From positions 2,790,001 to 2,854,000 of the forward strand of contig NZ_CP051180.1 in the NCBI RefSeq assembly GCF_012295575.1: DNA of 64,000 nucleotides. Reading direction: 5' to 3'. Numbering within the stretch: position 1 is the stretch's first letter; each line of letters opens with the position of its first letter. Below, one piece after another: positions 1 through 64,000 of the stretch. The notes under the pieces are model-generated. The model did not search any database and had not been told where the DNA came from. It worked only from the letters and a program-made list of their open reading frames with translations. Both the position numbers and the translations under genes were made by a program. The DNA is from Ferrimonas lipolytica (GTDB taxonomy: Bacteria > Pseudomonadota > Gammaproteobacteria > Enterobacterales > Shewanellaceae).

Positions 1-8
1 ACTCTACT

Positions 9-1163
9 GTGCCAGCAACCAGCCCTGCCTCCATTGGCAAACGGTTGCACTCCATCGATGCCCTGCGCGGCCTAGTGATGCTGATTATGCTACTCGACCA
101 CGTGCGCGAGCGCTTTTTCTATCATCACGTTATCACCGATCCAATGACCATAGATCAGACCGATCCAGATCTGTTCTTCACCCGTTTGATTGCCCACCTT
201 TGTGCACCAGTATTTGTGCTACTGACCGGCATTTCAGCTTGGCTGTACGCCAATCCTGCCAACGGTCAACCCCGTGATGTACGGGCATTTTTGCTTAAGC
301 GCGGTGTGGTGCTCGTGCTTATTGAAGCGACCCTAATCAACTTCTCTTGGTTTGGTGCTTATGAAACCCTTTATCTACAGGTAATTTGGGCGATTGGCCT
401 GAGCATGATCGCACTGGCACTGCTCTCTTCACTGCCACTTAAAGTCATTGCTGCTCTAGGCTTGGCGATTGTTGCAGGCCATAACGCGCTTGAGCCAATT
501 CAGTTTGCGCCTGAGCAATGGGGTTACACAATTTGGACCATCCTCCACGATCGGGGCTTCATCCTTGATCAAGAGTGGCTGCGCATTAAAGCGTCTTACC
601 CAGTATTGCCTTGGATTGGGGTGATCTTAGTCGGCTTTGCGATGGGGCCGCTGTTTAGCCGTATGGTCGAAGCATCAAAGCGTCAACGCACATTATTGCA
701 ACTGAGCGCCGCTAGCTTAGCGTTACTAGCACTATTGCGTGGCAGCAACCTCTACGGCGAAACCGCGCCATGGCAGGTGCATAGCACCACCATTGAAACG
801 GTGATGTCATTCCTAAACTTTACCAAGTACCCGCCATCGCTCGACTTCATCTTATTGACGGTTGGCATCGCTTGTACTCTTTTGTGCCTGCTAGAGCGTT
901 ACCATCATCGCGCTACTGACTACCTCAGCACCTTCGGCTCAGCGCCGATGTTCTTCTACATCGTGCACCTGTATGTGCTGCTGATCGGCTATCGCATCAT
1001 GACGGCAATATTCGGCGCTAACCAAGGTGATATGTACGGTTTTGATTCATTATGGATGATTTGGGCGACTACGGCTTTGCTAGCCTTGGTGATGTACTGG
1101 CCAACCAAAGCGTTTGCTCGCTACAAACACAGCAGTAATAAGGCCTGGGTTAAGTACCTGTAA
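9..1163 (+). CDS. DUF1624/HGSNAT-like multi-pass membrane protein
   Basis: A 384-residue integral membrane protein. The N-terminal motif SIDALRGLVMLIMLLDHVRE is typical of the heparan-alpha-glucosaminide acetyltransferase-like (DUF1624) family, whose members are thought to move acyl groups across the inner membrane. About ten hydrophobic segments follow. The acceptor cannot be told from the sequence. The start shown is a GTG eight bases from the window edge, so the true start could lie outside. No operon partner is visible; the next gene is on the opposite strand. Confidence 0.75.
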   Translation: MPATSPASIGKRLHSIDALRGLVMLIMLLDHVRERFFYHHVITDPMTIDQTDPDLFFTRLIAHLCAPVFVLLTGISAWLYANPANGQPRDVRAFLLKRGVVLVLIEATLINFSWFGAYETLYLQVIWAIGLSMIALALLSSLPLKVIAALGLAIVAGHNALEPIQFAPEQWGYTIWTILHDRGFILDQEWLRIKASYPVLPWIGVILVGFAMGPLFSRMVEASKRQRTLLQLSAASLALLALLRGSNLYGETAPWQVHSTTIETVMSFLNFTKYPPSLDFILLTVGIACTLLCLLERYHHRATDYLSTFGSAPMFFYIVHLYVLLIGYRIMTAIFGANQGDMYGFDSLWMIWATTALLALVMYWPTKAFARYKHSSNKAWVKYL

Positions 1164-1251
1164 CCACAAAACCACCAGAGATAGGGTTGGCTTAGGCGAG
1201 TAACAACTCCCTAAGCCAGCCTAGGTGGGAACGAATAAGGCTCAGTAACTA

Positions 1252-1530
1252 TTAGTGGCTCACCCAACCCTGCTTTTTTCCGGCAAGCAGTTGATTGATG
1301 CAATCTAAAAAGCGTTCGGTCGCGGCGTCATTAGGGGACTTCAAGGTATAAGCGTTATGAAAACCAATGCTTAACTCAACCGCACCGTGACTTAACGAAA
1401 CGTTGTAACCATCGTTATCGCTATCTGCGACAAAGCCTTCAAACTTATAGCCCTGCGGGCAAACCTCACCATTTTCGATTACCAATTGCACCGCATGCAA
1501 TGCGGGTGCGACATCAATTCGTTCACTCAT
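1252..1530 (-). CDS. small hypothetical protein, 92 aa
   Basis: I do not recognise this protein. It is short, acidic in its N-terminal half, has no signal peptide or membrane segment, and ends in a basic KKQGWVSH tail. The start was set at the ATG at 1530 because an AGGAG ribosome site lies seven bases before it; a GTG two codons upstream would be too close to that site. It lies alone between a membrane protein and a convergently oriented gap. Confidence 0.6.
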   Translation of the reverse strand: MSERIDVAPALHAVQLVIENGEVCPQGYKFEGFVADSDNDGYNVSLSHGAVELSIGFHNAYTLKSPNDAATERFLDCINQLLAGKKQGWVSH

Positions 1531-1660
1531 GGTCACGCTCCTGCTGGATTAACTGTTATTAATCTAAACACAGCATAGCAATGAATAAGTTGATCTAGGT
1601 GAAAGAGCAACGCTCTACCGACCGGCAGAGCATTCAAATAAATTGAATCAGCAATGACAC

Positions 1661-2047
1661 TTAGGCAGCTTGAGTACCAAAGCGCTGATCGAGATAGGTA
1701 ATAATGTCGTTAGATTCATACATCCAACGCACCTCACCCTGCTCCTCAATGCGCAAGCAAGGCACTGTTAACTTGCCACCTTGCTGAGCTAATTCATCGC
1801 GATAAGGGCTACCCACTTGGGTGCTACGCAAGGTAACTGGCAGATTTAATCGATGCATCGCCCGACGAGTTTTGACGCAAAATGGACAAGCAGGCAGCTG
1901 ATATAAACTTAACCCTTCGATCTGTTGCTCAACCAGAGACTGTTTATCAGCAGTACGTTGCATCGGCTTGGGCCGAGACAGCTTATCGCCAATAACAATC
2001 AAACCACCTAATCCTTGTCGTAGTCCTTTAATAAGCAGTTTTTTCAC
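1661..2047 (-). CDS. glutaredoxin/GST N-terminal domain protein
   Basis: A 128-residue protein with a thioredoxin-fold, glutathione S-transferase N-terminal type domain from about residue 48. The redox motif CPFC is followed by the cis-proline motif TVPCL and by YESNDIITYLDQRFG, the pattern of glutathione-binding glutaredoxin-like proteins. About 45 residues precede the domain and begin with a basic, partly hydrophobic stretch that may be a membrane anchor. A role in thiol-disulphide exchange is inferred from the family; the substrate is unknown. Confidence 0.75.
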   Translation of the reverse strand: MKKLLIKGLRQGLGGLIVIGDKLSRPKPMQRTADKQSLVEQQIEGLSLYQLPACPFCVKTRRAMHRLNLPVTLRSTQVGSPYRDELAQQGGKLTVPCLRIEEQGEVRWMYESNDIITYLDQRFGTQAA

Positions 2048-2227
2048 GGTAATTCCCTAAGCATTAATCAAGTAGCCGCATTATAACAACATCACACTAA
2101 AGTGAAATTATTGCAGCAGATCACTGTAATGGTTAAGTGCGATAAAAGCCCCCTGCCTGACTGTTGGTTTGACCCAGCCTCGGCTGCACGCCAAACTGAC
2201 CAATCAATTTGGTAACTCAGACCTTTT

Positions 2228-4138
2228 ATGCCTCACTCCCTGTTGCAGCAACACTTTGGCTTTAGCGAATTTCGTCCTGGCCAACAACAAACCATTGAGC
2301 ATCTACTAGCCGGCCGCAGTGCCGCCGCTATCTTTCCTACCGGCTCAGGCAAATCACTGTGTTACCAATTACCGGCGTTGGCGCTGCCAAACCTCACCTT
2401 GGTGATCTCGCCATTACTGGCGTTGATGCAAGATCAGTTGGCCTTTTTGCACAGCAAAGGGATCCCTGCCGCCACCATCGACTCAACCCAAAGCTACGAA
2501 CAGAGCCAGCAGGTGATGCGTCAGGTACGTGACGGCGAGATTAAAATCTTGATGATCTCGGTCGAGCGGCTCAAGAACGAACGTTTTCGTAATTTCATCG
2601 GCCAGATCCCAATCAGCTTATTGGTGGTCGACGAAGCGCACTGCATCTCCGAATGGGGCCATAACTTCCGTCCCGACTATCTCAAGCTGCCGCACTACCG
2701 CCAAAGCCTTAATATCGAGCGAGTATTACTGCTTACAGCTACTGCTACGCCACAGGTAATTGACGATATGGCGGCCAAGTTCGCCATTGACCCCAGCTGC
2801 ATCACCGCTACCGGCTTTTATCGCTGTAACCTCGATTTAGGTGTTGAAGCGGTTAGCCCTGAGCAGCGTCTTCCGTACCTGCAACAGCATCTAGATAGCC
2901 GCCGAGAACAACCGGCAATCGTCTACGTTACGCAGCAACAAAGTGCTGAACAGGTTGCCACTGCACTTAAACAAACCGGCCACCATGTTGCCGCTTACCA
3001 TGCGGGGCTAGAACACCCGCTGCGAATGCGTATTCAGCAACAATTTATGGCCGGCGAGCTGGCGGTTATTGTGGCAACTATTGCCTTTGGTATGGGGGTC
3101 GATAAGGCAGATATTCGCCACGTTATCCATTACGATCTGCCCAAGTCGATAGAAAACTACAGCCAAGAGATCGGCCGCGCTGGCCGTGATGGTCAACGTT
3201 CAGAGTGCCTAGTGCTGGCCAACCAAGCCAACCGCTCAGTACTGGAAAACTTTATCTACGGCGATACTCCAGAACAAGACAGCATTGCTCGGGTCCTCAC
3301 CGAGGTAAGCCAAGCTGGGCCGCAATGGGAGCTGATGGCCAACCAACTTTCCGCTAGCAGCAACGTTCGGCCACTGCCACTGCGCACCCTGTTGGTGTAC
3401 CTCGAGATGGCGGGGCTGATCGAATCAAAATACAGCTATTATGCCGAAGTGAAGTTCAAGCTTAAGGTTACTGAAACCGAGCTAGCCAACCGTTTCCAAG
3501 GCGAGCGCAAACACTTTGTCGAAGCGCTGTTCGCCAGCTGCCAAAAAGCACGGATCTGGTGGCAGGTCGACTTCGAGGCGCTGTACCAAGGTTACGGCGC
3601 TGAGCGCAGTCGTGCCCTAACCGCATTGGATTACTTTGAACAACAAGGCTTGATCGAACTGCAAACCAAACAGATGACCGAGGTTTATCAAGTACAACAA
3701 CCTCTGCCACCACTTGAGCCTGTATTGCAACAACTGGTGCAGCAGTTTGCCAGTAAGGAGCACAGCGAGGTGGGGCGGATTGAACAGATGCTCGCCTTGT
3801 TGCAGACCCCAGAGTGTTTGAGCCACGCCTTAGCCGACTACTTTGGCGATAGTGCCGCGCCGCAGCAGTGTGGCCACTGCTCTGCGTGTCGCGGCGACGT
3901 TGCCACCTTGGCTGCTGTAGCCACACCGCCAATGGCAAGCCCCGAGCAGATAGCCCAATGGTTGGCACCACTACAGCAGGCATTAGTGCAACACGGCTGG
4001 GCTTATACCCCGCGTATCGGAGCTCGCTTTCTTACCGGCTTGCCAAGCCCATGGTTAACCAAGGTTAAGGCACGTCAAATGCCAGGCTACGGCCAACAGG
4101 AGCAGCAACCGTTCGCCCAACTCGAAGCGCAGTGTTAA
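2228..4138 (+). CDS. recQ: RecQ-family ATP-dependent DNA helicase
   Basis: A 636-residue superfamily 2 helicase that unwinds DNA 3' to 5' in recombination and repair. Walker A FPTGSGKS lies near residue 36, the DEAH box with CISEWGHNFRP near 134, and motif VI QEIGRAGRDG near 313. Cysteines in PECLSHALADYF and QQCGHCSAC near residues 527-555 form the RecQ zinc site. I do not see a clear HRDC domain; instead there are about 80 residues containing TPRIGARFLTGLPSPW. This is a RecQ paralogue class rather than certainly the canonical gene. Its last 135 bases are duplicated downstream in broken form. Confidence 0.88.
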   Translation: MPHSLLQQHFGFSEFRPGQQQTIEHLLAGRSAAAIFPTGSGKSLCYQLPALALPNLTLVISPLLALMQDQLAFLHSKGIPAATIDSTQSYEQSQQVMRQVRDGEIKILMISVERLKNERFRNFIGQIPISLLVVDEAHCISEWGHNFRPDYLKLPHYRQSLNIERVLLLTATATPQVIDDMAAKFAIDPSCITATGFYRCNLDLGVEAVSPEQRLPYLQQHLDSRREQPAIVYVTQQQSAEQVATALKQTGHHVAAYHAGLEHPLRMRIQQQFMAGELAVIVATIAFGMGVDKADIRHVIHYDLPKSIENYSQEIGRAGRDGQRSECLVLANQANRSVLENFIYGDTPEQDSIARVLTEVSQAGPQWELMANQLSASSNVRPLPLRTLLVYLEMAGLIESKYSYYAEVKFKLKVTETELANRFQGERKHFVEALFASCQKARIWWQVDFEALYQGYGAERSRALTALDYFEQQGLIELQTKQMTEVYQVQQPLPPLEPVLQQLVQQFASKEHSEVGRIEQMLALLQTPECLSHALADYFGDSAAPQQCGHCSACRGDVATLAAVATPPMASPEQIAQWLAPLQQALVQHGWAYTPRIGARFLTGLPSPWLTKVKARQMPGYGQQEQQPFAQLEAQC

Positions 4139-4140
4139 TG

Positions 4141-4573
4141 CTCTCGTAGGGGCGCACACGTGCGACCGTTCCCATAAGTTAATGCCCTCGTAGAGGCGCA
4201 CGCGTGCGACCGTTCCCATAAGTTAATGTCCTCGTAGGGGCGCACACGTGCGACCGTTCCCATAAGTTAATGCTCTCGTAGGGGCGCACGCGTGCGACCG
4301 TTCCCATAAGTTAATGCTCTCGTAGGGGCGCACACGTGCGACCGTTCCCATAAGTTAATGCTCTCGTAGGGGCGCACGCGTGCGACCGTTCCCATAAGTT
4401 AATGTCCTCGTAGGGGCGCACACGTGCGACCGTTCCCATAAGTTAATGTCCTCGTAGGGGCGCACACGTGCGACCGTTCCCATAAGTTAATGCCCTCGTA
4501 AAGGCGCACACGTGCGACCGTTCCCATAAGTTAATGCCCTCGTAGGGGCGCACACGTGCGACCGTTCCCATAA
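4141..4573 (+). repeat. 44-bp tandem repeat array, 10 units
   Basis: Ten head-to-tail units start at 4141, 4185, 4229 and so on every 44 bases, directly after the recQ stop codon. Each unit has CTCGTAGGGGCGCAC followed by a palindromic core (CGCACGCGTGCG in perfect units, CGCACACGTGCG in others) and CGACCGTTCCCATAAGTTAATG. The units differ at only a few positions, which suggests recent amplification. No variable spacers exist, so this is not a CRISPR. The core resembles REP-type palindromes. Confidence 0.95.
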
Positions 4574-4634
4574 AACTAATTTTTGGGCAATCGGTCACTC
4601 TCGAGTGCCCCTACTCAAATACTGGGTTTAGTAT
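4574..4634. repeat. REP-like unit, copy 1 of duplicated tail
   Basis: This stretch contains CGGTCACTCTCGAGTGCCCC, the same REP-like palindrome family as the adjacent array but in the reverse orientation. The whole block recurs almost unchanged at 4936-4999, after the second array. Confidence 0.8.
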
Positions 4635-4682
4635 GCCAGCTTGAGCCGGTGTTAGAGCACCAAGTACAGCCTCTGCGAGGCA

Positions 4683-4812
4683 GGGGCTATACCCCTCGGA
4701 TTGGTGCCCACTTTCTTACCGGCTTGCCAAGCCCATGGTTAAGGCACGCCAAATGCCAGACTACGGCCAACAGGAGCAGCAACCGTTCGCCCAACTCGAA
4801 GCGCAGTGTTAA
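4683..4812 (+). pseudogene. duplicated 3' fragment of recQ
   Basis: About 130 bases match the last 135 bases of recQ (4003-4138), including the stop codon. The copy encodes TPRIGAHFLTGLPSPW, then loses 10 bases: recQ has two GGTTAA motifs 10 bases apart here and the copy has one, as expected from slippage between short direct repeats. The frame is broken and there is no helicase domain, so this is debris. It is followed by another repeat array, as the true recQ end is. Confidence 0.9.
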
Positions 4813-4814
4813 TG

Positions 4815-4935
4815 CTCTCGTAGGGGCGCACACGTGCGACCGTTCCCATAAGTTAATGCTCTCGCAGGGGCGCACGCGTGCGACCGTTCCCATAAGTTAA
4901 TGCCCTCGCAGGGGCGCACACGTGCGACCGTTCCA
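4815..4935 (+). repeat. second 44-bp tandem array, 3 units
   Basis: Three units of the same 44-bp repeat begin at 4815, 4859 and 4903; the last lacks one C. The array sits after the duplicated recQ fragment exactly as the ten-unit array sits after the intact gene. Confidence 0.92.
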
Positions 4936-4999
4936 TAAAACTAATTTTTGGGCATTCGGTCACTCTCGAGTGCCCCTACTCAAATACTGGGTTTAGTAT
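4936..4999. repeat. REP-like unit, copy 2 of duplicated tail
   Basis: Nearly identical to 4574-4634, with one clear substitution (GGGCATTCGG for GGGCAATCGG). It marks the right end of the segmental duplication. Confidence 0.8.
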
Positions 5000-5085
5000 G
5001 GCAACTCGAAAGTGTTGCTATTTAATCCAACACGCTGGCGTATATTTAAGTACAATTGCGCCGAATTTATCATTTTGGAACCAAC

Positions 5086-5565
5086 ATGCTGCTGCAAAAC
5101 GACCTACTGCGCCAACTGCGCTACGCCCTCAAATTCAACAATCCAGATGTGATCGAAGTGTTTGGGTTGATGAACTACACCATCACCAAGGAAGAGTTAG
5201 ACCACTTGTTGAAGAAAGAGGACGAACAAGGATTCGTTGCATGTCGCGACCGCACCCTCTCTGCTTTCTTAGATGGCTTGATCATTAAGTACCGTGGTGT
5301 CCAAGAGGGTCGTGAACCTACCCTGCTGCGTGGTAAGCAGCGGATTTCCAATAACGACATACTGCGTAAACTGCGCATTGCTCTGCAGTTGAAAGATACC
5401 GATATCATTGAGATCTTAGCGCTGTCTGACTTCCGCATCACCAAATCAGAGCTGTCAGCGATGTTCCGCGCTACCGATCACCGCAACTACCAAGAGTGTG
5501 GCGATCAGGTACTGCGCTACTTCGTCCGTGGTTTGGGTAAGCGTAACCGCCCAGATCAGAAATAA
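5086..5565 (+). CDS. DUF1456 family protein (YehS-like)
   Basis: A 159-residue soluble protein made of two similar halves. Each starts with an N-D-I/L-L-R-x-L-R motif (NDLLRQLRYALK, NDILRKLRIALQ) and contains an acidic helix, and the end is CGDQVLRYFVRGL. This matches E. coli YehS and the DUF1456 family in length and pattern. Function is unknown. The ATG at 5086 was chosen because the family starts at M-L-x-N-D; a TTG ten codons upstream is also open. Confidence 0.85.
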   Translation: MLLQNDLLRQLRYALKFNNPDVIEVFGLMNYTITKEELDHLLKKEDEQGFVACRDRTLSAFLDGLIIKYRGVQEGREPTLLRGKQRISNNDILRKLRIALQLKDTDIIEILALSDFRITKSELSAMFRATDHRNYQECGDQVLRYFVRGLGKRNRPDQK

Positions 5566-5589
5566 CGTCGAAGACATTACTTTTGAAAT

Positions 5590-5619
5590 AACAATGGCAG
5601 CCCTTAGGCTGCCATTGTT
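5590..5619. terminator. 13-bp hairpin after DUF1456 gene
   Basis: AACAATGGCAGCC and GGCTGCCATTGTT pair perfectly around a CTTA loop. The following bases are only moderately T-rich, so termination is plausible but not certain. Confidence 0.6.
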
Positions 5620-5712
5620 GGTTTGGAGCCATTGGCATAAATCCCCCACCACCCCCTGACTCATGAACGAGTGCGCAAATCATTGCTGAACACGGCTGCG
5701 CCCGATAATCGG

Positions 5713-8310
5713 TTACAACATCACCGTTGCTACTCGGCCTTGTTGCACCACCGCTTGCCGTTGTTGATGCGCATCGCAGCGCTGCTGCAGTTCCATTGAA
5801 CAGACACCACAGCCACCGCCAGCACCGCAAGCTTGGGTGATCTTTTCCGCTGTATTCGCTCCATCTTCTATCGCCTTATCAACCTGCGATTCAGTAAGCC
5901 CGACGCAGGCACAAAGCAACTGTTCATCACGGCCAACTAACAGCCGTTGCAATAGATGGGCCGACAGTCGCTGCCCCAACACCTCTTGCCAACCGTCCCC
6001 CGCCAATTGGCCGTGCTGCGGGCTGAGTTGCAGAGCTGCACTTAACTGCTCCCCTTGCTGCATCAGCACACTGCTTAACCCATTACCCTGCTGATCAACC
6101 CACACTCGCCCTAATTGCGGCAGGGTGATTAACCACTGGCGCCAACACTCTGGGTCAGTATCGGTCGCAAACCACCAAATGGTGCCTTCATCCACTTTTT
6201 GCTTGGTCCAAAATCGCATTAACGCTAGTGATGGCGCGATCTCGGTAGGCAATAACAATTGTCCCCACCACATGACAGTTTGAGCCTTTGCCTCAACCCT
6301 CGCCCCTTTAAATCCCGGCTGTTGCGAGATGGGATCATACTGGCTATCAATGAGTCGATTAACGCTACCAGCGCTGCTGTTGTTATCACTCCAATGGATA
6401 GGCATAAACAACTCTCCTCGACGCTGACTTTGGCTTATTGTTATTGGTGCTAGGATATCGGACCCCAACTGCAGTAAATCGTTACTGCGGGCCCCGAGTG
6501 CGGCGGCATCATCTGGGTGGATGCTGATTTGCGGATAGGGACGATGGCGGCCAAGAGTCGTGGCTAGGCCGGTACGAGTCATGGTGTGCCACTGATCGCG
6601 GTTGCGACCGCTGTTAACAATAAAGTTGCCCTGCCCTAGTCGTGGCTGGGGATGATCTATCACTATTTTGCCAGCGCCGCTTGAGCTGAAGAGCCGTTGT
6701 GGTTGCAGTTGCAACGGTTTGCCTGCAGGCTGGGGCCACTGCAGTGGTCCCATCTGTTGATATTGATGGTCAGAAAACTGTGCTAACGCCGAGATATCAA
6801 ATGGGCCGCCGTTAATTGCTGATAATGTCGCGTGTTCTCGAAAGATTTCCGCTTCATTGCGGTAGTCAAAACCCGAAGCAAACCCCATTGCCTTAGCAAC
6901 CTGACACAGCGCCCACCAGTCGCTTTGTGCTCTCCCTTGCGCCGCGACGAATGAACGCTGGCGTGAGATGCGGCGCTCGGAATTGGTAACCGTGCCCTGT
7001 TTCTCCCCCCAACCTTTGGCCGGTAACAACACATCGGCATAGCGTTGAGTATCCGTTCCAATAACACAATCACTCACTACCACCGTTGGACAGGTTTGCA
7101 GTGCTCGTCGCACCAATTCAGTATCCGGCAAACTCACCATCGGGTTGGTGCCGAGTATCCACACCACCTTTATCTTGCCTGCCGCCATCGCTTCAAACAT
7201 CGGCACTGCAGTAAGTCCTGCCCTGGTTGCAATATTGTCGCTGCCCCACAACGCTGCCACCGCATCACGCTTATCGCTATCAGCAAAGTCGACATGGCCA
7301 GCTAAGCTAGTCGCTAAGCCGCCAACCTCACGCCCGCCCATCGCATTAGGTTGGCCGGTGATCGAAAAAGGGCCCATGCCCGGCTTACCTATTCGCCCAG
7401 TAAGCAGATGACAATTTATAATGGCATTACCCTGCCCAACGCCATTAACCGACTGATTTATCCCCATGGAAAAGCCTGTGACGGTTTTATCGGTTTCCTT
7501 AAACCATTGGAAAAATGTGGTTAACGACTCCAGTGGCAGCTGAGTTATCTCAGCGGTTTTATCAATGCTGTAGTCGTTCAATTGGGCCAGAGAAAGCTGA
7601 GCTAAGGCTTGCTGAGTGCAAGCGGCATTGCGGCTGAGGTAACGCAGTAAGCCGTGAAACAAGGCCAAATCCGTGCCCGGCTGCAGTGGCAGGTGCAGAT
7701 CTGCACCTGCAGCGGTCGCGGTTCGGCGAGGATCGATCACCACCAGCTTCATCTGCGGTCGCTTAGCTTTAGCGGCCATCATTCGCTGGAACAATACCGG
7801 CTGACACCACGCTAAATTGCTCCCTACCAGCACCACTAAATCCGCCTGTTCGAAGTCTTGATAACAGCCCGGCACCGTATCGCTGCCAAAGGCACGCTTA
7901 TGGGCGGCAACAGCCGAGGACATGCACAGGCGAGAGTTAGTATCGACATTTGCACTGCCAATAAAGCCCTTCATCAACTTATTGGCCACGTAGTAATCTT
8001 CAGTTAGTAGCTGCCCAGAGAGATAAAACGCCACCGAGTCAGGGCCATAGCGGTCAATAGCTTGGCGAAAACGACTGGCGATGTGAGCCGTTGCTCGGCT
8101 CCAACTTTCCGGCTTGCCATCAATGTGGGGCTGCAACAACCGCCCAGCTGGGCTCAGGGTTTGCGCCAGCTGCATCCCTTTACCACAAAGTCGCCCGTAA
8201 TTGGCTGGGTGGTTAGGGTCGCCTTCAACCTGAATAGCATCACCATTGGCCGTCACTGCGACGCCACAACCAACACCGCAATAGGGGCAAGTGGTTAGAA
8301 CTTTGCTCAT
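5713..8310 (-). CDS. nasA: assimilatory nitrate reductase catalytic subunit
   Basis: An 865-residue cytoplasmic molybdopterin enzyme that reduces nitrate to nitrite. The N-terminus carries the 4Fe-4S site CPYCGVGC with a fourth cysteine in GRLCGKG. The molybdopterin oxidoreductase body follows, then a dinucleotide-binding domain and a C-terminal BFD-like 2Fe-2S domain (LLCACVGLTESQV, CGAGGGCGVC). The C-terminal BFD domain is typical of NasA that takes electrons from a NADH-linked partner. It is divergent from cobA-nirBD, which processes its product. No nitrate transporter gene is visible beside it. Confidence 0.93.
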   Translation of the reverse strand: MSKVLTTCPYCGVGCGVAVTANGDAIQVEGDPNHPANYGRLCGKGMQLAQTLSPAGRLLQPHIDGKPESWSRATAHIASRFRQAIDRYGPDSVAFYLSGQLLTEDYYVANKLMKGFIGSANVDTNSRLCMSSAVAAHKRAFGSDTVPGCYQDFEQADLVVLVGSNLAWCQPVLFQRMMAAKAKRPQMKLVVIDPRRTATAAGADLHLPLQPGTDLALFHGLLRYLSRNAACTQQALAQLSLAQLNDYSIDKTAEITQLPLESLTTFFQWFKETDKTVTGFSMGINQSVNGVGQGNAIINCHLLTGRIGKPGMGPFSITGQPNAMGGREVGGLATSLAGHVDFADSDKRDAVAALWGSDNIATRAGLTAVPMFEAMAAGKIKVVWILGTNPMVSLPDTELVRRALQTCPTVVVSDCVIGTDTQRYADVLLPAKGWGEKQGTVTNSERRISRQRSFVAAQGRAQSDWWALCQVAKAMGFASGFDYRNEAEIFREHATLSAINGGPFDISALAQFSDHQYQQMGPLQWPQPAGKPLQLQPQRLFSSSGAGKIVIDHPQPRLGQGNFIVNSGRNRDQWHTMTRTGLATTLGRHRPYPQISIHPDDAAALGARSNDLLQLGSDILAPITISQSQRRGELFMPIHWSDNNSSAGSVNRLIDSQYDPISQQPGFKGARVEAKAQTVMWWGQLLLPTEIAPSLALMRFWTKQKVDEGTIWWFATDTDPECWRQWLITLPQLGRVWVDQQGNGLSSVLMQQGEQLSAALQLSPQHGQLAGDGWQEVLGQRLSAHLLQRLLVGRDEQLLCACVGLTESQVDKAIEDGANTAEKITQACGAGGGCGVCSMELQQRCDAHQQRQAVVQQGRVATVML

Positions 8311-8350
8311 TGAAACCCATCCAGTCTTTACTCAGCATAATTGCAGTGTT

Positions 8351-8365
8351 GCAACAACAAGGCCA
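8351..8365 (-). promoter_or_regulatory. candidate sigma-54 promoter for nasA
   Basis: On the minus strand TGGCCTTGTTGTTGC has the GG-N10-GC core of a -24/-12 promoter. It departs from the consensus TGGCAC-N5-TTGC at several -24 flanking positions. It lies about 40 bases before the nasA start. Confidence 0.45.
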
Positions 8366-8452
8366 ATCCATCATCCCCCTCCCCCTCCAACACAAAACAA
8401 AATTTAGTCAATTAATTCAATTGATTAACTTTATTGATGATGGCTTGCTCCC

Positions 8453-8496
8453 GCCCCAAAACAACCATCATTGAATTTAACTCACGTTTTTGGGGC
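8453..8496. promoter_or_regulatory. inverted repeat between nasA and cobA
   Basis: GCCCCAAAA and TTTTTGGGGC form a 9-bp inverted repeat around a 24-base centre. No T-run follows, so it is probably not a terminator; it could be a protein-binding site. Confidence 0.4.
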
Positions 8497-8515
8497 AGTT
8501 GCCGCTTTGCTTTGG

Positions 8516-8532
8516 TGCACTAACTTGTGTCA
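8516..8532. promoter_or_regulatory. candidate NtrC binding site
   Basis: TGCACTAACTTGTGTCA matches the enteric NtrC palindrome TGCACYA-N3-TGGTGCA at all but three defined positions. It lies about 100 bases upstream of the cobA sigma-54 promoter and 150 upstream of the nasA one, a normal enhancer distance for both. Confidence 0.55.
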
Positions 8533-8628
8533 CTGCGGTTAGTCACTGCCATAACTAACGCCACTCATAGATTTCAAATGCATGTTTTTATTAAATAAAA
8601 AAAGAAAGGCATAGGGCTAATCACCGAT

Positions 8629-8643
8629 TGGCACCGCTCTTGC
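8629..8643 (+). promoter_or_regulatory. sigma-54 promoter for cobA-nirBD
   Basis: TGGCACCGCTCTTGC fits the -24/-12 consensus TGGCACG-N4-TTGC at all but one position, with GG at 8630-8631 and GC at 8642-8643 exactly ten bases apart. Transcription would begin near 8655, about 33 bases before the cobA ATG. Confidence 0.7.
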
Positions 8644-8687
8644 GAACGCCACTGACACTATCGTTCGGCAGCTGCAGGGAGATTGCC

Positions 8688-9479
8688 ATGCCACACTCCG
8701 CTTACCTCGTTACCTACCCCGTAGCCATTGTTGGCGCTGGCCCAGGCGATCCTGAGTTACTGACACTGAAAGCGCTGCGCCGAATTGAGCAAGCCGAAGT
8801 GATCCTTTACGACAACTTAGTAAGTGATGCAATTAGAAGCCTGTTTCCTGCAACGGCTGAAGCCTTATACGTCGGTAAGAAACGCCATAACCACAGCCTA
8901 AGCCAAGATAAAATCGAGCAAAAAATGGTAGCACTGGCGCAACAGGGCAAGAAGGTGGTGCGTCTTAAAGGCGGCGACCCATTTATCTTTGGCCGTGGCA
9001 GCGAAGAGCTACTAACGCTAAAACAGCACGGCATCAAAGCGGAGGTTATTCCTGGGATCACTGCTGCCAGCGGTTGTGGCAGCGCCGCCGATATTCCACT
9101 AACTCATCGTGGCCTGTCGCAGGGCTGCACTTTTGTCACCGGCCACGGCAGTGATGAAGACCCGATCGATTGGTCATACTTGGCCAGTTGTCGCCACACC
9201 TTGGTGTTTTATATGGGTCTGAATGCGTTGCCACAGATCCGCAATCAGCTCATAAGCAACGGTATGGTCGACACCACCCCAGTCGCGTTGGTCGAAAACG
9301 GCTGTCGCCCAAAGCAGCGTGTCATTCGCACCACTCTTGCTGCGATGAGCACTGACTCAATCCGTCATCAATTGCAAACTCCAACCCTAATCTACGTTGG
9401 TGACGTGGTGTCACTGGCGCAAACCAACCATCAATCACTACCGCATACACTGCCGCTATTGGCTAAGGAAAGCGCATGA
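8688..9479 (+). CDS. cobA: uroporphyrinogen-III C-methyltransferase
   Basis: A 263-residue SAM-dependent methyltransferase that converts uroporphyrinogen III to precorrin-2, the siroheme precursor. Family motifs are GAGPGDPELLTLKAL near the N-terminus and LKGGDPFIFGRG. The ATG at 8688 was chosen because a CAGGGA ribosome site precedes it and the family begins close to the GAGPGDP motif. It overlaps nirB by four bases (ATGA). That coupling fits its job: siroheme is the NirB cofactor. It is a stand-alone methyltransferase, without the CysG dehydrogenase/ferrochelatase domain. Confidence 0.92.
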   Translation: MPHSAYLVTYPVAIVGAGPGDPELLTLKALRRIEQAEVILYDNLVSDAIRSLFPATAEALYVGKKRHNHSLSQDKIEQKMVALAQQGKKVVRLKGGDPFIFGRGSEELLTLKQHGIKAEVIPGITAASGCGSAADIPLTHRGLSQGCTFVTGHGSDEDPIDWSYLASCRHTLVFYMGLNALPQIRNQLISNGMVDTTPVALVENGCRPKQRVIRTTLAAMSTDSIRHQLQTPTLIYVGDVVSLAQTNHQSLPHTLPLLAKESA

Positions 9480-12007
9480 GCAAGCCCATTGTCGCCGTTA
9501 TCGGTAACGGCATGGTTGGTCACCATTTCATTGAGCAGATGATGGAGTGTAACGACTATCAGCTAAGAGTCTTTTGTGAAGAGCCACGCTTGGCTTACGA
9601 CCGAGTTCAGCTAACTCGTTATTTCAGCGATGGTAGCGTCAACGGCTTAATGTTGGCGGATGCAGCTGAATACCAAAAAAATGGGGTATTGGCACACATC
9701 AATACCCGGGTGGATAGTATCGACCGCAATGCCCAGTTGTTGCATTGCAGCGACGGTGAGAGCTACCACTACGATCGGTTGGTGCTCGCTACGGGGTCCT
9801 ACCCATTTGTGCCTCCTATTCCGGGCAAAGAACAGCCGCATATCCACCCCTATCGCACCATTGAAGATCTTGAGCTGATCCAAGCTGCCGCCAGCAACAG
9901 TAAGGTTGGAGTGGTGATCGGTGGTGGCCTATTGGGGTTAGAAGCCGCCAATGCCCTCAAAACCTTGGGTCTAGAAACCCATGTGGTCGAGTTTGCGCCG
10001 CGGCTAATGGCAGTGCAGTTGGATGAAGATGGCGCAGCCTTGCTCCAGCAAAAAATCAACGATTTGGGAGTACAGGTTCACACCGGTAAAGCGACTCAGC
10101 AGATTGAAGCGTACGATGGTGACTGCCGTTATCGGCTGCAGTTTGCCGATGGCAGCGAGTTGCTTACCGACATGGTGGTGTTCTCCGCCGGTATTCGCCC
10201 CCAAGATACCTTAGCTAAGCAAGCCACGCTTGAGATGGGTGAACGGGGAGGCATTGTCATTAATGATCAGTGCCAAACGAGCGACCCCAACATCTTCGCC
10301 ATCGGTGAGTGTGCCCTCTGGCAAGAACGATTATTCGGCTTAGTGGCGCCAGGTTATCAAATGGCTAAAGTAGCTGCCGCCCAGTTAACTGGCCAACAAC
10401 TTAGTTTCACCGGTGCCGACATGAGTACCAAGCTGAAACTACTTGGGGTAGACGTCGCCAGTATCGGTGATGCCCATGGCACCAGCGCCGGCTCACTCAG
10501 CTACTGCTTCCACGATCACGCCAATCAGGTCTACAAAAAAGTGGTGATCGACCCCAGTGGTACCAAGCTGATTGGTGCAGTTTTGGTGGGTGATAACAGC
10601 GATTATCACCACTTTCTGCAACTGTGCCTCAACGAGATGCCGTTACCACAGCCGCCAGAAACCATACTGTTACCCGCGATCGAGGGCGATGCAACCGCAG
10701 CTGCAGGAGTTGATGCATTACCAGACAGCGCGCAAATATGCTCTTGTCATGACGTAAGTAAGGGCGACATTACCACTGCGGTCGATAGTCTTATTGCCGA
10801 AGGCGGTTGCGATCTCAGCAGCCTCAAGGCCTGTACCAAGGCCGGTACCGGTTGTGGTGGCTGCACTCAGTTGGTGGGGCAGCTGCTGGACAAGCAACTT
10901 GCTGCGAAAGGGATGGAGGTCAACAACGACTTATGTGCGCACTTCCCCTACTCCCGCACCGAACTGTTTGATGTCATTCGTATTCGCCAGATCAAAACCT
11001 TTGAAGAACTACTAACCCGCTGCGGCCAAGGCGGAGGTTGTGAGATCTGCCGCCCTGCAGTGGGTTCCATGCTGGCTTCATTATGGAACGACTACATTCT
11101 CGAAGATAGCCACGCTTCACTACAGGACACTAACGACCGTTATCTCGGCAATATGCAAAAAAACGGCACCTACTCGGTAGTGCCACGCATTCCCGGCGGC
11201 GAGATTACCCCGGATAAACTGATTGTGATTGGCCAAGTGGCGAAGGAGTTTAATCTCTACACCAAAATCACCGGCGGTCAGCGCATCGATCTGTTCGGTG
11301 CTCAGTTACACCAGTTGCCATTGATCTGGGCGCAATTGGTTGCGGCGGGATTCGAAACCGGCCACGCCTATGGTAAAGCGATGCGGACGGTCAAATCCTG
11401 TGTGGGCACCAATTGGTGTCGCTACGGCGTTCAAGACAGCACCTCGATGGCGATCGCCATTGAACATCGCTATCGTGGCGTTCGCTCACCGCACAAAATT
11501 AAACTGGCAGTCTCAGGTTGCGCGCGAGAATGCGCCGAAGCCCAAAGCAAAGACTTCGGAGTTATTGCCACCGAAGCGGGTTGGAATCTCTACGTTGGCG
11601 GCAACGGCGGTATGCGTCCTCGCCATGCGGATCTATTTGCCACCGATCTGGACGATGACACCCTTATCGCCTACATCGACCGCATAATGATGTTTTACGT
11701 GCGCACTGCTGAGCGACTGCAGCGAACCTCAGTTTGGATAGAGAACCTCGAAGGAGGACTGGATTACCTTAAGCAGGTCGTTATCGAAGATAAGCTCGAC
11801 CTGTGTGAACAACTGGAGCAGCAGATGGCATATCTGGTGGATACCTATCAATGCGAGTGGGCTACCACGCTGCAAAACCCAGATAAACTAAGCAAATTTA
11901 CCCACTTCATTAATAGCGACCAGACCGATAACGCCGTGGTGTTTGAACAACAGCGCGGTCAGATCCAACCCGCTAGCAGCACCATCGATATAATGGAGAT
12001 CTCATGA
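9476..12007 (+). CDS. nirB: NAD(P)H-dependent nitrite reductase, large subunit
   Basis: An 843-residue cytoplasmic enzyme that reduces nitrite to ammonium. Order of domains: FAD-binding GNGMVGHHF at the N-terminus, NAD-binding GGGLLGLEAA near residue 148, a BFD-like 2Fe-2S region (CSCHDVSKGD, CTKAGTGCGGC) near 423-470, a second cysteine-rich segment CGQGGGCEICRP, then the siroheme/4Fe-4S half with CVGTNWCRYG and SGCARECAEAQSKDFG. Length and domains match NirB. It is translationally coupled to cobA upstream and nirD downstream. Confidence 0.95.
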   Translation: MSKPIVAVIGNGMVGHHFIEQMMECNDYQLRVFCEEPRLAYDRVQLTRYFSDGSVNGLMLADAAEYQKNGVLAHINTRVDSIDRNAQLLHCSDGESYHYDRLVLATGSYPFVPPIPGKEQPHIHPYRTIEDLELIQAAASNSKVGVVIGGGLLGLEAANALKTLGLETHVVEFAPRLMAVQLDEDGAALLQQKINDLGVQVHTGKATQQIEAYDGDCRYRLQFADGSELLTDMVVFSAGIRPQDTLAKQATLEMGERGGIVINDQCQTSDPNIFAIGECALWQERLFGLVAPGYQMAKVAAAQLTGQQLSFTGADMSTKLKLLGVDVASIGDAHGTSAGSLSYCFHDHANQVYKKVVIDPSGTKLIGAVLVGDNSDYHHFLQLCLNEMPLPQPPETILLPAIEGDATAAAGVDALPDSAQICSCHDVSKGDITTAVDSLIAEGGCDLSSLKACTKAGTGCGGCTQLVGQLLDKQLAAKGMEVNNDLCAHFPYSRTELFDVIRIRQIKTFEELLTRCGQGGGCEICRPAVGSMLASLWNDYILEDSHASLQDTNDRYLGNMQKNGTYSVVPRIPGGEITPDKLIVIGQVAKEFNLYTKITGGQRIDLFGAQLHQLPLIWAQLVAAGFETGHAYGKAMRTVKSCVGTNWCRYGVQDSTSMAIAIEHRYRGVRSPHKIKLAVSGCARECAEAQSKDFGVIATEAGWNLYVGGNGGMRPRHADLFATDLDDDTLIAYIDRIMMFYVRTAERLQRTSVWIENLEGGLDYLKQVVIEDKLDLCEQLEQQMAYLVDTYQCEWATTLQNPDKLSKFTHFINSDQTDNAVVFEQQRGQIQPASSTIDIMEIS

Positions 12008-12351
12008 GTACAGCAACCGTTACCAAGCAATGGCTCGACATTTGCGCCAGCGACGACATCCTTATCGATTGCGGTGCCTGCGCATTAGTGGATAACCAAC
12101 AAGTTGCCATCTTCCGCTTAAGCAGCGGCGACTGGTACGCCATCGATAATCACGACCCTATCGGCGGCGCCAATGTATTGTCTCGCGGTTTAGTGGCGGA
12201 GATCGATGGCACACCAACTATCAGCTCGCCACTGTTTCGTCACCACTTTAGTCTTCAAGACGGTCACTGCCTGCAAGATCAAACCATCAGTGTAGCAACC
12301 TTCCCCATCCGTATTGATAACGGAAGGGTGCAATTGCGCGCGCAACGTTAA
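12004..12351 (+). CDS. nirD: nitrite reductase small subunit
   Basis: A 115-residue protein with the Rieske-like fold of NirD, the partner of NirB. Segments AIDNHDPIGGANVLSRG and SPLFRHHFSLQDG match the family, and the Rieske Cys-His iron ligands are absent as is usual for NirD. It overlaps nirB by four bases (ATGA) and ends the operon. Confidence 0.92.
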   Translation: MSTATVTKQWLDICASDDILIDCGACALVDNQQVAIFRLSSGDWYAIDNHDPIGGANVLSRGLVAEIDGTPTISSPLFRHHFSLQDGHCLQDQTISVATFPIRIDNGRVQLRAQR

Positions 12352-12358
12352 CCCTTCG

Positions 12359-12386
12359 GCAGCGAAGTGCAATCTTCGCTGCGATT
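12359..12386 (+). terminator. terminator of the cobA-nirBD operon
   Basis: GCAGCGAAG and CTTCGCTGC form a 9-bp stem with loop TGCAAT, followed by GATTTTCC, eight bases after the nirD stop. Confidence 0.65.
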
Positions 12387-12680
12387 TTCCTCCGCTGATA
12401 TCTCCGCTTGTTGTCAACTCGACAGCGCCCCAGCCGCCGTCACTAATATTTACTTTGCCCTCGTTTAAAAAACAAGCAAACGAATAAGTATGCATACAAC
12501 CAACAACTCAGTTACGTCAGCGGTGCAAAATTAAACCGCAATGACAAATTAGAGCAACAACTCGAAATAAACCATTGAATAAAAAGAATTTAAAATGTTA
12601 ATCATAAGCTTGCAGCATCACAGGACATTAACAATAGCCAACTAAAAGTTAAATTTAGGTGTAAAAATAAGCAATTGACT

Positions 12681-12719
12681 CCCGAATAACAATACACTTT
12701 TAGTGAATAACTATTGATT
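12681..12719. promoter_or_regulatory. tandem ARG boxes (ArgR operator)
   Basis: Two 18-bp boxes are separated by three bases, the classic ArgR arrangement. The upstream core is CGAATaacaATACA (12683-12696) and the downstream core is TGAATaactATTGA (12704-12717), against the consensus TGAAT-N4-ATTCA (8/10 and 9/10). A TTGACT -35-like hexamer at 12675-12680 lies beside them, so bound ArgR would block the promoter. Confidence 0.65.
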
Positions 12720-12787
12720 TGGTGTGCATGGGTATTTATAGTTCGCTGCAACAACGCAACGCAATACCTGTGAAAGAGAGCTTCATC

Positions 12788-13513
12788 ATGAAAAAGACCA
12801 TCGCTGCATTATCATTTTCCGCCTTAGCACTAACTGGCTGCGGCGCTGATAAAACCAATCAACTTATCGTTGGTACCAACGCCACCTTCCCACCATTTGA
12901 GTACGTGGGTGGCGCCAATGGCACTGAAATCATCGGCTTTGATATCGACCTAGCTAAACAGGTAGCAGCGGATGCCGGCAAAGAACTCGTCATCAAAGAC
13001 ATGAAATTTGACTCACTGGTAGTCGCCCTAAACGCAGGCAAAATCGACATGATTGCCGCAGGCATGACCATCACCGAAGAGCGTCAAGCTAACGTTGATT
13101 TCTCCACCCCATATTACGAAGCAACCCAACTGGTCATAAGCCATCACGATGTTGATTTCAGCAGCAGCGAGCAGCTCAAAGGTAAGAAAATTGCCGTTCA
13201 GTTAGGCACTACTGGCGATACCATGGCGAAGGATTTCACCACCGATGTCAGCGCTTTTAACACTGGCTTTGAAGCGGTAATGGAGCTCGCTAACGGCAAG
13301 GTTGACGCGGTACTGTTTGATGCAGCACCGGCACAGAACATCATCGCCGGTAAGCCGAAGCTGAAAGCGAGCAAAGTTGAGTTTACACCGGAGTACTACG
13401 GCTTCGCTGTTGCTAAAGGTGACCATGAGCTACTGACCCAGATCAACAGCACTCTCGATAACATGAAAACCGACGGCCGTTACCAACAACTGCTGTCGCA
13501 GTACATGAAGTAA
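12788..13513 (+). CDS. amino-acid ABC transporter, periplasmic binding lipoprotein
   Basis: A 241-residue solute-binding protein of the family 3 (polar amino acid) type. It starts MKKTIAALSFSALALTGCGA, a lipoprotein signal with lipobox LTGC, so it is probably tethered to the membrane. Family signatures are VGTNATFPPFEYV, GFDIDLAKQVA and GMTITEERQANVDFSTPYYEA. The ATG at 12788 follows an AAAGAGAG ribosome site and gives a proper signal peptide. The upstream tandem ARG boxes point to arginine (ArtJ/ArtI-like) as the ligand; this is inference from regulation. Confidence 0.85.
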   Translation: MKKTIAALSFSALALTGCGADKTNQLIVGTNATFPPFEYVGGANGTEIIGFDIDLAKQVAADAGKELVIKDMKFDSLVVALNAGKIDMIAAGMTITEERQANVDFSTPYYEATQLVISHHDVDFSSSEQLKGKKIAVQLGTTGDTMAKDFTTDVSAFNTGFEAVMELANGKVDAVLFDAAPAQNIIAGKPKLKASKVEFTPEYYGFAVAKGDHELLTQINSTLDNMKTDGRYQQLLSQYMK

Positions 13514-13517
13514 TCCG

Positions 13518-14195
13518 ATGCAAGCCTTTATCGATACACTCTTTACGCCCATCGGTAGCGATGGGCTGATTGGCGGGTTGCTGATCCTCGAAGGTCTAAA
13601 GACCACCTTACTGGTTACCTTTGCTGCTACTCTGTTCGGTTCTATTCTCGGGGTGGCCGCCACCCTGATGAAGATGTCGGGCAAATGGTACCTGAAGTGG
13701 CCAGCGGATCTATACGTTGGCGTTATTCGCGGTACCCCAGTGGTTATCCAACTGGTTATCCTCTATTTCATCATCTTGGCGTCGCTGGATGTAGATAAAG
13801 TCAGTGCCGCAATTATCGCCTTCTCGATCAACTCCGGTGCCTACATCTCGGAAATCATTCGTGCTGGTATTCAAGCAGTCGATAAGGGCCAAGCGGAAGC
13901 CGCCCGGTCACTTGGGTTATCGGCCGCCCAAACCATGACCACAGTGATCATGCCGCAAGCGGTCAGAAAGATATTACCGGCGCTGGGTAACGAATTTATT
14001 GTGTTACTGAAAGAGACCGCTGTAATTGGCTTTATCGGTGGTGTAGATCTGATGCGGGCAGGAGAAATTATTCGCTCCAGAACCTTTGAGGATGTCGCCC
14101 CACTGCTAACCTGTGCGGCCATCTACCTGGTGTTGACCTATACCTTCACCTTCCTGTTGACTCGGTTTGAGAAAAGGCTAAAACAAAGTGATTAA
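13518..14195 (+). CDS. amino-acid ABC transporter permease
   Basis: A 225-residue inner-membrane permease of the HisM/GlnP type, with about five membrane segments. The EAA loop [20 protein letters not shown] contacts the ATPase. A single permease gene is present, so the pore is probably a homodimer, unlike the two-permease E. coli Art system. It starts four bases after the binding-protein stop and overlaps the ATPase gene by eight bases. Confidence 0.9.
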
Positions 14196-14913
14196 GGTAC
14201 AGAATCTTCATAAAAGCTACGGTGATAACCAGGTATTAAATGGCATCAGCGAGCATATCAAAGCCGGTGAAGTAGTGAGTGTGATTGGCCCATCAGGTTC
14301 AGGTAAGAGTACCTTTTTACGCTGTCTCAACCTGTTGGAACAGCCAACCAGCGGTGACATCATTATTGAAGGTGAATCGATTACCGCCGCCAATGCGTGC
14401 GTAGATAAGCTGCGCCAAAACGTCGGTATGGTGTTCCAGAACTTTAATCTGTTTCCGCACTTAACCGTAAAGCAGAACATTACGTTAGCGCCGGTTAAAC
14501 TCAAGCTAATGAGCCAAGAGCAAGCCGACGCACAAGCGCATGAGCTGCTGGCTAAAGTGGGTTTGGCGGAGAAAGCAGAGGTGTTCCCGAACAGCCTTTC
14601 CGGTGGTCAAAAGCAGCGTGTTGCTATCGCTCGAGCACTCGCAATGAAGCCAGACATGATGCTGTTTGATGAGCCAACCTCAGCACTGGATCCGGAGATG
14701 GTCGGCGATGTGCTTGATGTTATGAAAGATCTGGCTCAGCAGGGCATGACCATGGTGATCGTTACTCACGAGATGGGTTTCGCCCGCGAGGTTTCAGATA
14801 GAGTCGTGTTTATCGACGGCGGCGTGATTGTTGAAAACAAGCCACCTGCAGAGCTGTTTGATAATCCCCAACACGCTCGTACCCAAGCGTTCCTAAGCAA
14901 GGTCTTGCGCTGA
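14188..14913 (+). CDS. amino-acid ABC transporter ATP-binding protein
   Basis: A 241-residue ATPase of the GlnQ/HisP/ArtP group. Walker A is GPSGSGKST, the signature [15 protein letters not shown], Walker [13 protein letters not shown], and the switch histidine is in [10 protein letters not shown]. It begins inside the permease gene with a GTG and closes the three-gene operon before a strong terminator. Confidence 0.93.
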
Positions 14914-14960
14914 TATCAGCAAGAGTCACTGCGTTGTTAGCCAGCTACCGCTGGCACGCC

Positions 14961-14993
14961 AAGCCCTCGATTTCACAGGTCGAGGGCTTTTTT
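14961..14993 (+). terminator. terminator of the amino-acid transporter operon
   Basis: AAGCCCTCGA and TCGAGGGCTT pair around a TTTCACAGG loop, followed by a T-tract. A partial terminal-repeat element starts three bases further on. Confidence 0.9.
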
Positions 14994-14995
14994 AG

Positions 14996-15067
14996 GGCTG
15001 TATACCAACTAAGTGTTGTTCTTTCCAATGCTGTTAAAGCACCGGCTAGGATAGTTTTGATTCAAGG
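14996..15067 (+). mobile_element. partial terminal-repeat element, copy A
   Basis: About 72 bases match the left end of the element seen complete at 23712-23992 and 26711-26983: GGCTGTATACCAACTAAGTG, then TTCTTTCCAATGCTGTTAAA and the segment ending TTGATTCAAGGGG. The right part of the element is missing. It abuts the T-tract of the upstream terminator on its left and runs into the hipA fragment on its right. Confidence 0.8.
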
Positions 15068-15245
15068 GGAATGAATCGTGCTGCTGTAGCGTAACGATTG
15101 GCAATTCAACAGATTGGGTCGCAGCATACTCGGGATCAAAGGTGAGAATATTCTTGTTACCGGCGAATCGGGCAACAACCCCAACTCGAACACCATGCAG
15201 ATGCAGTGAGATCCCTTGTACCGGCTCTTGGCGTTTAAGCGTCAT
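15009..15245 (-). pseudogene. truncated HipA N-terminal fragment
   Basis: The first 55 or so of 78 residues look like the N-terminal subdomain of HipA-family kinases (LHLHGVRVGVVARFAGNK, LTFDPEYA, VELPIVTLQ). The kinase domain is absent. The reading frame then runs into copy A of the terminal-repeat element, which supplies the last 20 or so residues and the stop. It overlaps hipB by four bases (ATGA), as in normal hipBA operons. A toxin without its kinase domain cannot phosphorylate a target. Confidence 0.75.
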
Positions 15246-15541
15246 TGCTCTTCGCTCCCTGACTTTCCAAGGATCTGATGGATTAAGTTAGTCGACTCGC
15301 GATGTTTAGTCGTATGGTCGTTACCATTTGAGTTTCCTTTACCTCTCTCAACCAACGTCACGTCGTAGCCTAGAGCGTCGGCCCACGCCATAAAGTTGCT
15401 CAACTTCATGTCATTGCCTTTCTCCATACGGGAAATCTGCTGCTGCTTGAACCCAGCCATGGATTCAAAATCGCCCTGACCCAGCCCCTTTCGCTTCCGG
15501 GCGTGGATCAATACCTTTATGAGCTCGTTGATAGGCGTCAT
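15242..15541 (-). CDS. HipB-like XRE-family antitoxin/repressor
   Basis: A 99-residue helix-turn-helix protein. The segment GQGDFESMAGFKQQQISRME is a typical XRE DNA-binding motif, and the downstream ALGYDVTLVERG resembles HipB-type antitoxins. The start at 15541 is favoured because GGAG lies six bases upstream; an ATG four codons earlier is also open. Its usual partner HipA is truncated, so it may now be only an orphan autorepressor. A large palindrome lies upstream. Confidence 0.8.
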   Translation of the reverse strand: MTPINELIKVLIHARKRKGLGQGDFESMAGFKQQQISRMEKGNDMKLSNFMAWADALGYDVTLVERGKGNSNGNDHTTKHRESTNLIHQILGKSGSEEQ

Positions 15542-15634
15542 TGACGGCTCCATTCATACACCATGCACTTCAGACATCATCATAAAAGTAGTATGTCGAC
15601 AAAAAACAACACTGATATAGTAAAAGCCCATCAA

Positions 15635-15681
15635 AACAACTTATATGTAGTAAAAATGATTTTTACTACATATAAGTTGTT
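15635..15681. promoter_or_regulatory. 47-bp perfect palindrome upstream of hipB
   Basis: Two 23-base arms (left 15635-15657, right 15659-15681) are exact reverse complements around a single G at 15658. The arms contain CTTATATGTAGTAAAAAT. The site lies about 95 bases before the hipB start. It could be an operator for HipB or a strong cruciform/hairpin. Confidence 0.8.
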
Positions 15682-15749
15682 AAATTAAGCCGATACAACA
15701 TTCTGGTTGTATTGATAGACATGTATCAATAATGAGCACTTTGAATACA

Positions 15750-15779
15750 AAGGCGAAGCCAAGAGGCTTCGCCTTTTTC
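15750..15779. terminator. hairpin downstream of the VIT/vWA gene
   Basis: AAAGGCGAAGCC and GGCTTCGCCTTTTT pair around AAGA. It lies just after the stop of the minus-strand VIT/vWA gene. A nearly identical hairpin follows the AAA ATPase at 21715-21747. Confidence 0.75.
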
Positions 15780-15806
15780 ATCATGTAACGGTGCTGAACT
15801 AAGCCT

Positions 15807-18053
15807 TTAAATGGTCAACTCATCAAGCTTGTTGCCGCCTTGCTTGTGGCTGGCTTTAGCGCTGGCCATGGTATTACGGATCGCTTCAATCAAGTGCTCG
15901 CTGACTTCCAGCTCTCGGCAGAGTCGTTTCACCAATCGAGTGACGTGACGACTTAATGGGATACCGCTTTGCACCTCGTTATAAACACTGAGCCAGGCCG
16001 CTACCAGCTGGGCTTCGGTCACCTTACCGGAACGCAGAGACGCCAGCGCATCAACCACCCACGTGACTTCACCCAAGATAAAGAGCTTATCCAGATCCAT
16101 CTGCGGTAGCTGCAGGCTGTTGGTAGAGGTGTACTTGCGGTTTAATGATTCAGCTAAATAACCGATGTGTCGATCAACCGGGGCCTCACACCGTAAGAAT
16201 GGCGTGATATCGAGACATTCACGAGGTTCACCGCGAGATGCAGGTGATGAATACACTACCCCATCGGACGGGATGCAATTAGCATCGTGAGGGGAGTCCA
16301 TAGCTGAAACGACATGCTCGAGCTCTACCGTACCCAATCCACTGAACCCAGCGGGTAATTCGTGTGGCACTGTGCGTAGCTCGGGTAATGGCAGCTCTTG
16401 CTGTTGCTCGTTGTGTTTTACGCAAACGCAATAAGTATGTTCCGTGACTAGCTGGTACTGCAGCGCCAACGCCGTCGCCTCATCTTTTGCCAAAGCACTA
16501 AGCCGAGAATGAGCTGCTAAACGAGCAAGCGTGTCACTGCCTGGTGACCATTCCTGCAATAAAACAGACTGTGAAAGTTTCTCCGCATTGCTGACCTGCT
16601 GGGCGTCGAACTTTGCGGAATCCACGGAGGTATCGTCGAACCACGCAAACTGATGCACGGTGTCATTAAGGAATACGCCATCCAATCGTTCAGGAGAATA
16701 CCGCTTTGGTTTACTCGGGTAGTGAACCTGGCTGTGCGCTAGCGCCGGTTGGGCGATACGCTTAAAGTGCTGCACGATTCGCTTACCCATCTCTTCATTT
16801 GGGGTTACGAACTCGCTGGCACCGCCGGTGCTAGTGGCCAACTCACTGAGCAGAGCTTCACTGACGGCAGTGCCAACGCCAACAGTAAATATCCGCTGCT
16901 CAGATTTGATCGCCTCTTTAATAATGAGACTTTCAGAATCCCAGACCTGACCATCGGTGATCAGTAAGATATCGTTGCCCATGCCTACTGGAGCCTTCAG
17001 CTCAAAGCATGCCTGCAGCGCTGCGCCAAGTTCTGTACCACCAAATGAGGCATTTAACTCAGTCAACAATTGCTCTGCCGCAAGTAGGTTAGTTTCATCG
17101 GCCGGCATACACTCAGGGAACAGTGCTTGATGGTGAAGGCCAAAACGAATGATATTGAAGTAATCGTCTGCACCTAACAGCTTAACGATTTCGCTCAGAG
17201 CCATCCGAGCTTGTCGAATGGAGTCGCCAGACATGGAACCTGAACAGTCTACAAGCAACTTAAAGCAGCGAGGCTCTCGAGTTGTCGCAGCCTGTAACTG
17301 CGGGTAGAAAGACGATAGGGTCACCATTTGTTCGCCATCTTTAGCCCAAAAACCTTCACCTTGATAGTTTGCCGGTTTCTCTACCTCGATGATGAGATCG
17401 CGATCCATGCCGTTCGCCGCCTCTGGCAAGCCTAACTGACAACCTTCCTCATTCATGCTGCGAGTGATGGCATGAGTTGGGCAATGGCATTGGGCATCTG
17501 CGAGCGCACCGGTAATGGATAATTGAAACGAAAATGGATACCGGCAGCTGATGCTGTGCTGCGGAATCTCATGATCAGCCAGCCCAGCGTCAAGAGGGGC
17601 GCCGTAGCGCGGTGCTAATGTGGTAGGCAGATAGAAGCGCAACCGGTCTCCCTGCCACCGATGCAACTGGGCATAACGGAAATGGATGGTGGCCGACTCA
17701 CCCGCCAGCAGGTTACCAACGTTAACGCTGAACAACCCAGGCTGAATCTTTTTCAGCAAAATAGCACTATCACCACTGACGATGGCGTCTTCGTACACCT
17801 CTTCAGCTTTGGTTGCCGCCAACACTTGGCCTTGAAACCGTTTGTCATTGATCTCAACGCTCAATTCCAGCAACGCCGCATCCACTGGCAGCGGAAAGGT
17901 ATAAACCGCTTCAATATTAGTGGGCTCGTTATTCTTATAAATCTGGGTAACAGACACTTCCGACACGATACCTTGTAGAGTCGCATCAATTTTGACTCCT
18001 TTTAGCGGTAGCCCTTCGCCTGTAGTTGCCGACAATCCTATTTCAGCATTCAT
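15807..18053 (-). CDS. VIT and von Willebrand factor A domain protein
   Basis: A 748-residue protein with an N-terminal VIT (vault/inter-alpha-trypsin) domain in about residues 1-130 (IDATLQGIVSEVSVTQIYKN, VYTFPLPVDAAL) and a vWA domain from about 260 to 440. The metal-ion-dependent adhesion site DCSGS lies near residue 268. The C-terminal 250 residues are unassigned. There is no signal peptide, so it is probably cytoplasmic. It starts ten bases after the merR-like gene and likely shares its transcript. The family function in bacteria is poorly known. Confidence 0.88.
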   Translation of the reverse strand: MNAEIGLSATTGEGLPLKGVKIDATLQGIVSEVSVTQIYKNNEPTNIEAVYTFPLPVDAALLELSVEINDKRFQGQVLAATKAEEVYEDAIVSGDSAILLKKIQPGLFSVNVGNLLAGESATIHFRYAQLHRWQGDRLRFYLPTTLAPRYGAPLDAGLADHEIPQHSISCRYPFSFQLSITGALADAQCHCPTHAITRSMNEEGCQLGLPEAANGMDRDLIIEVEKPANYQGEGFWAKDGEQMVTLSSFYPQLQAATTREPRCFKLLVDCSGSMSGDSIRQARMALSEIVKLLGADDYFNIIRFGLHHQALFPECMPADETNLLAAEQLLTELNASFGGTELGAALQACFELKAPVGMGNDILLITDGQVWDSESLIIKEAIKSEQRIFTVGVGTAVSEALLSELATSTGGASEFVTPNEEMGKRIVQHFKRIAQPALAHSQVHYPSKPKRYSPERLDGVFLNDTVHQFAWFDDTSVDSAKFDAQQVSNAEKLSQSVLLQEWSPGSDTLARLAAHSRLSALAKDEATALALQYQLVTEHTYCVCVKHNEQQQELPLPELRTVPHELPAGFSGLGTVELEHVVSAMDSPHDANCIPSDGVVYSSPASRGEPRECLDITPFLRCEAPVDRHIGYLAESLNRKYTSTNSLQLPQMDLDKLFILGEVTWVVDALASLRSGKVTEAQLVAAWLSVYNEVQSGIPLSRHVTRLVKRLCRELEVSEHLIEAIRNTMASAKASHKQGGNKLDELTI

Positions 18054-18062
18054 GATGTTTCC

Positions 18063-18479
18063 TTACTGCTTAGCGATGATCCGTTCATACAACTCAATCA
18101 CGTCCATTGAGAGTTGTTTGGCTTGCTGCGGGGTTAACCCCGCCTTACTTGGGTTAAGAGTGAGCGATACCCCTTCATCGATATGGATGTGGCTGCACAC
18201 CTCAATATCGCCGGGCTGCTGCCGTTTGAGTGGTGGCAACGGCTTGCTGTCGCCTTCATCGAACAGCAGCTCTTTGATCCGCTCCAGCGACAAACCGGCA
18301 TCCTGCCATTTGCGGATCTCAAGCAAACGTTCAAGGTGTGTCTGGGTGTAATAGGCCCCTCGGCCACTGCCCTCTGGCGCTGCCAACAGCGACTTTTGGA
18401 TATAGAACCGCACGGTGCGCGTTGGCAACTCAACCAACTGGCTTAACTCATTTAAGGTGTAGCGATTTGTCGTTTTCAT
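18063..18479 (-). CDS. MerR-family transcriptional regulator
   Basis: A 138-residue regulator with a MerR-type winged helix at the N-terminus: YTLNELSQLVELPTRTVRFY, then GRGAYYTQTHLERLLEIRKW and a short coiled coil. The effector end (SHIHIDEGVSLTLNPSKAGL) has no cysteine-rich metal site. The start at 18479 fits the domain; an ATG at 18488 or a TTG at 18515 are alternatives. It is directly upstream of the VIT/vWA gene and likely controls it. Confidence 0.8.
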   Translation of the reverse strand: MKTTNRYTLNELSQLVELPTRTVRFYIQKSLLAAPEGSGRGAYYTQTHLERLLEIRKWQDAGLSLERIKELLFDEGDSKPLPPLKRQQPGDIEVCSHIHIDEGVSLTLNPSKAGLTPQQAKQLSMDVIELYERIIAKQ

Positions 18480-18581
18480 GACAGCCATACTAGACACCAC
18501 TAGTGACAAGATCAACTGTTACGTTTATATTGTTTCAACAGGAGGCTCAATGGACAGAGCCAAAGCCAGTAAGGAAGCCCA

Positions 18582-19003
18582 ATGTCAAAACCTTGGAGCA
18601 AGCTACAGAAAGCGCTGTATAACATCATTGACCCGAGTATCAGCTTTCAGATTCAATGCCGTGCTTATCGTATGAACAGCCAACACGGCGACAGTGACCT
18701 ACCTCGATATTGGATATCCCTTAAAAAGAGATCATCTGAGACTACCCAAAGCATTTTGGTCGGCGGTGTGAATTGGACTGTTACCCATACATATCCGATG
18801 TACCGGACATCTCAATATTAATCCGAGACTACATCGACACTCCCGGGGCACAACTGCTCACCAAAGCGTTCGATGACCCATGGCGGCTGGTTGATATTCT
18901 GCGCTGCGCCGATCGTCGGCTGTCTCTTAAGCAGCTAATGAAAATGCCAGCCTTAACTGAGCCCTCCCCCGCAGCAATGGTGCTCGCTGCCAGGCTGCGG
19001 TAA
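18582..19003 (+). pseudogene. frameshifted small conserved protein (SF0329-like, tentative)
   Basis: An ATG at 18582 with AGGAAG before it opens [18 protein letters not shown] and runs to [11 protein letters not shown]. The natural continuation is in another frame: EII, stop, [16 protein letters not shown], then [18 protein letters not shown] and ADRRLSLKQLMKM. Two lesions are visible: a one-base change in the A5 run at 18723-18727 and a TGA at 18737-18739 where related proteins, as I recall them, have tryptophan (EIIWD). The family has no known function to me. Confidence 0.55.
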
Positions 19004-19146
19004 CAACGTTGGCCAGCCAGCGCTCCAAGCCTGGTGCTGCCGCAAAGCATCGGGCTTCGCGCTAAATTGATGGAATAATATGAAAAAACCAACACCAGAA
19101 AACTGGATCTACGGCTTCCATTGAATCATTCAATAGGAGCAACGCT

Positions 19147-19380
19147 TTGTCTCAGCACAACAATCGTAGAGACCGCGATGGCCGTAGCCGCCTCAAGCGA
19201 AACTACCGAAACTCTGGCCCGCACTGGCTAGCCGAGCCCACATGGTTTCGAGTATTGGTAACGATTCGCCCCCGGCGCCAACAAAACCGGCGCTTCCGTG
19301 TCGCAATACTTAAAGGCCAAGGCCCCGCAGGGATAGCTTGGCCACTGAGGAACCACAAGCCGCATGAGCACTGCTGGTAA
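19147..19380 (+). CDS. small very basic hypothetical protein, 77 aa
   Basis: A 77-residue arginine-rich protein starting at TTG, with AGGAG seven bases upstream. It contains RDGRSRLKRNYRNSGPHWL, then RPRRQQNRRF and a C-terminal NHKPHEHCW. I recall small proteins in accessory regions ending in a KPH-E/x-YYW pattern and the core resembles these, but no function is known to me. It is flanked by a pseudogene and an AAA ATPase. Confidence 0.5.
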   Translation: MSQHNNRRDRDGRSRLKRNYRNSGPHWLAEPTWFRVLVTIRPRRQQNRRFRVAILKGQGPAGIAWPLRNHKPHEHCW

Positions 19381-19595
19381 GGCGCGGTGACGGCAAGTGG
19401 CGCGGTATGAAAAACAAACACAGATAAAGACCATTGATCATGGAATAAACTACTGATTATCATAATAATTAATGTTAATCTGCTTTACCCTTAATACGAA
19501 CGCATGGCTATCAAGTAGGCAAAATGGAAGAACGTATAACTCATAAAAATAGGTGACCGCTCGTTGTAATCTAACAAAAGAGCAGGTCATACATT

Positions 19596-19632
19596 CGGCG
19601 CGATGCGCCGCACTTGCTGGCCTTTAGCCAGC
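19596..19632 (+). promoter_or_regulatory. two stacked hairpins in the AAA ATPase leader
   Basis: CGGCGC-GAT-GCGCCG (19596-19610) and TGCTGGC-CTTTA-GCCAGCA (19614-19632) are two perfect hairpins three bases apart. The second ends ten bases before the GGAG ribosome site of the downstream gene. No T-run follows, so translation control or transcript protection is more likely than termination. Confidence 0.6.
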
Positions 19633-19652
19633 ATATGTCTATGGAGTAATAT

Positions 19653-21695
19653 GTGACTCAATCCCAAGGTGCCACTCAAACTAATGCACAATTTGATAGC
19701 GGTGCATTACAACCACTTTGTGCCGATCTCGCCAAGCGTATTTTAGACTTCTGCGACGGCGATGAAGACGCACTCAGCGAGCTAAAACTTGCCGATGCCA
19801 AACAGCTGTTTTTGCTACCCGAATCACTACAAAAAAATCAATTTAAAACTCAGATCATTTCCGCTTGGCAGCGGGATAAATTGATTCTCCCCAGCGCCAC
19901 GCACAACACCCAATCAGCCCTCGCCGCCATCGGCCGAGTTGCCACAGAATTAAAGCTATCGGCGTTGGAGCACCAAATCCTTGAGTTGATCGTAATAACC
20001 GCTTTATCAGCGCCACTACAATCTATGCTGGCGGGTCAAGATGGCGAGCCATTAGCTCAACTGGCGGGTCTTAGCGGCATCAACAAACAGATATTGCTTG
20101 AGTTATTTGAACAGCAACCGATTCTGGTACAACTCGATTGGCTTAAGCAGCCTCAGAGCAGTTCCTACCACAGCTTTGAATACTGCATTCAACTGGATGA
20201 AAGTGAAGCGTGGTCCATTGTTAATTATCCAGGAAATCAGTTACTAAAATTGCTTGTGCCCACTATGCAGACCGTAACCGATCCGGCGCACTTACCATTA
20301 ACCGCATTCGATGAAGACACCGCGACATTATGCTTCCGCTATCTACAAGGTGCGCAACAACAGGGTCAACCGGGGGCCAACATTCTATTGTTTGGGCCTC
20401 CTGGCACAGGCAAAACCAGCTTTAGCTGCACCCTAGCCAACGCATTGAAACGGCCACTGTTCAGCATCGACAGCATAAGTGTAGATCTCGACAGCACCGA
20501 ACTATGCAACGGCAATAAACGCCTGCGCGACATGAGTAATTTCTATCGGTTGCAAGGCCGGCATACCAATGGATTGTTACTGATTGATGAATGCGAAGAC
20601 CTATTCCCTGAGTCGCTAGGCAACCGTGATTCAGTTAAAGCAAAGTTGCACCCGTTGCTAGAGAGCAACCCACTGCCAGCCATCTGGATCACCAACGAAA
20701 TTTTGGATATTCCTGACAGCTGCTTACGTCGCTTCGGACTGGTATTGGAACTGAAACCTGGCAATTGCGAATTCAAGCTCAGACGCTTTCGTAAAATCAG
20801 TCGCGGCCTGCGCCTGTCTCAGAAATTCCTGCTTGAACTCGCCAAAGAACAAACCGTAACCGTGGGCCACCTTAGCAAGTATGTGCAGTCAGCCAAGCTT
20901 GCAATGCTATCGGGTCGCGCTGCGGAGTCTTTCATTGGTAACCAACTAAGCACTATCTTGCAGCTGAGTAAGCAAAAGCCAAAACCAACCTACCAACCGG
21001 CTGTATCTTTTAACCCAGCAGTACTCAATTACAACGGCCCAGCATTGGAAAAAATGCTACCCCAAGTACAAAAGATCGGCCAAGCCAACCTGTTGTTAGA
21101 GGGGCCACCAGGGACAGGAAAAACCGCTTTAGCGCACTATATCGCACAGCAATTATCACGACCTATTGTTGCTAAAACTGCATCTGATCTGCTCGACAAG
21201 TACGTTGGTGGAACTGAAACCAAATTAGCGCAAGCCTTTGCTGCTGCACGGCAATCTCGTGCGATTCTATTGCTTGATGAAATCGACAGCTTGTTGTCTG
21301 ACCGCCATGGCCATCAGCACAGCTGGGAGACGACGCAGGTGAATGAATTACTGGTGCAGATCGAACGCTTTGACGGCATATTGATTGCCTCCACCAACTT
21401 TGCAGAACACCTCGACCCCGCAGTTCGACGCCGCTTTGACGCAGTGCTGCAATTCGATTACTTAACCAAGCAAGCTATACGCACGTTATTCACCAATCAA
21501 TTCGGCCCACAAGCTTATGGTAAGCATCAACGAGCTCTCGATTCGCTAAGCTTCTTAACCACTGGAGACTTTGCTGTGATCCGCCGCCGCATTGAGCGAC
21601 TCGAACCGGATCTATCTGCAGAGCAAGCACTAATAGAACTTACTGTAATCAATAAAAACAAAGGCCACAAAGCCCCGGTTGGGTTTGTGGCGTAA
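19653..21695 (+). CDS. tandem AAA+ ATPase, 680 aa
   Basis: The protein has two AAA modules. Module 1: Walker A GPPGTGKTS near residue 247 and Walker B GLLLIDECEDLFP. Module 2: Walker A GPPGTGKTA near 484, Walker B ILLLDEIDSLLSD, and an arginine-finger-like AVRRRFDAVLQF. About 230 N-terminal residues are unassigned and could bind substrate. The layout recalls Cdc48/FtsH-type remodelling ATPases, but there is no protease domain. The start is a GTG with GGAG six bases upstream; the overlapping ATG is followed at once by a stop. Partners are not evident. Confidence 0.85.
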   Translation: MTQSQGATQTNAQFDSGALQPLCADLAKRILDFCDGDEDALSELKLADAKQLFLLPESLQKNQFKTQIISAWQRDKLILPSATHNTQSALAAIGRVATELKLSALEHQILELIVITALSAPLQSMLAGQDGEPLAQLAGLSGINKQILLELFEQQPILVQLDWLKQPQSSSYHSFEYCIQLDESEAWSIVNYPGNQLLKLLVPTMQTVTDPAHLPLTAFDEDTATLCFRYLQGAQQQGQPGANILLFGPPGTGKTSFSCTLANALKRPLFSIDSISVDLDSTELCNGNKRLRDMSNFYRLQGRHTNGLLLIDECEDLFPESLGNRDSVKAKLHPLLESNPLPAIWITNEILDIPDSCLRRFGLVLELKPGNCEFKLRRFRKISRGLRLSQKFLLELAKEQTVTVGHLSKYVQSAKLAMLSGRAAESFIGNQLSTILQLSKQKPKPTYQPAVSFNPAVLNYNGPALEKMLPQVQKIGQANLLLEGPPGTGKTALAHYIAQQLSRPIVAKTASDLLDKYVGGTETKLAQAFAAARQSRAILLLDEIDSLLSDRHGHQHSWETTQVNELLVQIERFDGILIASTNFAEHLDPAVRRRFDAVLQFDYLTKQAIRTLFTNQFGPQAYGKHQRALDSLSFLTTGDFAVIRRRIERLEPDLSAEQALIELTVINKNKGHKAPVGFVA

Positions 21696-21714
21696 ACATT
21701 ATTAACAAGCACTA

Positions 21715-21747
21715 AAAAGGCGAAGTCCGAAGACTTCGCCTTTTTAG
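21715..21747 (+). terminator. terminator of the AAA ATPase gene
   Basis: AAAAAGGCGAAGT-CCGAAG-ACTTCGCCTTTTT is a strong hairpin with A- and T-tracts, so it may act in both directions. Confidence 0.9.
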
Positions 21748-21769
21748 TCGATGAACCTTCTTGAGCCCA

Positions 21770-22310
21770 CTACCACTCCGGCAACAGCAACCACTGCTTG
21801 GCAGTGTTTAACCACGCCGAGGTGGGCAGCATATCTAGTTTGGCATTGTTGTCTTTGGCTAAGGCAAACAATAGATTCCAGTGTTCGTTATTGGCTTACC
21901 GCTCCAAACACAACGCAGCGCAAAGCCTTGCTGATACAACGCGTCCATTCGCACTCGAGTGTCATTGGTTTGGCACCTGGGAGCGATCCAACCCAAATGC
22001 TAGTAGTACTCTGTCAGTGTCAAATCACCGGTTAACTCTCGGTCTCTATTGCGCTGATAGCGGCGTATCTCCGCCACCTACTGCTGGGTGAACAGTGGCT
22101 CTGGGCAAACTCACTTTCGAGCCAACATGCGCCCTTACTTGTCGCCAAGGTAGGTGAAGGTCCCAGGCCGCTCTTGATAGCGGCCAGGACATCCCGAAAC
22201 ACCGCGCCAACTGTACCGGTATATTATTCAGCCAGAAACACTCCAACAAATAGATCGTCAGCCCCAATGTTCGACTACTTTAATGCTTGCCACGCCTACT
22301 TTAGTAAACC
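21770..22310 (-). pseudogene. decayed HNH-endonuclease-like gene
   Basis: Minus-strand reading gives scattered coding pieces interrupted by stops and frameshifts: TYLGDK, EPLFTQQ, VAEIRRYQRNRDRELTGDLT, ALRCVWSGK, then NEHWNLLFALAKDNNAKLDM, LPTSAW and a final KQWLLLPEW before a TAG near 21770. The order CVWSGK ... WNLL ... KLDxLP is that of HNH-type nucleases, but the segment between CVWSGKP and NEHWNLL, where the catalytic DxDH should be, is missing. This assignment is from pattern memory. Confidence 0.45.
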
Positions 22311-22631
22311 CTAGGCAAAGTGATGAATACACTCATCTGAGTAACTCCAGCTCCTTACCGCCCGGTTGAGTGCCTTAGCTGTATCTTCTGCCTTCATCTC
22401 ATGGCTTAGCTCGTAGCCCATGATTCGGCGTGAATAAGCGTCAGTAACGAGCGACAGATAGTGGACACCCTCATCACTCCGTACATAGGTGGTATCGCTT
22501 ACTAATGCCTGCTCTGGCCGCTTTATCTCCATCTCATAAAACAGGTTATGGCGCTTCTTCATCCAGTGTTTATTGCTGGACGTCTTGGTATAACAGCGCG
22601 TTGTCCTAATGAGCAGATAGCGCGGTCTCAA
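22311..22631 (-). pseudogene. IS3-family transposase fragment (rve core)
   Basis: A 106-residue remnant with RPEQALVSDTTYVRSDEGVH, YLSLVTDAYSRRIMGYELS and MKAEDTAKALNRAV, the first two-thirds of an IS3-family OrfB integrase core. The first catalytic Asp is in SDTTY and the second in TDAYS. The end with the final Glu is lost and the frame stops at SDECIHHFA. No inverted repeats or OrfA were found. Confidence 0.85.
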
Positions 22632-22714
22632 GTAGCTAAACAGCCGTTAGGTGCAACGTTAATGGCTATTGGAGGGGCACCAACTTGAATGACCCGCCAT
22701 ACCCGGCATCATCT

Positions 22715-23608
22715 TTATCGCTCCGCTTTGGCCTGATATAGGCCTTCATCGGCGGCATTAATCCAATCACTCGGGTTGCGAAACTGGTAGCTCAACGGCG
22801 CCAAGCCCACCGACAGTGACACCTCAAAGCCCAGTGCCTGGACTGCTTGCTGTTCCACCGCAGCAGCAAAACGCTGAAAAATCTGTTGCGCATCCTCAGT
22901 CTCGGTATTGGGCAGCAATAGGGTGAACTCATCACCGCCCCAGCGACAGGCCAGATCTTGCTGGCGTATGTTCTGCTTGAGCAAATCGGCAACAAACTTA
23001 AGTGCCTTATCGCCCGCCACATGGCCGTGGTTATCGTTGATCTGTTTAAAGCCGTTAAAGTCCATGATCATTAGGGTCGACTGCCCCCCCTGCTGATGGC
23101 TTAATCCAAGCTCCTGCTCCACCTGGCCCAACCAAGTGGTTTTCTCTAACAGTCCGGTAAAGCTGTCGAGCCGGGCTTGCTGTTTAAGCCGGCTGTTGGC
23201 CTCGTGCAGCAGTTGGTTTTCGTTGATCAGCGCATTGATCCCATACACCAAGGCCGCGCTGTACTCGTTGCCTTCACCGTCACTGATCTCGTGGTACAGA
23301 TCAACGTCGCCCAGTTTCATCCAAGGCTCAGCCAACAAGACACTGTTCGGCTCTTCCCAGAGCTTGCCCAGCTTGGACTTCACAATTTTGCGCTCCAATT
23401 TATTGACGACCCATTGCTCGGCTCGACGCTTTAACAGCTCCTTGGGCGTTTTACCGATGGCCTGCACAGCGGCTATGCCGGTATACCGTGCCAACGGCTG
23501 ATTCCAGCTGATCAGGCGTTGTTTGCTATCCAGCAGCATAAGCCCGACCTGCAACTCATTCGCCAGATGATCGAACAGGTTGCGGTTTAGGGTGATGACA
23601 TCAGACAT
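22715..23608 (-). CDS. diguanylate cyclase with PAS domain
   Basis: A 297-residue cytoplasmic signalling protein. Residues 10-75 form a PAS-like sensor (GLMLLDSKQRLISWNQPLAR). A linker then leads to a GGDEF domain beginning at LDSFTGLLEKTTWL, with the active-site loop RWGGDEFTLLLP intact, so it should make cyclic di-GMP. An I-site RxxD is not evident just before it. The ATG at 23608 has GGAGA at a good distance; a longer frame to 23698 is open but lacks one. Confidence 0.88.
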   Translation of the reverse strand: MSDVITLNRNLFDHLANELQVGLMLLDSKQRLISWNQPLARYTGIAAVQAIGKTPKELLKRRAEQWVVNKLERKIVKSKLGKLWEEPNSVLLAEPWMKLGDVDLYHEISDGEGNEYSAALVYGINALINENQLLHEANSRLKQQARLDSFTGLLEKTTWLGQVEQELGLSHQQGGQSTLMIMDFNGFKQINDNHGHVAGDKALKFVADLLKQNIRQQDLACRWGGDEFTLLLPNTETEDAQQIFQRFAAAVEQQAVQALGFEVSLSVGLAPLSYQFRNPSDWINAADEGLYQAKAER

Positions 23609-23711
23609 ACGTCTCTCCGTTACTCTTAGTGTTGATAACAGCTCAGTGTCGAGCGCTAGGGTTATCTTCGAGCAAGAGAGCGGACACGGAGTGTCCACTG
23701 AGGGATAAAAA

Positions 23712-23992
23712 GGCTGTGTGCCAACTGAGTGTTATTCTTTCCAATGCTGTTAAAGCACCGGCTAGGCGAGTTTTGATACAAGGGGAAAGCGCTAACTACC
23801 GCCGTTGTTCTTCTGCCGCATTGGAGCAGTTCAGCGAAGCGTTTTGGACTGAGACCTAAGGCAAAGGGGGCAAAGCTCCCCCTAATGCATACAAGAATGT
23901 ACCATCGCCACCACGACATAGTCCCCTAAAACACCGCAATCCGTGAAGCCGAAGGGGTAAGATAAACTTCAACAGCTAACTACGACACAGCC
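23712..23992 (+). mobile_element. terminal-repeat element (MITE-like), copy B
   Basis: A 281-bp non-coding element with ends GGCTGTGT and ACACAGCC. Copies C and D share most of its length, including CTTTCCAATGCTGTTAAAGC, GCCGCATTGGAGCAG, and GATAAACTTCAACAGCTAAC near the right end. The right end abuts seven As that are the T-tract, read on the minus strand, of the terminator at 24001-24023. Flanks GATAAAAA and TAAAAAAA are similar but not identical. No transposase is encoded. Confidence 0.85.
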
Positions 23993-24023
23993 TAAAAAAA
24001 GGCCAGCCCATCAATGGACTGGC
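23993..24023 (-). terminator. terminator of the membrane-protein pair
   Basis: On the minus strand GCCAGTCCA-TTGA-TGGGCTGGC forms a 9-bp stem with one G-T pair, followed by C and seven Ts. It lies 21 bases after the stop of the 477-residue gene. Confidence 0.85.
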
Positions 24024-24043
24024 ATCATTTATCGAACAATCAG

Positions 24044-25477
24044 CTAAGCCAATATAAACTCATCAAGCTCGGCGTGAGTACGGATAAGTGCTGACTCCTT
24101 AACGCCATAAGCGCGCGCCAACTCCAAGCTGGTTTCAACTAGGCGTTGATTATTGGCAGGATCAAATGCAGCCTGAGTTAGTGCCCCTAACTTGGCGAAG
24201 GCGTTCTCTATCTGCGCAATCAGGTCCCGATATTTTGCATCCAGCTGAGCAATGAAAGCCTTCATCTCCGCCGCGGCTTGCTGAGCTAAGGCTTTTGTCT
24301 TGCCGGTGGCAAAGTCAGCCAACAACTTACCTGCCATCGAGCCAATCACCGCCCCGACTACTGGAATTGGGATCAGAGCTTGACCTGCGACTGAAGCCAC
24401 CCCGACAATCGCCGAATCGGCGCAGACGGCTAACCCCATCTCCACAAATTGCTCGCCATCGATGCGACCTTGCTGGTAGTCCAGTGCTAATGAGCCCACA
24501 CCTTTTACCGCGCTGACTACCGATGCCGCCAGCGGTGCGCTCATACTTGCGTAGTTAGTTAAACCATAAATAGCGGCACCGGTCACCGCACCACCGGCTG
24601 TGCCTTTGGCGGTTTCAATGCCTATTTCACGCCACTCGTCACGGCTCAAATCGCCCTTAAACGGGTTCTTTCCTTCGCGATATTTAGCATAGAGCTGTGT
24701 ACCAAAACAGATCCCACCTGCCACCGCACCAGCAACCACCGCAACTTGCGCGCCTTCTTGCCAAGAGGCTTGATGCTGCTGCTGGATTTCAGCGCTTTGT
24801 TGTTCATGCCGTTGTGCTAAGTCCGCATCATGACCCTCCAACGTATTGTGCACCTGCCCTTGCTGCACCTCGCTGTAATCAGACAGTCCAGGTTTCACCA
24901 CCTCAGTAAAAGGCCTACCACTTTGCGCTTCAATTTCGTCAATCTTGCTGCGGATGGCTGAAACGGTGCGGCTATGCATCCCCTCTGGCACGTCGCCATT
25001 CATCACTTTTTCGATGTTGGCGTAATGATCCTTGGGGATGTGATAAAACGAGCCATCGCGGCCAAAATCCTGATACTTGTCCATGTGGTCAAGTACATGA
25101 GTTAGGTTATTACTGGCTCCATTAATGAATTTCGACTGCACCTGAGCACCATCAAGCAGGTAGTCTTCTGGCGCCAGTCGACCCACTCCTTCAAAAGTGC
25201 CCGGCGTCGCTTCGCCATCCATAATAGCCCGGGCGTTGCGCACGCCGATCTCGACCTGTTCAGCAATCTCGCCATGCTTAGTCAATTCACTGCCTAAGAT
25301 GTTCTCAGGCGATCCAACAAATTGACGCACCTGCTCAACCTGTTGCTGCGCCTGTGCAAACGCAGTTTGCTGAGCATTCAACGCCTGCTGTTCGGCCTGT
25401 TGCCGCAACAAATTGGCGGCTTCTGCCGCCTGGCCTACCGCTTGATCGCGAGCAGCCTTAGTCGACTGCCGTTCCAT
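24044..25477 (-). CDS. 477-aa protein with coiled coils and glycine-rich hydrophobic core
   Basis: I do not recognise a named family. Residues 1-80 are rich in Gln, Ala and Glu and likely helical. Residues 80-250 are soluble and hydrophilic (HVLDHMDKYQDFGRDGSFYH). Residues 255-400 alternate glycine-rich and hydrophobic stretches (VAVVAGAVAGGICFG, GTAGGAVTGAAIYGLTNY, IPIPVVGAVIGSMAGKLL), which could insert in a membrane. The C-terminus is helical. There is no signal peptide. It overlaps the upstream 283-residue gene by one base (TAATG), so the two are probably made together. Confidence 0.8.
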   Translation of the reverse strand: MERQSTKAARDQAVGQAAEAANLLRQQAEQQALNAQQTAFAQAQQQVEQVRQFVGSPENILGSELTKHGEIAEQVEIGVRNARAIMDGEATPGTFEGVGRLAPEDYLLDGAQVQSKFINGASNNLTHVLDHMDKYQDFGRDGSFYHIPKDHYANIEKVMNGDVPEGMHSRTVSAIRSKIDEIEAQSGRPFTEVVKPGLSDYSEVQQGQVHNTLEGHDADLAQRHEQQSAEIQQQHQASWQEGAQVAVVAGAVAGGICFGTQLYAKYREGKNPFKGDLSRDEWREIGIETAKGTAGGAVTGAAIYGLTNYASMSAPLAASVVSAVKGVGSLALDYQQGRIDGEQFVEMGLAVCADSAIVGVASVAGQALIPIPVVGAVIGSMAGKLLADFATGKTKALAQQAAAEMKAFIAQLDAKYRDLIAQIENAFAKLGALTQAAFDPANNQRLVETSLELARAYGVKESALIRTHAELDEFILA

Positions 25478-26328
25478 TAGGCAGAAACGCGCTTATTAAG
25501 CAGCTCAGATAATGCGCGGATGTGGTTTACCAACGCGGTTAACTGATCTTTTTGCTCTGCATTAAACTGGCTGTAGTCCTTTGGTGCGTCGTTGCTTAGG
25601 CTAAACAACAGATCATTCACCCCTTTGACATGGGATTCAGTCAGCTCAAGCAGCCCTTTGATTTCACGCTTAGCCGCGTTAAGGGCACGGTTGTAGGTTT
25701 CTACTTCTTTGCGCTTGTTATTGGCTTCTTCGGCAATTTCACGGTTTTTCTTACGCATGAAGAAACTGCCGCCAAGCACCGATGTGGCCCCAATTGCCCA
25801 TCCAATAGGTCCAGCTAGGCCTAGTAGCAACTGTCCACCTGCCATGCCAGCGCCACCAGCTGTTAGCGCTCCCCCGCCAAGCCAAGCCAGCGCAGCATTA
25901 GTAGCCGCTGCACCACCTAATGAGGCTATCGCAGTGCCAGTAGAAGCGGTGCCAAACGTCGTTGCCAGCGCCATTGCCGCGGTAGGCGCAAACGCTGCAA
26001 CGCCAGCACCAACGGCAACGCCACCCGCCGCACCTGACTTGGCTTTAAAGTCGGCACTGCTGGCCTCCAACTCGATTTGCTGCAGCGATTCATTGAAGCA
26101 GCGAAACTCCGCTTTGTACTCGGTCACGCTCTTGTCGAAAGACTTCGGCGTATTAGCCATGCCATTGATGTAATCTTCAACCTGCTGGATCACCTCTTTG
26201 CCACTGTCGATCCGCAGGTTCATCAGCTTCTCGGACTGCTTCATCACGTAATCAACGCGGCTGGTATAACTTTCGAAGCTCTTCTCTAGCTTCGCCAATG
26301 CTTCTTTTTTCATGTCGTTATTGAACAT
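25477..26328 (-). CDS. 283-aa protein with central glycine/alanine-rich hydrophobic region
   Basis: I do not recognise a named family. Residues 1-95 are a charged helical region (MKKEALAKLEKSFESYTSRV). Residues 98-190 form a long Gly/Ala-rich hydrophobic region (GVAVGAGVAAFAPTAAMAL, GMAGGQLLLGLAGPIGWAIG), followed by MRKKNREIAEEANNKRKEVE, a highly charged coiled coil. This helical-hydrophobic-helical layout recalls pore-forming or membrane-remodelling proteins, but that is inference only. It is first of a two-gene unit; the WYL regulator gene lies upstream on the same strand, separated by an element copy. Confidence 0.8.
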   Translation of the reverse strand: MFNNDMKKEALAKLEKSFESYTSRVDYVMKQSEKLMNLRIDSGKEVIQQVEDYINGMANTPKSFDKSVTEYKAEFRCFNESLQQIELEASSADFKAKSGAAGGVAVGAGVAAFAPTAAMALATTFGTASTGTAIASLGGAAATNAALAWLGGGALTAGGAGMAGGQLLLGLAGPIGWAIGATSVLGGSFFMRKKNREIAEEANNKRKEVETYNRALNAAKREIKGLLELTESHVKGVNDLLFSLSNDAPKDYSQFNAEQKDQLTALVNHIRALSELLNKRVSA

Positions 26329-26702
26329 TGCACTTACCTCTTAATGGCAATGGTGATTTGAACGAGGGTTGTATCTCATCTGCCCGTCCAGAACTTTGAA
26401 CGACATCCATTTCATTGAAAAAAAATGAAATTAACACGATGTTCTGACTTGTTTGTGGGCAAGCAAATCTTGCGACAGAGAGGTGGACATGCAGCGTCCA
26501 TAGATAAATGAGCTTTCGAGGCGAGGCCCAGAAATACAGATGCCACCGCATAACTCAACGAGTTGTGCAGTGGCATCACTGTAATGATTTATAAAAGGAA
26601 CTAAACGGGCGGTTTGCCGTCAGGATCGACGAATACCTTGCTCGGCTTAAGGCAAGAGTGTTACATCAAAATCGGCTCATCACGCGTGTTCACCCTATGG
26701 CA

Positions 26703-26710
26703 TTTTCTTT
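26703..26710. repeat. target-site duplication of copy C, left
   Basis: TTTTCTTT directly before GGCTG of copy C; repeated exactly at 26984-26991 directly after its right end. Confidence 0.85.
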
Positions 26711-26983
26711 GGCTGTATAGCAACTAAGTGTTGTTCTTCCAATACTGTTCACCGGCTAGGCGAGCTCCGATACAAGGGGTTAAGCACTGCCGTCGTTGAT
26801 CTTCTGCCGCATTGGAGCAGTCCAATAAAGCATTTTGGACTGCGACCTAAGGCAAAAGGGGCGAAGCTCCCCCTAATGGATACAAGAATGTGCCGTCGCC
26901 ACCGCGACATCCTCCCCTAAAGCACCGCAATCGGTACAGCCCAAGGCTTAAGATAAACTTCAACAGCTAACTACGACACAGCC
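26711..26983 (+). mobile_element. terminal-repeat element (MITE-like), copy C
   Basis: A 273-bp copy with ends GGCTGTAT and ACACAGCC, flanked by an exact 8-bp duplication, TTTTCTTT. This defines the element's boundaries. The right end overlaps the 3' end of the WYL regulator gene and supplies its stop codon. No coding capacity of its own. Confidence 0.92.
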
Positions 26984-27933
26984 TTTTCTTTCGGGCTCCA
27001 ACTGGCCGCCGGCTCAAGTTGGGGCTCGGCTAAATAGCGTTGTAGATCATCCATTAAGGCATCACGCAATGCCTTCGGTGCCAATACCTTAATCCGCGGC
27101 AACCAATGCTTGATGATCGGCAGTATTTCGACTTCAGCACTATAGGCACAATCGATAATGTAGCCCCCTCGAAAGGTCACAAATCCGGATTGCTGGTTGG
27201 GTAACAGCTGCTTACGCTCGAAATAGTGAATGGCGTCGTTCGCGACCCAAATCTTGGCCGGAGTCGTCTTACCAAAGTAGATGGTGTCTCTGGCCTGGAT
27301 CCGACTGAGCACCTCTGGCACAAGGGGAAAACATGCCCCCACGACCAACCGCTCTAAGCCTTCAAGCCGAAATGGTTTGATAATCTCCTGATGGAAGCAG
27401 ACCACGTAATATGCCGACTCATAACGGCGAATGAAGTAGGGCTGCACACCTTCATAATGCTTCTTTTGCCCATCCGACCGACGATAGCTGAAGCTCAGCG
27501 TTTGGCGTCGCTCAATCGCATCAAATAGTGCGATAAACCGCTTATCTTGCTCCAGCGTTTGCGCTGCCTTCGGCTTCGCCACATCGGTAATACTGTCGAC
27601 AAAAGCGCGGTGTTTTTCCAGCTGGCGCTGCCGCACGGTCTCGCTGTGCTTATCCAACTCGACCCGCTCCAGTGCCAACCTGCGCAGTCGCTGGTATTCT
27701 GACAACCCGCCCAAATCAGCCAACTGCGCTACTTGTTTGTGCAGCGGGTTGGTCATCACCGTGCCAGCCGATGTTTTGGTGGTACCCAGTACCGCCAGTG
27801 CAGCGAAGTCACGCCGAATGGTTTTCTCGTCTACATTAAACTGCGCGGCCAGAGCATGTTTCTCAAGGCATTGGCCATCGAGCAACATCTTAGCGAGTTG
27901 AGCAATACGGATATTGGGGGGGATTTTTGACAT
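26971..27933 (-). CDS. WYL-domain transcriptional regulator
   Basis: A 320-residue regulator. The N-terminus is a DeoR-type winged helix (IRIAQLAKMLLDG, FNVDEKTIRRDFAAL). The WYL domain, a ligand-sensing module common in regulators of defence and stress genes, is in about residues 140-220 (YFIRRYESAYYVVCFHQ, LEGLERLVVG), followed by a WCX-like C-terminus. The ATG at 27933 is preferred over one 11 codons upstream because the domain starts there. The last codons, KAVS and stop, come from element copy C. It is upstream of and co-oriented with the two-gene membrane pair. Confidence 0.88.
   Translation of the reverse strand: MSKIPPNIRIAQLAKMLLDGQCLEKHALAAQFNVDEKTIRRDFAALAVLGTTKTSAGTVMTNPLHKQVAQLADLGGLSEYQRLRRLALERVELDKHSETVRQRQLEKHRAFVDSITDVAKPKAAQTLEQDKRFIALFDAIERRQTLSFSYRRSDGQKKHYEGVQPYFIRRYESAYYVVCFHQEIIKPFRLEGLERLVVGACFPLVPEVLSRIQARDTIYFGKTTPAKIWVANDAIHYFERKQLLPNQQSGFVTFRGGYIIDCAYSAEVEILPIIKHWLPRIKVLAPKALRDALMDDLQRYLAEPQLEPAASWSPKEKAVS
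26984..26991. repeat. target-site duplication of copy C, right
   Basis: TTTTCTTT directly after ACACAGCC, identical to 26703-26710. Confidence 0.85.
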
Positions 27934-28219
27934 AAGACAATCACTATAAGCAAGATAAAACAGCATGTTGTGGCGGTATCACACCGCTACGATATTGTAA
28001 CGCATCGTCCTCAATAGTCCGTTACCTAGCCCGCGATAGTGGATTTTTATCTAGCCACAAAAGTGCCCTACCATCCCAGCAACAGCAGCCGCAATTTCAC
28101 CTCAGAAATCTGCAGCCCCATAGCTTCATAGCCCATATCAAATTACACACAGAGCAATCATATTGAGCCAATAATTCGAGCCAGTAAAAGTGAGCACCAC
28201 ACTAAGCTCTGTTCTTTAG

Positions 28220-28500
28220 TTAATCGTTTTCTGGGCTGATATAGCCAAGAGCACTGCGCCTTCTCGTTCTGTTGTAATCAACCTAAATATATTCAAATAC
28301 GGTCTGCCGCATCGTTTCACGATTCATGATTGGTTCATATTGGCTCGCCTCGATTATTAGCGAATGGAACAATCTCTCGACGCAGGCATTGTCCCAGTAA
28401 CTGCCCGTAAGCTTATGCTTTGAAGGTGTTCATACTTTGTTGGCAGCGCTCTGAAAGCCAACGAGCAGTAGTGGCTCCCGCGATCGCTGTATCGTCGGAG
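28220..28500 (-). pseudogene. IS3-family transposase C-terminal remnant
   Basis: Minus-strand reading gives KLTGSYWDNACVERLFHSL, then RETMRQTVFEYI, an in-frame TAG, and VDYNRTRRRSALGYISPEN before a TAA at 28220. This is the C-terminal part of an IS3-family OrfB, including the catalytic Glu region. Upstream coding sequence is frameshifted. It differs from the remnant at 22311-22631, which holds the other half of an OrfB; whether both come from one element cannot be decided by eye. Confidence 0.8.
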
Positions 28501-28520
28501 TTAACTCAAGATGGGTTGCT

Positions 28521-28558
<38 letters not shown>

Positions 28559-28713
28559 CCAAGTATTTATTCTCGTAACTCAGTGCCAAAAGGCTACGGT
28601 TGTTTAACCCTATTTGGTCCTTATGCCAACGTCGATCCGCTACATATTGCTACACAGGAATTAAGATACAAAAAAGGCGTAGCGGTTACTAACCTGCTAC
28701 GCCTTACTGTATA

Positions 28714-28790
28714 TGGTGGCCCCTCACGGACTTGAACCGTGGACCGAGCGATTATGAGTCGCGCGCTCTAACCAACTGAGCTAAGGGGCC
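28714..28790 (-). tRNA. tRNA-Ile(CAU), lysidine type
   Basis: The minus strand folds as a full cloverleaf. The acceptor stem is GGCCCCT/AGGGGCC, the anticodon loop CTCATAA with anticodon CAT, the T-arm GGTTCAAGTCC, and CCA is encoded at the 3' end. It closely resembles E. coli ileX, a CAU tRNA whose wobble C is modified to lysidine to read AUA. Its 3' end faces the accessory region at 15-28 kb. Confidence 0.92.
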
Positions 28791-29373
28791 TGATTGTCAT
28801 CGTACTGCTGCTGCGGTAGATAGCGGATGATTATACGAGGTCAATTCGGGGTTGTCATTAGTGCAGGCTATTGAAAATCCAACAGATGGTGCAAGTGACT
28901 AACAAATGAGCAGAACATTTATCTAATGGGTATCTGTGGCAGAGATAGTTGAACGATGACAGGACGAATCAGCAGTGGGTATCTACCAGCCTCATCCACA
29001 GCAATACCACCATCATCCCCATCAAGCTGCGACCAAAGCATACCAGTTTGAGTTATGTAGGTGCTGCAGTTAACGCGATATAAGGCAGAGAATGCCGCAC
29101 TCTAAATGTTAAAAATATGGTCTACCATGACAACACCACTGTGGTGGTAATCGCTTGAATACAGAGTGGCTAGCAGTAACAGCCTGACTTAAGCACATTC
29201 TCATCAATAGCATATATAGAAGAGCTAAGGTGAATGCGATAGTTTATTCGAGCAAACTTGACGTTTAAGGCTGTAAATTAACGAACTAAAAACAGTTCTT
29301 CGCCGCCCCGAAGCATCCGCCAAAGGAAACAATACAGCAGCAACTGAAAGTAGTACAAATAGTACTAATCAAG
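28791..29373. other. 580-bp gap without a recognisable gene
   Basis: Between the tRNA and the CRP-like site I see no coding pattern, transposase remnant or clear hairpin on either strand. The sequence becomes AT-rich towards the right. Confidence 0.5.
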
Positions 29374-29389
29374 TGTGATTAATGTCACT
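29374..29389. promoter_or_regulatory. candidate CRP binding site
   Basis: TGTGATTAATGTCACT matches the CRP consensus TGTGA-N6-TCACA at nine of ten core positions, within the context AAG...GTC. It lies about 52 bases before the tetR-like start. In Shewanella, CRP controls anaerobic respiration genes, which fits the downstream reductase. Confidence 0.55.
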
Positions 29390-29440
29390 GTCACCATCAT
29401 CTGATATCAATAACATCCATTATAGATTTGAGAGGGCAGT

Positions 29441-30112
29441 ATGGCTAACATTAAAGATAAAATACTTAAAAATGCCGCAATATTAATTGCTACAGAAGGC
29501 CTCTCTTCTTTTTCATTTACAAAACTAGCAAAACACTGTTGCTGTTCAAAATCAACACTGTATTGCAACTTTGACAGTAAAGAAAACTTGATTATTGGTA
29601 TATACATTAAAAATATTGATGAAATAACAACATTTAATCAATATTTACTGTCGCTGAAAGACTTAGCCCCAAATGACAAGATGGTACTTGCTTGCATGTA
29701 CGACGTGGTTAGAGTTGCAATGAACCATAGTGATAGCGACAGAATATCATTAATCTCTGCAACTCCTAGTGTTTATCATTTTGGCTCTAACGATTTACTA
29801 GACCAACTAAAATTATCGCTGTCAGAATTGAATGAAACCTTTAAAAAAATAGAGGATGAATTCGTAAATGATGATATCGCTACAGCAAAAGAAGTACACC
29901 GGCTTGTAAATGCATATCGTATACATGCCAGAGGCATTGTTAGCTCGATTTCAAATGAACCATACCTTAAAAACTGTATTAGTATGACGCTCGAGGAGCT
30001 CTACAATGATTTTAACTCAATCACTATTTCCGGCTTCAGTTTAGGGTCCAAAATGAAATTTGACGAGTCATTTAATTTAATCAATGAATTCCTGTTAAAT
30101 CGAGAACAATAG
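29441..30112 (+). CDS. TetR-family transcriptional regulator
   Basis: A 223-residue regulator. The N-terminal 50 residues form the TetR helix-turn-helix (KILKNAAILIATEGLSSFSF, TKLAKHCCCSKSTLYCNF, then DSKENLI). Three adjacent cysteines in the recognition region are unusual. The C-terminal ligand domain is not recognisable. A ribosome site GAGAGGGC precedes the ATG. The gene is AT-rich, like its downstream neighbours, and probably controls the reductase genes that follow. Confidence 0.85.
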   Translation: MANIKDKILKNAAILIATEGLSSFSFTKLAKHCCCSKSTLYCNFDSKENLIIGIYIKNIDEITTFNQYLLSLKDLAPNDKMVLACMYDVVRVAMNHSDSDRISLISATPSVYHFGSNDLLDQLKLSLSELNETFKKIEDEFVNDDIATAKEVHRLVNAYRIHARGIVSSISNEPYLKNCISMTLEELYNDFNSITISGFSLGSKMKFDESFNLINEFLLNREQ

Positions 30113-30344
30113 CAACTACAGTATTGATATAACTTTCTGTCCAGAAAAATATAAAACAGACTACTGCAACCCCCAAGAAACATTTACACACTTGCAGCTT
30201 GAAAGTTATTCTACACAAATAAATTATCAGCCAATCAGCGCCCAAAAACACAAGGCGACAATATATTAATTACTAGTGTCGCCGTTGATGCAATCAATAT
30301 AACTCTACTACCAAGTGTTATTTAATCCTTGGACGAAACGGCTA

Positions 30345-30358
30345 CCATTAATTAATGG
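30345..30358. promoter_or_regulatory. 14-bp perfect palindrome, candidate TetR operator
   Basis: CCATTAATTAATGG is its own reverse complement. It lies about 130 bases before the flavoprotein start and 230 after the tetR-like stop, in the only sizeable gap of the cluster. Confidence 0.4.
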
Positions 30359-30485
30359 CTGGGCTTGCTATGCCCTATCGCAGACGTAACTAACCACAAA
30401 ACAGAAATTATAATAAAAACAGTTCCACTAATAAAGCAAACATCACTAACAGGTCAAATCGCATTATTTATTTTAGGAGATACAT

Positions 30486-32189
30486 ATGAATAATTCAAAA
30501 GCTAACCTATCAAGACGTAAGTTCATCAAAGGTGCTGGCGCTTCAAGTGTTGCAGCGGTAATGGGTACATCTTTCTCGGCTAACGCGATGGAAAATAACC
30601 CAAAAAGTGTTTACGAAGAAATATATGGCGATGATGTAAATTCGATTTATACCAAGAAAGGTACATCACCAGGGCCAAAAGGCCCTATCGGCTTTGAAGA
30701 TCGTAAAATAAGTAATAGTGAAATAGCTAAATCGTATGATTTTGATGTTGCAGTTGTTGGTGGTGGTATTGCAGGTTTGATTGCAGCACTAAAAGCAGCT
30801 GAAGACGGCGCTAAGGTTGTCCTACTTGAGAAAATGACCAAGGGTCGAGGTATTTTCGAATGCTTTGGTAGCGTTGATTCACGAACCCAAAGAGAAGCAA
30901 ACATTAAAACCAATAAAGCTGAATTGCTCGATGAAATTCACCGTTCAGCTGACTACCGTATTGGTCCAGATGTAGTCCGGACATACGTAGAAAAATCAGG
31001 CGAAGCAACTGACTTCATGGAGAAAATGTTTAATAAGGGCGAGCGAGGAGTGGTAATTTCTCCAATGCCATTAAAGCCTAAGTACCCGAACACTGGTGCA
31101 CCTGTAATTGATGCCGAATGTATGTTCTACAACACTCCTGGATTGCCAAAAAATGTTAAGTTCAGAAGTGGCTTTGTTGGGGTTCAAATTATCAAAGATC
31201 TCGCTAACACCGCGATGAAACACCCTAACATCGAGACTAAATATAGTACTCCAGCGGTGCAATTAGTAACTAATGGCTCAGGTCAAGTAACTGGTGTTAT
31301 CGCCAAAGAAAATAACGAGTACATTAAAGTAAATACAAACAAAGGCGTTATTCTTGCCTCCGGCGGCTATGATGCTAACCCTGAAATGATGAAAGCATTT
31401 TTGCGACCAGAAGATTACTCATCAGCCTCTTGGTGGAACCCTTCTTGGGGAACGACCGGTGATGGACATATGATGGGGTTAAAGGTTGGCGCAGCTATGG
31501 ATCCGGTTCCTCATTCTGTTATGAACTTTACTTTTGGTAGCCCTGAGTCGTTTCATATTCCTGCGGTCCGTACATTAAGAGCAATGGGTCTCTACGCCAT
31601 TGTTAATGATGAAGGAAAACGTTTTGTTCGCGAAGACGTTGCATTCCAGTCAATATCAAACGCAACCAACAGACAGGCAACACAAGGTAAAAAGAGTTGG
31701 CTGCTGTTTGATGACACGATGATTTCAAAAAACAAGGATATTTTTGACAAAGCAATAGCTTCATTCGAAACCTTAAAAGCTAAAGGATGGTTATTCGAAG
31801 GGAATAGCCCACGCGAGTTAGAAGCCGCACTAGATGTTCCTAATGGAAATTTGGTAAATACAATAGAAAAATTTAACTCCTTCAAGCTTAAAGGCGTTGA
31901 TGCAGACTTCAATCGTGATATGGAGTTTGCGAAAGAGTTTAATGGTAAAAAATATTATGCCTTGCTATGTAACAGTGTAATCCTTGCAACAGTAAGTGGT
32001 CTAATTATTGATGAGAACGGCAGGGTATTAAACGAAAAGGGTGAAGCTATCAAAGGGCTTTATGCCGCTGGTAATGCATCTGGAGATTTCTTCTCTGGTA
32101 ACTATCCCCGTCACATACCAGGTACATCCATAGGGCGTGCCATTACCTTCGGTTATTTATCAGCTAAGCATGCAGTTAAAGGAGCTTAA
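30486..32189 (+). CDS. Tat-exported flavoprotein reductase (fumarate reductase-like)
   Basis: A 567-residue periplasmic FAD enzyme of the flavocytochrome c/fumarate reductase flavoprotein family. The Tat signal SRRKFIKGAGASSVAAV is at residues 9-25. The FAD-binding motif VVGGGIAGLIAALKAAEDG starts near 88, and the C-terminal PGTSIGRAITFGYLSAKHA fits the family. No heme motif or FMN-binding domain is fused. The true acceptor (fumarate, methacrylate, urocanate or another enoate) cannot be read from the sequence. It is followed after one base by a small multiheme cytochrome gene that likely feeds it electrons. Confidence 0.88.
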   Translation: MNNSKANLSRRKFIKGAGASSVAAVMGTSFSANAMENNPKSVYEEIYGDDVNSIYTKKGTSPGPKGPIGFEDRKISNSEIAKSYDFDVAVVGGGIAGLIAALKAAEDGAKVVLLEKMTKGRGIFECFGSVDSRTQREANIKTNKAELLDEIHRSADYRIGPDVVRTYVEKSGEATDFMEKMFNKGERGVVISPMPLKPKYPNTGAPVIDAECMFYNTPGLPKNVKFRSGFVGVQIIKDLANTAMKHPNIETKYSTPAVQLVTNGSGQVTGVIAKENNEYIKVNTNKGVILASGGYDANPEMMKAFLRPEDYSSASWWNPSWGTTGDGHMMGLKVGAAMDPVPHSVMNFTFGSPESFHIPAVRTLRAMGLYAIVNDEGKRFVREDVAFQSISNATNRQATQGKKSWLLFDDTMISKNKDIFDKAIASFETLKAKGWLFEGNSPRELEAALDVPNGNLVNTIEKFNSFKLKGVDADFNRDMEFAKEFNGKKYYALLCNSVILATVSGLIIDENGRVLNEKGEAIKGLYAAGNASGDFFSGNYPRHIPGTSIGRAITFGYLSAKHAVKGA

Positions 32190-32190
32190 G

Positions 32191-32508
32191 ATGCTATTTT
32201 CCTCTAAAAGTAAATATTCCCTCTTACTCGCGTCATTCTTAATCATGAGCTCTAATGTCGCATTAGCGGCGAGTAGTGCAACCGAAATTGACAGTATGCA
32301 CCAAGGGTTTGATACCGCTCAACAATGTATGGAGTGCCACGGCTCATACCAAGAGAACGCTGAAAACACGGCTCATCTAGGAAAGTGGAATCCGCATGAT
32401 TCAATTCATGGCGGTTACGTAGATTGCACCAATTGTCACCAACAAAACAAAGTTGAAAAAAATTACTGCTCATACTGTCATGACTATAAGCCAGCACTCA
32501 AAAACTAG
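32191..32508 (+). CDS. small triheme periplasmic cytochrome c
   Basis: A 105-residue protein with a signal peptide ending near NVALAAS and three heme sites: CMECH, CTNCH and CSYCH. Related small electron-transfer cytochromes of Shewanella carry four hemes; only three CxxCH are seen here. Extra histidines (HQGF, HLGKW, HDSIHGG) could be second heme ligands. The ATG at 32191 has AAGGAG upstream and lies one base after the flavoprotein stop. It most likely passes electrons from a membrane quinol dehydrogenase to the flavoprotein. Confidence 0.88.
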   Translation: MLFSSKSKYSLLLASFLIMSSNVALAASSATEIDSMHQGFDTAQQCMECHGSYQENAENTAHLGKWNPHDSIHGGYVDCTNCHQQNKVEKNYCSYCHDYKPALKN

Positions 32509-32538
32509 CTGACTTGAATTTAAGTTTTATTGACTTGC

Positions 32539-32585
32539 AAGCTGATTTAACTAATGACTTTATGTCATGTTAAATCAGCTTTTTT
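32539..32585 (+). terminator. terminator of the reductase operon
   Basis: AAGCTGATTTAAC and GTTAAATCAGCTT pair perfectly (13 bp) and are followed by a T-tract. Confidence 0.9.
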
Positions 32586-32625
32586 AGTGCCTAAATAATT
32601 ATAATTCGCAATCAATTTAATTAAA

Positions 32626-33150
32626 TCAACAATCGGAAGAGTAGATGGTCACTGTAGGGCCTTCGTCACCACTATTTGTGTAAAGCACATAACATAAAAA
32701 CCTAGTGCTTTTGACCGCCCTATCTTCAGTGAAAAAGATAAAAATCCAATTGCTTGCTGATGACTTATCAGTAAAGAAGGTTGCGTTGGTTGGGTTCAAG
32801 ATTGCCTCATCTCGAGGGACGCTATCGATATCAAGCCAAGCCTTAACCTGTTGGTTAATTTCCTCAAATCCATCATCTCCATCCACTGCGGGATAACCGT
32901 TATGCAGCGGTATATCAACTCCATCGATCACTATCGTGCCACTAACCCCATCCTGATCAACAGCGCTGCTTTTGGCATAAATCATCTGTAAACCACTACG
33001 CATGGCACTAGCTACCCCAGCTAAGGCGCTCGCTTTGCTGTCTTGCGACAAAGAGATGAATTTAGGCACCGCTACAGCACTTAACAAGGCTATTAACACG
33101 ATGGTGACAACTAATTCAACCAGGGAATAACCCGTACTCGATCTATCCAT
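32626..33150 (-). CDS. type IV pilin-like / MSHA-type prepilin
   Basis: A 174-residue prepilin. After a seven-residue leader MDRSSTG comes the mature N-terminus YSLVELVVTIVLIALL, with the Glu at position 5 needed for pilus assembly and a hydrophobic helix. PilD-type peptidase would cut after the Gly. The C-terminal domain has an end cysteine pair (FLCYVLY, SSDC) that may form the usual disulphide loop. No other pilus gene is nearby, so it is an orphan that would depend on an assembly system elsewhere. Confidence 0.82.
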   Translation of the reverse strand: MDRSSTGYSLVELVVTIVLIALLSAVAVPKFISLSQDSKASALAGVASAMRSGLQMIYAKSSAVDQDGVSGTIVIDGVDIPLHNGYPAVDGDDGFEEINQQVKAWLDIDSVPRDEAILNPTNATFFTDKSSASNWIFIFFTEDRAVKSTRFLCYVLYTNSGDEGPTVTIYSSDC

Positions 33151-33485
33151 AGTACTGCCCTAAGTGGATGAGCCAACTACCTCTAGAGTCGCACGTGCTC
33201 ACTATTAGTTCTAGATCTCTCATTGCTTTTGCCATATTCCACCAAATGATGGTTATTCACAGCTTGTATAGCCCAGTACCAGTAAGTAACAGCACTTTTT
33301 TAGCTGATTAATATGGTTAATAAAGTTAAAAGTAATATTAATATTTGGTGGTTAGCTAAAAATAATAGCAACGAAATGCAGCTGCTGCAGTGTTGACAGA
33401 AACGCCTAGATTATTGATATCCAATCAACATTATTAGCGAGTAATGGGGTTAGATAAAGTAAGGGAAGCTAATTTACATGAGGCT
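33151..33485. other. 335-bp gap without a recognisable gene
   Basis: AT-rich sequence between the pilin gene and the terminator below; I see no coding pattern. It probably contains the pilin promoter. Confidence 0.5.
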
Positions 33486-33523
33486 AAAAAACCGACTCAT
33501 TTTATAGTGTAAATGAGTCGGCT
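33486..33523 (-). terminator. terminator of the coiled-coil membrane protein gene
   Basis: On the minus strand AGCCGACTCATTTACA and its partner AATGAGTCGGT form a long stem, followed by TTTTTT. Confidence 0.85.
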
Positions 33524-33541
33524 GGGTAATCACGATACTAC

Positions 33542-35035
33542 TTAGCTAACGCTAGTATTACCGCTATTTGAAGCAACTTGTGCTGTATCTGCTTGAGCTA
33601 ATTGAGTGGCCTGCTCCCGTTTCAGGGCGATTTTATCTGCCAAACTTTTAAGATGCAGTCCAGAAAGGGTTAACGCTACGCCGGTAATTGAGCCGATAAA
33701 GGCCAACGAACCGAACCAAATCAAGCCAACTAGAGTTAAGCTATTTTTCTTAATCTCTTTATAGTTGTCGACGTTATCAATGTAGGAAGCCATGCGGTAG
33801 ATCTGATTCGATAGTGCCAGTGAGTTGGTTTCAATCTCGGTACGGCGAATATCGAAGTGCAGCTGATTATTCTCTTTTAACAGAGAGTTAATGGTTAGCT
33901 TTTGATTCTTAAATTCATTATCCAACTCCTCACGTTCTGCATCTACGCTGTCCAGCTGGGCGTTACGGTTTGCTAGCAACTTACTCTTAAGTGACTCAAG
34001 CTGACGGTAACTGGCCTTACTTGCCGTTACATATTGGCTATTTAGGCTAGCAACAGCTGCAGATTTTTGTGCAATCAAATCATCTTTGATAGACAGTAGA
34101 TCTGAGTAATAGTTATCAAGAAACTTAACGGATTCGAACTGTTCATCTGGCTTATCGCCGGTAAGGGTACGGTTGTTAATATTATTTAATTGATCGTTGG
34201 TGTAGCGGATCTTTTTGTCGTATTCAATTTTAACACTACCACGGGTAAAGAAGTTAGCATCGTTAATTGCTTGCTCTTTAGCGATCTTAAGAGTTTGTAA
34301 TTCAGATAATAAGCGTTTACGCTCATCGCTGACTGCATTATCAGAGTTATCTAGGCGCTGAATACTATCTTTAAATTTTTCTTCTTTCTTTTGAGCTAAT
34401 TCGAGTAAAAGGTTGGCCTTTTCTACTTTCAAGTCAATTAATTCTTGTTTGGCTATATTAAGCGAACTTAACAAAACTGGAATGCTTTTTGACTTCACTT
34501 TGTTGTCTTCGACAGCACTGGTGTAAGCCTGTTGGTAGGTGTCGTTAATATCCGCTTCTTCTAAATCATATTTATTAGATTCATTTTTATAATCAGCAGC
34601 AATAACATCGATACTGTTAAGGTTTGCTTCGATATTGCTTTCTAGTCGGCTTATCTCAATCTCTTTGATATTGATGCCTTCGTTAATCGATGAGAATGCC
34701 CGTTCAAAACCGTTCAGCAGGGTTTCAAAGGTCAGCGTACATAACAGGGTGATCATAACCAAGTAGAGTGGAAATGACTTTCGCGCATGCCAAAGGCCTA
34801 CCACAAAAGGGATTTTCGCTAACTCAACGATAGAAATCATCACGAATGGTGCTGCTAGGATGAATGCACTTGTTTGCGTACCGGAGTTTAGAACCAGAAA
34901 AACAGAGATACATAAACCAATGAAAACAACAACAAACTCGATAGCCCAGGCGACTTTACGAAGCACCCCTGAGTACTGGTTTAGCTCGATAACTTTCTTT
35001 TCATCAAGTGAAGATTGAATATTTTTATTCATCAT
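33542..35035 (-). CDS. membrane protein with long coiled-coil domain, 497 aa
   Basis: I do not recognise the family. Residues 25-105 contain about three membrane segments (VVVFIGLCISVFLVL, FILAAPFVMISIVEL, PLYLVMITLLCTLTFETL). Residues 110-425 are highly charged with long helices predicted to form coiled coils (ESLKSKLLANRNAQLDSV). A final membrane segment lies near 440-465 (LVGLIWFGSLAFIGSITGV). The topology places one large coiled-coil domain between membrane anchors. No neighbour on the same strand. A structural or tethering role is possible but unproven. Confidence 0.78.
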   Translation of the reverse strand: MMNKNIQSSLDEKKVIELNQYSGVLRKVAWAIEFVVVFIGLCISVFLVLNSGTQTSAFILAAPFVMISIVELAKIPFVVGLWHARKSFPLYLVMITLLCTLTFETLLNGFERAFSSINEGINIKEIEISRLESNIEANLNSIDVIAADYKNESNKYDLEEADINDTYQQAYTSAVEDNKVKSKSIPVLLSSLNIAKQELIDLKVEKANLLLELAQKKEEKFKDSIQRLDNSDNAVSDERKRLLSELQTLKIAKEQAINDANFFTRGSVKIEYDKKIRYTNDQLNNINNRTLTGDKPDEQFESVKFLDNYYSDLLSIKDDLIAQKSAAVASLNSQYVTASKASYRQLESLKSKLLANRNAQLDSVDAEREELDNEFKNQKLTINSLLKENNQLHFDIRRTEIETNSLALSNQIYRMASYIDNVDNYKEIKKNSLTLVGLIWFGSLAFIGSITGVALTLSGLHLKSLADKIALKREQATQLAQADTAQVASNSGNTSVS

Positions 35036-35536
35036 TAAATAACTTATTAAATTACCAGAACTTATTCATAATAATAAAATAAGCACTGATTTTAGCTATT
35101 AACATTCATGATTTATCTATTATGAACATTACAGCACTGTTATGGTTAATGTTGTAACAAGGTTTTTGTTTGCTTACCTAAACTAAACATCATTACATAC
35201 ACGACACTTTAACATTACACCACAAATAATTTAGTATAATATAAATTATAACGGTATCATAAGCTCTCTTGATTCGCCATCCCCACTTTATATTTATGAG
35301 CCACTAGCGATTTTATTTACAGTGGTGCTAATCGATAGCATCGATTCGTATGAATATTGCTTAATTACATCCGAATCTAACCTCATTGCGCATTGTTCAC
35401 TAAGTAATCTAACCATTCTCTAGAGCAAATTAAGCATATCTATCGATAATACTTCTACGCTTAGGTTCAGCTCGCACAAGCACAACCTAAGATTATGTAT
35501 TTAAAGCATTATGTCATTGCGCTGGGGCTATTCGAG
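35036..35536. other. 500-bp gap without a recognisable gene
   Basis: A long AT-rich intergenic stretch. I see no coding pattern, strong hairpin or mobile-element trace on either strand. It includes the promoter of the coiled-coil membrane protein. Confidence 0.5.
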
Positions 35537-35974
35537 TTACAAACGCACCATTAACACATCACATTCGACGTTGTGCAGAACGCTATTGGCCGTCGAGCCA
35601 AGCAAAGAGCGCAACCCTGATTGACCATGAGTACCAATGATAATGAGCTCGATGTTGTGTTCTTTTGCCATCCGATGGATCTCATCTGCAGCAATGCCTT
35701 CACTATGTAACCGTCTTTCGGCAGGAACCCCTAGCTGTTCACCAAAATGCTGTAACTGCTTGGCTGAATTTTCTCGAATGGTTTGCTTCATCTCGACCAT
35801 TTGATCGGCAAAGCCCACCGCTTCAATGGAGTAGGCTACGGTGATCGGCTCCATTACATGCTGTAGAAACAACTCTGCATCGTTATCTGCAACCACTTGT
35901 AGCCCACGGTCGATTACCGTTTGGCAGTCGTCATGGAAATCGATAGCAAGTAACACTCTGTTGTATCGGTTCAT
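35537..35974 (-). CDS. universal stress protein (UspA family)
   Basis: A 145-residue single Usp domain. It starts NRYNRVLLAIDFHDD and has the nucleotide-binding loop IGTHGQSGLRSLLGSTANSV near the C-terminus, matching G-x2-G-x9-GS. It should therefore bind ATP. The ATG at 35974 has GGAGA eight bases upstream; a longer frame to 35998 lacks one. Confidence 0.9.
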   Translation of the reverse strand: MNRYNRVLLAIDFHDDCQTVIDRGLQVVADNDAELFLQHVMEPITVAYSIEAVGFADQMVEMKQTIRENSAKQLQHFGEQLGVPAERRLHSEGIAADEIHRMAKEHNIELIIIGTHGQSGLRSLLGSTANSVLHNVECDVLMVRL

Positions 35975-36329
35975 GTTGGTTCTCCTATTGGTACTCACAC
36001 CAAGTGTAGTTCGATGCTAGTTCAGTCGACACCATAGCGCCTCAACCGTCGTCGCTTAGTGCTGCAATAGCATCATATTGAGCGATGGCCTTCTTTGTTC
36101 GTTATCAAATTTGACGCTGGTATGGTCAACACTGGTGTTGTTATTAAGCTAGTCAGTCAAGCGCGACCAAAGAGTGTGTATTAACTTAGCTCAATGCAAA
36201 TGAAGAAAACTATTCAATAGGTTCGAAAAACAAGAGAAACCTCACCATTTAAACACAATTCAAAAAACGGAACGCTAAACTGGAGCCAGACTCACACAGC
36301 CAAATTAGTGAGACGTTTACGATGGTTAA
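35975..36329. other. 355-bp divergent intergenic region
   Basis: Lies between the usp gene and the histidine kinase gene and must hold both promoters. I see no clear regulator site or repeat. Confidence 0.5.
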
Positions 36330-37715
36330 ATGAATGAGCTAATTTTATTTAACGTCTACCTACTTTATGGCTTGGTTTTTTTCACCATTGGCTGCGTTAT
36401 CAGCTTTCGCAATTTTAAATTCAGTAAGCTAGCCATCGCTTCTGCATTACCAGCTCTCGCCCTATTTGGCTTCACCCATGCGTTACACGAATGGTCCGAT
36501 CTTTATCTAAATTTGGTCGATATCCATCAGTTCTCGCACCTTTGGGTGGAGATACAAGTAATGCGAATCGTAAAATTATTGGTGTCGTTCTTAGCGCTGC
36601 TCTGGTTTGCCTGGCAGATGCTCGAGATTTTAGCTGCGCCGCATAGACGTTGGCTGCGTTACCTTATCCCGTCGTTGTTGCTGTTGTATTTGGTGGCGGC
36701 AATGGTGCACTGGTCAATCTTTCCAATTGAGCGTTCGCTTTATCTTTCGGTACAACTTACCCGCGGGATCTTCGGTTTGGTTGGCGGTGGCTTGGCTGGC
36801 ATCGCGCTTATCTATTACGCCCGCGAGCTGTCCTGTAGCAACCATCAAGGGGCACAAGCCTTCGCCTATAGCGGTATATCCTTGCTGGCATACGCTCTGG
36901 CGGCAGGACTGCTGTCTTCCGATTGGGGTATATGGGTACCGATAGTACGAATGCTATGTGCATTGGCATTATTGCTCAGTTTGTTACAGGCATTAAAGCT
37001 ATTTGACCAAGAGCATCAGCAGCAAATTGAGGAGCAACAGCGGCGGGTGTTGCGCGGTGAAAAGCTCCGTGCCATTGGTGAACTCGCTTCCGGTGTTGCC
37101 CATGAAATTAAGACACCGCTCAGCTACGCCACGTTAGGCTGTGACCTACTTGAAGCTCAAAGTGATCTTTCTGAGCCACAGCAACGGCAATTACATCGGA
37201 TACGGCACGGTCTTGAGCGCGCTAACCACATTAGCCAGGAGGTGCTCCATTTCGCCCGTCAAAGCGACAGTTCTCCCACCAATATCAACCTAGCCAAGGT
37301 AGTTAACTCAGCCTTAGCGTTAATGCAGTTTCGTCTTAAAACCTTTGCGGTAGAGGTAGATGTGCCTGCAGAACTGGATGCAATTGGTGATGCCATTAAG
37401 GTGGAAGAGGTAATCATTAACCTCATCAGCAATGCCATCGATGCTAGCCACGACACCCATAAGATCCGTATCCACGCGGCCCTCTATGGCCAGTATGTTC
37501 AGATACAAATAATAGATTGGGGTAGCGGCATGACCGCAGCACAATTAAAACAAGCAACCAACCCATTTTTTACTACCAAGCCGCAAGGCAAAGGGACAGG
37601 CTTAGGCCTGCCGATCTGCCAACAGATAATCCACCAACACCAGGGTGAGTTTCTCTTGAGTAACAGCGCCACTGGTTTAACTGCTCAATTCACCTTGCCT
37701 CGGACGGCGCTATGA
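36330..37715 (+). CDS. membrane sensor histidine kinase
   Basis: A 461-residue kinase. Residues 1-225 hold about seven hydrophobic segments, with several His and Trp residues that could bind a cofactor or signal. The dimerisation/phosphorylation box is GELASGVAHEIKTPLSYATL, with the His near residue 257, and the ATPase domain has NLISNAIDA, DWGSGM and GKGTGLGLPIC. There is no convincing Shine-Dalgarno site before the ATG. It overlaps the response regulator by four bases (ATGA) and lies just upstream of an octaheme cytochrome. Confidence 0.9.
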   Translation: MNELILFNVYLLYGLVFFTIGCVISFRNFKFSKLAIASALPALALFGFTHALHEWSDLYLNLVDIHQFSHLWVEIQVMRIVKLLVSFLALLWFAWQMLEILAAPHRRWLRYLIPSLLLLYLVAAMVHWSIFPIERSLYLSVQLTRGIFGLVGGGLAGIALIYYARELSCSNHQGAQAFAYSGISLLAYALAAGLLSSDWGIWVPIVRMLCALALLLSLLQALKLFDQEHQQQIEEQQRRVLRGEKLRAIGELASGVAHEIKTPLSYATLGCDLLEAQSDLSEPQQRQLHRIRHGLERANHISQEVLHFARQSDSSPTNINLAKVVNSALALMQFRLKTFAVEVDVPAELDAIGDAIKVEEVIINLISNAIDASHDTHKIRIHAALYGQYVQIQIIDWGSGMTAAQLKQATNPFFTTKPQGKGTGLGLPICQQIIHQHQGEFLLSNSATGLTAQFTLPRTAL

Positions 37716-38356
37716 CTCTATCAATACTATTGGCTGAAGACGACAAACAACTTAATGCTGCCGTTGAGGAAGCGTTAACTTTCGAAGGCTTTGCCGTCAC
37801 CTCATGCTTTAGCGCAGAGGAAGCACTGGATATTGCCCAACACCGCAAGTTTGATATCGCCCTGTTTGATCTAGTTATGCCAGGCGTTACCGGGGTTGAG
37901 GCCATCGCCTCATTACGCCGTTTGCAACCAAGTATTGGCGTTGTAATTACCACCGCTTTCGCCACTGTTGATACCGCGGTCGATGCTATGAAACGCGGTG
38001 CCGATGACTTCATTACCAAGCCGTTTAACTTACCCACCTTAGCGACCACACTGCGGCGAGTTCAGGCACAACGACAACCATCAATGGCACTACCAAACGC
38101 AGCAACCAACAAGGTCTTTTCTGCGCTAGCAAATCCAATGCGGCGCACGGTAATGGAGCAATTAGCACTACACAAGCAGCTAAAGTTTATGGATCTATGT
38201 CGTTTATCTGGGGTAGAGAATCACACCCAATTTAACTTCCACCTACGCCAATTGAAGCAAAGCGGTTTAGTCGAACAGAGCGTGAGCAAGGTCTATTTTC
38301 TTACCCTCAGCGGTGAGCAGATGATGCAATTCATTACCCTTTCAACCAAAAACTAA
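37712..38356 (+). CDS. response regulator with ArsR-like winged-helix output
   Basis: A 214-residue regulator. The receiver domain has acidic pair AEDD at 8-11, phosphorylation Asp53 in LFDLVMPG, and Lys in FITKPF. The output domain from about 130 (FSALANPMRRTVMEQLALHK, GVENHTQFNFHLRQLKQSGL) looks like an ArsR/MarR-type winged helix rather than the OmpR, NarL or Fis types normally fused to receivers. Coupled to the kinase gene by a four-base overlap; the adjacent octaheme gene is the likely target. Confidence 0.85.
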   Translation: MTLSILLAEDDKQLNAAVEEALTFEGFAVTSCFSAEEALDIAQHRKFDIALFDLVMPGVTGVEAIASLRRLQPSIGVVITTAFATVDTAVDAMKRGADDFITKPFNLPTLATTLRRVQAQRQPSMALPNAATNKVFSALANPMRRTVMEQLALHKQLKFMDLCRLSGVENHTQFNFHLRQLKQSGLVEQSVSKVYFLTLSGEQMMQFITLSTKN

Positions 38357-38457
38357 AACTTTATAAAACAGACACTTAAATAAAATTTGATAAGAATATT
38401 TATCAACTTTGATTGGCCTGTTAATTTAACTAATCTGGAAGAAAAATCAGTGGCAGA

Positions 38458-38501
38458 GGATATTCACCGCAGGACAAAAATAGATATTGTCCACCGCAGG
38501 A
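38458..38501 (+). repeat. short direct repeat in the octaheme leader
   Basis: GATATTCACCGCAGGA and GATATTGTCCACCGCAGGA occur about 25 bases apart. The second copy contains the ribosome site CAGGAGA for the octaheme gene; the first offers a duplicate without a start codon. Confidence 0.6.
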
Positions 38502-38510
38502 GAATAACTG

Positions 38511-40139
38511 ATGAAAACCCAATACCGGCTTTTAGCCACCCTAATAGCCGCCACTTTACTTGGCGGTTGTAGTGACGACGACAACAACGATAACGACGTA
38601 ATTGTACCTACTAATACCGCCCCTGTTGTTGCTAATGCCACCTCTACCACCACCAGCTCAACCGCCGTGATGATCGACGTAATGAGCGCTGCCAGTGACG
38701 CTGACGGAGATGAACTGACCTTAACCACAGCTGTCGCCAAAAACGGCAAAGCCACCATTGTAAATGGCCAAATCCAATACCATCCTCAAGACTACGTTGG
38801 CGACGATACAATCGACTTTGAAGTAAGCGATGGCACCGACTCAACGGCAGCCATAGTAACGGTGACGGTATCCAAAGAAGAAGTGGTATTAAGTTACGTA
38901 GGCTCAGAATCTTGTCAAAGCTGTCATGCCGCTGAGTACGAAACCCATCAGCTTTCTGGCCACAACTTTAAGATCAGCAAAGTCAGCGATGGCACTCAGG
39001 TTCAATTTCCATACTCCGACGTCACAGGTGGCCTCCAGCTAGTACGCCATCACGACGACAACGGCAATGAAATCCCAACCATGAATAGCTTGGGTGCGCC
39101 AGATTCTTACGATGACGTAACCTACACCACTGGTGGTTACTGGAAGAAGATCCGCTGGTTTGATGCTAATGGCCATATCGTTACCGGCGATGCGGTTCAG
39201 TACAACCTCGAAGGCAGTGCCGATAACCAACAGATGAGCGGCTACCACGCTGACGATGTTGATATGATTTACGACTGTGGTAACTGCCATAACACCGGTT
39301 GGCGTCCATTCAGCAGCGGCAGCTACGAGCATCGCCAAGATGACCTACCCGGTATGGGCGGCGACTTTGCTTACGCTGGCGTTCAATGTGAAGCCTGTCA
39401 TGGTGCCGGCTCTGCCCACATCAGCGCGCCAAGTAAGACCAACATAACCAAGAGCGCGACAGCGCGTACAACTGAATTACTACAAAGCGAAACCATGGGC
39501 TATGGCGCGGCCATGCACTGTGCTGAGTGCCACACCCGTGACGGCAACCGTGCTGGTGGCGATTTAGGTAACAATTACCTCAACGGCTACAAAACGGCGT
39601 TTCCTGAAGGTGAAGAGTTTGGCGGCCGCATCGCGGCCAAAGGCGGTTTAACTCGCCACCACCAAACCCACGACGAGTTCATGGGGATCGATCCTGCTAG
39701 CGGCGAGACCACTAACCCGCACTACAACGCAGGCATGAGCTGTGCAAGTTGTCACAATCCGCACAAGTCTACCGTCAACCAAGACAGTGCCGACGGCAAA
39801 CATAGCGGCGCGGTTAAACAGTGTAGCGATTGTCACAGCAGCATAGCGTTCAATAGTGGCATGGTTGGTCTCCACGCCAGCTTCGAGTGTACTGATTGTC
39901 ACATGCCGGAAGTAGTGAAAAATGCCACCAGTAAGGTAACTTCTGCGGGGGTCACCTTCGGCGATGAGATGACCCACGTGGTCACCATTGATCTCTACAA
40001 CGACAAGAGCCAGCTGACCGATGACGGTAAATACATGAATCCGTTTTTGAAAGACGCTTGGGCTTGTGGCGAGTGTCACGCCGAAGGTAGCAAGCTGCAA
40101 AGTCTCACCGACAACTATGGCGGTAAGATCCACCAGTAA
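38511..40139 (+). CDS. octaheme c-type cytochrome lipoprotein
   Basis: A 542-residue exported cytochrome. The signal LIAATLLGGC ends in a lipobox, followed by an Asp/Asn-rich linker. Residues 35-125 form a cadherin/Ig-like beta domain (DADGDELTLTTAVAKNGKAT). Eight CxxCH sites follow: CQSCH, CGNCH, CEACH, CAECH, CASCH, CSDCH, CTDCH and CGECH. It could sit on the outer-membrane inner face or the cell surface and pass electrons to an extracellular or periplasmic acceptor. No porin or partner cytochrome is nearby. Confidence 0.9.
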   Translation: MKTQYRLLATLIAATLLGGCSDDDNNDNDVIVPTNTAPVVANATSTTTSSTAVMIDVMSAASDADGDELTLTTAVAKNGKATIVNGQIQYHPQDYVGDDTIDFEVSDGTDSTAAIVTVTVSKEEVVLSYVGSESCQSCHAAEYETHQLSGHNFKISKVSDGTQVQFPYSDVTGGLQLVRHHDDNGNEIPTMNSLGAPDSYDDVTYTTGGYWKKIRWFDANGHIVTGDAVQYNLEGSADNQQMSGYHADDVDMIYDCGNCHNTGWRPFSSGSYEHRQDDLPGMGGDFAYAGVQCEACHGAGSAHISAPSKTNITKSATARTTELLQSETMGYGAAMHCAECHTRDGNRAGGDLGNNYLNGYKTAFPEGEEFGGRIAAKGGLTRHHQTHDEFMGIDPASGETTNPHYNAGMSCASCHNPHKSTVNQDSADGKHSGAVKQCSDCHSSIAFNSGMVGLHASFECTDCHMPEVVKNATSKVTSAGVTFGDEMTHVVTIDLYNDKSQLTDDGKYMNPFLKDAWACGECHAEGSKLQSLTDNYGGKIHQ

Positions 40140-40166
40140 ATCTGTACTGATTGCCGCACTGCAATG

Positions 40167-40190
40167 AGCCGCCCATTAGGGCGGCTTTTT
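40167..40190 (+). terminator. terminator of the octaheme gene
   Basis: AGCCGCCC-ATTA-GGGCGGCT followed by TTTT. Confidence 0.92.
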
Positions 40191-40341
40191 ATGGACACCG
40201 AATAACAGACTGTGTGCCTATAATTGCCAGCAATATTAGCAGCAAGCGGCAACAGCACCATTACCGGTGCAGTTCACATGCAACAAAACTAACACCGCTC
40301 CGGTCTTTGACTACCTACTTCTGAAAAGGACAACAGACCCG

Positions 40342-40965
40342 ATGAGCCGTTTCACTTTTACCACGCTAATTCTTACCCTTGTGGGTGCCCTAAGTTTCTC
40401 TGCCCAAGCCACATTGGCCGACAGCGCCGATAAAGTCTCACCGCTGCTCAATGGCATGGAAGTACCTGCCATCACTGTGCAAAACAGCGACGGTAAATCA
40501 CTGTCACTTAATCAACTGATGGAAAAAAAACCGTCGTTGGTACTGTTCTACCGTGGCGGTTGGTGCCCATTTTGTAATGCGCAGCTGGCAGGCTTACAGC
40601 AGATTGAAGCAGAGCTAGAGGCGCTTGGGGTGCAGGTGCTGGCCATTGCGCCAGAGCTTCCAGAGAATCTCAAAGAGGGTGAAGGCAAAGGTAACTATCA
40701 ACTGCTGTCTGACCACAACCTCGAAGCCACCATCGGCTTTGGCTTAGGCTTTACACTGTCAGGCCCAAGTAACATCGCTTACAAAGCCAAGTTTGGTGAT
40801 CGCTTAAAGCTTAGTGATTCCGGCAATGTCATCTTACCTGCTCCGGCGGCTTACCTTGTTGATACCGATGGACTCGTGCACTTCTCCTACGTCAATCCCA
40901 ACTACAAGGTACGGGTTCATCCTAAGCTGATCGTTACCGCAGCGGAACTAATGGTGCAACCTTAG
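40342..40965 (+). CDS. exported peroxiredoxin-like protein (AhpC/TSA family)
   Basis: A 207-residue thioredoxin-fold protein. It begins with a signal peptide (MSRFTFTTLILTLVGALSF, cleavage near AQA-TLA). The active site is RGGWCPFCNAQLAGL, so it has a CPxC motif rather than the plain peroxiredoxin PxxxTxxC, and could be a thiol peroxidase or a periplasmic redox protein. The ATG at 40342 gives the signal peptide and has AAAAGGA upstream. Confidence 0.82.
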   Translation: MSRFTFTTLILTLVGALSFSAQATLADSADKVSPLLNGMEVPAITVQNSDGKSLSLNQLMEKKPSLVLFYRGGWCPFCNAQLAGLQQIEAELEALGVQVLAIAPELPENLKEGEGKGNYQLLSDHNLEATIGFGLGFTLSGPSNIAYKAKFGDRLKLSDSGNVILPAPAAYLVDTDGLVHFSYVNPNYKVRVHPKLIVTAAELMVQP

Positions 40966-40985
40966 CGGTTGGGTAGTGCGTTTAC

Positions 40986-41020
40986 AAAGCCTTGGTAGTC
41001 TTTAATTACCAAGGCTTTTT
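40986..41020 (+). terminator. terminator of the peroxiredoxin-like gene
   Basis: AAAGCCTTGGTA and TACCAAGGCTTT pair perfectly, followed by further Ts. Confidence 0.9.
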
Positions 41021-41137
41021 GATAAAAATTTCACTAAAGTTCGGTCACCAAGCTGAATCAGTAATAGCTCGATCACAGCGGTATGGCGTCGCATAGCCGA
41101 TAATGGTTGCAAACCGTTTATCAATTTGAGCTTTCCG

Positions 41138-42103
41138 ATGGCTGAAAAAATCATCTTTGATACCGATCCTGGTATCGACGACGCAATGGCACTACTGTTC
41201 GCCCACGCACACCCCAACATCAAACTGCACGCCATCACTACCGTATATGGCAACGGTGTGATTAGCGATTGCACCCGTAACGCCTGCTTCATTAATGCCA
41301 AGTTTGCTATCGGCGCCGTGGTTGCTGAAGGAGCCAGTGGGCCACTGCAACGCCCAGCAAATGGGCCAACTATATGCGTACATGGTCAACACGCTTTAGG
41401 TGATGTACAGGCCCCACTCGATACACCAATTGAGATTGATAGCCGCCCTGCCTACCAGTATATCTGCGACGAGGTGAAGGCTAACTCAGGCGAGATAACT
41501 TTAGTGGCCATTGGCCCGCTGACCAACATCGCATTAGCGCTGCAGCATGACCCCGACATCGTTAACCACGTTAAGCAGGTGGTCATCATGGGCGGCGCCT
41601 TTGGCAGCGACGGTAACTTCGGTAACGTTGCCCCCTTTGCTGAAGCCAACATTCATGACGACCCTGATGCGGCAGATCAGGTGTTTACTGCCGATTGGCC
41701 AGTAACCATTATCGGCCTCGATGTGACTCACAAAGCGTTTTTCTCCGGCGATTATCTGGAGCAACTACGCCATAGTGCTGGTGAAGCTGGAGAGTTTATC
41801 TGGCAAGTTAGCCGCCACTACCTCAAGTTTTACAGTGAGCGCTTTGGCAAAGACGGTTGTCATGTACACGATCCATCAGCGGTCGCCTTTGTGGCCGACC
41901 CAACCCTATTTGGTACGCGCAGCGGCCCAGTTCGGGTAGTAAATAGCGGGCCAATGATCGGCATGACCGTGCAAAAGACTGATTCATTACCATACTACGA
42001 TGACGAATTCAGCCACTTCCGATCTCAAGAGGTCGCGATTACAGTGGATGACCAGCGTTTGTTGGCAATCTACCGCGACAGCATCAATCTGCTGGCAGAT
42101 TAG
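41138..42103 (+). CDS. inosine-uridine preferring nucleoside hydrolase family
   Basis: A 321-residue enzyme that cleaves the N-glycosidic bond of nucleosides. The calcium-binding motif IIFDTDPGIDDAMALLFA is at the N-terminus; GPLTNIALALQHDP, VIMGGAF and the C-terminal HDPSAVAF match the family. The ATG at 41138 was chosen because the conserved region begins right after it; a TTG four codons upstream is open. Substrate preference cannot be told. Single-gene unit. Confidence 0.92.
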   Translation: MAEKIIFDTDPGIDDAMALLFAHAHPNIKLHAITTVYGNGVISDCTRNACFINAKFAIGAVVAEGASGPLQRPANGPTICVHGQHALGDVQAPLDTPIEIDSRPAYQYICDEVKANSGEITLVAIGPLTNIALALQHDPDIVNHVKQVVIMGGAFGSDGNFGNVAPFAEANIHDDPDAADQVFTADWPVTIIGLDVTHKAFFSGDYLEQLRHSAGEAGEFIWQVSRHYLKFYSERFGKDGCHVHDPSAVAFVADPTLFGTRSGPVRVVNSGPMIGMTVQKTDSLPYYDDEFSHFRSQEVAITVDDQRLLAIYRDSINLLAD

Positions 42104-42466
42104 CGGGGGCGGAGAGCCGTCGGCTTGCGCTTCGCTAAGGGCGACTTCCCACAACAATTGAATGCGGCGCCCTAGTAAGTCCGGTTAGCCATAGGCGTAA
42201 CCGGACACCTACAAAAATCCCATCCACTTTGGCTTCTACACTCAGCCATTTCAGTCGATATCTTCCACTGCACGGAAATGGTTAGGCTAGGCGTGATCTG
42301 CTTCAAAATGCAGCCAGCTTGTGCTCATTTCCTATGACCTCTCACACCCGTTTTTGAACGTGTGAAAACTCACACTACCTCCAACTGAGTGGCGCCGTTA
42401 AAGCCAAGAGCGTATCAGTGCGTTTCGGGCAGCTTTTGCCTATAGCAAACAAATTGGAGATGAACC
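42104..42466. other. intergenic region with one hairpin
   Basis: Contains GTCCGGTTA-GCCATAG-GCGTAACCGGAC near 42178-42206, without a T-run. Otherwise I see no gene on either strand. Confidence 0.45.
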
Positions 42467-42553
42467 TTGAAGATTAAAGCCTTAGCGACAGCCGTTGCCG
42501 CAACCCTGGTGCTTGCCAGTTGTGGCAGCGACGGTGACAATTCGGTTGAATAG
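42467..42553 (+). pseudogene. truncated lipoprotein N-terminus
   Basis: From a TTG with TTGGAGA upstream, the frame reads KIKALATAVAATLVLASC then GSDGDNSVE and a TAG. This is a complete lipoprotein signal with lipobox LASC and an acidic linker, but nothing follows. After the stop the frame continues PEPD before a second stop. It is either a 28-residue lipopeptide or, more likely, the stub of a longer protein lost to deletion. Confidence 0.6.
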
Positions 42554-42603
42554 CCTGAGCCAGACTAATGCAGGCAGAATGGTTGGCAGAGCCTCGTATT
42601 GCC

Positions 42604-42674
42604 GAAGGGGCACTCGTGAGTGACCTTTTCTAAATTTAACTTCGAAATACGGTCGCACATGTGCGCCCCTACGA
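42604..42674. repeat. inverted pair of REP-like palindromes
   Basis: AAGGGGCACTCGTGAGTGACC (42605-42625) and GGTCGCACATGTGCGCCCCT (42651-42670) face each other about 25 bases apart. Both belong to the AGGGGCRC-palindrome-GACC family of the arrays after recQ, and together form a BIME-like unit. Confidence 0.75.
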
Positions 42675-42698
42675 TGCCATTCGTCGGCATGCGCTTCG

Positions 42699-44948
42699 CT
42701 ACAACCCTTTCTGATACTGCTTATTGCTGCTACCGCTGATGCTCGCTTGCAAGGTGCTCGCTGCCCCGTCTTGCTGCGCTAACAGCGCTAAGAACTGCGC
42801 TACGGTTGCAGCGTTATCAGTGGCGACACGGGTGCCAGTCTCAATCTGGCGCAGATCGATAAAGCCGTGGGTCAACTGCTTTAAGTCGTTTATTGCGTCG
42901 AGATTAAGGAAGTTATCGTTGGCGTAGATAACATTGTGATCACCACGCTGCTTATCAATTACAAAACTGCTGTTTTTGAAGCTCACCAACGACGCCGATT
43001 TATCACACTTACGCAGACAGCCCTCAGTAAAGCGCGGCTTATGACAACCAACGGTTTGTTGCAAGAAGCACATGCGGCTGGTCATCAACGCTTGCGGGTG
43101 ATAAATACTGTAATAGAGATCCATCCCCTTCGGTGCTGCAATCGGGTAGAGCTGACGACGGCTTAGCTCGTTAGATAGAAAGCCACCAACACAACCAAAT
43201 TGCTGCTGTAACACCTCAAAGGCATAGCTATTCGTTAGGTTAAACTGCGGTCCAGCAACCCATTTAAGCCCCAATGATTGCGCAATTTTAACGATACCGG
43301 AGTTATTGGTTACTAACCGGCTAGGCCTTACCCGTTCAAGAAAACGCTTAGCTGCGTCGAAGTGTTTACCCAGTAAGATAGCTGGAAACCACGGCAACAA
43401 TCGCGGCTGCTCAGTGAACAGCTCAACCATGGCATCAAACTGGCGATCCAGCGCCTCCGGTAACTGGTAGTAGAGCTCAACCGGCTGCTGCAACAGCGCC
43501 TCACTCGGTGCTCGGTTTAACAATACCGCCAGCTTTGCGGTTTCGGTTCGGGTCTGCTTTTGTGGCGCCGCAGGTAAGGCAACTTCTGGTTGCAGCGGCT
43601 TGCCGTCACGCAGGTAAGTAAACAGTTGCTCACGCATTGCGGTTAGCTCAGCAAATGGTAACAACAGCTGCTCACCTAGGCTTAACAGCTGCAATGGTTG
43701 CAACTGATGATTGGCGTCATTAAGGGGCTTGAAGATCGGTAGCAGGGTATCGATATCCAATTGACGTTTATCGGCACTGATTAACGCTGAAGAGGATTGC
43801 AGCGTCCACACCTGCGCAGCTTGTCCACGATCGCGGATAAGTGTGATCGTTAATGGTTCACCGTGTTGGCCCGACAGGCTCAATGTTAGCGGGCGCTTAC
43901 TTATGTCTAGTGGTGCAATGGCATCGCTAACGTGGTTGATAATGTCGGTTTTAACATCGTAAAGCGCACGCTTGATCTGTTTAAACTCAGCTTCGGTGCT
44001 GATCTGCGCTTGCTTCGCAAAGTGATAGGCGCTGTTATCCCGAGGGTTGTTGCTGTACATCGAATGATTGATATCACCATGGAGGAAGCCCGCAGTAAAA
44101 TCACGGTTAAATACGGTGTAGAGCAGATCACTACTCTGCGCTAACGGCTTATCTTGGCAGTAGTTATCAATCTGCTTGCGCCACTGATCTACCACGCTGT
44201 AAACGTAGTGCGATTTCTTAATGCGCCCTTCCACTTTCAATGAATAAACCCCAGCGTCCGCCAGCTCAGCCATATCGCTAAAGGCACTGTTGTCTTTCAT
44301 GTTGAGTGGGAAGTCGCTGCCAGCCGCGGTGGTTTGGTAAGGGTCACGACAGGGCTGACTGCAACGACCTCGATTGCCGGAAGAGCCATTGTGCTCAGAG
44401 CTCATGTAACACAAACCAGAGAAGCCAATGCAATAGGAGCCATGCACAAACACCTCCATCTGCACGCCCCGCTCCGCACCAAAGCTGGCCAACGGTTTGA
44501 TCTCTTTGAGGCTAAGCTCACGAGACAGATTTACCCGACTCGCGCCAAGTTGATTTAGGAACTCAATCTGGCCGCTGTTATGGGTATTCGATTGGGTTGA
44601 AGCGTGCACATCTAGCTGGGGAAAGTGCTGCTTCACCAAACCAAACAAACCGATGTCTTGCAAGATCACCCCATCTACATCGCTGTTATGCAATAGGTTG
44701 AGCAGTTTCCACATTTGGACAAACTCGCTCTGCAAAATAATGATGTTAAGGGTGAGAAAGATCTTACAACCGTGCTGATGAGCAACTCGGATCACGCCAT
44801 TGAGTGCATCAAAATCGAGGTTATCGGCACGATGACGGGCATTAAATTTATCTAAGCCACAGTAGACAGCATCAGCACCAGCTGCGATGGCCGCTTTGAT
44901 AGAGTCTATATCTCCACCTGGTGCCAATAGTTCAAATCGATTACTCAT
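42699..44948 (-). CDS. U32 family protein, RlhA (YdcP)-like
   Basis: A 749-residue U32 peptidase-family protein. It begins with FELLAPGGDIDSIKAAIAAG, then ADAVYCGL, and carries the U32 signature region MEVFVHGSYCIGFSGLCYMS, with iron-sulphur-type cysteines in NRGRCSQPC and CGCHKP-like positions nearer the C-terminus. E. coli RlhA (YdcP) makes 5-hydroxycytidine in 23S rRNA and is about 100 residues shorter; this protein has a longer C-terminal half. Assignment to RlhA rather than another U32 paralogue is likely, not certain. Confidence 0.8.
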   Translation of the reverse strand: MSNRFELLAPGGDIDSIKAAIAAGADAVYCGLDKFNARHRADNLDFDALNGVIRVAHQHGCKIFLTLNIIILQSEFVQMWKLLNLLHNSDVDGVILQDIGLFGLVKQHFPQLDVHASTQSNTHNSGQIEFLNQLGASRVNLSRELSLKEIKPLASFGAERGVQMEVFVHGSYCIGFSGLCYMSSEHNGSSGNRGRCSQPCRDPYQTTAAGSDFPLNMKDNSAFSDMAELADAGVYSLKVEGRIKKSHYVYSVVDQWRKQIDNYCQDKPLAQSSDLLYTVFNRDFTAGFLHGDINHSMYSNNPRDNSAYHFAKQAQISTEAEFKQIKRALYDVKTDIINHVSDAIAPLDISKRPLTLSLSGQHGEPLTITLIRDRGQAAQVWTLQSSSALISADKRQLDIDTLLPIFKPLNDANHQLQPLQLLSLGEQLLLPFAELTAMREQLFTYLRDGKPLQPEVALPAAPQKQTRTETAKLAVLLNRAPSEALLQQPVELYYQLPEALDRQFDAMVELFTEQPRLLPWFPAILLGKHFDAAKRFLERVRPSRLVTNNSGIVKIAQSLGLKWVAGPQFNLTNSYAFEVLQQQFGCVGGFLSNELSRRQLYPIAAPKGMDLYYSIYHPQALMTSRMCFLQQTVGCHKPRFTEGCLRKCDKSASLVSFKNSSFVIDKQRGDHNVIYANDNFLNLDAINDLKQLTHGFIDLRQIETGTRVATDNAATVAQFLALLAQQDGAASTLQASISGSSNKQYQKGL

Positions 44949-45285
44949 GCCGCTGCCTCTGGGTTAAATCAGCGGCGCATTGTAATGACTACTGGATAGC
45001 CTGTATAGCCAAGTTTACCACTAGAAAATGCCATAACCTTGCGTAAGAGATTGATACCTAAAGTTATAGGCCTTGGATATTGTTTATCCGCCTTGTTGAA
45101 TAACTGCACTATTTCCACGATGTTGCCGTCGAGCCCTCTCCCTAGGGCCAATATTGATAGCTCTAACGGCAAACCGGTTGTGAGGCTGGGACGCAAAATG
45201 ACAGCGCAACATGGAATTGTTATGGGCTGCATTACTGGGTGACGCCATATGCTTTTGTGTTTAGTACTTCACAAGGTTTTTTTAA
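44949..45285. other. 337-bp divergent intergenic region
   Basis: Promoter region for the U32 gene and the broken gene that follows. No distinctive motif or coding pattern seen. Confidence 0.45.
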
Positions 45286-46363
45286 ATGAAACGGACTTCA
45301 TTAGCTTTACTGACCGCAGTTGCGTTAACGCCCGCTGCACAAGCCGCTTTTGTCCCTATTACCTGCGTTATCGATCAGCCTGGACAGATCAACGCCTTGA
45401 TTAATACAGATGGTAAAATCACCGCGGTAACCAAATTAAAACGAGACCCAACCAAAGAGATCTACCCAATTCGCTATCGTAACGATGAGTCTAGTCAGGA
45501 ACGTTATGGCGCCGCTACCGCTACCTTTACTGTCAACATGCAGGCCGACAACTGCGGCTTTGACTCCAACTACGTCGTCACACTGAAAAGCACCAACGAC
45601 AGTAAGCCGTGGCAGCAATTTTAGATAAGTAATGATAACGATCGTAGCAAGGTATTAAGCGCTAACTTCGATGATGGTGTTTATCAACCGGTGCCGGTAG
45701 TGCTGAGCGAAGGCAAACAACCCGGTGATGCCCTACCTACCCCGCAAGCCTTTGAGTATTCCGGTAGCCCTTTCGCGCCGATATTCAGTATCGATACCCT
45801 GCTGCGCCAACTCGATTCCGAATACGCCTCTTACGCCGAGCAGCAAGGTTGGTTCGAAACCAAACCGGGCAGCTACCACCAGCGGTTGTGGGTGAACAAG
45901 CACTGCATATCAATGCGCACGGAAATCCATGGTTATATCGGTTAACTGCCGCCAGCCAAGACGGCACCATTGCGGTTGGTTATATGCAGCGCAAAGCTGA
46001 AACCGACGCGGAGCCGACTGATGAAAAGCACAGCGTTACACGGTGATATGGGAGTTAGGCCGCGCCGCTGCAGCCCTTGAAGAGAAAGGTTCTCACGCTG
46101 AAGTCAGCAACGAACTGGTGTTCTTCCCGTCGGCCCATCTGGTTAGCCATTATCAACCCGAGAGGGAAGAACCGGGCTATACTTATCCCGTCGATTCGCT
46201 CGACCAAATAGCCACCAACGCCAATCTCACCATGAGCAAAGTCAGCCAGATCATCAACTATGGTCCAAGTGAGTACTTAATCGCTGGTCAATCAGCTTCC
46301 GGTAAGCCCATGTTAGCCATCGTTGTAACTCAGTTTTGGCGTGGCGCCGGAGAGCCGATCTAA
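45286..46363 (+). pseudogene. broken gene for a secreted protein of unknown family
   Basis: The gene opens with signal peptide MKRTSLALLTAVALTPAAQA. It reads in frame to a TAG at 45622, continues in the same frame (ISNDNDRSKVLSANFDDGVY) to about 45850, shifts frame (NQTGQLPPAVVGEQALHINA, then MQRKAETD), and shifts again near 46043 (VIWELGRAAAALEEKG, LTMSKVSQIINYGPSEYLIA). Together these give a protein of about 355 residues with one nonsense and two frameshift lesions. Family not recognised. Sequencing error could explain one lesion, hardly three. Confidence 0.75.
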
Positions 46364-46397
46364 ACCGCAGGCTACCTAACCCACACCAACTAACAAC

Positions 46398-46419
46398 AGA
46401 GCCTGCTCCGGTAGGCTCT
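46398..46419. terminator. short hairpin between convergent genes
   Basis: AGAGCCT and AGGCTCT form a 7-bp stem. T-richness on both sides is modest, so it may serve either gene. Confidence 0.45.
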
Positions 46420-46421
46420 TA

Positions 46422-46931
46422 CTATTTCTGATAGGGGTGACCATTTAACTCCACTTCGGTTAACCACATCCGCGTCGCCAACTCCAATTGATGGTAGTTG
46501 GGTAACATATGTTGGCACAGGGCGTAGAAGTTCTTATCGTGCTGTTTCTCTTTTAAATGTGCCAGTTCGTGCACTGAGATCATCCGCAGCAACGGTTCTG
46601 GTGCTCGCTTAAACATGCTACCAATGCGGATCTCATTCTTACTTTTGAGTTTGCCCCCCTGCACTCGACTAACCGTAGTGTGGGTACCTAGGGCGTTATG
46701 CACAATATGCAGCTTGCCATCGAACTGCACCTTACTGAGCGGCCCTGACTTCTTCATGTATTGCTGCTTGAGAGTCATGATGTAATCGCGCAACGCGTTA
46801 TCGCTGCCAATATGATGTTGCTGCGGGTAGTTATGACGGAGCCACTCTCCTAAACGCTGCTCGGCAATAAGCTGCTGCACCTGTTGCTGCAAGGTCTCAG
46901 GATAGTGGGCAAGGTAGCGTAATGGCGTCAT
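46422..46931 (-). CDS. ygjP: YgjP-like metal-dependent hydrolase
   Basis: A 169-residue protein of the YgjP (DUF45/M48-like) family. The zinc motif VHELAHLKEKQHDKNFY is at about 125-141, and SRVQGGKLKSK and MLPNYHQLE match E. coli YgjP closely. The E. coli protein has been linked to UTP pyrophosphatase activity; the cellular role is otherwise unclear. The ATG at 46931 matches the E. coli start; a TTG six codons upstream is open. Confidence 0.88.
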   Translation of the reverse strand: MTPLRYLAHYPETLQQQVQQLIAEQRLGEWLRHNYPQQHHIGSDNALRDYIMTLKQQYMKKSGPLSKVQFDGKLHIVHNALGTHTTVSRVQGGKLKSKNEIRIGSMFKRAPEPLLRMISVHELAHLKEKQHDKNFYALCQHMLPNYHQLELATRMWLTEVELNGHPYQK

Positions 46932-47147
46932 GGGTTGGTGTGCGCTCAAAGGGGTTAGCTAAATGGCGGCAGTGTGCGATAACCGCTCGTGAGGATCAAG
47001 TTTGGCCAGTTTCCACACACTTCACTGAGCCCAATTCAGACATCGGCATGCATAACCATCATTTGTATTCATGCATCCACGACTTAGTATAAAAATCAGT
47101 CGCATTCCTATTTAGTTAGGGGCATCACGGATAGCACGGAGCAACCC

Positions 47148-47939
47148 ATGAGCGAAGCCGCCATCAATAACCTCACCATAGGCACTGGTGCCACCTTAGC
47201 ACCACCGCAGTTTGACGATCCCTACCAGCAGCGCCTGCACGATAAACAACGATTGGCGGCCGCCTTCCGAGCATTTGCGCTGTACGGCTTCGATGAGGGC
47301 TTAGCTGGGCACATTACCGTTCGCGATGCGGTCGAACCAGAGACCTTTTGGGTAAATCCGCTGGCATTGCATTTTTCACTAATTAAAGCATCGCATTTAG
47401 TGCGCGTCGATCATCACGGCAATGTGGTTGAGGGCGATGCAATGGTAAATAAAGCCGCCTTCGCCATCCACTCGCGAGTACACCAGTCGCACCCTAGCAT
47501 TAACGCAGTGGCTCACTCCCACAGCCGCTACGGTCGTGCTTTTGCGGCACTGGGGCAGCCACTGCAACCGATCTCCCAAGACGCCTGTATGTTTTTTGAA
47601 AATCACGCCGTTTACGACGACTTTGGCGGAGTGGTAATGGAACTCGATGAAGGTCAACGCATAGCCAATTCCCTCGGCGCTAACTGTGCCGCGATCTTGC
47701 AAAACCACGGCCTATTAACTGTTGGCAGCAGTGTAGATGCAGCCTGTGCCAACTTCATCATCATGGACAGTTGCTGCCACAGTCAACTGTTGGCGCAAGC
47801 GGCAGGCGAACTAAAGCTGATTCGCCCCGAAGTCGCTCGCCAAGCCAAACAGATCACCGCCTCTGAACTGGTTACTTGGGGCAACTTCCAACCGCTATAC
47901 CAAAAGCTGCTGAGCCAAGACGCCAGCTTCCTCGACTGA
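47148..47939 (+). CDS. class II aldolase/adducin family protein
   Basis: A 263-residue protein with the class II aldolase fold. Zinc-binding histidines are in AHSHSRYGR and NHGLLTVG, with an acidic residue in ENHAVY. The domain GHITVRDAVEPETFWVNP opens it. Members act as sugar-phosphate aldolases, epimerases or dehydratases, so the substrate is open. A CACGGAGC ribosome site precedes the ATG. Its stop overlaps the start of the transporter gene by one base (TGATG), suggesting the transporter brings in a related substrate. Confidence 0.88.
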   Translation: MSEAAINNLTIGTGATLAPPQFDDPYQQRLHDKQRLAAAFRAFALYGFDEGLAGHITVRDAVEPETFWVNPLALHFSLIKASHLVRVDHHGNVVEGDAMVNKAAFAIHSRVHQSHPSINAVAHSHSRYGRAFAALGQPLQPISQDACMFFENHAVYDDFGGVVMELDEGQRIANSLGANCAAILQNHGLLTVGSSVDAACANFIIMDSCCHSQLLAQAAGELKLIRPEVARQAKQITASELVTWGNFQPLYQKLLSQDASFLD

Positions 47940-48829
47940 TGCAGGCCACTGCTCTTACTCAAATACTGTTGCCATTAGCACTGGCGCTGATCATGTTCGG
48001 CATGGGACTGTCGCTACATCGGCGAGACTTCAGCCGCCTATTCAAGCTGCCGCAATCGGTGGCAGCCGGCTTATTGGGGCAGGTGATTGGCTTGCCGCTA
48101 CTGGCGCTACTGGTGATAGTGGTATTTAACCTATCTACACCACTGGCCATCGGCTTAATGCTCGTGGCAGTGTGCCCCGGCGGGACCACATCCAATCTGT
48201 TATGTCATTTGGCGCGGGCTAATTTGGCTCTGAGCGTGTCGCTTACTGCCCTAAGTAACCTCATCTGTGTGGTTACTGCCCCCCTGTTGGTGGGCTTATC
48301 GTTGCAATGGTTTGCCACGGGTGCGGCGGTGGAGTTTTCCCTAGTAAATACTGCTTTGGGTCTGTTTGCTATCTCGTTATTGCCGGTTGGCGTCGGCATG
48401 GTGGTTCGCCACTACTATAGTGATTGGGCTGAACGTACCGAACCGGTGTTTAGAGGTTTCTCGATTGCGGTGCTGATATTGCTGATTGTTGCGATTACTG
48501 TGCAGGAGTGGCACTTACTGACAACCATGCTCGAACAGCTATTGTTGGCCTGCTTAACGTTCAACCTGCTCGGCTTAGCCATCGGCTATGGCTTAAGTAA
48601 GTTGTTTAGCTTAGATAATAACGACACCACCACCGTTGCCATTGAGGTCGGGGTACAAAACACTACGCTGTCGATGTTGATCGCCATTACGTTCCTCGGC
48701 CACCCAGACTACGCTATTACCGCTGGGGTCTATGGTTTGGTGATGTACCTTGGCGCAGCGGTAACCATCGGCTTACGTCGCTATCAGCGCAATCAAGTTG
48801 TTGATAACAAATCATCGCAGCAACTGTAA
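47939..48829 (+). CDS. bile acid:sodium symporter family transporter
   Basis: A 296-residue inner-membrane protein of the BASS family with about nine or ten membrane segments. Family motifs are FGMGLSLHRRDFSRLFKLP near the N-terminus and CPGGTTSNLLCHLARAN in the middle. BASS members carry organic anions with sodium; the ligand is unknown here. Translational coupling to the class II aldolase gene implies a common pathway. A longer start at 47876 would overlap the aldolase and is less likely. Confidence 0.88.
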   Translation: MQATALTQILLPLALALIMFGMGLSLHRRDFSRLFKLPQSVAAGLLGQVIGLPLLALLVIVVFNLSTPLAIGLMLVAVCPGGTTSNLLCHLARANLALSVSLTALSNLICVVTAPLLVGLSLQWFATGAAVEFSLVNTALGLFAISLLPVGVGMVVRHYYSDWAERTEPVFRGFSIAVLILLIVAITVQEWHLLTTMLEQLLLACLTFNLLGLAIGYGLSKLFSLDNNDTTTVAIEVGVQNTTLSMLIAITFLGHPDYAITAGVYGLVMYLGAAVTIGLRRYQRNQVVDNKSSQQL

Positions 48830-48958
48830 TTGCCACTGCAAAGCCAACTCTTTGGCAGCCATATTACTCATAACTTTGGCCCGAGCGCGCAATACAGCGG
48901 ACGCAGAACATCACTACCAATACTGATATAATTCGGCTTTTACTCTTGTGGACGCACT

Positions 48959-49417
48959 ATGAAAATCTGGGTAGATGCCGATGCTTGTCCAACGGTGATC
49001 AAAGAGATCCTGTTTAAAGCTGCCGATCGTACTAAAACACAAACCACCCTAATTGCTAACCACAGCATTCGGATCCCACCGTCACCCTACATTCAGTTTC
49101 GCCAAGTCAGCAGCGGCTTTGACGTTGCCGACGACTGGATTGTCACTCAAGTCGAAAGCGGCGATCTTGTGATCACTGCTGATATTCCCTTGGCTGCAGA
49201 AGTGATTGAGAAAAAAGCCCTCGCGCTCAACCCTCGAGGTGAGATGTACAGCGCCAGTAACATCCGCCAGCGCCTCAACATGCGTGATTTTATGGATACC
49301 CTCCGCTCCAGTGGCGTACAAACCGGTGGACCACCAGCACTGAGCGCACAAGATCGCAAAGCTTTTGCTGGTGAACTCGATCGCTGGTTAGCTAAGAAAG
49401 CGCGCCAAGTTCGCTGA
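48959..49417 (+). CDS. YaiI/YqxD family protein (DUF188)
   Basis: A 152-residue PIN-like protein. It opens [19 protein letters not shown] and has [24 protein letters not shown] and [12 protein letters not shown], all typical of the DUF188/YaiI family. The conserved Asp residues resemble a metal-dependent nuclease site; the function is not established. Single gene. Confidence 0.92.
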
Positions 49418-49496
49418 CCCAGTTGGTTACTACTAATGATTGTTTTCGGGGGCTGTGCTGCTAACTTGAACTAAAACCGATTTGACGGAGCTAACC

Positions 49497-49679
49497 ATGC
49501 GTTATCTACTGCCGCTCGTTTGTTTGATCGCTTCGCTCACCTTCTACGGCATGGGCATGCACTCTGGCTTCATCATTCTTCTGATCGCTGGCGTCGCGCT
49601 GGAGATTGGCTTCTGGTTTGGGTTAGCCCGTCTGTTGCCGAGCAACCAGCCAACGTCGAAAAGCCCGACAAAAACATAG
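49497..49679 (+). CDS. small two-helix membrane protein, 60 aa
   Basis: Starts at ATG 49497 with ACGGAG seven bases upstream. It has two hydrophobic segments (YLLPLVCLIASLTFYGMGM, FIILLIAGVALEIGFWFGLA) and a polar tail SNQPTSKSPTKT. Not recognised; likely an inner-membrane protein. Confidence 0.65.
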   Translation: MRYLLPLVCLIASLTFYGMGMHSGFIILLIAGVALEIGFWFGLARLLPSNQPTSKSPTKT

Positions 49680-49799
49680 TTGCAATAATGGCCGCATAAA
49701 AAGTCACGCTTGCCGCATCTTTCGTCACTCAAAGACCTGTTCTTTGCATCCTTATGCTGACAGCGCTACTCTGGCGTTTTTCCTCATTAAGTCGCTTCA

Positions 49800-50456
49800 G
49801 TGATCAACGAAATATCCATTCTGACTACCCTAGCGGTAGTGCATTTAGTCGCTCTCGCTAGTCCTGGACCAGACTTTGCTCTGGTTGTCCAAGCTGCCGG
49901 TAAACATGGCCGCAAAGCCGGTCTAGCCATCGCCTTAGGGATCTCCCTCGCCATTTTGCTGCATGCAGTATTTGCCATTACTGGGGTGTCGGTATTGATT
50001 CAACAACTGCCAGCGCTCGGCGTAGCGTTAAAAGTGGCTGGTGGTTGTTACCTGCTGTACTTGGGGATTGGCGCGCTGAAAACCGTGCCCGGTCGATTAC
50101 GGCAAGGTGATGGACCATTACTAAAGGGGAGCGCTGACAGCCTCAACATTAAGCAAGCCACCATCAAGGGATTTGTTACAAATCTATTAAACCCAAAGGC
50201 CTTGGTATTCTTCTTGAGCCTATTAACCAGCTTAGTGCCAACGCAGATGTCGATGGCAGGCAAAGGCGCAGCTATTGGGATTCTGTGGGGGTTGTCGTTT
50301 GCATGGTTTGCACTGCTCTCTTATCTCCTCACCGGCAAGCGCATGCAGCAGAAACTGCAAGGCATTGCGGTGTGGATTGACGCGCTGTGCGGCACGGTCT
50401 TTACCTTGGTTGGTGGGATTATTCTAGGCAGTGTACTGATGGCTACTATTGGTTAA
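49800..50456 (+). CDS. LysE/RhtB-family amino-acid exporter
   Basis: A 218-residue inner-membrane protein with about six membrane segments. The N-terminal VALASPGPDFALVVQAAGKH and KGFVTNLLNPKALVFFLSLL are diagnostic for the LysE/RhtB family, which exports amino acids such as threonine or homoserine lactone. The start is a GTG at 49800. Substrate unknown. Convergent with the pspB-like pair. Confidence 0.9.
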   Translation: MINEISILTTLAVVHLVALASPGPDFALVVQAAGKHGRKAGLAIALGISLAILLHAVFAITGVSVLIQQLPALGVALKVAGGCYLLYLGIGALKTVPGRLRQGDGPLLKGSADSLNIKQATIKGFVTNLLNPKALVFFLSLLTSLVPTQMSMAGKGAAIGILWGLSFAWFALLSYLLTGKRMQQKLQGIAVWIDALCGTVFTLVGGIILGSVLMATIG

Positions 50457-50466
50457 CTCCCCCGGT

Positions 50467-50766
50467 TTAAAGCTTGCGGATCTGTTGCTCTAGTTCAAAG
50501 CCACTATCAGTGACGATCCGCTCTAACACTTCGACTCGCTCTGCCAGCTTTTTATTATGCTGCCGTAGCTCAGCAAGCTCTTTGGTTAGCTCATCGGGCC
50601 CAGTACCATCGCCGGACATGCTAATGTCGCCAACACCAAACCATTTGTCCCAAAGATTGGCGCGGCCACTCTTTATCTTTAGCTGCGACTTACGGTAATC
50701 GAGCCAAACCGTGAACGATAAAAAACCAAACACCAGTAATAATGTAAAAACGCCACCGATCTCCAT
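50467..50766 (-). CDS. PspB-like membrane protein, 99 aa
   Basis: One N-terminal membrane segment (GGVFTLLLVFGFLSFTVWL), a polar linker, then a C-terminal leucine-zipper helix ELRQHNKKLAERVEVLERIV ending in SGFELEQQIRKL. This is the layout of phage-shock protein B. No pspA or pspC is nearby. It is a paralogue of the next gene, sharing the ERVEVLERIVTD segment. Confidence 0.7.
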   Translation of the reverse strand: MEIGGVFTLLLVFGFLSFTVWLDYRKSQLKIKSGRANLWDKWFGVGDISMSGDGTGPDELTKELAELRQHNKKLAERVEVLERIVTDSGFELEQQIRKL

Positions 50767-50776
50767 TGTTGCTCTC

Positions 50777-51016
50777 CTACCCTAACTTCTGAAACTGTTG
50801 CTGCAGATCATAGTTGCCATCGGTAACTATGCGTTCCAACACCTCCACCCGCTCCATCAGCTGTTCATTATGGCTTTCAAGCTGAGCTAAACGCTGTTCG
50901 AGATCGGTATTTTGTTTGTTGGCGCGCGAGCGATTTCGCTCCTTCATAATCTGCGGAATAACCCCCATCACCGTTGAAATCGCTACTATCACAACAATCG
51001 CTGTCCAAAATTCCAT
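50777..51016 (-). CDS. PspB-like membrane protein, 79 aa
   Basis: A shorter paralogue of the preceding gene and closer in length to E. coli PspB (74 residues). A membrane segment (FWTAIVVIVAISTVMGVIPQ) leads to a zipper helix with ERVEVLERIVTD and a QQQFQKL end. The two genes lie ten bases apart and look like a tandem duplication with divergence in the linker. Confidence 0.7.
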   Translation of the reverse strand: MEFWTAIVVIVAISTVMGVIPQIMKERNRSRANKQNTDLEQRLAQLESHNEQLMERVEVLERIVTDGNYDLQQQFQKLG

Positions 51017-51252
51017 ACCCGTTTCTCCTATCGATTAACCCTCAAACATCGTAGCTCGAGGGGAGGGTGTCAAGTTCAGCTACTGGATGGGCCTCAATGA
51101 CACCACAAATGCACATTGTTACTAAAATGTAAGCAAAGAACAGGCCAATGCAAAATATTCAACGCTGACGCTGTTATTGCGCAGATACCAACGTCGATAG
51201 GTAGTAAAAATAGCCGATAAGTGGCGAAAGTGACGGAATGCCGTAAGGCGTG

Positions 51253-52101
51253 CTAGAGCTGATGACGCCTAAGGTAAGTGCTGAGATCGACCCCGAGCCA
51301 AATCAGGGTTGGAGTGAGCATATCGGCCCATTGTTGCCGATGCGGTTCGCCCAGATAGGGCTGTGCGACACTGGGGCGGGTAAGCCCAAACTGGCGCTGC
51401 CCCAACTGGCGATAGTCCTGTAATGGCGACAGATCGTAATCCGCCAGCGCAGCGTCGATAAATTGCTCCAATGGCCTTTTCGACCACTGCTTTAATGCGC
51501 CGAAGTCCTGCAGTAATGGATACAACACCGGTGTAGTCCAATGTTGCCAATCAGGCTGGGCCTGAATCAAACCGATATTGCGCAGATGCAATTGCGCCCA
51601 CAGCTCTTGCTCATCAGCGCCTTCTCGCAGCAGATGCCAATAGAGATAGAGATCCGCCAACACTTCGCGGTTCCAGTGCTGCGGCCAATTGTGTGGTTGT
51701 AACCTAGCTAACCAGTGCGAGTGTTGTGTCGCAACATGCCCTATCTCGTGGTAGTAGGTGGAGCGATAGTTTCTAAGAGAGGGGCGTTCGTACAGCGTTT
51801 CATCCAGCAACACCAAGTGATTACGTTGCAGCGTTGTCGGGTTCAATAAGATTAACGCGTCGTGCTCTGCCAGCAGAGTCACTCCCCCTTGCCCCTTAAC
51901 TGCGCGGCGCATCGAGCCATAATAATCCCCGGGCCACAGTTGAGTTAGCACCTGTTGCCACTCAAGACTGAGCTGGCACTGCTGTAACTGATCTAAGCGG
52001 CACATTTGATGAGCGGGGATCGCTTGGCCAAGTGAAGGCAGGAGGGCCAGCAAAGCGGCTGGCCATAATAGCATTGTGAAGCGCTTCCTTGCGCTTACCA
52101 T
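51253..52101 (-). CDS. secreted protein with HExxH-type motif
   Basis: A 282-residue protein with a signal peptide (MLLWPAALLALLPSLGQA, cleavage near AIPA). It contains STYYHEIGHVATQHSHW; the HEIGH is the zinc-binding core of many metallopeptidases, with a possible third ligand downstream. The family is not recognised. It begins one base after the hldE stop and so is probably co-transcribed with hldE, although no functional link is obvious. Confidence 0.7.
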   Translation of the reverse strand: MVSARKRFTMLLWPAALLALLPSLGQAIPAHQMCRLDQLQQCQLSLEWQQVLTQLWPGDYYGSMRRAVKGQGGVTLLAEHDALILLNPTTLQRNHLVLLDETLYERPSLRNYRSTYYHEIGHVATQHSHWLARLQPHNWPQHWNREVLADLYLYWHLLREGADEQELWAQLHLRNIGLIQAQPDWQHWTTPVLYPLLQDFGALKQWSKRPLEQFIDAALADYDLSPLQDYRQLGQRQFGLTRPSVAQPYLGEPHRQQWADMLTPTLIWLGVDLSTYLRRHQL

Positions 52102-52102
52102 A

Positions 52103-53533
52103 TCAGTCCTGAGAACGAATGGTTTTGATGATTGCCGAGGTAGAGCAACCATCTTCAAAGCCAAGGATTTTCACCTCACCACCGTTATCTAGCACTTCCC
52201 GATGACCTGCGATCTGCTCCACTTCGTAATCTCCCCCCTTCACCAGCATATCCGGAAGGGTTTGGGCTATCAGGCGTTGTGGCGTATCTTCGGCAAACGG
52301 TACCACCCAATCTACCGCCCCCAATGCCGCCAGAACCGCCATGCGACGATCGACGCTGTTGACTGGGCGGCCATCGCCTTTTAAACGACGCACTGAGTCG
52401 TCGTCATTCACTGCGACAATCAACCGGTCACCAAGCTTGCGCGCCTGCGCCAAATAAGAGACATGACCAGCATGCAGGATATCGAAACAGCCGTTGGTCA
52501 TTACTACGGTTTCACCACGAGCTTTGGCCTCCGCGACAGCCAGCTGCAGTTGGCTTTCGTTAACCACGCCGAAGCCTGATTCATCGTGCATGTCCGACAC
52601 CATCGCCGCTACTTCAATCGCCGACACCGTTGAGGTGCCAAGCTTGCCCACCACAACCGAGGCCGCCGCATTCGCTAAGGCACAGGCTTGATCCAGCTCC
52701 GCACCAGAAGACAACGCCGTAGCCAGAGTAGAGATAACCGTATCACCGGCTCCGGTAACATCGTAAACCTCACGGGCCATTGCTGGTAAGTGCAGCTCTT
52801 TGTGGCCAGGACGCAGTAAGGTCATGCCCTTCTCAGAACGGGTGATTAGCAGCGCTTCGAAGTCGTACTGTTCAATCAATGCCAAGCCTTTGTTGACCAG
52901 GTCCGCCTCATCGGCCACTTTGCCAACAACCAGTTCAAACTCAGACATGTTCGGCGTTAGCAGGGTCGCACCGCGGTACTTTTCAAAGCTGCCGCCTTTA
53001 GGGTCGATAAGCACTGGTACCGATGCAGCACGAGCCAGTTGGATTAAATCCTGTACTTGGGCTAGCGCACCTTTGGCGTAATCGGACAATACCATCACTT
53101 TATTGGGAGCGAGATTTTTCTCGGTGGCCGCTTTCAGTGGTGCCGTGGCTTCTAGGCCAAAGTCCTCTTCGAAATCGAGGCGCAATAACTGCTGGTTGCG
53201 AGACAACACTCTCAGCTTAGTAATGGTTGGTGCGTTGGCAACTTCGACCAGCTGAGGTTCAACCCCAAGGCCGGTTAAACTGGCTTTCAGTACTTGTGCG
53301 GCTTCATCAGCGCCAACTAAGCCTACTAGTTGCGCTTGCCCGCCAAGTGCAGCAACGTTTAATGCCACGTTCGCCGCGCCGCCAGGACGGTCTTCAGTTT
53401 GGTCTACTTTAACCACTGGAACTGGGGCTTCAGGAGAGATACGACCGGTTGGTCCTACCCAATAACGGTCGAGCATCACATCACCAACCACCAATACCTG
53501 AGCCTGTTCAAAGGCCGACAGGGCTACTTTCAT
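52103..53533 (-). CDS. hldE: bifunctional heptose-7-phosphate kinase/adenylyltransferase
   Basis: A 476-residue enzyme of ADP-heptose synthesis for the lipopolysaccharide core. Residues 1-320 are a ribokinase-fold kinase ([37 protein letters not shown]). Residues 345-476 are the adenylyltransferase with [18 protein letters not shown], including the HxGH motif. Length matches E. coli HldE (477). The ATG at 53533 ([10 protein letters not shown]) matches the E. coli start; a GTG two codons earlier is open. Confidence 0.95.
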
Positions 53534-53760
53534 CGCCACACTCTTTTAGCTATAACTGATTAATTCTTCAGTTTATCACAGCAGCAATGAGTAACTAGCC
53601 CATATTGCATTGCCGCGATCACTGAAGCGGCATACATTGCTCACAAGCTTGCACTTCAGCTCTACGTCGTCAATTGCATCAACATGGTGATTTTCGCTAT
53701 AGTTCCGCTTTACGCCATGGCATCTCCAGCCCATTTTTCTGCCACTAAAATCGGTCAAAC

Positions 53761-54684
53761 ATGATTACAGAAGCTCAATTTGAACGCCGCTTACTCCATC
53801 CAAAGTTTTGGCTGCTATGGGCCGGGGTCGGTTTACTCAAGCTGCTGGTAAAACTGCCACTGTCGACCCAAGTAAGTTTGGGGCAACGAATTGGCCGTGG
53901 CTTTAAAAAATTTCAACCTAAGCGTGTTAAGACCGTGCAGCGCAATATTGAGCGCTGCTTTCCGCAGATGTCTGCGACGGAACAACAACAGCTACTGGAT
54001 GCCAACTTTGACGAGATCGGCATGGCATTATTTGATACCGGTAACGCTTGGTTCTGGAGCGATGAGCGGATTCAACAGCATATGGAGATCGAAGGTGATG
54101 AACACCTGCGAGCCGCTCAAGATGCCGGCCACGGGGTTATTCTGCTGGCGTCCCACTGTTTAATGCTCGAGCCCGGTGCTCGCGTGTTTGGCCAGATGCA
54201 TCAAGGGGTTGGTGTCTACCGCCCCAATAAGAACCCACTACTTGAGTATCTACAGAGCGCCGGGCGCTTGCGCTCCAATAAGGGCCTCATTAAGAAAAAA
54301 GAGGTGCGGCAGATGGTGAAGGCGCTGCGTAAAGGCGAAGTGCTGTGGTACACCCAAGATCAAGACGCCGGCGGTCGCGGCGTGTTTGCCAACTTCTTTG
54401 GGTTGCGCTGCTCCACTGCCCCCGGTGCGCCAGCGCTGGCGAAAATGGGTAAGGCGCAAGTGCTGCCGTTCTTTGTTGAACGCAAAGCCGATGCCAGCGG
54501 CTATCGAATTAAGATGCACCCGCCGTTAACCGATTTCCCAAGTGGCGATGACCAAGCGGATGTTCAACGGGGTAATGACGAGACAGAGAAGCTGGTACGG
54601 ATGCGCCCAGAACAATATATGTGGCTGCACCGCCGTTTTAAAACCCAAGAGGGAACCCGCGATAAAACTGAGTTTTATCGTTAA
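53761..54684 (+). CDS. lipid A biosynthesis acyltransferase, LpxL-like
   Basis: A 307-residue inner-membrane acyltransferase that adds a secondary acyl chain to lipid A. An N-terminal hydrophobic anchor (FWLLWAGVGLLKLLVKLPL) precedes the catalytic motif SHCLMLEPG (H-x4-E), followed by GVYRPNKNPLLE and QDQDAGGRGVFANFFG. The pattern suits the LpxL/LpxM/LpxP group; which acyl chain is added cannot be told. It is divergent from hldE, another lipopolysaccharide gene. Confidence 0.9.
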   Translation: MITEAQFERRLLHPKFWLLWAGVGLLKLLVKLPLSTQVSLGQRIGRGFKKFQPKRVKTVQRNIERCFPQMSATEQQQLLDANFDEIGMALFDTGNAWFWSDERIQQHMEIEGDEHLRAAQDAGHGVILLASHCLMLEPGARVFGQMHQGVGVYRPNKNPLLEYLQSAGRLRSNKGLIKKKEVRQMVKALRKGEVLWYTQDQDAGGRGVFANFFGLRCSTAPGAPALAKMGKAQVLPFFVERKADASGYRIKMHPPLTDFPSGDDQADVQRGNDETEKLVRMRPEQYMWLHRRFKTQEGTRDKTEFYR

Positions 54685-54707
54685 TCTTGGCTATAGCTAA
54701 TACCGAC

Positions 54708-54738
54708 AAAAGGTCTGCTTACTCGCAGGCCTTTTTGG
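54708..54738 (+). terminator. terminator of the lpxL-like gene
   Basis: AAAAGGTCTGC-TTACTC-GCAGGCCTTTTT, one G-T pair in the stem. Element copy D starts at the end of its T-tract. Confidence 0.88.
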
Positions 54739-54996
54739 GGCTGTGTCGTAGTTAGCTGTTGAAGTTTATCTTAAGCCTTTGGCTTCACCGATTTCGGTGC
54801 TTTGAGGGGACAATGTCGCGGTGGCGACGGCACATTCTTGTATGCATTAGGGAAAGCTCTGCCCCCCTTTGCAATCCCCCTTTGCCTTAGGTCGCAGCCC
54901 AAAACGCTTCGCTGGACTGCTCCAATGCGGCAGCAGATCAACGGCGGTAGGGCTTTAACTGCATTGGAAAGAACAACTCTTAATTGGTACACAGCC
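54739..54996 (-). mobile_element. terminal-repeat element (MITE-like), copy D
   Basis: A 258-bp copy in the opposite orientation to copies A-C, with ends GGCTGTGT and ACACAGCC. Its reverse complement follows copies B and C through most of its length (for example GCCGCATTGGAGCAGTCCAG and GATAAACTTCAACAGCTAAC), with a deletion in the left third. Flanks CTTTTTGG and TTTTTGAT share TTTTTG but are not an exact duplication. Confidence 0.88.
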
Positions 54997-55075
54997 TTTT
55001 TGATTGCTAGGCGGCATTGGATCTCGATCTTAGCCGTGGTGTCGCAATCCGCCACACTACAAACACGCTTTACCG

Positions 55076-55957
55076 CTACAGCTGAAGATTAGGCTGGATA
55101 AAGTCGATAAAGGCGGAGATGCGCCGCGCCACTGACGACGATTTGTAGAACACCGCGTTGATCTGCTCCCGCTCTCGGTTTTCCAGCTTATCTGATTCCA
55201 ATAGCGAGATAAGCCGTCCGGCCTCAATATCTTGCTTAACCATAAACCCCGACAAACAGGCGATACCATTACCCGCTAGTGCCAATTGCCGCACGGTTTC
55301 ACCGTTACTGCTGGTAAATGCAGGGGTTAATGATGCAAAACCTTTCAGTGGCCAATTGTTCAGTGCCTTGATCCCAGAGAAACCGATGGTGTCGTGACTG
55401 GACAACTCTGCCGTTCGCTGTGGAACTCCGCGTCCAGCTAGGTACTCTGGGCTCGCAACGATATACAAACGACTGTTGCCCAACGGCCTGGCATGCAGGG
55501 TCGAGTCCGCTAGCTTGCCAATGCGAATGGCAACATCGGTTTTATGCTCAAGCAGATCGACGAAGCCTTCATTGGAGGTCAACTCGAGTTGGATATCTGG
55601 GTAGGTTGCGTTAAAGCGCTTTATTAACGGCACCAACTGATGAAACACAAACGGACTGGCGGCATCGACACGCAAACGCCCTTGAGGTAACTCCCCCCGC
55701 GAGATCAGCTCCTCTTCTGCCGCTTGGATCTGCTGCAACCCAAGTCGAACCGAATCTACAAATTGGCGCCCCTCATCGGTTAACTCTACTCGACGGGTGG
55801 TTCGATTGAGAATAGAAACACCGAGCTGCTTCTCTATCTTACTGACTGCCCGTGACACTCGCGCCACTTGAATATCCAAGGCATTTGCTGCCGCGGAAAA
55901 ACCTCCGCTATCGACTACCGTCACCAAAATTTCAAGATCGTCTGAGCGTGTTTGCAT
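55076..55957 (-). CDS. LysR-family transcriptional regulator
   Basis: A 293-residue regulator. The helix-turn-helix is in residues 1-60 (LEILVTVVDSGGFSAAANAL, VSRAVSKIEKQLGVSILNRT) and the effector domain (GRLRVDAASPFVFHQLVPL) follows. It is divergent from the MFS transporter gene across 165 bases and likely controls it. Confidence 0.92.
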   Translation of the reverse strand: MQTRSDDLEILVTVVDSGGFSAAANALDIQVARVSRAVSKIEKQLGVSILNRTTRRVELTDEGRQFVDSVRLGLQQIQAAEEELISRGELPQGRLRVDAASPFVFHQLVPLIKRFNATYPDIQLELTSNEGFVDLLEHKTDVAIRIGKLADSTLHARPLGNSRLYIVASPEYLAGRGVPQRTAELSSHDTIGFSGIKALNNWPLKGFASLTPAFTSSNGETVRQLALAGNGIACLSGFMVKQDIEAGRLISLLESDKLENREREQINAVFYKSSSVARRISAFIDFIQPNLQL

Positions 55958-56122
55958 CGGCTGTACTCACGTTGCGCCATTATTGACACCAAATATAACA
56001 AAAGTAATTTGCTATAGGTGCTGTTTTTAACAATACAAAATTTACCCATAATCGCCGCATTGAAATTAACTCTGCGTCGATGTTGGCGCGGGGTAGATGC
56101 CTTTTACACAGCGAGAATCATT

Positions 56123-57316
56123 ATGCCGTTAGCATTACTTGCATTGACGTTAAGCGCCTTTGCCATCGGAACTACCGAATTCGTCATCGTTGGCTTAATC
56201 CCAACCATGGCCACCGATCTAAACGTGTCATTGCCTTCTGCAGGCTTGCTTGTCAGCCTATATGCACTAGGCGTTGCCATTGGTGCTCCAGCGCTTACCG
56301 CACTCACCGGAAAATGGAATCGAAAATACGTTCTACTGGCAGTGATGTCACTGTTTGTGCTTGGTAACGTGCTGGCGTGGCAAGCGCCGGGCTATAACAC
56401 CTTGATTGTGGCGCGCATTTTAACTGGCCTCGCTCATGGTGTGTTCTTCTCTATTGGTTCAACCATCGCTACGGGTTTAGTCGCGAAAGAAAAAGCCGCG
56501 AGCGCTATTGCCATCATGTTCACTGGCTTAACAGTTGCTTTGGTAACCGGTGTACCTTTAGGCACCTATATTGGTCAAGCATTTGGCTGGCAGACCACCT
56601 TCTTAGTTGTTGCGGTACTTGGGTTAATTGCCCTTATTGGCAGCGCCATCTTAGTGCCTAACAACCTAAAACAACCGCCAGCAGCGAAGTTGTCTTCACA
56701 ATTTAAGGTATTACTGCAACCGCGTTTATTGTTGGTTTATGCGATTACTGCATTAGGTTACGGTGGCACATTTACCGCATTTACCTTCTTGGCTCCAATC
56801 TTAGAGCAGGTATCTGGTTTCAGCTCTAGCACCATCGGTTTAATCATGCTGGTGTACGGTGCATCGGTTGCCGTTGGTAACATCTGGGGCGGCAAAATGG
56901 CTGACAGCATGGGGCCAATCAAAGCGTTGAGCATTATCTTCGCGGCGCTTGCCACCATCTTAGTTGTGTTTAACTTTACTGCCGTTAACCCAATTGCAGC
57001 AGTAGCGACCATTTTAGTTTGGGGGGCATTTGCCTTTGGTAACGTCCCGGGACTGCAGGTTTATGTAGTTCAACTGGCTGAGAAGCACACCCCAGATGCG
57101 GTTGATGTAGCTTCTGGTTTGAATATCGCGGCTTTCAATGTCGGCATCGCATTTGGCTCTTGGGGCGGTGGCATCATCGTCGATAAAGCGGGCTTGATGC
57201 ATACCCCTTGGGTTGGTGCAGTAGTAGTTCTGGTTGCTCTGGCACTAACACGCTTTAGCGGACGCCTTGATAAGCGCGCTAACCAAACAGAGCAGTTGCA
57301 ACCTAAGCTTGCTTAA
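56123..57316 (+). CDS. MFS efflux transporter (DHA1/AraJ-like)
   Basis: A 397-residue major facilitator with about twelve membrane segments. The N-terminal LALTLSAFAIGTTEFVIVGL and the loop following LYALGVAIGAPALTALTGKW are typical of the AraJ/YdhP drug or sugar efflux group. The ATG at 56123 begins the first membrane segment; a frame from 56018 is open but unlikely. Substrate unknown; control by the divergent LysR gene is likely. Confidence 0.9.
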   Translation: MPLALLALTLSAFAIGTTEFVIVGLIPTMATDLNVSLPSAGLLVSLYALGVAIGAPALTALTGKWNRKYVLLAVMSLFVLGNVLAWQAPGYNTLIVARILTGLAHGVFFSIGSTIATGLVAKEKAASAIAIMFTGLTVALVTGVPLGTYIGQAFGWQTTFLVVAVLGLIALIGSAILVPNNLKQPPAAKLSSQFKVLLQPRLLLVYAITALGYGGTFTAFTFLAPILEQVSGFSSSTIGLIMLVYGASVAVGNIWGGKMADSMGPIKALSIIFAALATILVVFNFTAVNPIAAVATILVWGAFAFGNVPGLQVYVVQLAEKHTPDAVDVASGLNIAAFNVGIAFGSWGGGIIVDKAGLMHTPWVGAVVVLVALALTRFSGRLDKRANQTEQLQPKLA

Positions 57317-57332
57317 TACGCTAACAGATACA

Positions 57333-57368
57333 GCAAAGAGGGCTAACCGCAAGGTTAGCCCTCTTTGC
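57333..57368. terminator. bidirectional terminator, 16-bp perfect stem
   Basis: GCAAAGAGGGCTAACC-GCAA-GGTTAGCCCTCTTTGC lies between the convergent MFS and glnE genes and can serve both. Confidence 0.88.
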
Positions 57369-57389
57369 TGTTACGCCAATTGATGCAGT

Positions 57390-60233
57390 TTAATGTTCGA
57401 ACATCTGCTGCCATAACAGCGCAACCTGTTCACAGGCTTTAGGCTTTTCCGCTAGCGGGACTATGCCTTTATCCCCGGCCAAGACTCGATGATGGTTATC
57501 GTCGCGCAGTTCGATGTAGGTGCTGGTGAGCAGCGCCGCCTGCTCGGGGCTTATCAACTCAGCCTTCAGGGCCGCTTCGAGAATGCGGACGTTATCGCTA
57601 AAGCGCACCAAACCTGAGGCCTCAGCGCTGTGTGCCAACACCAGATATTGGGTCATGAACTCAATATCGGTGATGCCACCGCAACCCTGTTTTAAATCGA
57701 ACCATTCTTTATTGGATTTATTCAGGTGATCGCGCATCTTTTGTCGCATCTTAACCACCTCTAGCTGCAACGCTTGGCGATCTCGACGCTCCATTAAGAT
57801 CCCATGACGCAACCGAGCAAAGCGTTGCGCCAATGAGTCATCACCAAAAACAAAGCGAGCTCTGGTTAACGCTTGATGCTCCCAGGTCCACGCTTCCCGT
57901 TGTTGATATTCCTCAAAGCGACCTATTTGGCTCACCAGTAAACCACTTTGCCCCGATGGCCGTAAGCGCATATCAACTTCATACAGTACCCCTGACGAGG
58001 TGCGAGTTGAGAACAGATGTAAAATCCGCTGAGCGAGCTTGATGTAGAAATGGCTAGCATCAACGGCTTTATCGCCATCGGTATCGCCAACATCCGCTTG
58101 ATGTAAAAACACCAGATCAAGATCAGAGCCGTAGCCTAATTCGAACCCACCTAACTTACCGTAGGCCACTACTCCAAAACCGCGATTACCATCATCAAGG
58201 TTATGCGGCACCCCGAAACGCCTGCTGATTTGATACCAGGCCATTTCGACTACTTTTTCAATAATCGCTTCTGCCAACCATGACAGATGATCACTAACCT
58301 TCATCACCGGCAGCACGCCAGTTACGTCCGCGGCGGCGATGCGAAGTTGCTGTGCCTGCTTAAACTGACGCAATGCCTCCATCTGCAACTCCAGATCATC
58401 ATCGCTAATGCGCAGCATAAACTCACGCAGCTCGGCAGCGTAGCCCTGCGCAGGTAACGGTTGGTACAATGCGACCGGATCGATAAGTTCATCAAGCAGC
58501 ACTGGATAGCGAGCCAGTTGCTCAGCAATCCACGGGCTACTGGCACACAGGTTAGCTAATTGGGTTCGTGCACCGGCCTTTTCGAGCAACAATTCCAGAT
58601 AGGTGGTACGCGTTAGGATGGTCAGCAGCACACTTTCTAGGCGCAACCACACCGCTTCGGCATGGCCGCGTTTAGCGAGCTCTTGCCACATATGTGGCAT
58701 CAACTTATCCAAGGTTTCTCGGCCGCGAGGACCTAAGCGACGTTGTTTAAAATCATCTCGGCTGCGTTGCAACTTAGGCCACAATTCAGGCTCGATTTGT
58801 TGTTCCGTCAGAATCGCTTCGCCATCCAGCTTGTTGTTTTGATCGAGCCACAATGACGGCAGTGCCCCGAGTTCTTGCTCGTCATCGTCACTATCGCCAA
58901 TGGTGATCCGAAATACCTGGTGAATATCGGCCATCGCTTGGTCGATCTTCACCAGCAGTTGGTCAGCGTTTTCATCGCCCATTGCCAACGCTAGTCGAAG
59001 CAAGTCGTCTGGATTATTCGGCAAGGTTTGAGTTTGCTGATCGTTGAGGGCCTGCAAGCGGTTTTCGACCGATCGCAAGAGGTCATAACCTTGCCGCAGT
59101 CGCTGTTTATAACCAGCACCTAAAACCCCTAAGCGCTCTAGCTCCTCTAGCGCCGGCCGTAAAGGTTGCATCCGTAAGCCAGGTTCGCGACCACCACGGA
59201 TCAACTGATGGCTTTGCACCACAAATTCAACTTCACGAATGCCGCCAGCACCCAGTTTGATGTTATCGCGAATAGCCTGCCGACGGATTTGCGCCTCGAT
59301 CAATCCCTTCATGCGCCGCAACGCATCAATCGCGGAATAATCAAGGTAACGTCGATACACAAACGGCCGCAGCATCGCATTCACCTCTGCCGCCGCACTG
59401 TCATTACCAAGTACCCGCGCCTTTACCATCGCAAAGCGCTCCCATTCACGTCCCTGTTCTTGGTAGTAATCTTCCAGTGCCGCCAGCGATACCACTAACG
59501 GTCCCGCCTCACCAAAAGGGCGCAGGCGCATATCAACTCGATAGCAAAAACCATCAACGTCAGTTTTGGCCAACAGGTTAATCAACTTCTGGCCAATGCG
59601 AATAAAGTATTGTTGGTTGTCCCATTGGCGCCGACCACCTTGGGTTTCGCCATGTTCGGGATAACAAAAGATCAGATCGATGTCGGAGGAGAAGTTCAGC
59701 TCTGCTCCCCCAAGCTTACCCATACCAAGGATCAACAGCGGTTGTTCAATGCCGTCACTGTTACTGGCTCGACCCCATGCCACCGCCTGCAGATTAATAA
59801 CAAAGTCGCGGGCCGCAATAACCACTGCTTCAGCTAGGGCTGATAGATGGGTTAATGATTCATTCAGATCAGCAAGGTTAAGTAGATCGCGACAGGCAAT
59901 ACGACATAACTCACGATTGCGAAAACGACGTAGCGTTTTGGCTCCGTCAGCTTCGCTGGGACACAGGGCTAACTCAGCGGCGAGCTGGGTGGCATAGTCG
60001 GGATGACGCAATGTTGCTTGCAACTGCCCCTCGCCCCACAACATGGTTAACCATTGTGGGTCTCGCGCCAGCTGGTTACCAACAAACTCCGATAGCGCCA
60101 ACAACCGCCAGATTTGAAGGTGGGCGTTATCCCCTAATTGTGCCAAGGTGTCGGGACACAATCGCTGCCACAAGCGCAGGGCTTGTGTCTGCAGTGCCGC
60201 GCTAAGTTGGGGATCATGGGGTACGCTGGTCAT
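57390..60233 (-). CDS. glnE: glutamine synthetase adenylyltransferase/deadenylase
   Basis: A 947-residue bifunctional regulator of glutamine synthetase, the same length as the E. coli enzyme (946). The two nucleotidyltransferase centres are visible: NFSSDIDLIFCYPEHGE in the N-terminal half and GYGSDLDLVFLHQAD in the C-terminal half, each followed by a region of the MRLRPFGEAGPLV or MRLRPSGQSGLLV type. It responds to PII and links to the NtrC-type control inferred for the nitrate genes. Confidence 0.95.
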   Translation of the reverse strand: MTSVPHDPQLSAALQTQALRLWQRLCPDTLAQLGDNAHLQIWRLLALSEFVGNQLARDPQWLTMLWGEGQLQATLRHPDYATQLAAELALCPSEADGAKTLRRFRNRELCRIACRDLLNLADLNESLTHLSALAEAVVIAARDFVINLQAVAWGRASNSDGIEQPLLILGMGKLGGAELNFSSDIDLIFCYPEHGETQGGRRQWDNQQYFIRIGQKLINLLAKTDVDGFCYRVDMRLRPFGEAGPLVVSLAALEDYYQEQGREWERFAMVKARVLGNDSAAAEVNAMLRPFVYRRYLDYSAIDALRRMKGLIEAQIRRQAIRDNIKLGAGGIREVEFVVQSHQLIRGGREPGLRMQPLRPALEELERLGVLGAGYKQRLRQGYDLLRSVENRLQALNDQQTQTLPNNPDDLLRLALAMGDENADQLLVKIDQAMADIHQVFRITIGDSDDDEQELGALPSLWLDQNNKLDGEAILTEQQIEPELWPKLQRSRDDFKQRRLGPRGRETLDKLMPHMWQELAKRGHAEAVWLRLESVLLTILTRTTYLELLLEKAGARTQLANLCASSPWIAEQLARYPVLLDELIDPVALYQPLPAQGYAAELREFMLRISDDDLELQMEALRQFKQAQQLRIAAADVTGVLPVMKVSDHLSWLAEAIIEKVVEMAWYQISRRFGVPHNLDDGNRGFGVVAYGKLGGFELGYGSDLDLVFLHQADVGDTDGDKAVDASHFYIKLAQRILHLFSTRTSSGVLYEVDMRLRPSGQSGLLVSQIGRFEEYQQREAWTWEHQALTRARFVFGDDSLAQRFARLRHGILMERRDRQALQLEVVKMRQKMRDHLNKSNKEWFDLKQGCGGITDIEFMTQYLVLAHSAEASGLVRFSDNVRILEAALKAELISPEQAALLTSTYIELRDDNHHRVLAGDKGIVPLAEKPKACEQVALLWQQMFEH

Positions 60234-60396
60234 TGTCTAACGCCTTGTTTATTCTAACCTGATATACAGCAGAAGCTCACTGTAGCAACCTTAGTGCAGC
60301 GAGCCCACTATGAAGCACTATTTGATAGTCGTTAAGCATCACCTCTATGCTTGATGGTTATTGCACCATCGAGCCATCTTAAGGAAAGGAAGCAGT

Positions 60397-61299
60397 ATGG
60401 AAGGCATTTTGCCGTTGTCACTTCTGCCGTCAGCAGAGCATCTATTGCTGCAAGGCATCGATCTGGTATTGGTGCTGCTATTGTTCGTGGCTGCTCGCTA
60501 TAGCCACGGCTGGTTTAGTGGGGTTGATAGTACTTCAGAGCTGGCTGAGCGTGACAACGTGGCCTTTGGGATAAGCGTTGCTGGTGGTGTGGTTGCCCTC
60601 GCCATCGCACTGTCGGAAGTGTTTATGCTGCCGTTGGTCAATCAACCAATATTGCATGGTCTGAGGCTGCTCGCCCTTGGGATCGGCTCGCTGCTGATGA
60701 TCCGTCTCGGCCGCTGGAGCTACGATAAGTGGGGCCTCCACCGCTTTGATAAGCGTGAGCTGATCCTTGAAGGCAATATCGCGATGGCGTTGGTGGACGG
60801 TGCTGTCGCTTGTGCCATTGCGATGGTACTAAAAGGCAGTATGGTCTGGTTTGATGGTTTGCATTGGGGCACGGTTCCGATGCTATTGGTCAACTTCATC
60901 GCCGCACTGACGCTGCTGGTGCTGATCAGCCGCGTATTGGAGTGGCGTTTCTCCCGTCACAATCAAGGGGGCAGCCTACAACAAGCGCTAGCGCAAGGGC
61001 ATATGCCAGTGGCTATCCGCCACGGTGGTTATCTTTTGGCTTGCGGCCTGTTGATGCACAGCAGCGGCCTGTCCTCTATCTTTTCGCCCAACGAACCGGT
61101 GAGCAATCTGGCCATTTGGTTCAGTTTATCGGTGTGCAAGATTCTATTGTTGATTATCTTTTCTTCGCTACTGCGATACTTGGTGTTAGCCAAGGTCAAA
61201 GTCAATGAAGAGATTGAGCTGCAAAATAACGGTGGCGTGGCCGCGCTTGAAGGGGCGCTGGTGTTTGCCTCAGCGTATCTCATTAGCCACCTATTCTAA
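60397..61299 (+). CDS. DUF350 family membrane protein
   Basis: A 300-residue inner-membrane protein with about eight segments in two DUF350-like repeats (VAFGISVAGGVVALAIALSE; LEGNIAMALVDGAVACAIAM). The ATG at 60397 has AAGGAAAGGA upstream; an upstream TTG at 60361 is less likely. DUF350 function is unknown. It lies just upstream of a potassium-channel gene. Confidence 0.85.
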   Translation: MEGILPLSLLPSAEHLLLQGIDLVLVLLLFVAARYSHGWFSGVDSTSELAERDNVAFGISVAGGVVALAIALSEVFMLPLVNQPILHGLRLLALGIGSLLMIRLGRWSYDKWGLHRFDKRELILEGNIAMALVDGAVACAIAMVLKGSMVWFDGLHWGTVPMLLVNFIAALTLLVLISRVLEWRFSRHNQGGSLQQALAQGHMPVAIRHGGYLLACGLLMHSSGLSSIFSPNEPVSNLAIWFSLSVCKILLLIIFSSLLRYLVLAKVKVNEEIELQNNGGVAALEGALVFASAYLISHLF

Positions 61300-61369
61300 C
61301 GGTTTAAGTTGTTCTATTTTATCGTTAAAATAGCACTTAACTAGATGTAACTATTCACTTTAAATAACC

Positions 61370-61837
61370 ATGGCACTGGCATTGAAAGACGTATTGGAAC
61401 GCAGTGGATTTTACCATCTCGATGAGTTCGGGGTGAAAAACTACCACCTAAAAGCACTACTCATCACCTCGATTTTGACCATGGTGATGCTGTGTACTGG
61501 ATTGGGCTACCTCACCTACCTGTTTGAAGTTGGTGCTGAAGGAGCGAATGTCACCAACTATGCCGAAGCGGTGTGGCTGATGTTGATGTCCGCCTCCACC
61601 ATCGGCTTTGGCGATTTTTATCCGGTCACCTTAGGTGGTCGGATCGTTTCAGTGGTTATGTTTAGCTTAGGGGTAGGCATTTTAGGTGGCATTGGCGCCA
61701 TGTTTGCTACCCGTATGTTTGGCTTTTCAGACACCAACGTCAAAAACCGCGAGCTGCGCAAACAAAACGCCGAAATCTTAGAGAAAGTAACGGCACTTGA
61801 AGCCAAACTTGACAGGCTGCTGCAACAGAAACAGTAA
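61370..61837 (+). CDS. two-helix potassium channel (Ion_trans_2)
   Basis: A 155-residue pore protein. Membrane helix 1 (LITSILTMVMLCTGLGYLTY) and helix 2 (VSVVMFSLGVGILGGIGAMF) flank a pore loop with filter TIGFGD, the K+-selective type. A C-terminal helix (NAEILEKVTALEAKLDRLLQ) is likely a tetramerising coiled coil. No RCK domain. Converges on the CYTH gene. Confidence 0.9.
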   Translation: MALALKDVLERSGFYHLDEFGVKNYHLKALLITSILTMVMLCTGLGYLTYLFEVGAEGANVTNYAEAVWLMLMSASTIGFGDFYPVTLGGRIVSVVMFSLGVGILGGIGAMFATRMFGFSDTNVKNRELRKQNAEILEKVTALEAKLDRLLQQKQ

Positions 61838-61838
61838 C

Positions 61839-62729
61839 TTAGTTCGATTGCAGCCAAGCCGTTAATAGCGCCAGTTGGGTCAAACCATACTGGCGTTGTT
61901 GTAACAGCTCAACCAAAGTGGATTGTGGCACTTCGCTCGCCGCCAATTGCTGTTGGGCACGAGCAAGCCACTGAGGCTGCGATTGCCACTGCTGCGCCTG
62001 CTGCCATAACGACAACAGCGGTGCCAGTGCTTGTTGGTCGCCGCAGAGCAAACGCTCCTCGTTGCGTTGCCACGCCGACAACACCGCTGCAGGAGTCTCT
62101 TGCCACTGGGTGACTACCGCTGCCGCAGGTTGCAGCTGGGCTAACCGATAGCCCCGTGCAGCCTTGGAGTCGAGTCCCAATCGCAACGGTTGCTGCTGCA
62201 TCACTTCGGCCACTAGTGGTAGCAACGATTTGGCATCACCGCTGATAAGCTCCAACTCCAGTTCCGCAATAGTTAGAGATTGTTCGCCTGCAAGGATCTC
62301 GCCTTGATCAAGGGCAACCTCAACGACCGCATCGACAATCTGCAACTCCCCTTTTTGACGAACAAAGTCGGTGGCGAACTGCGGCTGTAACTGGGCGTTG
62401 ATCAATGCCACCTCGTCATCGGCAAAGATCCCTGCGGGAAACAGGCTCAAATCAGGACGGTCACTAACCACATCAACATTGTACTCTGGGCGTGCATGCA
62501 TTCCGCCAACTACCTCACCAGCAGTTTTCAGCGTCATCTCTTGTTGAGTGCCTTTGCGACGGATTCGAAGGCCCATATCCTTTTTTCTTAAGATCTGTTG
62601 ATCCGTATCAAAATAAATATTTCCGAGAGTATCGTTGCTCGTTGCCTCCAAAAGCGCTGGCCAGCGCCAGTCACAGAGGCGCTTAGAGCAACAATTCGGG
62701 GGTAACAGCAGTTTAATTTCTATTTCCAT
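61839..62729 (-). CDS. CYTH-domain triphosphatase, YgiF-like
   Basis: A 296-residue protein with an N-terminal CYTH domain (MEIEIKLLLPP with ExExK, LRIRRKG, ELELELISGD), a tunnel fold that hydrolyses inorganic or organic triphosphates. E. coli YgiF is longer (433) because of a full C-terminal CHAD domain; here only about 95 helical residues follow, so CHAD is short or degenerate. Ends two bases after the convergent channel gene stop. Confidence 0.85.
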   Translation of the reverse strand: MEIEIKLLLPPNCCSKRLCDWRWPALLEATSNDTLGNIYFDTDQQILRKKDMGLRIRRKGTQQEMTLKTAGEVVGGMHARPEYNVDVVSDRPDLSLFPAGIFADDEVALINAQLQPQFATDFVRQKGELQIVDAVVEVALDQGEILAGEQSLTIAELELELISGDAKSLLPLVAEVMQQQPLRLGLDSKAARGYRLAQLQPAAAVVTQWQETPAAVLSAWQRNEERLLCGDQQALAPLLSLWQQAQQWQSQPQWLARAQQQLAASEVPQSTLVELLQQRQYGLTQLALLTAWLQSN

Positions 62730-62780
62730 AACACTTTAATTTTTAATTAGAATTTCAGTAAGATGACGTTCATGTTTCAA

Positions 62781-62798
62781 CTGTAATATCAGTGTAAT
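62781..62798 (+). promoter_or_regulatory. candidate Pho box
   Basis: CTGTAAT-ATCA-GTGTAAT resembles the PhoB direct repeat CTGTCAT-N4-CTGTCAT (6/7 and 5/7). It lies about 160 bases before the DUF47 gene of the pit operon. Confidence 0.4.
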
Positions 62799-62957
62799 AA
62801 TTCTGCCATACGATGCGCTCGATTCGAATAAACAACACTTCGCTGCGCTATAAGATAAAATATGGCAGTGTGCACATGAGAAATCATCTTGCGTATCAAA
62901 TTCAGGTAAGTATGATTCGCTCGCCTAACATAGGGCTCCACAGCAGGAACTAAGGCT

Positions 62958-63635
62958 ATGCCAGTAAATTTTTTGGGCGTCTTCGCAAAGTCGCCGATCA
63001 AACCTCTTGAGCAGCATATCGACAAAGTTGCCGATGCTGCAGAAAGAATGGTGCCGTTTTTCCAAGCGGTCATGGACAACCGTTGGGAAGAAGCTGAAAC
63101 CATCCAGCGCCAAATCAGTGCGTTGGAGCAAGAAGCAGATACCCTCAAGCGCGAAATCCGTATGAGCTTGCCAAGTGGCATCTTCATGCCGGTACAGCGT
63201 ACCGATTTGCTGGAGATAGTAACCCAGCAAGACAAAATCGCTAACAAAGCAAAAGACATCGCCGGTCGTGTTATCGGTCGTCAATCTCAGGTTCCAGAAT
63301 TACTGCAAGAAACCTTCATTGCCTACGTGCAACGTTGTGTCGATGCGGTAAAGCAAGCCCAAAAAGCGATTAACGAAATGGATGATCTGCTAGAAAGCGG
63401 ATTCCGTGGTCGTGAAGTTACCTTTGTAAATGAACTGATCCAGCAGCTAGACGCTATCGAAGACGATACCGACTCTATGCAGGTGAAGCTTCGTCGTCAG
63501 TTGTTCTCTATCGAAAACGATTTGAACCCAATTGACGTGATGGTGTTTTACAAAATTTTAGAATGGATTGGTGATCTAGCTGATTTGGCCGAGCGTGTAG
63601 GTGCTCGTCTAGAACTGATGCTGGCTCGTTCCTAA
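62958..63635 (+). CDS. DUF47/TIGR00153 PhoU-like protein
   Basis: A 225-residue helical protein of the PhoU-related DUF47 family. MPVNFLGVFAKSPIKPLEQH opens it; EQEADTLKREIRMSLPSGIF and DIAGRVIGRQSQV are family-typical. Members are encoded next to Pit-type transporters and are believed to regulate them. The pit gene starts 43 bases downstream. Confidence 0.92.
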   Translation: MPVNFLGVFAKSPIKPLEQHIDKVADAAERMVPFFQAVMDNRWEEAETIQRQISALEQEADTLKREIRMSLPSGIFMPVQRTDLLEIVTQQDKIANKAKDIAGRVIGRQSQVPELLQETFIAYVQRCVDAVKQAQKAINEMDDLLESGFRGREVTFVNELIQQLDAIEDDTDSMQVKLRRQLFSIENDLNPIDVMVFYKILEWIGDLADLAERVGARLELMLARS

Positions 63636-63678
63636 CCGTCTGCGGTTAATTTTTTTAGGTTCATAGATAGGCTCTTCC

Positions 63679-64000
63679 ATGGTTGAAGTTCTAGTAACTT
63701 ATGGCCCGTGGCTGATTGCAGCTGCGGCACTGTTTGGCTTTTTAATGGCATTTGGCGTTGGCGCCAATGACGTAGCCAACGCAATGGGCACTTCGGTTGG
63801 TTCCGGTGCTCTGTCAATCAAACAAGCAATCTTGATTGCGATGGTTTTCGAATTCGCTGGTGCCTATCTGGCCGGTGGTGAAGTAACCAATACCATCCGT
63901 AAAGGGATCATTGATGGCGCGTATTTCGTCGATACTCCTGAACTGTTGGTTTATGGCTTTATTTCAGCGCTATTGGCTGCTGGTATCTGGCTGGTTGCAG
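63679..64000 (+). CDS. Pit-family inorganic phosphate transporter (partial)
   Basis: The first 107 codons of a phosphate transporter, cut by the window end. The family signature GVGANDVANAMGTSVGSGAL is near residue 32, and the first membrane segments are present. The start is the ATG at 63679. Pit carriers move metal-phosphate with protons or sodium. In operon with the DUF47 gene. Confidence 0.92.
   Translation, partial: MVEVLVTYGPWLIAAAALFGFLMAFGVGANDVANAMGTSVGSGALSIKQAILIAMVFEFAGAYLAGGEVTNTIRKGIIDGAYFVDTPELLVYGFISALLAAGIWLVA

What the first reader, a model, noticed from the sequence alone, without database searches (positions are those of the whole stretch)
14996..54996. A short transposable-like element prefers intrinsic terminator T-tracts
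Four copies of one non-coding element (14996-15067 partial, 23712-23992, 26711-26983, 54739-54996) share GGCTGTGT/ACACAGCC ends. Three abut the T-tract of a clear terminator: the amino-acid ABC operon (14961-14993), the membrane pair (23993-24023, minus strand) and the lpxL-like gene (54708-54738). The fourth lies in TTTTCTTT. Terminators would be safe landing sites that do little harm, but a consistent preference suggests recognition of a T-tract or of the transcription-termination structure.
Basis: partly seen in the sequence, partly recalled or inferred. Interest (0 to 1): 0.72.

Follow-up and report, generated by a model that had tools for sequence, protein, structure and literature searches.

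The report
Transposons that land in transcription terminators
A small non-coding mobile element present in well over a hundred copies in a marine bacterium, and the larger transposons that carry a matching jumping enzyme, land very often in the T-rich tails of the signals that end transcription, apparently because those tails match the short DNA target the enzyme prefers.

Summary
The element is a ~292-bp MITE (184 right ends genome-wide) with 8-bp target duplications. It was probably mobilised by an IS1595-family transposase: a decayed IS1595 copy in the same genome has closely similar ends. Of 108 insertions with a recognisable duplication, 49 lie in an intrinsic-terminator T-tract, against 3.2% of intergenic positions; in an evenly spaced 400-kb sample, 8 of 22. 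In one transposase clade of intact relatives, 22 of 29 insertions lie in terminators, against 1 of 28 in sister IS1595 elements. The cause looks more like sequence than terminator structure: insertions away from terminators share the target, an A/T tract between G+C-rich flanks; this motif predicts the register at terminators, and hairpin strength does not differ significantly; the odds ratio falls from 31 to 2.4 when motif and gene ends are controlled. A residual of about twofold stays unexplained and keeps structure reading open. Ten literature searches listed no report of IS1595 elements targeting terminators; the known parallel is group IIC introns.

The parts
14996..15075 (+). Truncated MITE copy (left end only, model 1-80)
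   Evidence: nhmmer with the family model; sequence
14963..14993 (+). Predicted intrinsic terminator (stem 14963-14987, T-tract 14988-14993) abutting the truncated copy, downstream of an ABC transporter ATPase-like ORF (14188-14913)
   Evidence: fold -15.9 kcal/mol; ORF, function read from sequence, not searched
23712..23992 (+). Complete MITE copy, 281 bp
23994..24023 (-). Predicted intrinsic terminator on the minus strand (stem 24002-24023, T-tract 23994-24000 read on minus) abutting the right end
   Evidence: fold -14.8 kcal/mol
26711..26983 (+). Complete MITE copy, 273 bp, not at a terminator
26703..26710 (+). Left target duplication TTTTCTTT (right copy 26984-26991)
54739..54996 (-). Complete MITE copy, about 258 bp
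54711..54736 (+). Predicted intrinsic terminator (stem 54711-54732, T-tract 54732-54736) abutting the copy, downstream of an acyltransferase-like ORF (53761-54684); duplication read as CCTTTTTG
   Evidence: fold; ORF, function read from sequence, not searched; TSD

Best explanation
The repeat is a MITE moved in trans by an IS1595-family DDE transposase. Transposases of this clade insert with an 8-bp stagger at a short A/T tract (W8) bounded on both sides by G+C-rich bases, roughly GCCC|W8|GGCC, so strand transfer falls at the two AT/GC junctions. Outside genes, T-tails of intrinsic terminators, where a G+C stem runs straight into a T-tract, are a main source of such sites. The element therefore lands there far more than by chance; because the 8 bp are duplicated, the terminator keeps its T-tail, so the insertion is nearly harmless and is retained. 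Shown here: the MITE, its TSDs, ends shared with IS1595, the excess at predicted terminators, the target motif, and the contrast with sister elements. Inferred: transposition in trans, protein readout of the W8/GC target, preserved terminator function, and the part played by selection.
For: MITE and copy number. TSD 8 bp. Decayed IS1595 transposase (PF12762) in the same genome between closely similar TIRs with a 7/8 TSD. The MITE's right 23-39 bp match IS ends at 79-92%, its left 23 bp at 74-83%. Intact IS in Ferrimonas futtsuensis with similar ends, TSD CTTTTTTG, and terminators at both left-flank contig ends seen. Excess: 49 of 108 against 3.2%; 8-mer matched 42 of 94 against 20.6; evenly spaced 400-kb sample 8 of 22 (p=2e-7 against 3.2%, p=0.03 against 17.8%). 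Clade contrast: 22 of 29 against 1 of 28, branch support 100/99. Motif: base profiles of 54 non-terminator MITE insertions and 27 clade insertions both show GC flank - W8 - GC flank. Among intergenic GC-flanked tracts with an A or T run of 5 or more, 101 of 175 empty ones are terminator tails. A motif learned only from non-terminator insertions predicts the stem-to-TSD register at terminators. Hairpins of occupied terminators are not significantly stronger (p=0.14).
Against: The motif does not explain all: motif-weighted expectation 17.8% (45% observed), 32.6% within 80 bp of a gene 3' end (42 of 75 observed) (p=3e-5); fully adjusted odds ratio 2.4, CI 1.6-5.4. Among run-of-5 tracts with a GC flank on at least one side, 22 of 27 inserted against 224 of 540 empty have a hairpin (p=7e-5). 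In G011 and G285 the insertion 8-mers are in terminators in 24 of 50 and 37 of 60 background sites, yet 10 of 10 insertions are. No intact transposase of this kind was found in the own genome, so trans-mobilisation rests on ends and TSDs. Terminators are predicted, not measured, and genes were called by a simple hexamer script.
Confidence: 0.8

Rival explanations
1. The transposase recognises the terminator itself: a cruciform or hairpin, the nascent RNA hairpin, or RNA polymerase paused in the T-tract, as group IIC introns use terminator motifs.
For: Residual odds ratio of 3.7 after motif, tract and flank terms and 2.4 after gene context too. Run-of-5 tracts with a GC flank on at least one side: 22 of 27 inserted against 224 of 540 empty have a hairpin (p=7e-5); with GC on both sides 13 of 15 against 101 of 175 (p=0.03). 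8-mer matched, run of 5 or more: 31 of 39 against 14.0 expected. 10 of 10 IS insertions in terminators in two genomes where the same 8-mers are so placed in about half of background sites.
Against: More than half of MITE insertions have no predicted terminator yet the same W8/GC target. Register is explained by sequence, and hairpin strength does not differ significantly. No bias in the element's orientation relative to the terminator (24 against 25). Within 60 bp of gene ends the hairpin difference among tracts with GC on both sides is not significant (11 of 12 against 68 of 88, p=0.45, small sample).
Confidence: 0.12
2. Survivorship only: insertion is nearly random in AT-rich DNA, and terminators are simply where insertions do least harm.
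For: Insertions lie nearer to gene 3' ends than intergenic positions do (median 51 against 192 bp), and convergent regions are over-represented (40% against 17%).
Against: Sister IS1595 elements, scored by the same caller, sit in terminators in 1 of 28 cases, and 11 of 28 have both a CTG and a CAG flank instead; in G893 the clade copy is at a terminator and 1 of 7 distinct sister insertions is (one search listed 9, one near-duplicate and one not fetched). Base preferences run across the TSD and 3-4 bp either side, which random insertion would not give.
Confidence: 0.06
3. The repeat is a functional regulatory or terminator cassette (REP- or SPRITE-like) kept next to terminators for its RNA structure.
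For: The consensus folds better than 200 shuffles (-101.4 kcal/mol, z -2.96).
Against: TSDs, ends shared with an IS, many length variants (104-319 bp) and truncated copies, tandem copies, no Rfam match at E up to 0.5 in window 23600-27100, and more than half of the copies away from terminators.
Confidence: 0.02

Closest known systems
IS1595 insertion-sequence family (plasmid copy L253 is annotated 'IS1595-like element ISAchd1 family')
   Same: Transposase family (NF033547, PF12762), 8-bp TSD, terminal inverted repeats mostly starting GG, about 1.02-1.03 kb in this clade
   Different: The terminator association of this clade was not seen in the listings and passages examined; many sister elements have other target flanks
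IS-derived MITEs such as MITEAba12
   Same: Short, non-coding, ends shared with a resident IS, TSDs, AT-rich targets
   Different: MITEAba12 has 9-bp TSDs and is about 113 bp long; no terminator preference in the passages read of PMC6382973
Group IIC (class C) introns
   Different: Retroelement with ribozyme and reverse transcriptase; here a DDE transposon with inverted ends and an 8-bp TSD across the T-tract
TnGBS / ISLre2 / ISKra4-type elements that insert upstream of sigma-A promoters
   Same: DDE transposons aimed at a class of transcription signal (passages of PMC3942029)
   Different: Other superfamily (Mutator-like) and promoters, not terminators

Membership tests
IS1595 insertion sequences (autonomous partners) | IS1595 DDE transposase | tested here: met
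   NF033547 185 bits (cut-off 75) and PF12762 42.9 bits (cut-off 27) for the F. futtsuensis protein; decayed copy in own genome 28.4 bits
IS1595 insertion sequences (autonomous partners) | 8-bp target duplication | tested here: met
IS1595 insertion sequences (autonomous partners) | terminal inverted repeats | tested here: met
   (10-16 of 16 terminal bases matching in the rows kept)
IS1595 insertion sequences (autonomous partners) | named subgroup within the family | not testable with these tools
   No IS database held; only the annotation 'ISAchd1 family' on L253
MITE (non-autonomous IS derivative) | short, many copies, too short for a transposase gene | tested here: met
   consensus 292 bp, 184 right ends
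MITE (non-autonomous IS derivative) | ends and TSD length shared with an autonomous IS | tested here: met
   ends similar, not identical
MITE (non-autonomous IS derivative) | mobilised in trans by that transposase | not testable with these tools
   needs a transposition assay
Group IIC introns | ribozyme and reverse transcriptase, no inverted ends or TSD (features recalled) | tested here: not met
   8-bp TSDs and inverted ends; no Rfam match in window 23600-27100 at E up to 0.5

The most novel reading that the evidence does not exclude
A clade of IS1595 transposons has intrinsic terminators as its programmed landing site and reads something of the terminator beyond the DNA letters (stem, cruciform or the paused polymerase): a DNA-transposon counterpart of the terminator-seeking group IIC introns, found in Ferrimonas, another genus of its family, Aeromonas plasmids and other relatives, and with a MITE swarm of probably several hundred copies and remnants in one genome.
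Probability: 0.15. Interest if true: 0.78.

Novelty: new variant of a known kind. Interest (0 to 1): 0.55.

Why it matters
It shows a simple route by which a transposon can find safe sites: a target motif that coincides with the T-tails of terminators, so that the insertion neither breaks a gene nor, it seems, removes the terminator. It makes target choice within IS1595 testable, since related transposases use quite different targets (terminator T-tracts against CTG/CAG-flanked sites), which could be mapped to residues. It also warns that association with a genomic feature can follow largely from a short motif that the feature happens to supply.

Tried and rejected
Hairpin-only scoring was too loose (30-49% of controls at -6 to -8 kcal/mol) and was replaced by a caller that needs a T-tract directly after a stem of at most -8 kcal/mol. 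The first TSD null used fewer end offsets than the observed scan; it was redone. In the genus and family relatives, 4 of 40 genomes had weak partial hits to the MITE; one search looked for ends in 10 of those loci only and recovered no full copy with TSD. The end-finder failed or gave doubtful ends on several IS1595 loci; one search kept 61 rows, and before the counts I dropped L151 and L159 (second ends of two insertions already counted), L279 (same insertion as L278) and L230 (19 bases of left flank only). L253 and L267, whose ends were found off register, have terminator-like flanks but did not enter the counts. The split of the remaining 57 into 29 clade and 28 sister insertions was listed by hand after seeing the labels; it follows the tree for the 54 rows in it, while L216, L217 and L189 were placed by similarity. 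On that tree the terminator label is not one side of a branch (8 changes, at least 6 forced; shuffled mean 15.0). One search printed empty lists for the window copies because of an object comparison in my script; one search shows their terminators. In one search one distance-binned figure came out undefined and is not used. In one search, TTTCTTAT and its complement ATAAGAAA had 2 background sites and none intergenic, so the G285 matched test is weak.

Literature: ten searches listed no paper that I could see to be on IS1595 or MITE insertion into terminators; most lists were short and one search showed 15 of 134. I saw search listings for all, and passages only of PMC6382973, PMC9208149, PMC10969869, PMC3049150, PMC5896051, PMC4424553, PMC3942029 and PMC2266710. 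PMC9208149 reports IS1595 over-represented between co-directional genes and at 500-550 bp from genes in Beta- and Gammaproteobacteria, which neither shows nor suggests terminator targeting for the family as a whole. The original description of the IS1595 family and IS databases were not available, so prior notice there cannot be excluded.
Full report
What it is. The window is 2790001-2854000 of a complete 4.13-Mb genome. Its genus includes Ferrimonas futtsuensis: relative G008, listed as same genus, carries the same IS with the same flanks as the named F. futtsuensis loci. The four copies in the finding are members of one family. Its 23-bp right end occurs 184 times with up to 3 mismatches, against 1 for the reversed pattern. 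I fetched stretches around the 100 places that one search listed of these 184, some places, and twenty 20-kb stretches at even steps, 777 kb with the window. In these a family model (292 positions) gave 172 hits, chained to 150 elements: 119 with both ends and 31 partial. The even sample held 32 elements, weak remnants included, in 400 kb, which scales to about 330 genome-wide.

Transposition. The elements are flanked by 8-bp duplications: at fixed nominal ends 63 of 119 match at 7 or 8 of 8, against 2.3% of mispaired flanks; with +/-3 bp slack 96 of 119, against 14%. The one PF12762 (IS1595) match in the genome is a decayed transposase. It sits between GGCTGTGTCTTAATTAGCTGTTGCA and CAACAGTTAACTCAAACACAGCC with a 7/8 duplication. 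The MITE's right 23-39 bp align to IS ends at 79-92% and its left 23 bp at 74-83%. A second own-genome copy is internally deleted (L222:1457-1895). No intact transposase of this kind was found in the genome.

Terminators. A terminator was called where a stem of at most -8 kcal/mol runs directly into a T-tract, and an insertion counted if its 8-bp site overlapped that tract by at least 4 bases. Of 119 insertions 52 qualify; of the 108 with at least 6/8 duplication, 49; of the 64 perfect ones, 24. In the evenly spaced sample, free of my choice of copies, 8 of 22 qualify (CI 17-59%). Such sites make up 2700 of 85426 intergenic positions. Controls: identical 8-mers in intergenic DNA predict 20.6 against 42 of 94 observed. 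A base-preference matrix trained only on the 54 non-terminator insertions predicts 17.8%; within 80 bp of a gene 3' end it predicts 32.6%, against 42 of 75 observed. In logistic regression the odds ratio for a terminator is 31 alone, 5.9 with the matrix, 3.7 with tract and flank terms, and 2.4 (1.6-5.4) with gene context.

What is recognised. Non-terminator insertions show the same target as the rest: positions 1-8 A/T-rich, usually C or T first and seldom C last, with G+C-rich bases some 3 positions deep on either side. The distance from stem to duplication at terminators is what this matrix predicts (observed 3, 7, 13, 11, 9, 6 at offsets -2 to 3; expected 3.2, 5.4, 11.6, 12.6, 8.6, 6.2), and hairpins of the 49 occupied terminators are not significantly stronger than those of 299 empty ones (median -14.8 against -13.6 kcal/mol, p=0.14). 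The element shows no orientation bias relative to the terminator (24 against 25). Of the 108 sites 16 overlap genes as called by my script, and at least 7 lie within 8 bp of a called gene's 3' end. Against this reading, run-of-5 tracts with a GC flank on at least one side carry a hairpin in 22 of 27 inserted and 224 of 540 empty cases (p=7e-5), and with GC on both sides in 13 of 15 against 101 of 175 (p=0.03); near gene ends the latter contrast is 11 of 12 against 68 of 88 (p=0.45). The data favour a short sequence target that terminators supply, plus retention at gene ends, over reading of the terminator structure, but a residual of about twofold is unexplained.

The autonomous relatives. Intact elements with similar ends were found in F. 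futtsuensis (terminators at both left-flank contig ends; TSD CTTTTTTG) and in G011, a complete genome of the same genus, where 5 of 5 copies (two of them frameshifted) lie in terminators. Related elements in G285 (5 of 5), G040 (1 of 1), other members of G285's genus and Aeromonas plasmids mostly behave alike. In a tree of 54 transposases these form one side of a branch with support 100/99, in which 20 of 26 rows are terminator insertions; the label itself needs 8 changes on the tree, against 15.0 when shuffled. Counting each insertion once, 22 of 29 clade insertions (including two frameshifted G011 copies and the decayed own-genome copy) against 1 of 28 sister insertions lie in terminators (p=1e-8; one vote per distinct protein, 18 of 25 against 0 of 18). 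The division into clade and sisters was made by hand from the tree and similarity. Members against the trend: L251, L256, L258, L235, L262, L243 and the own-genome copy L189. Eleven of 28 sister insertions have both a CTG and a CAG flank, so target choice differs between related clades. In G011 and G285, 24 of 50 and 37 of 60 background copies of the same 8-mers are themselves in terminators, so the 8-mer alone goes much of the way; the matched probability of 5 of 5 is 0.027 and 0.007 over all sites, 0.044 and 0.066 over intergenic sites.

Verdict. A real, genome-wide association with predicted terminators, best read as an IS1595-clade target motif (GC-flanked W8) that coincides with terminator T-tails. 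Ten literature searches listed no report of it, but the IS1595 founding paper and IS databases could not be consulted. New variant of a known kind.

Noticed in passing
G000:C1:909391-910300 (L104): Head-to-tail tandem copies of the MITE separated by a single 8-bp TTTTATTT, as if units of element plus duplication had been amplified.
   Followed up: no
window 4046-5027 and 42636-42681: A 44-bp tandem repeat array with a CTCGTAGGGGCGCAC..GTGCGACCG core and a single inverted, diverged copy 38 kb away.
   Followed up: no
L161-L170, L266-L277, L150, L250, L285: Sister IS1595 elements whose 8-bp duplications are often flanked by CTG on one side and CAG on the other, a palindromic target unlike that of the terminator clade.
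   Followed up: partly
window 26971-27966 (minus): The MITE copy at 26711-26983 lies at the 3' end of a regulator-like ORF, whose reading frame now ends on a stop codon inside the MITE (function read from sequence only).
   Followed up: no
G000:C1:245441 (L013): A MITE copy whose site TAATTTAA lies in the loop between the two arms of an inverted repeat followed by Ts, rather than in the T-tail (read by eye).
   Followed up: no
L222:1457-1895: An internally deleted IS1595 copy (439 bp) in the same genome without matching flanks, a possible intermediate on the way to a MITE.
   Followed up: no
L058, L059, L053, L096 (own genome): At least 7 of the 108 sites lie within 8 bp of the 3' end of a called gene, so the 8-bp site overlaps or touches the stop codon.
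   Followed up: partly
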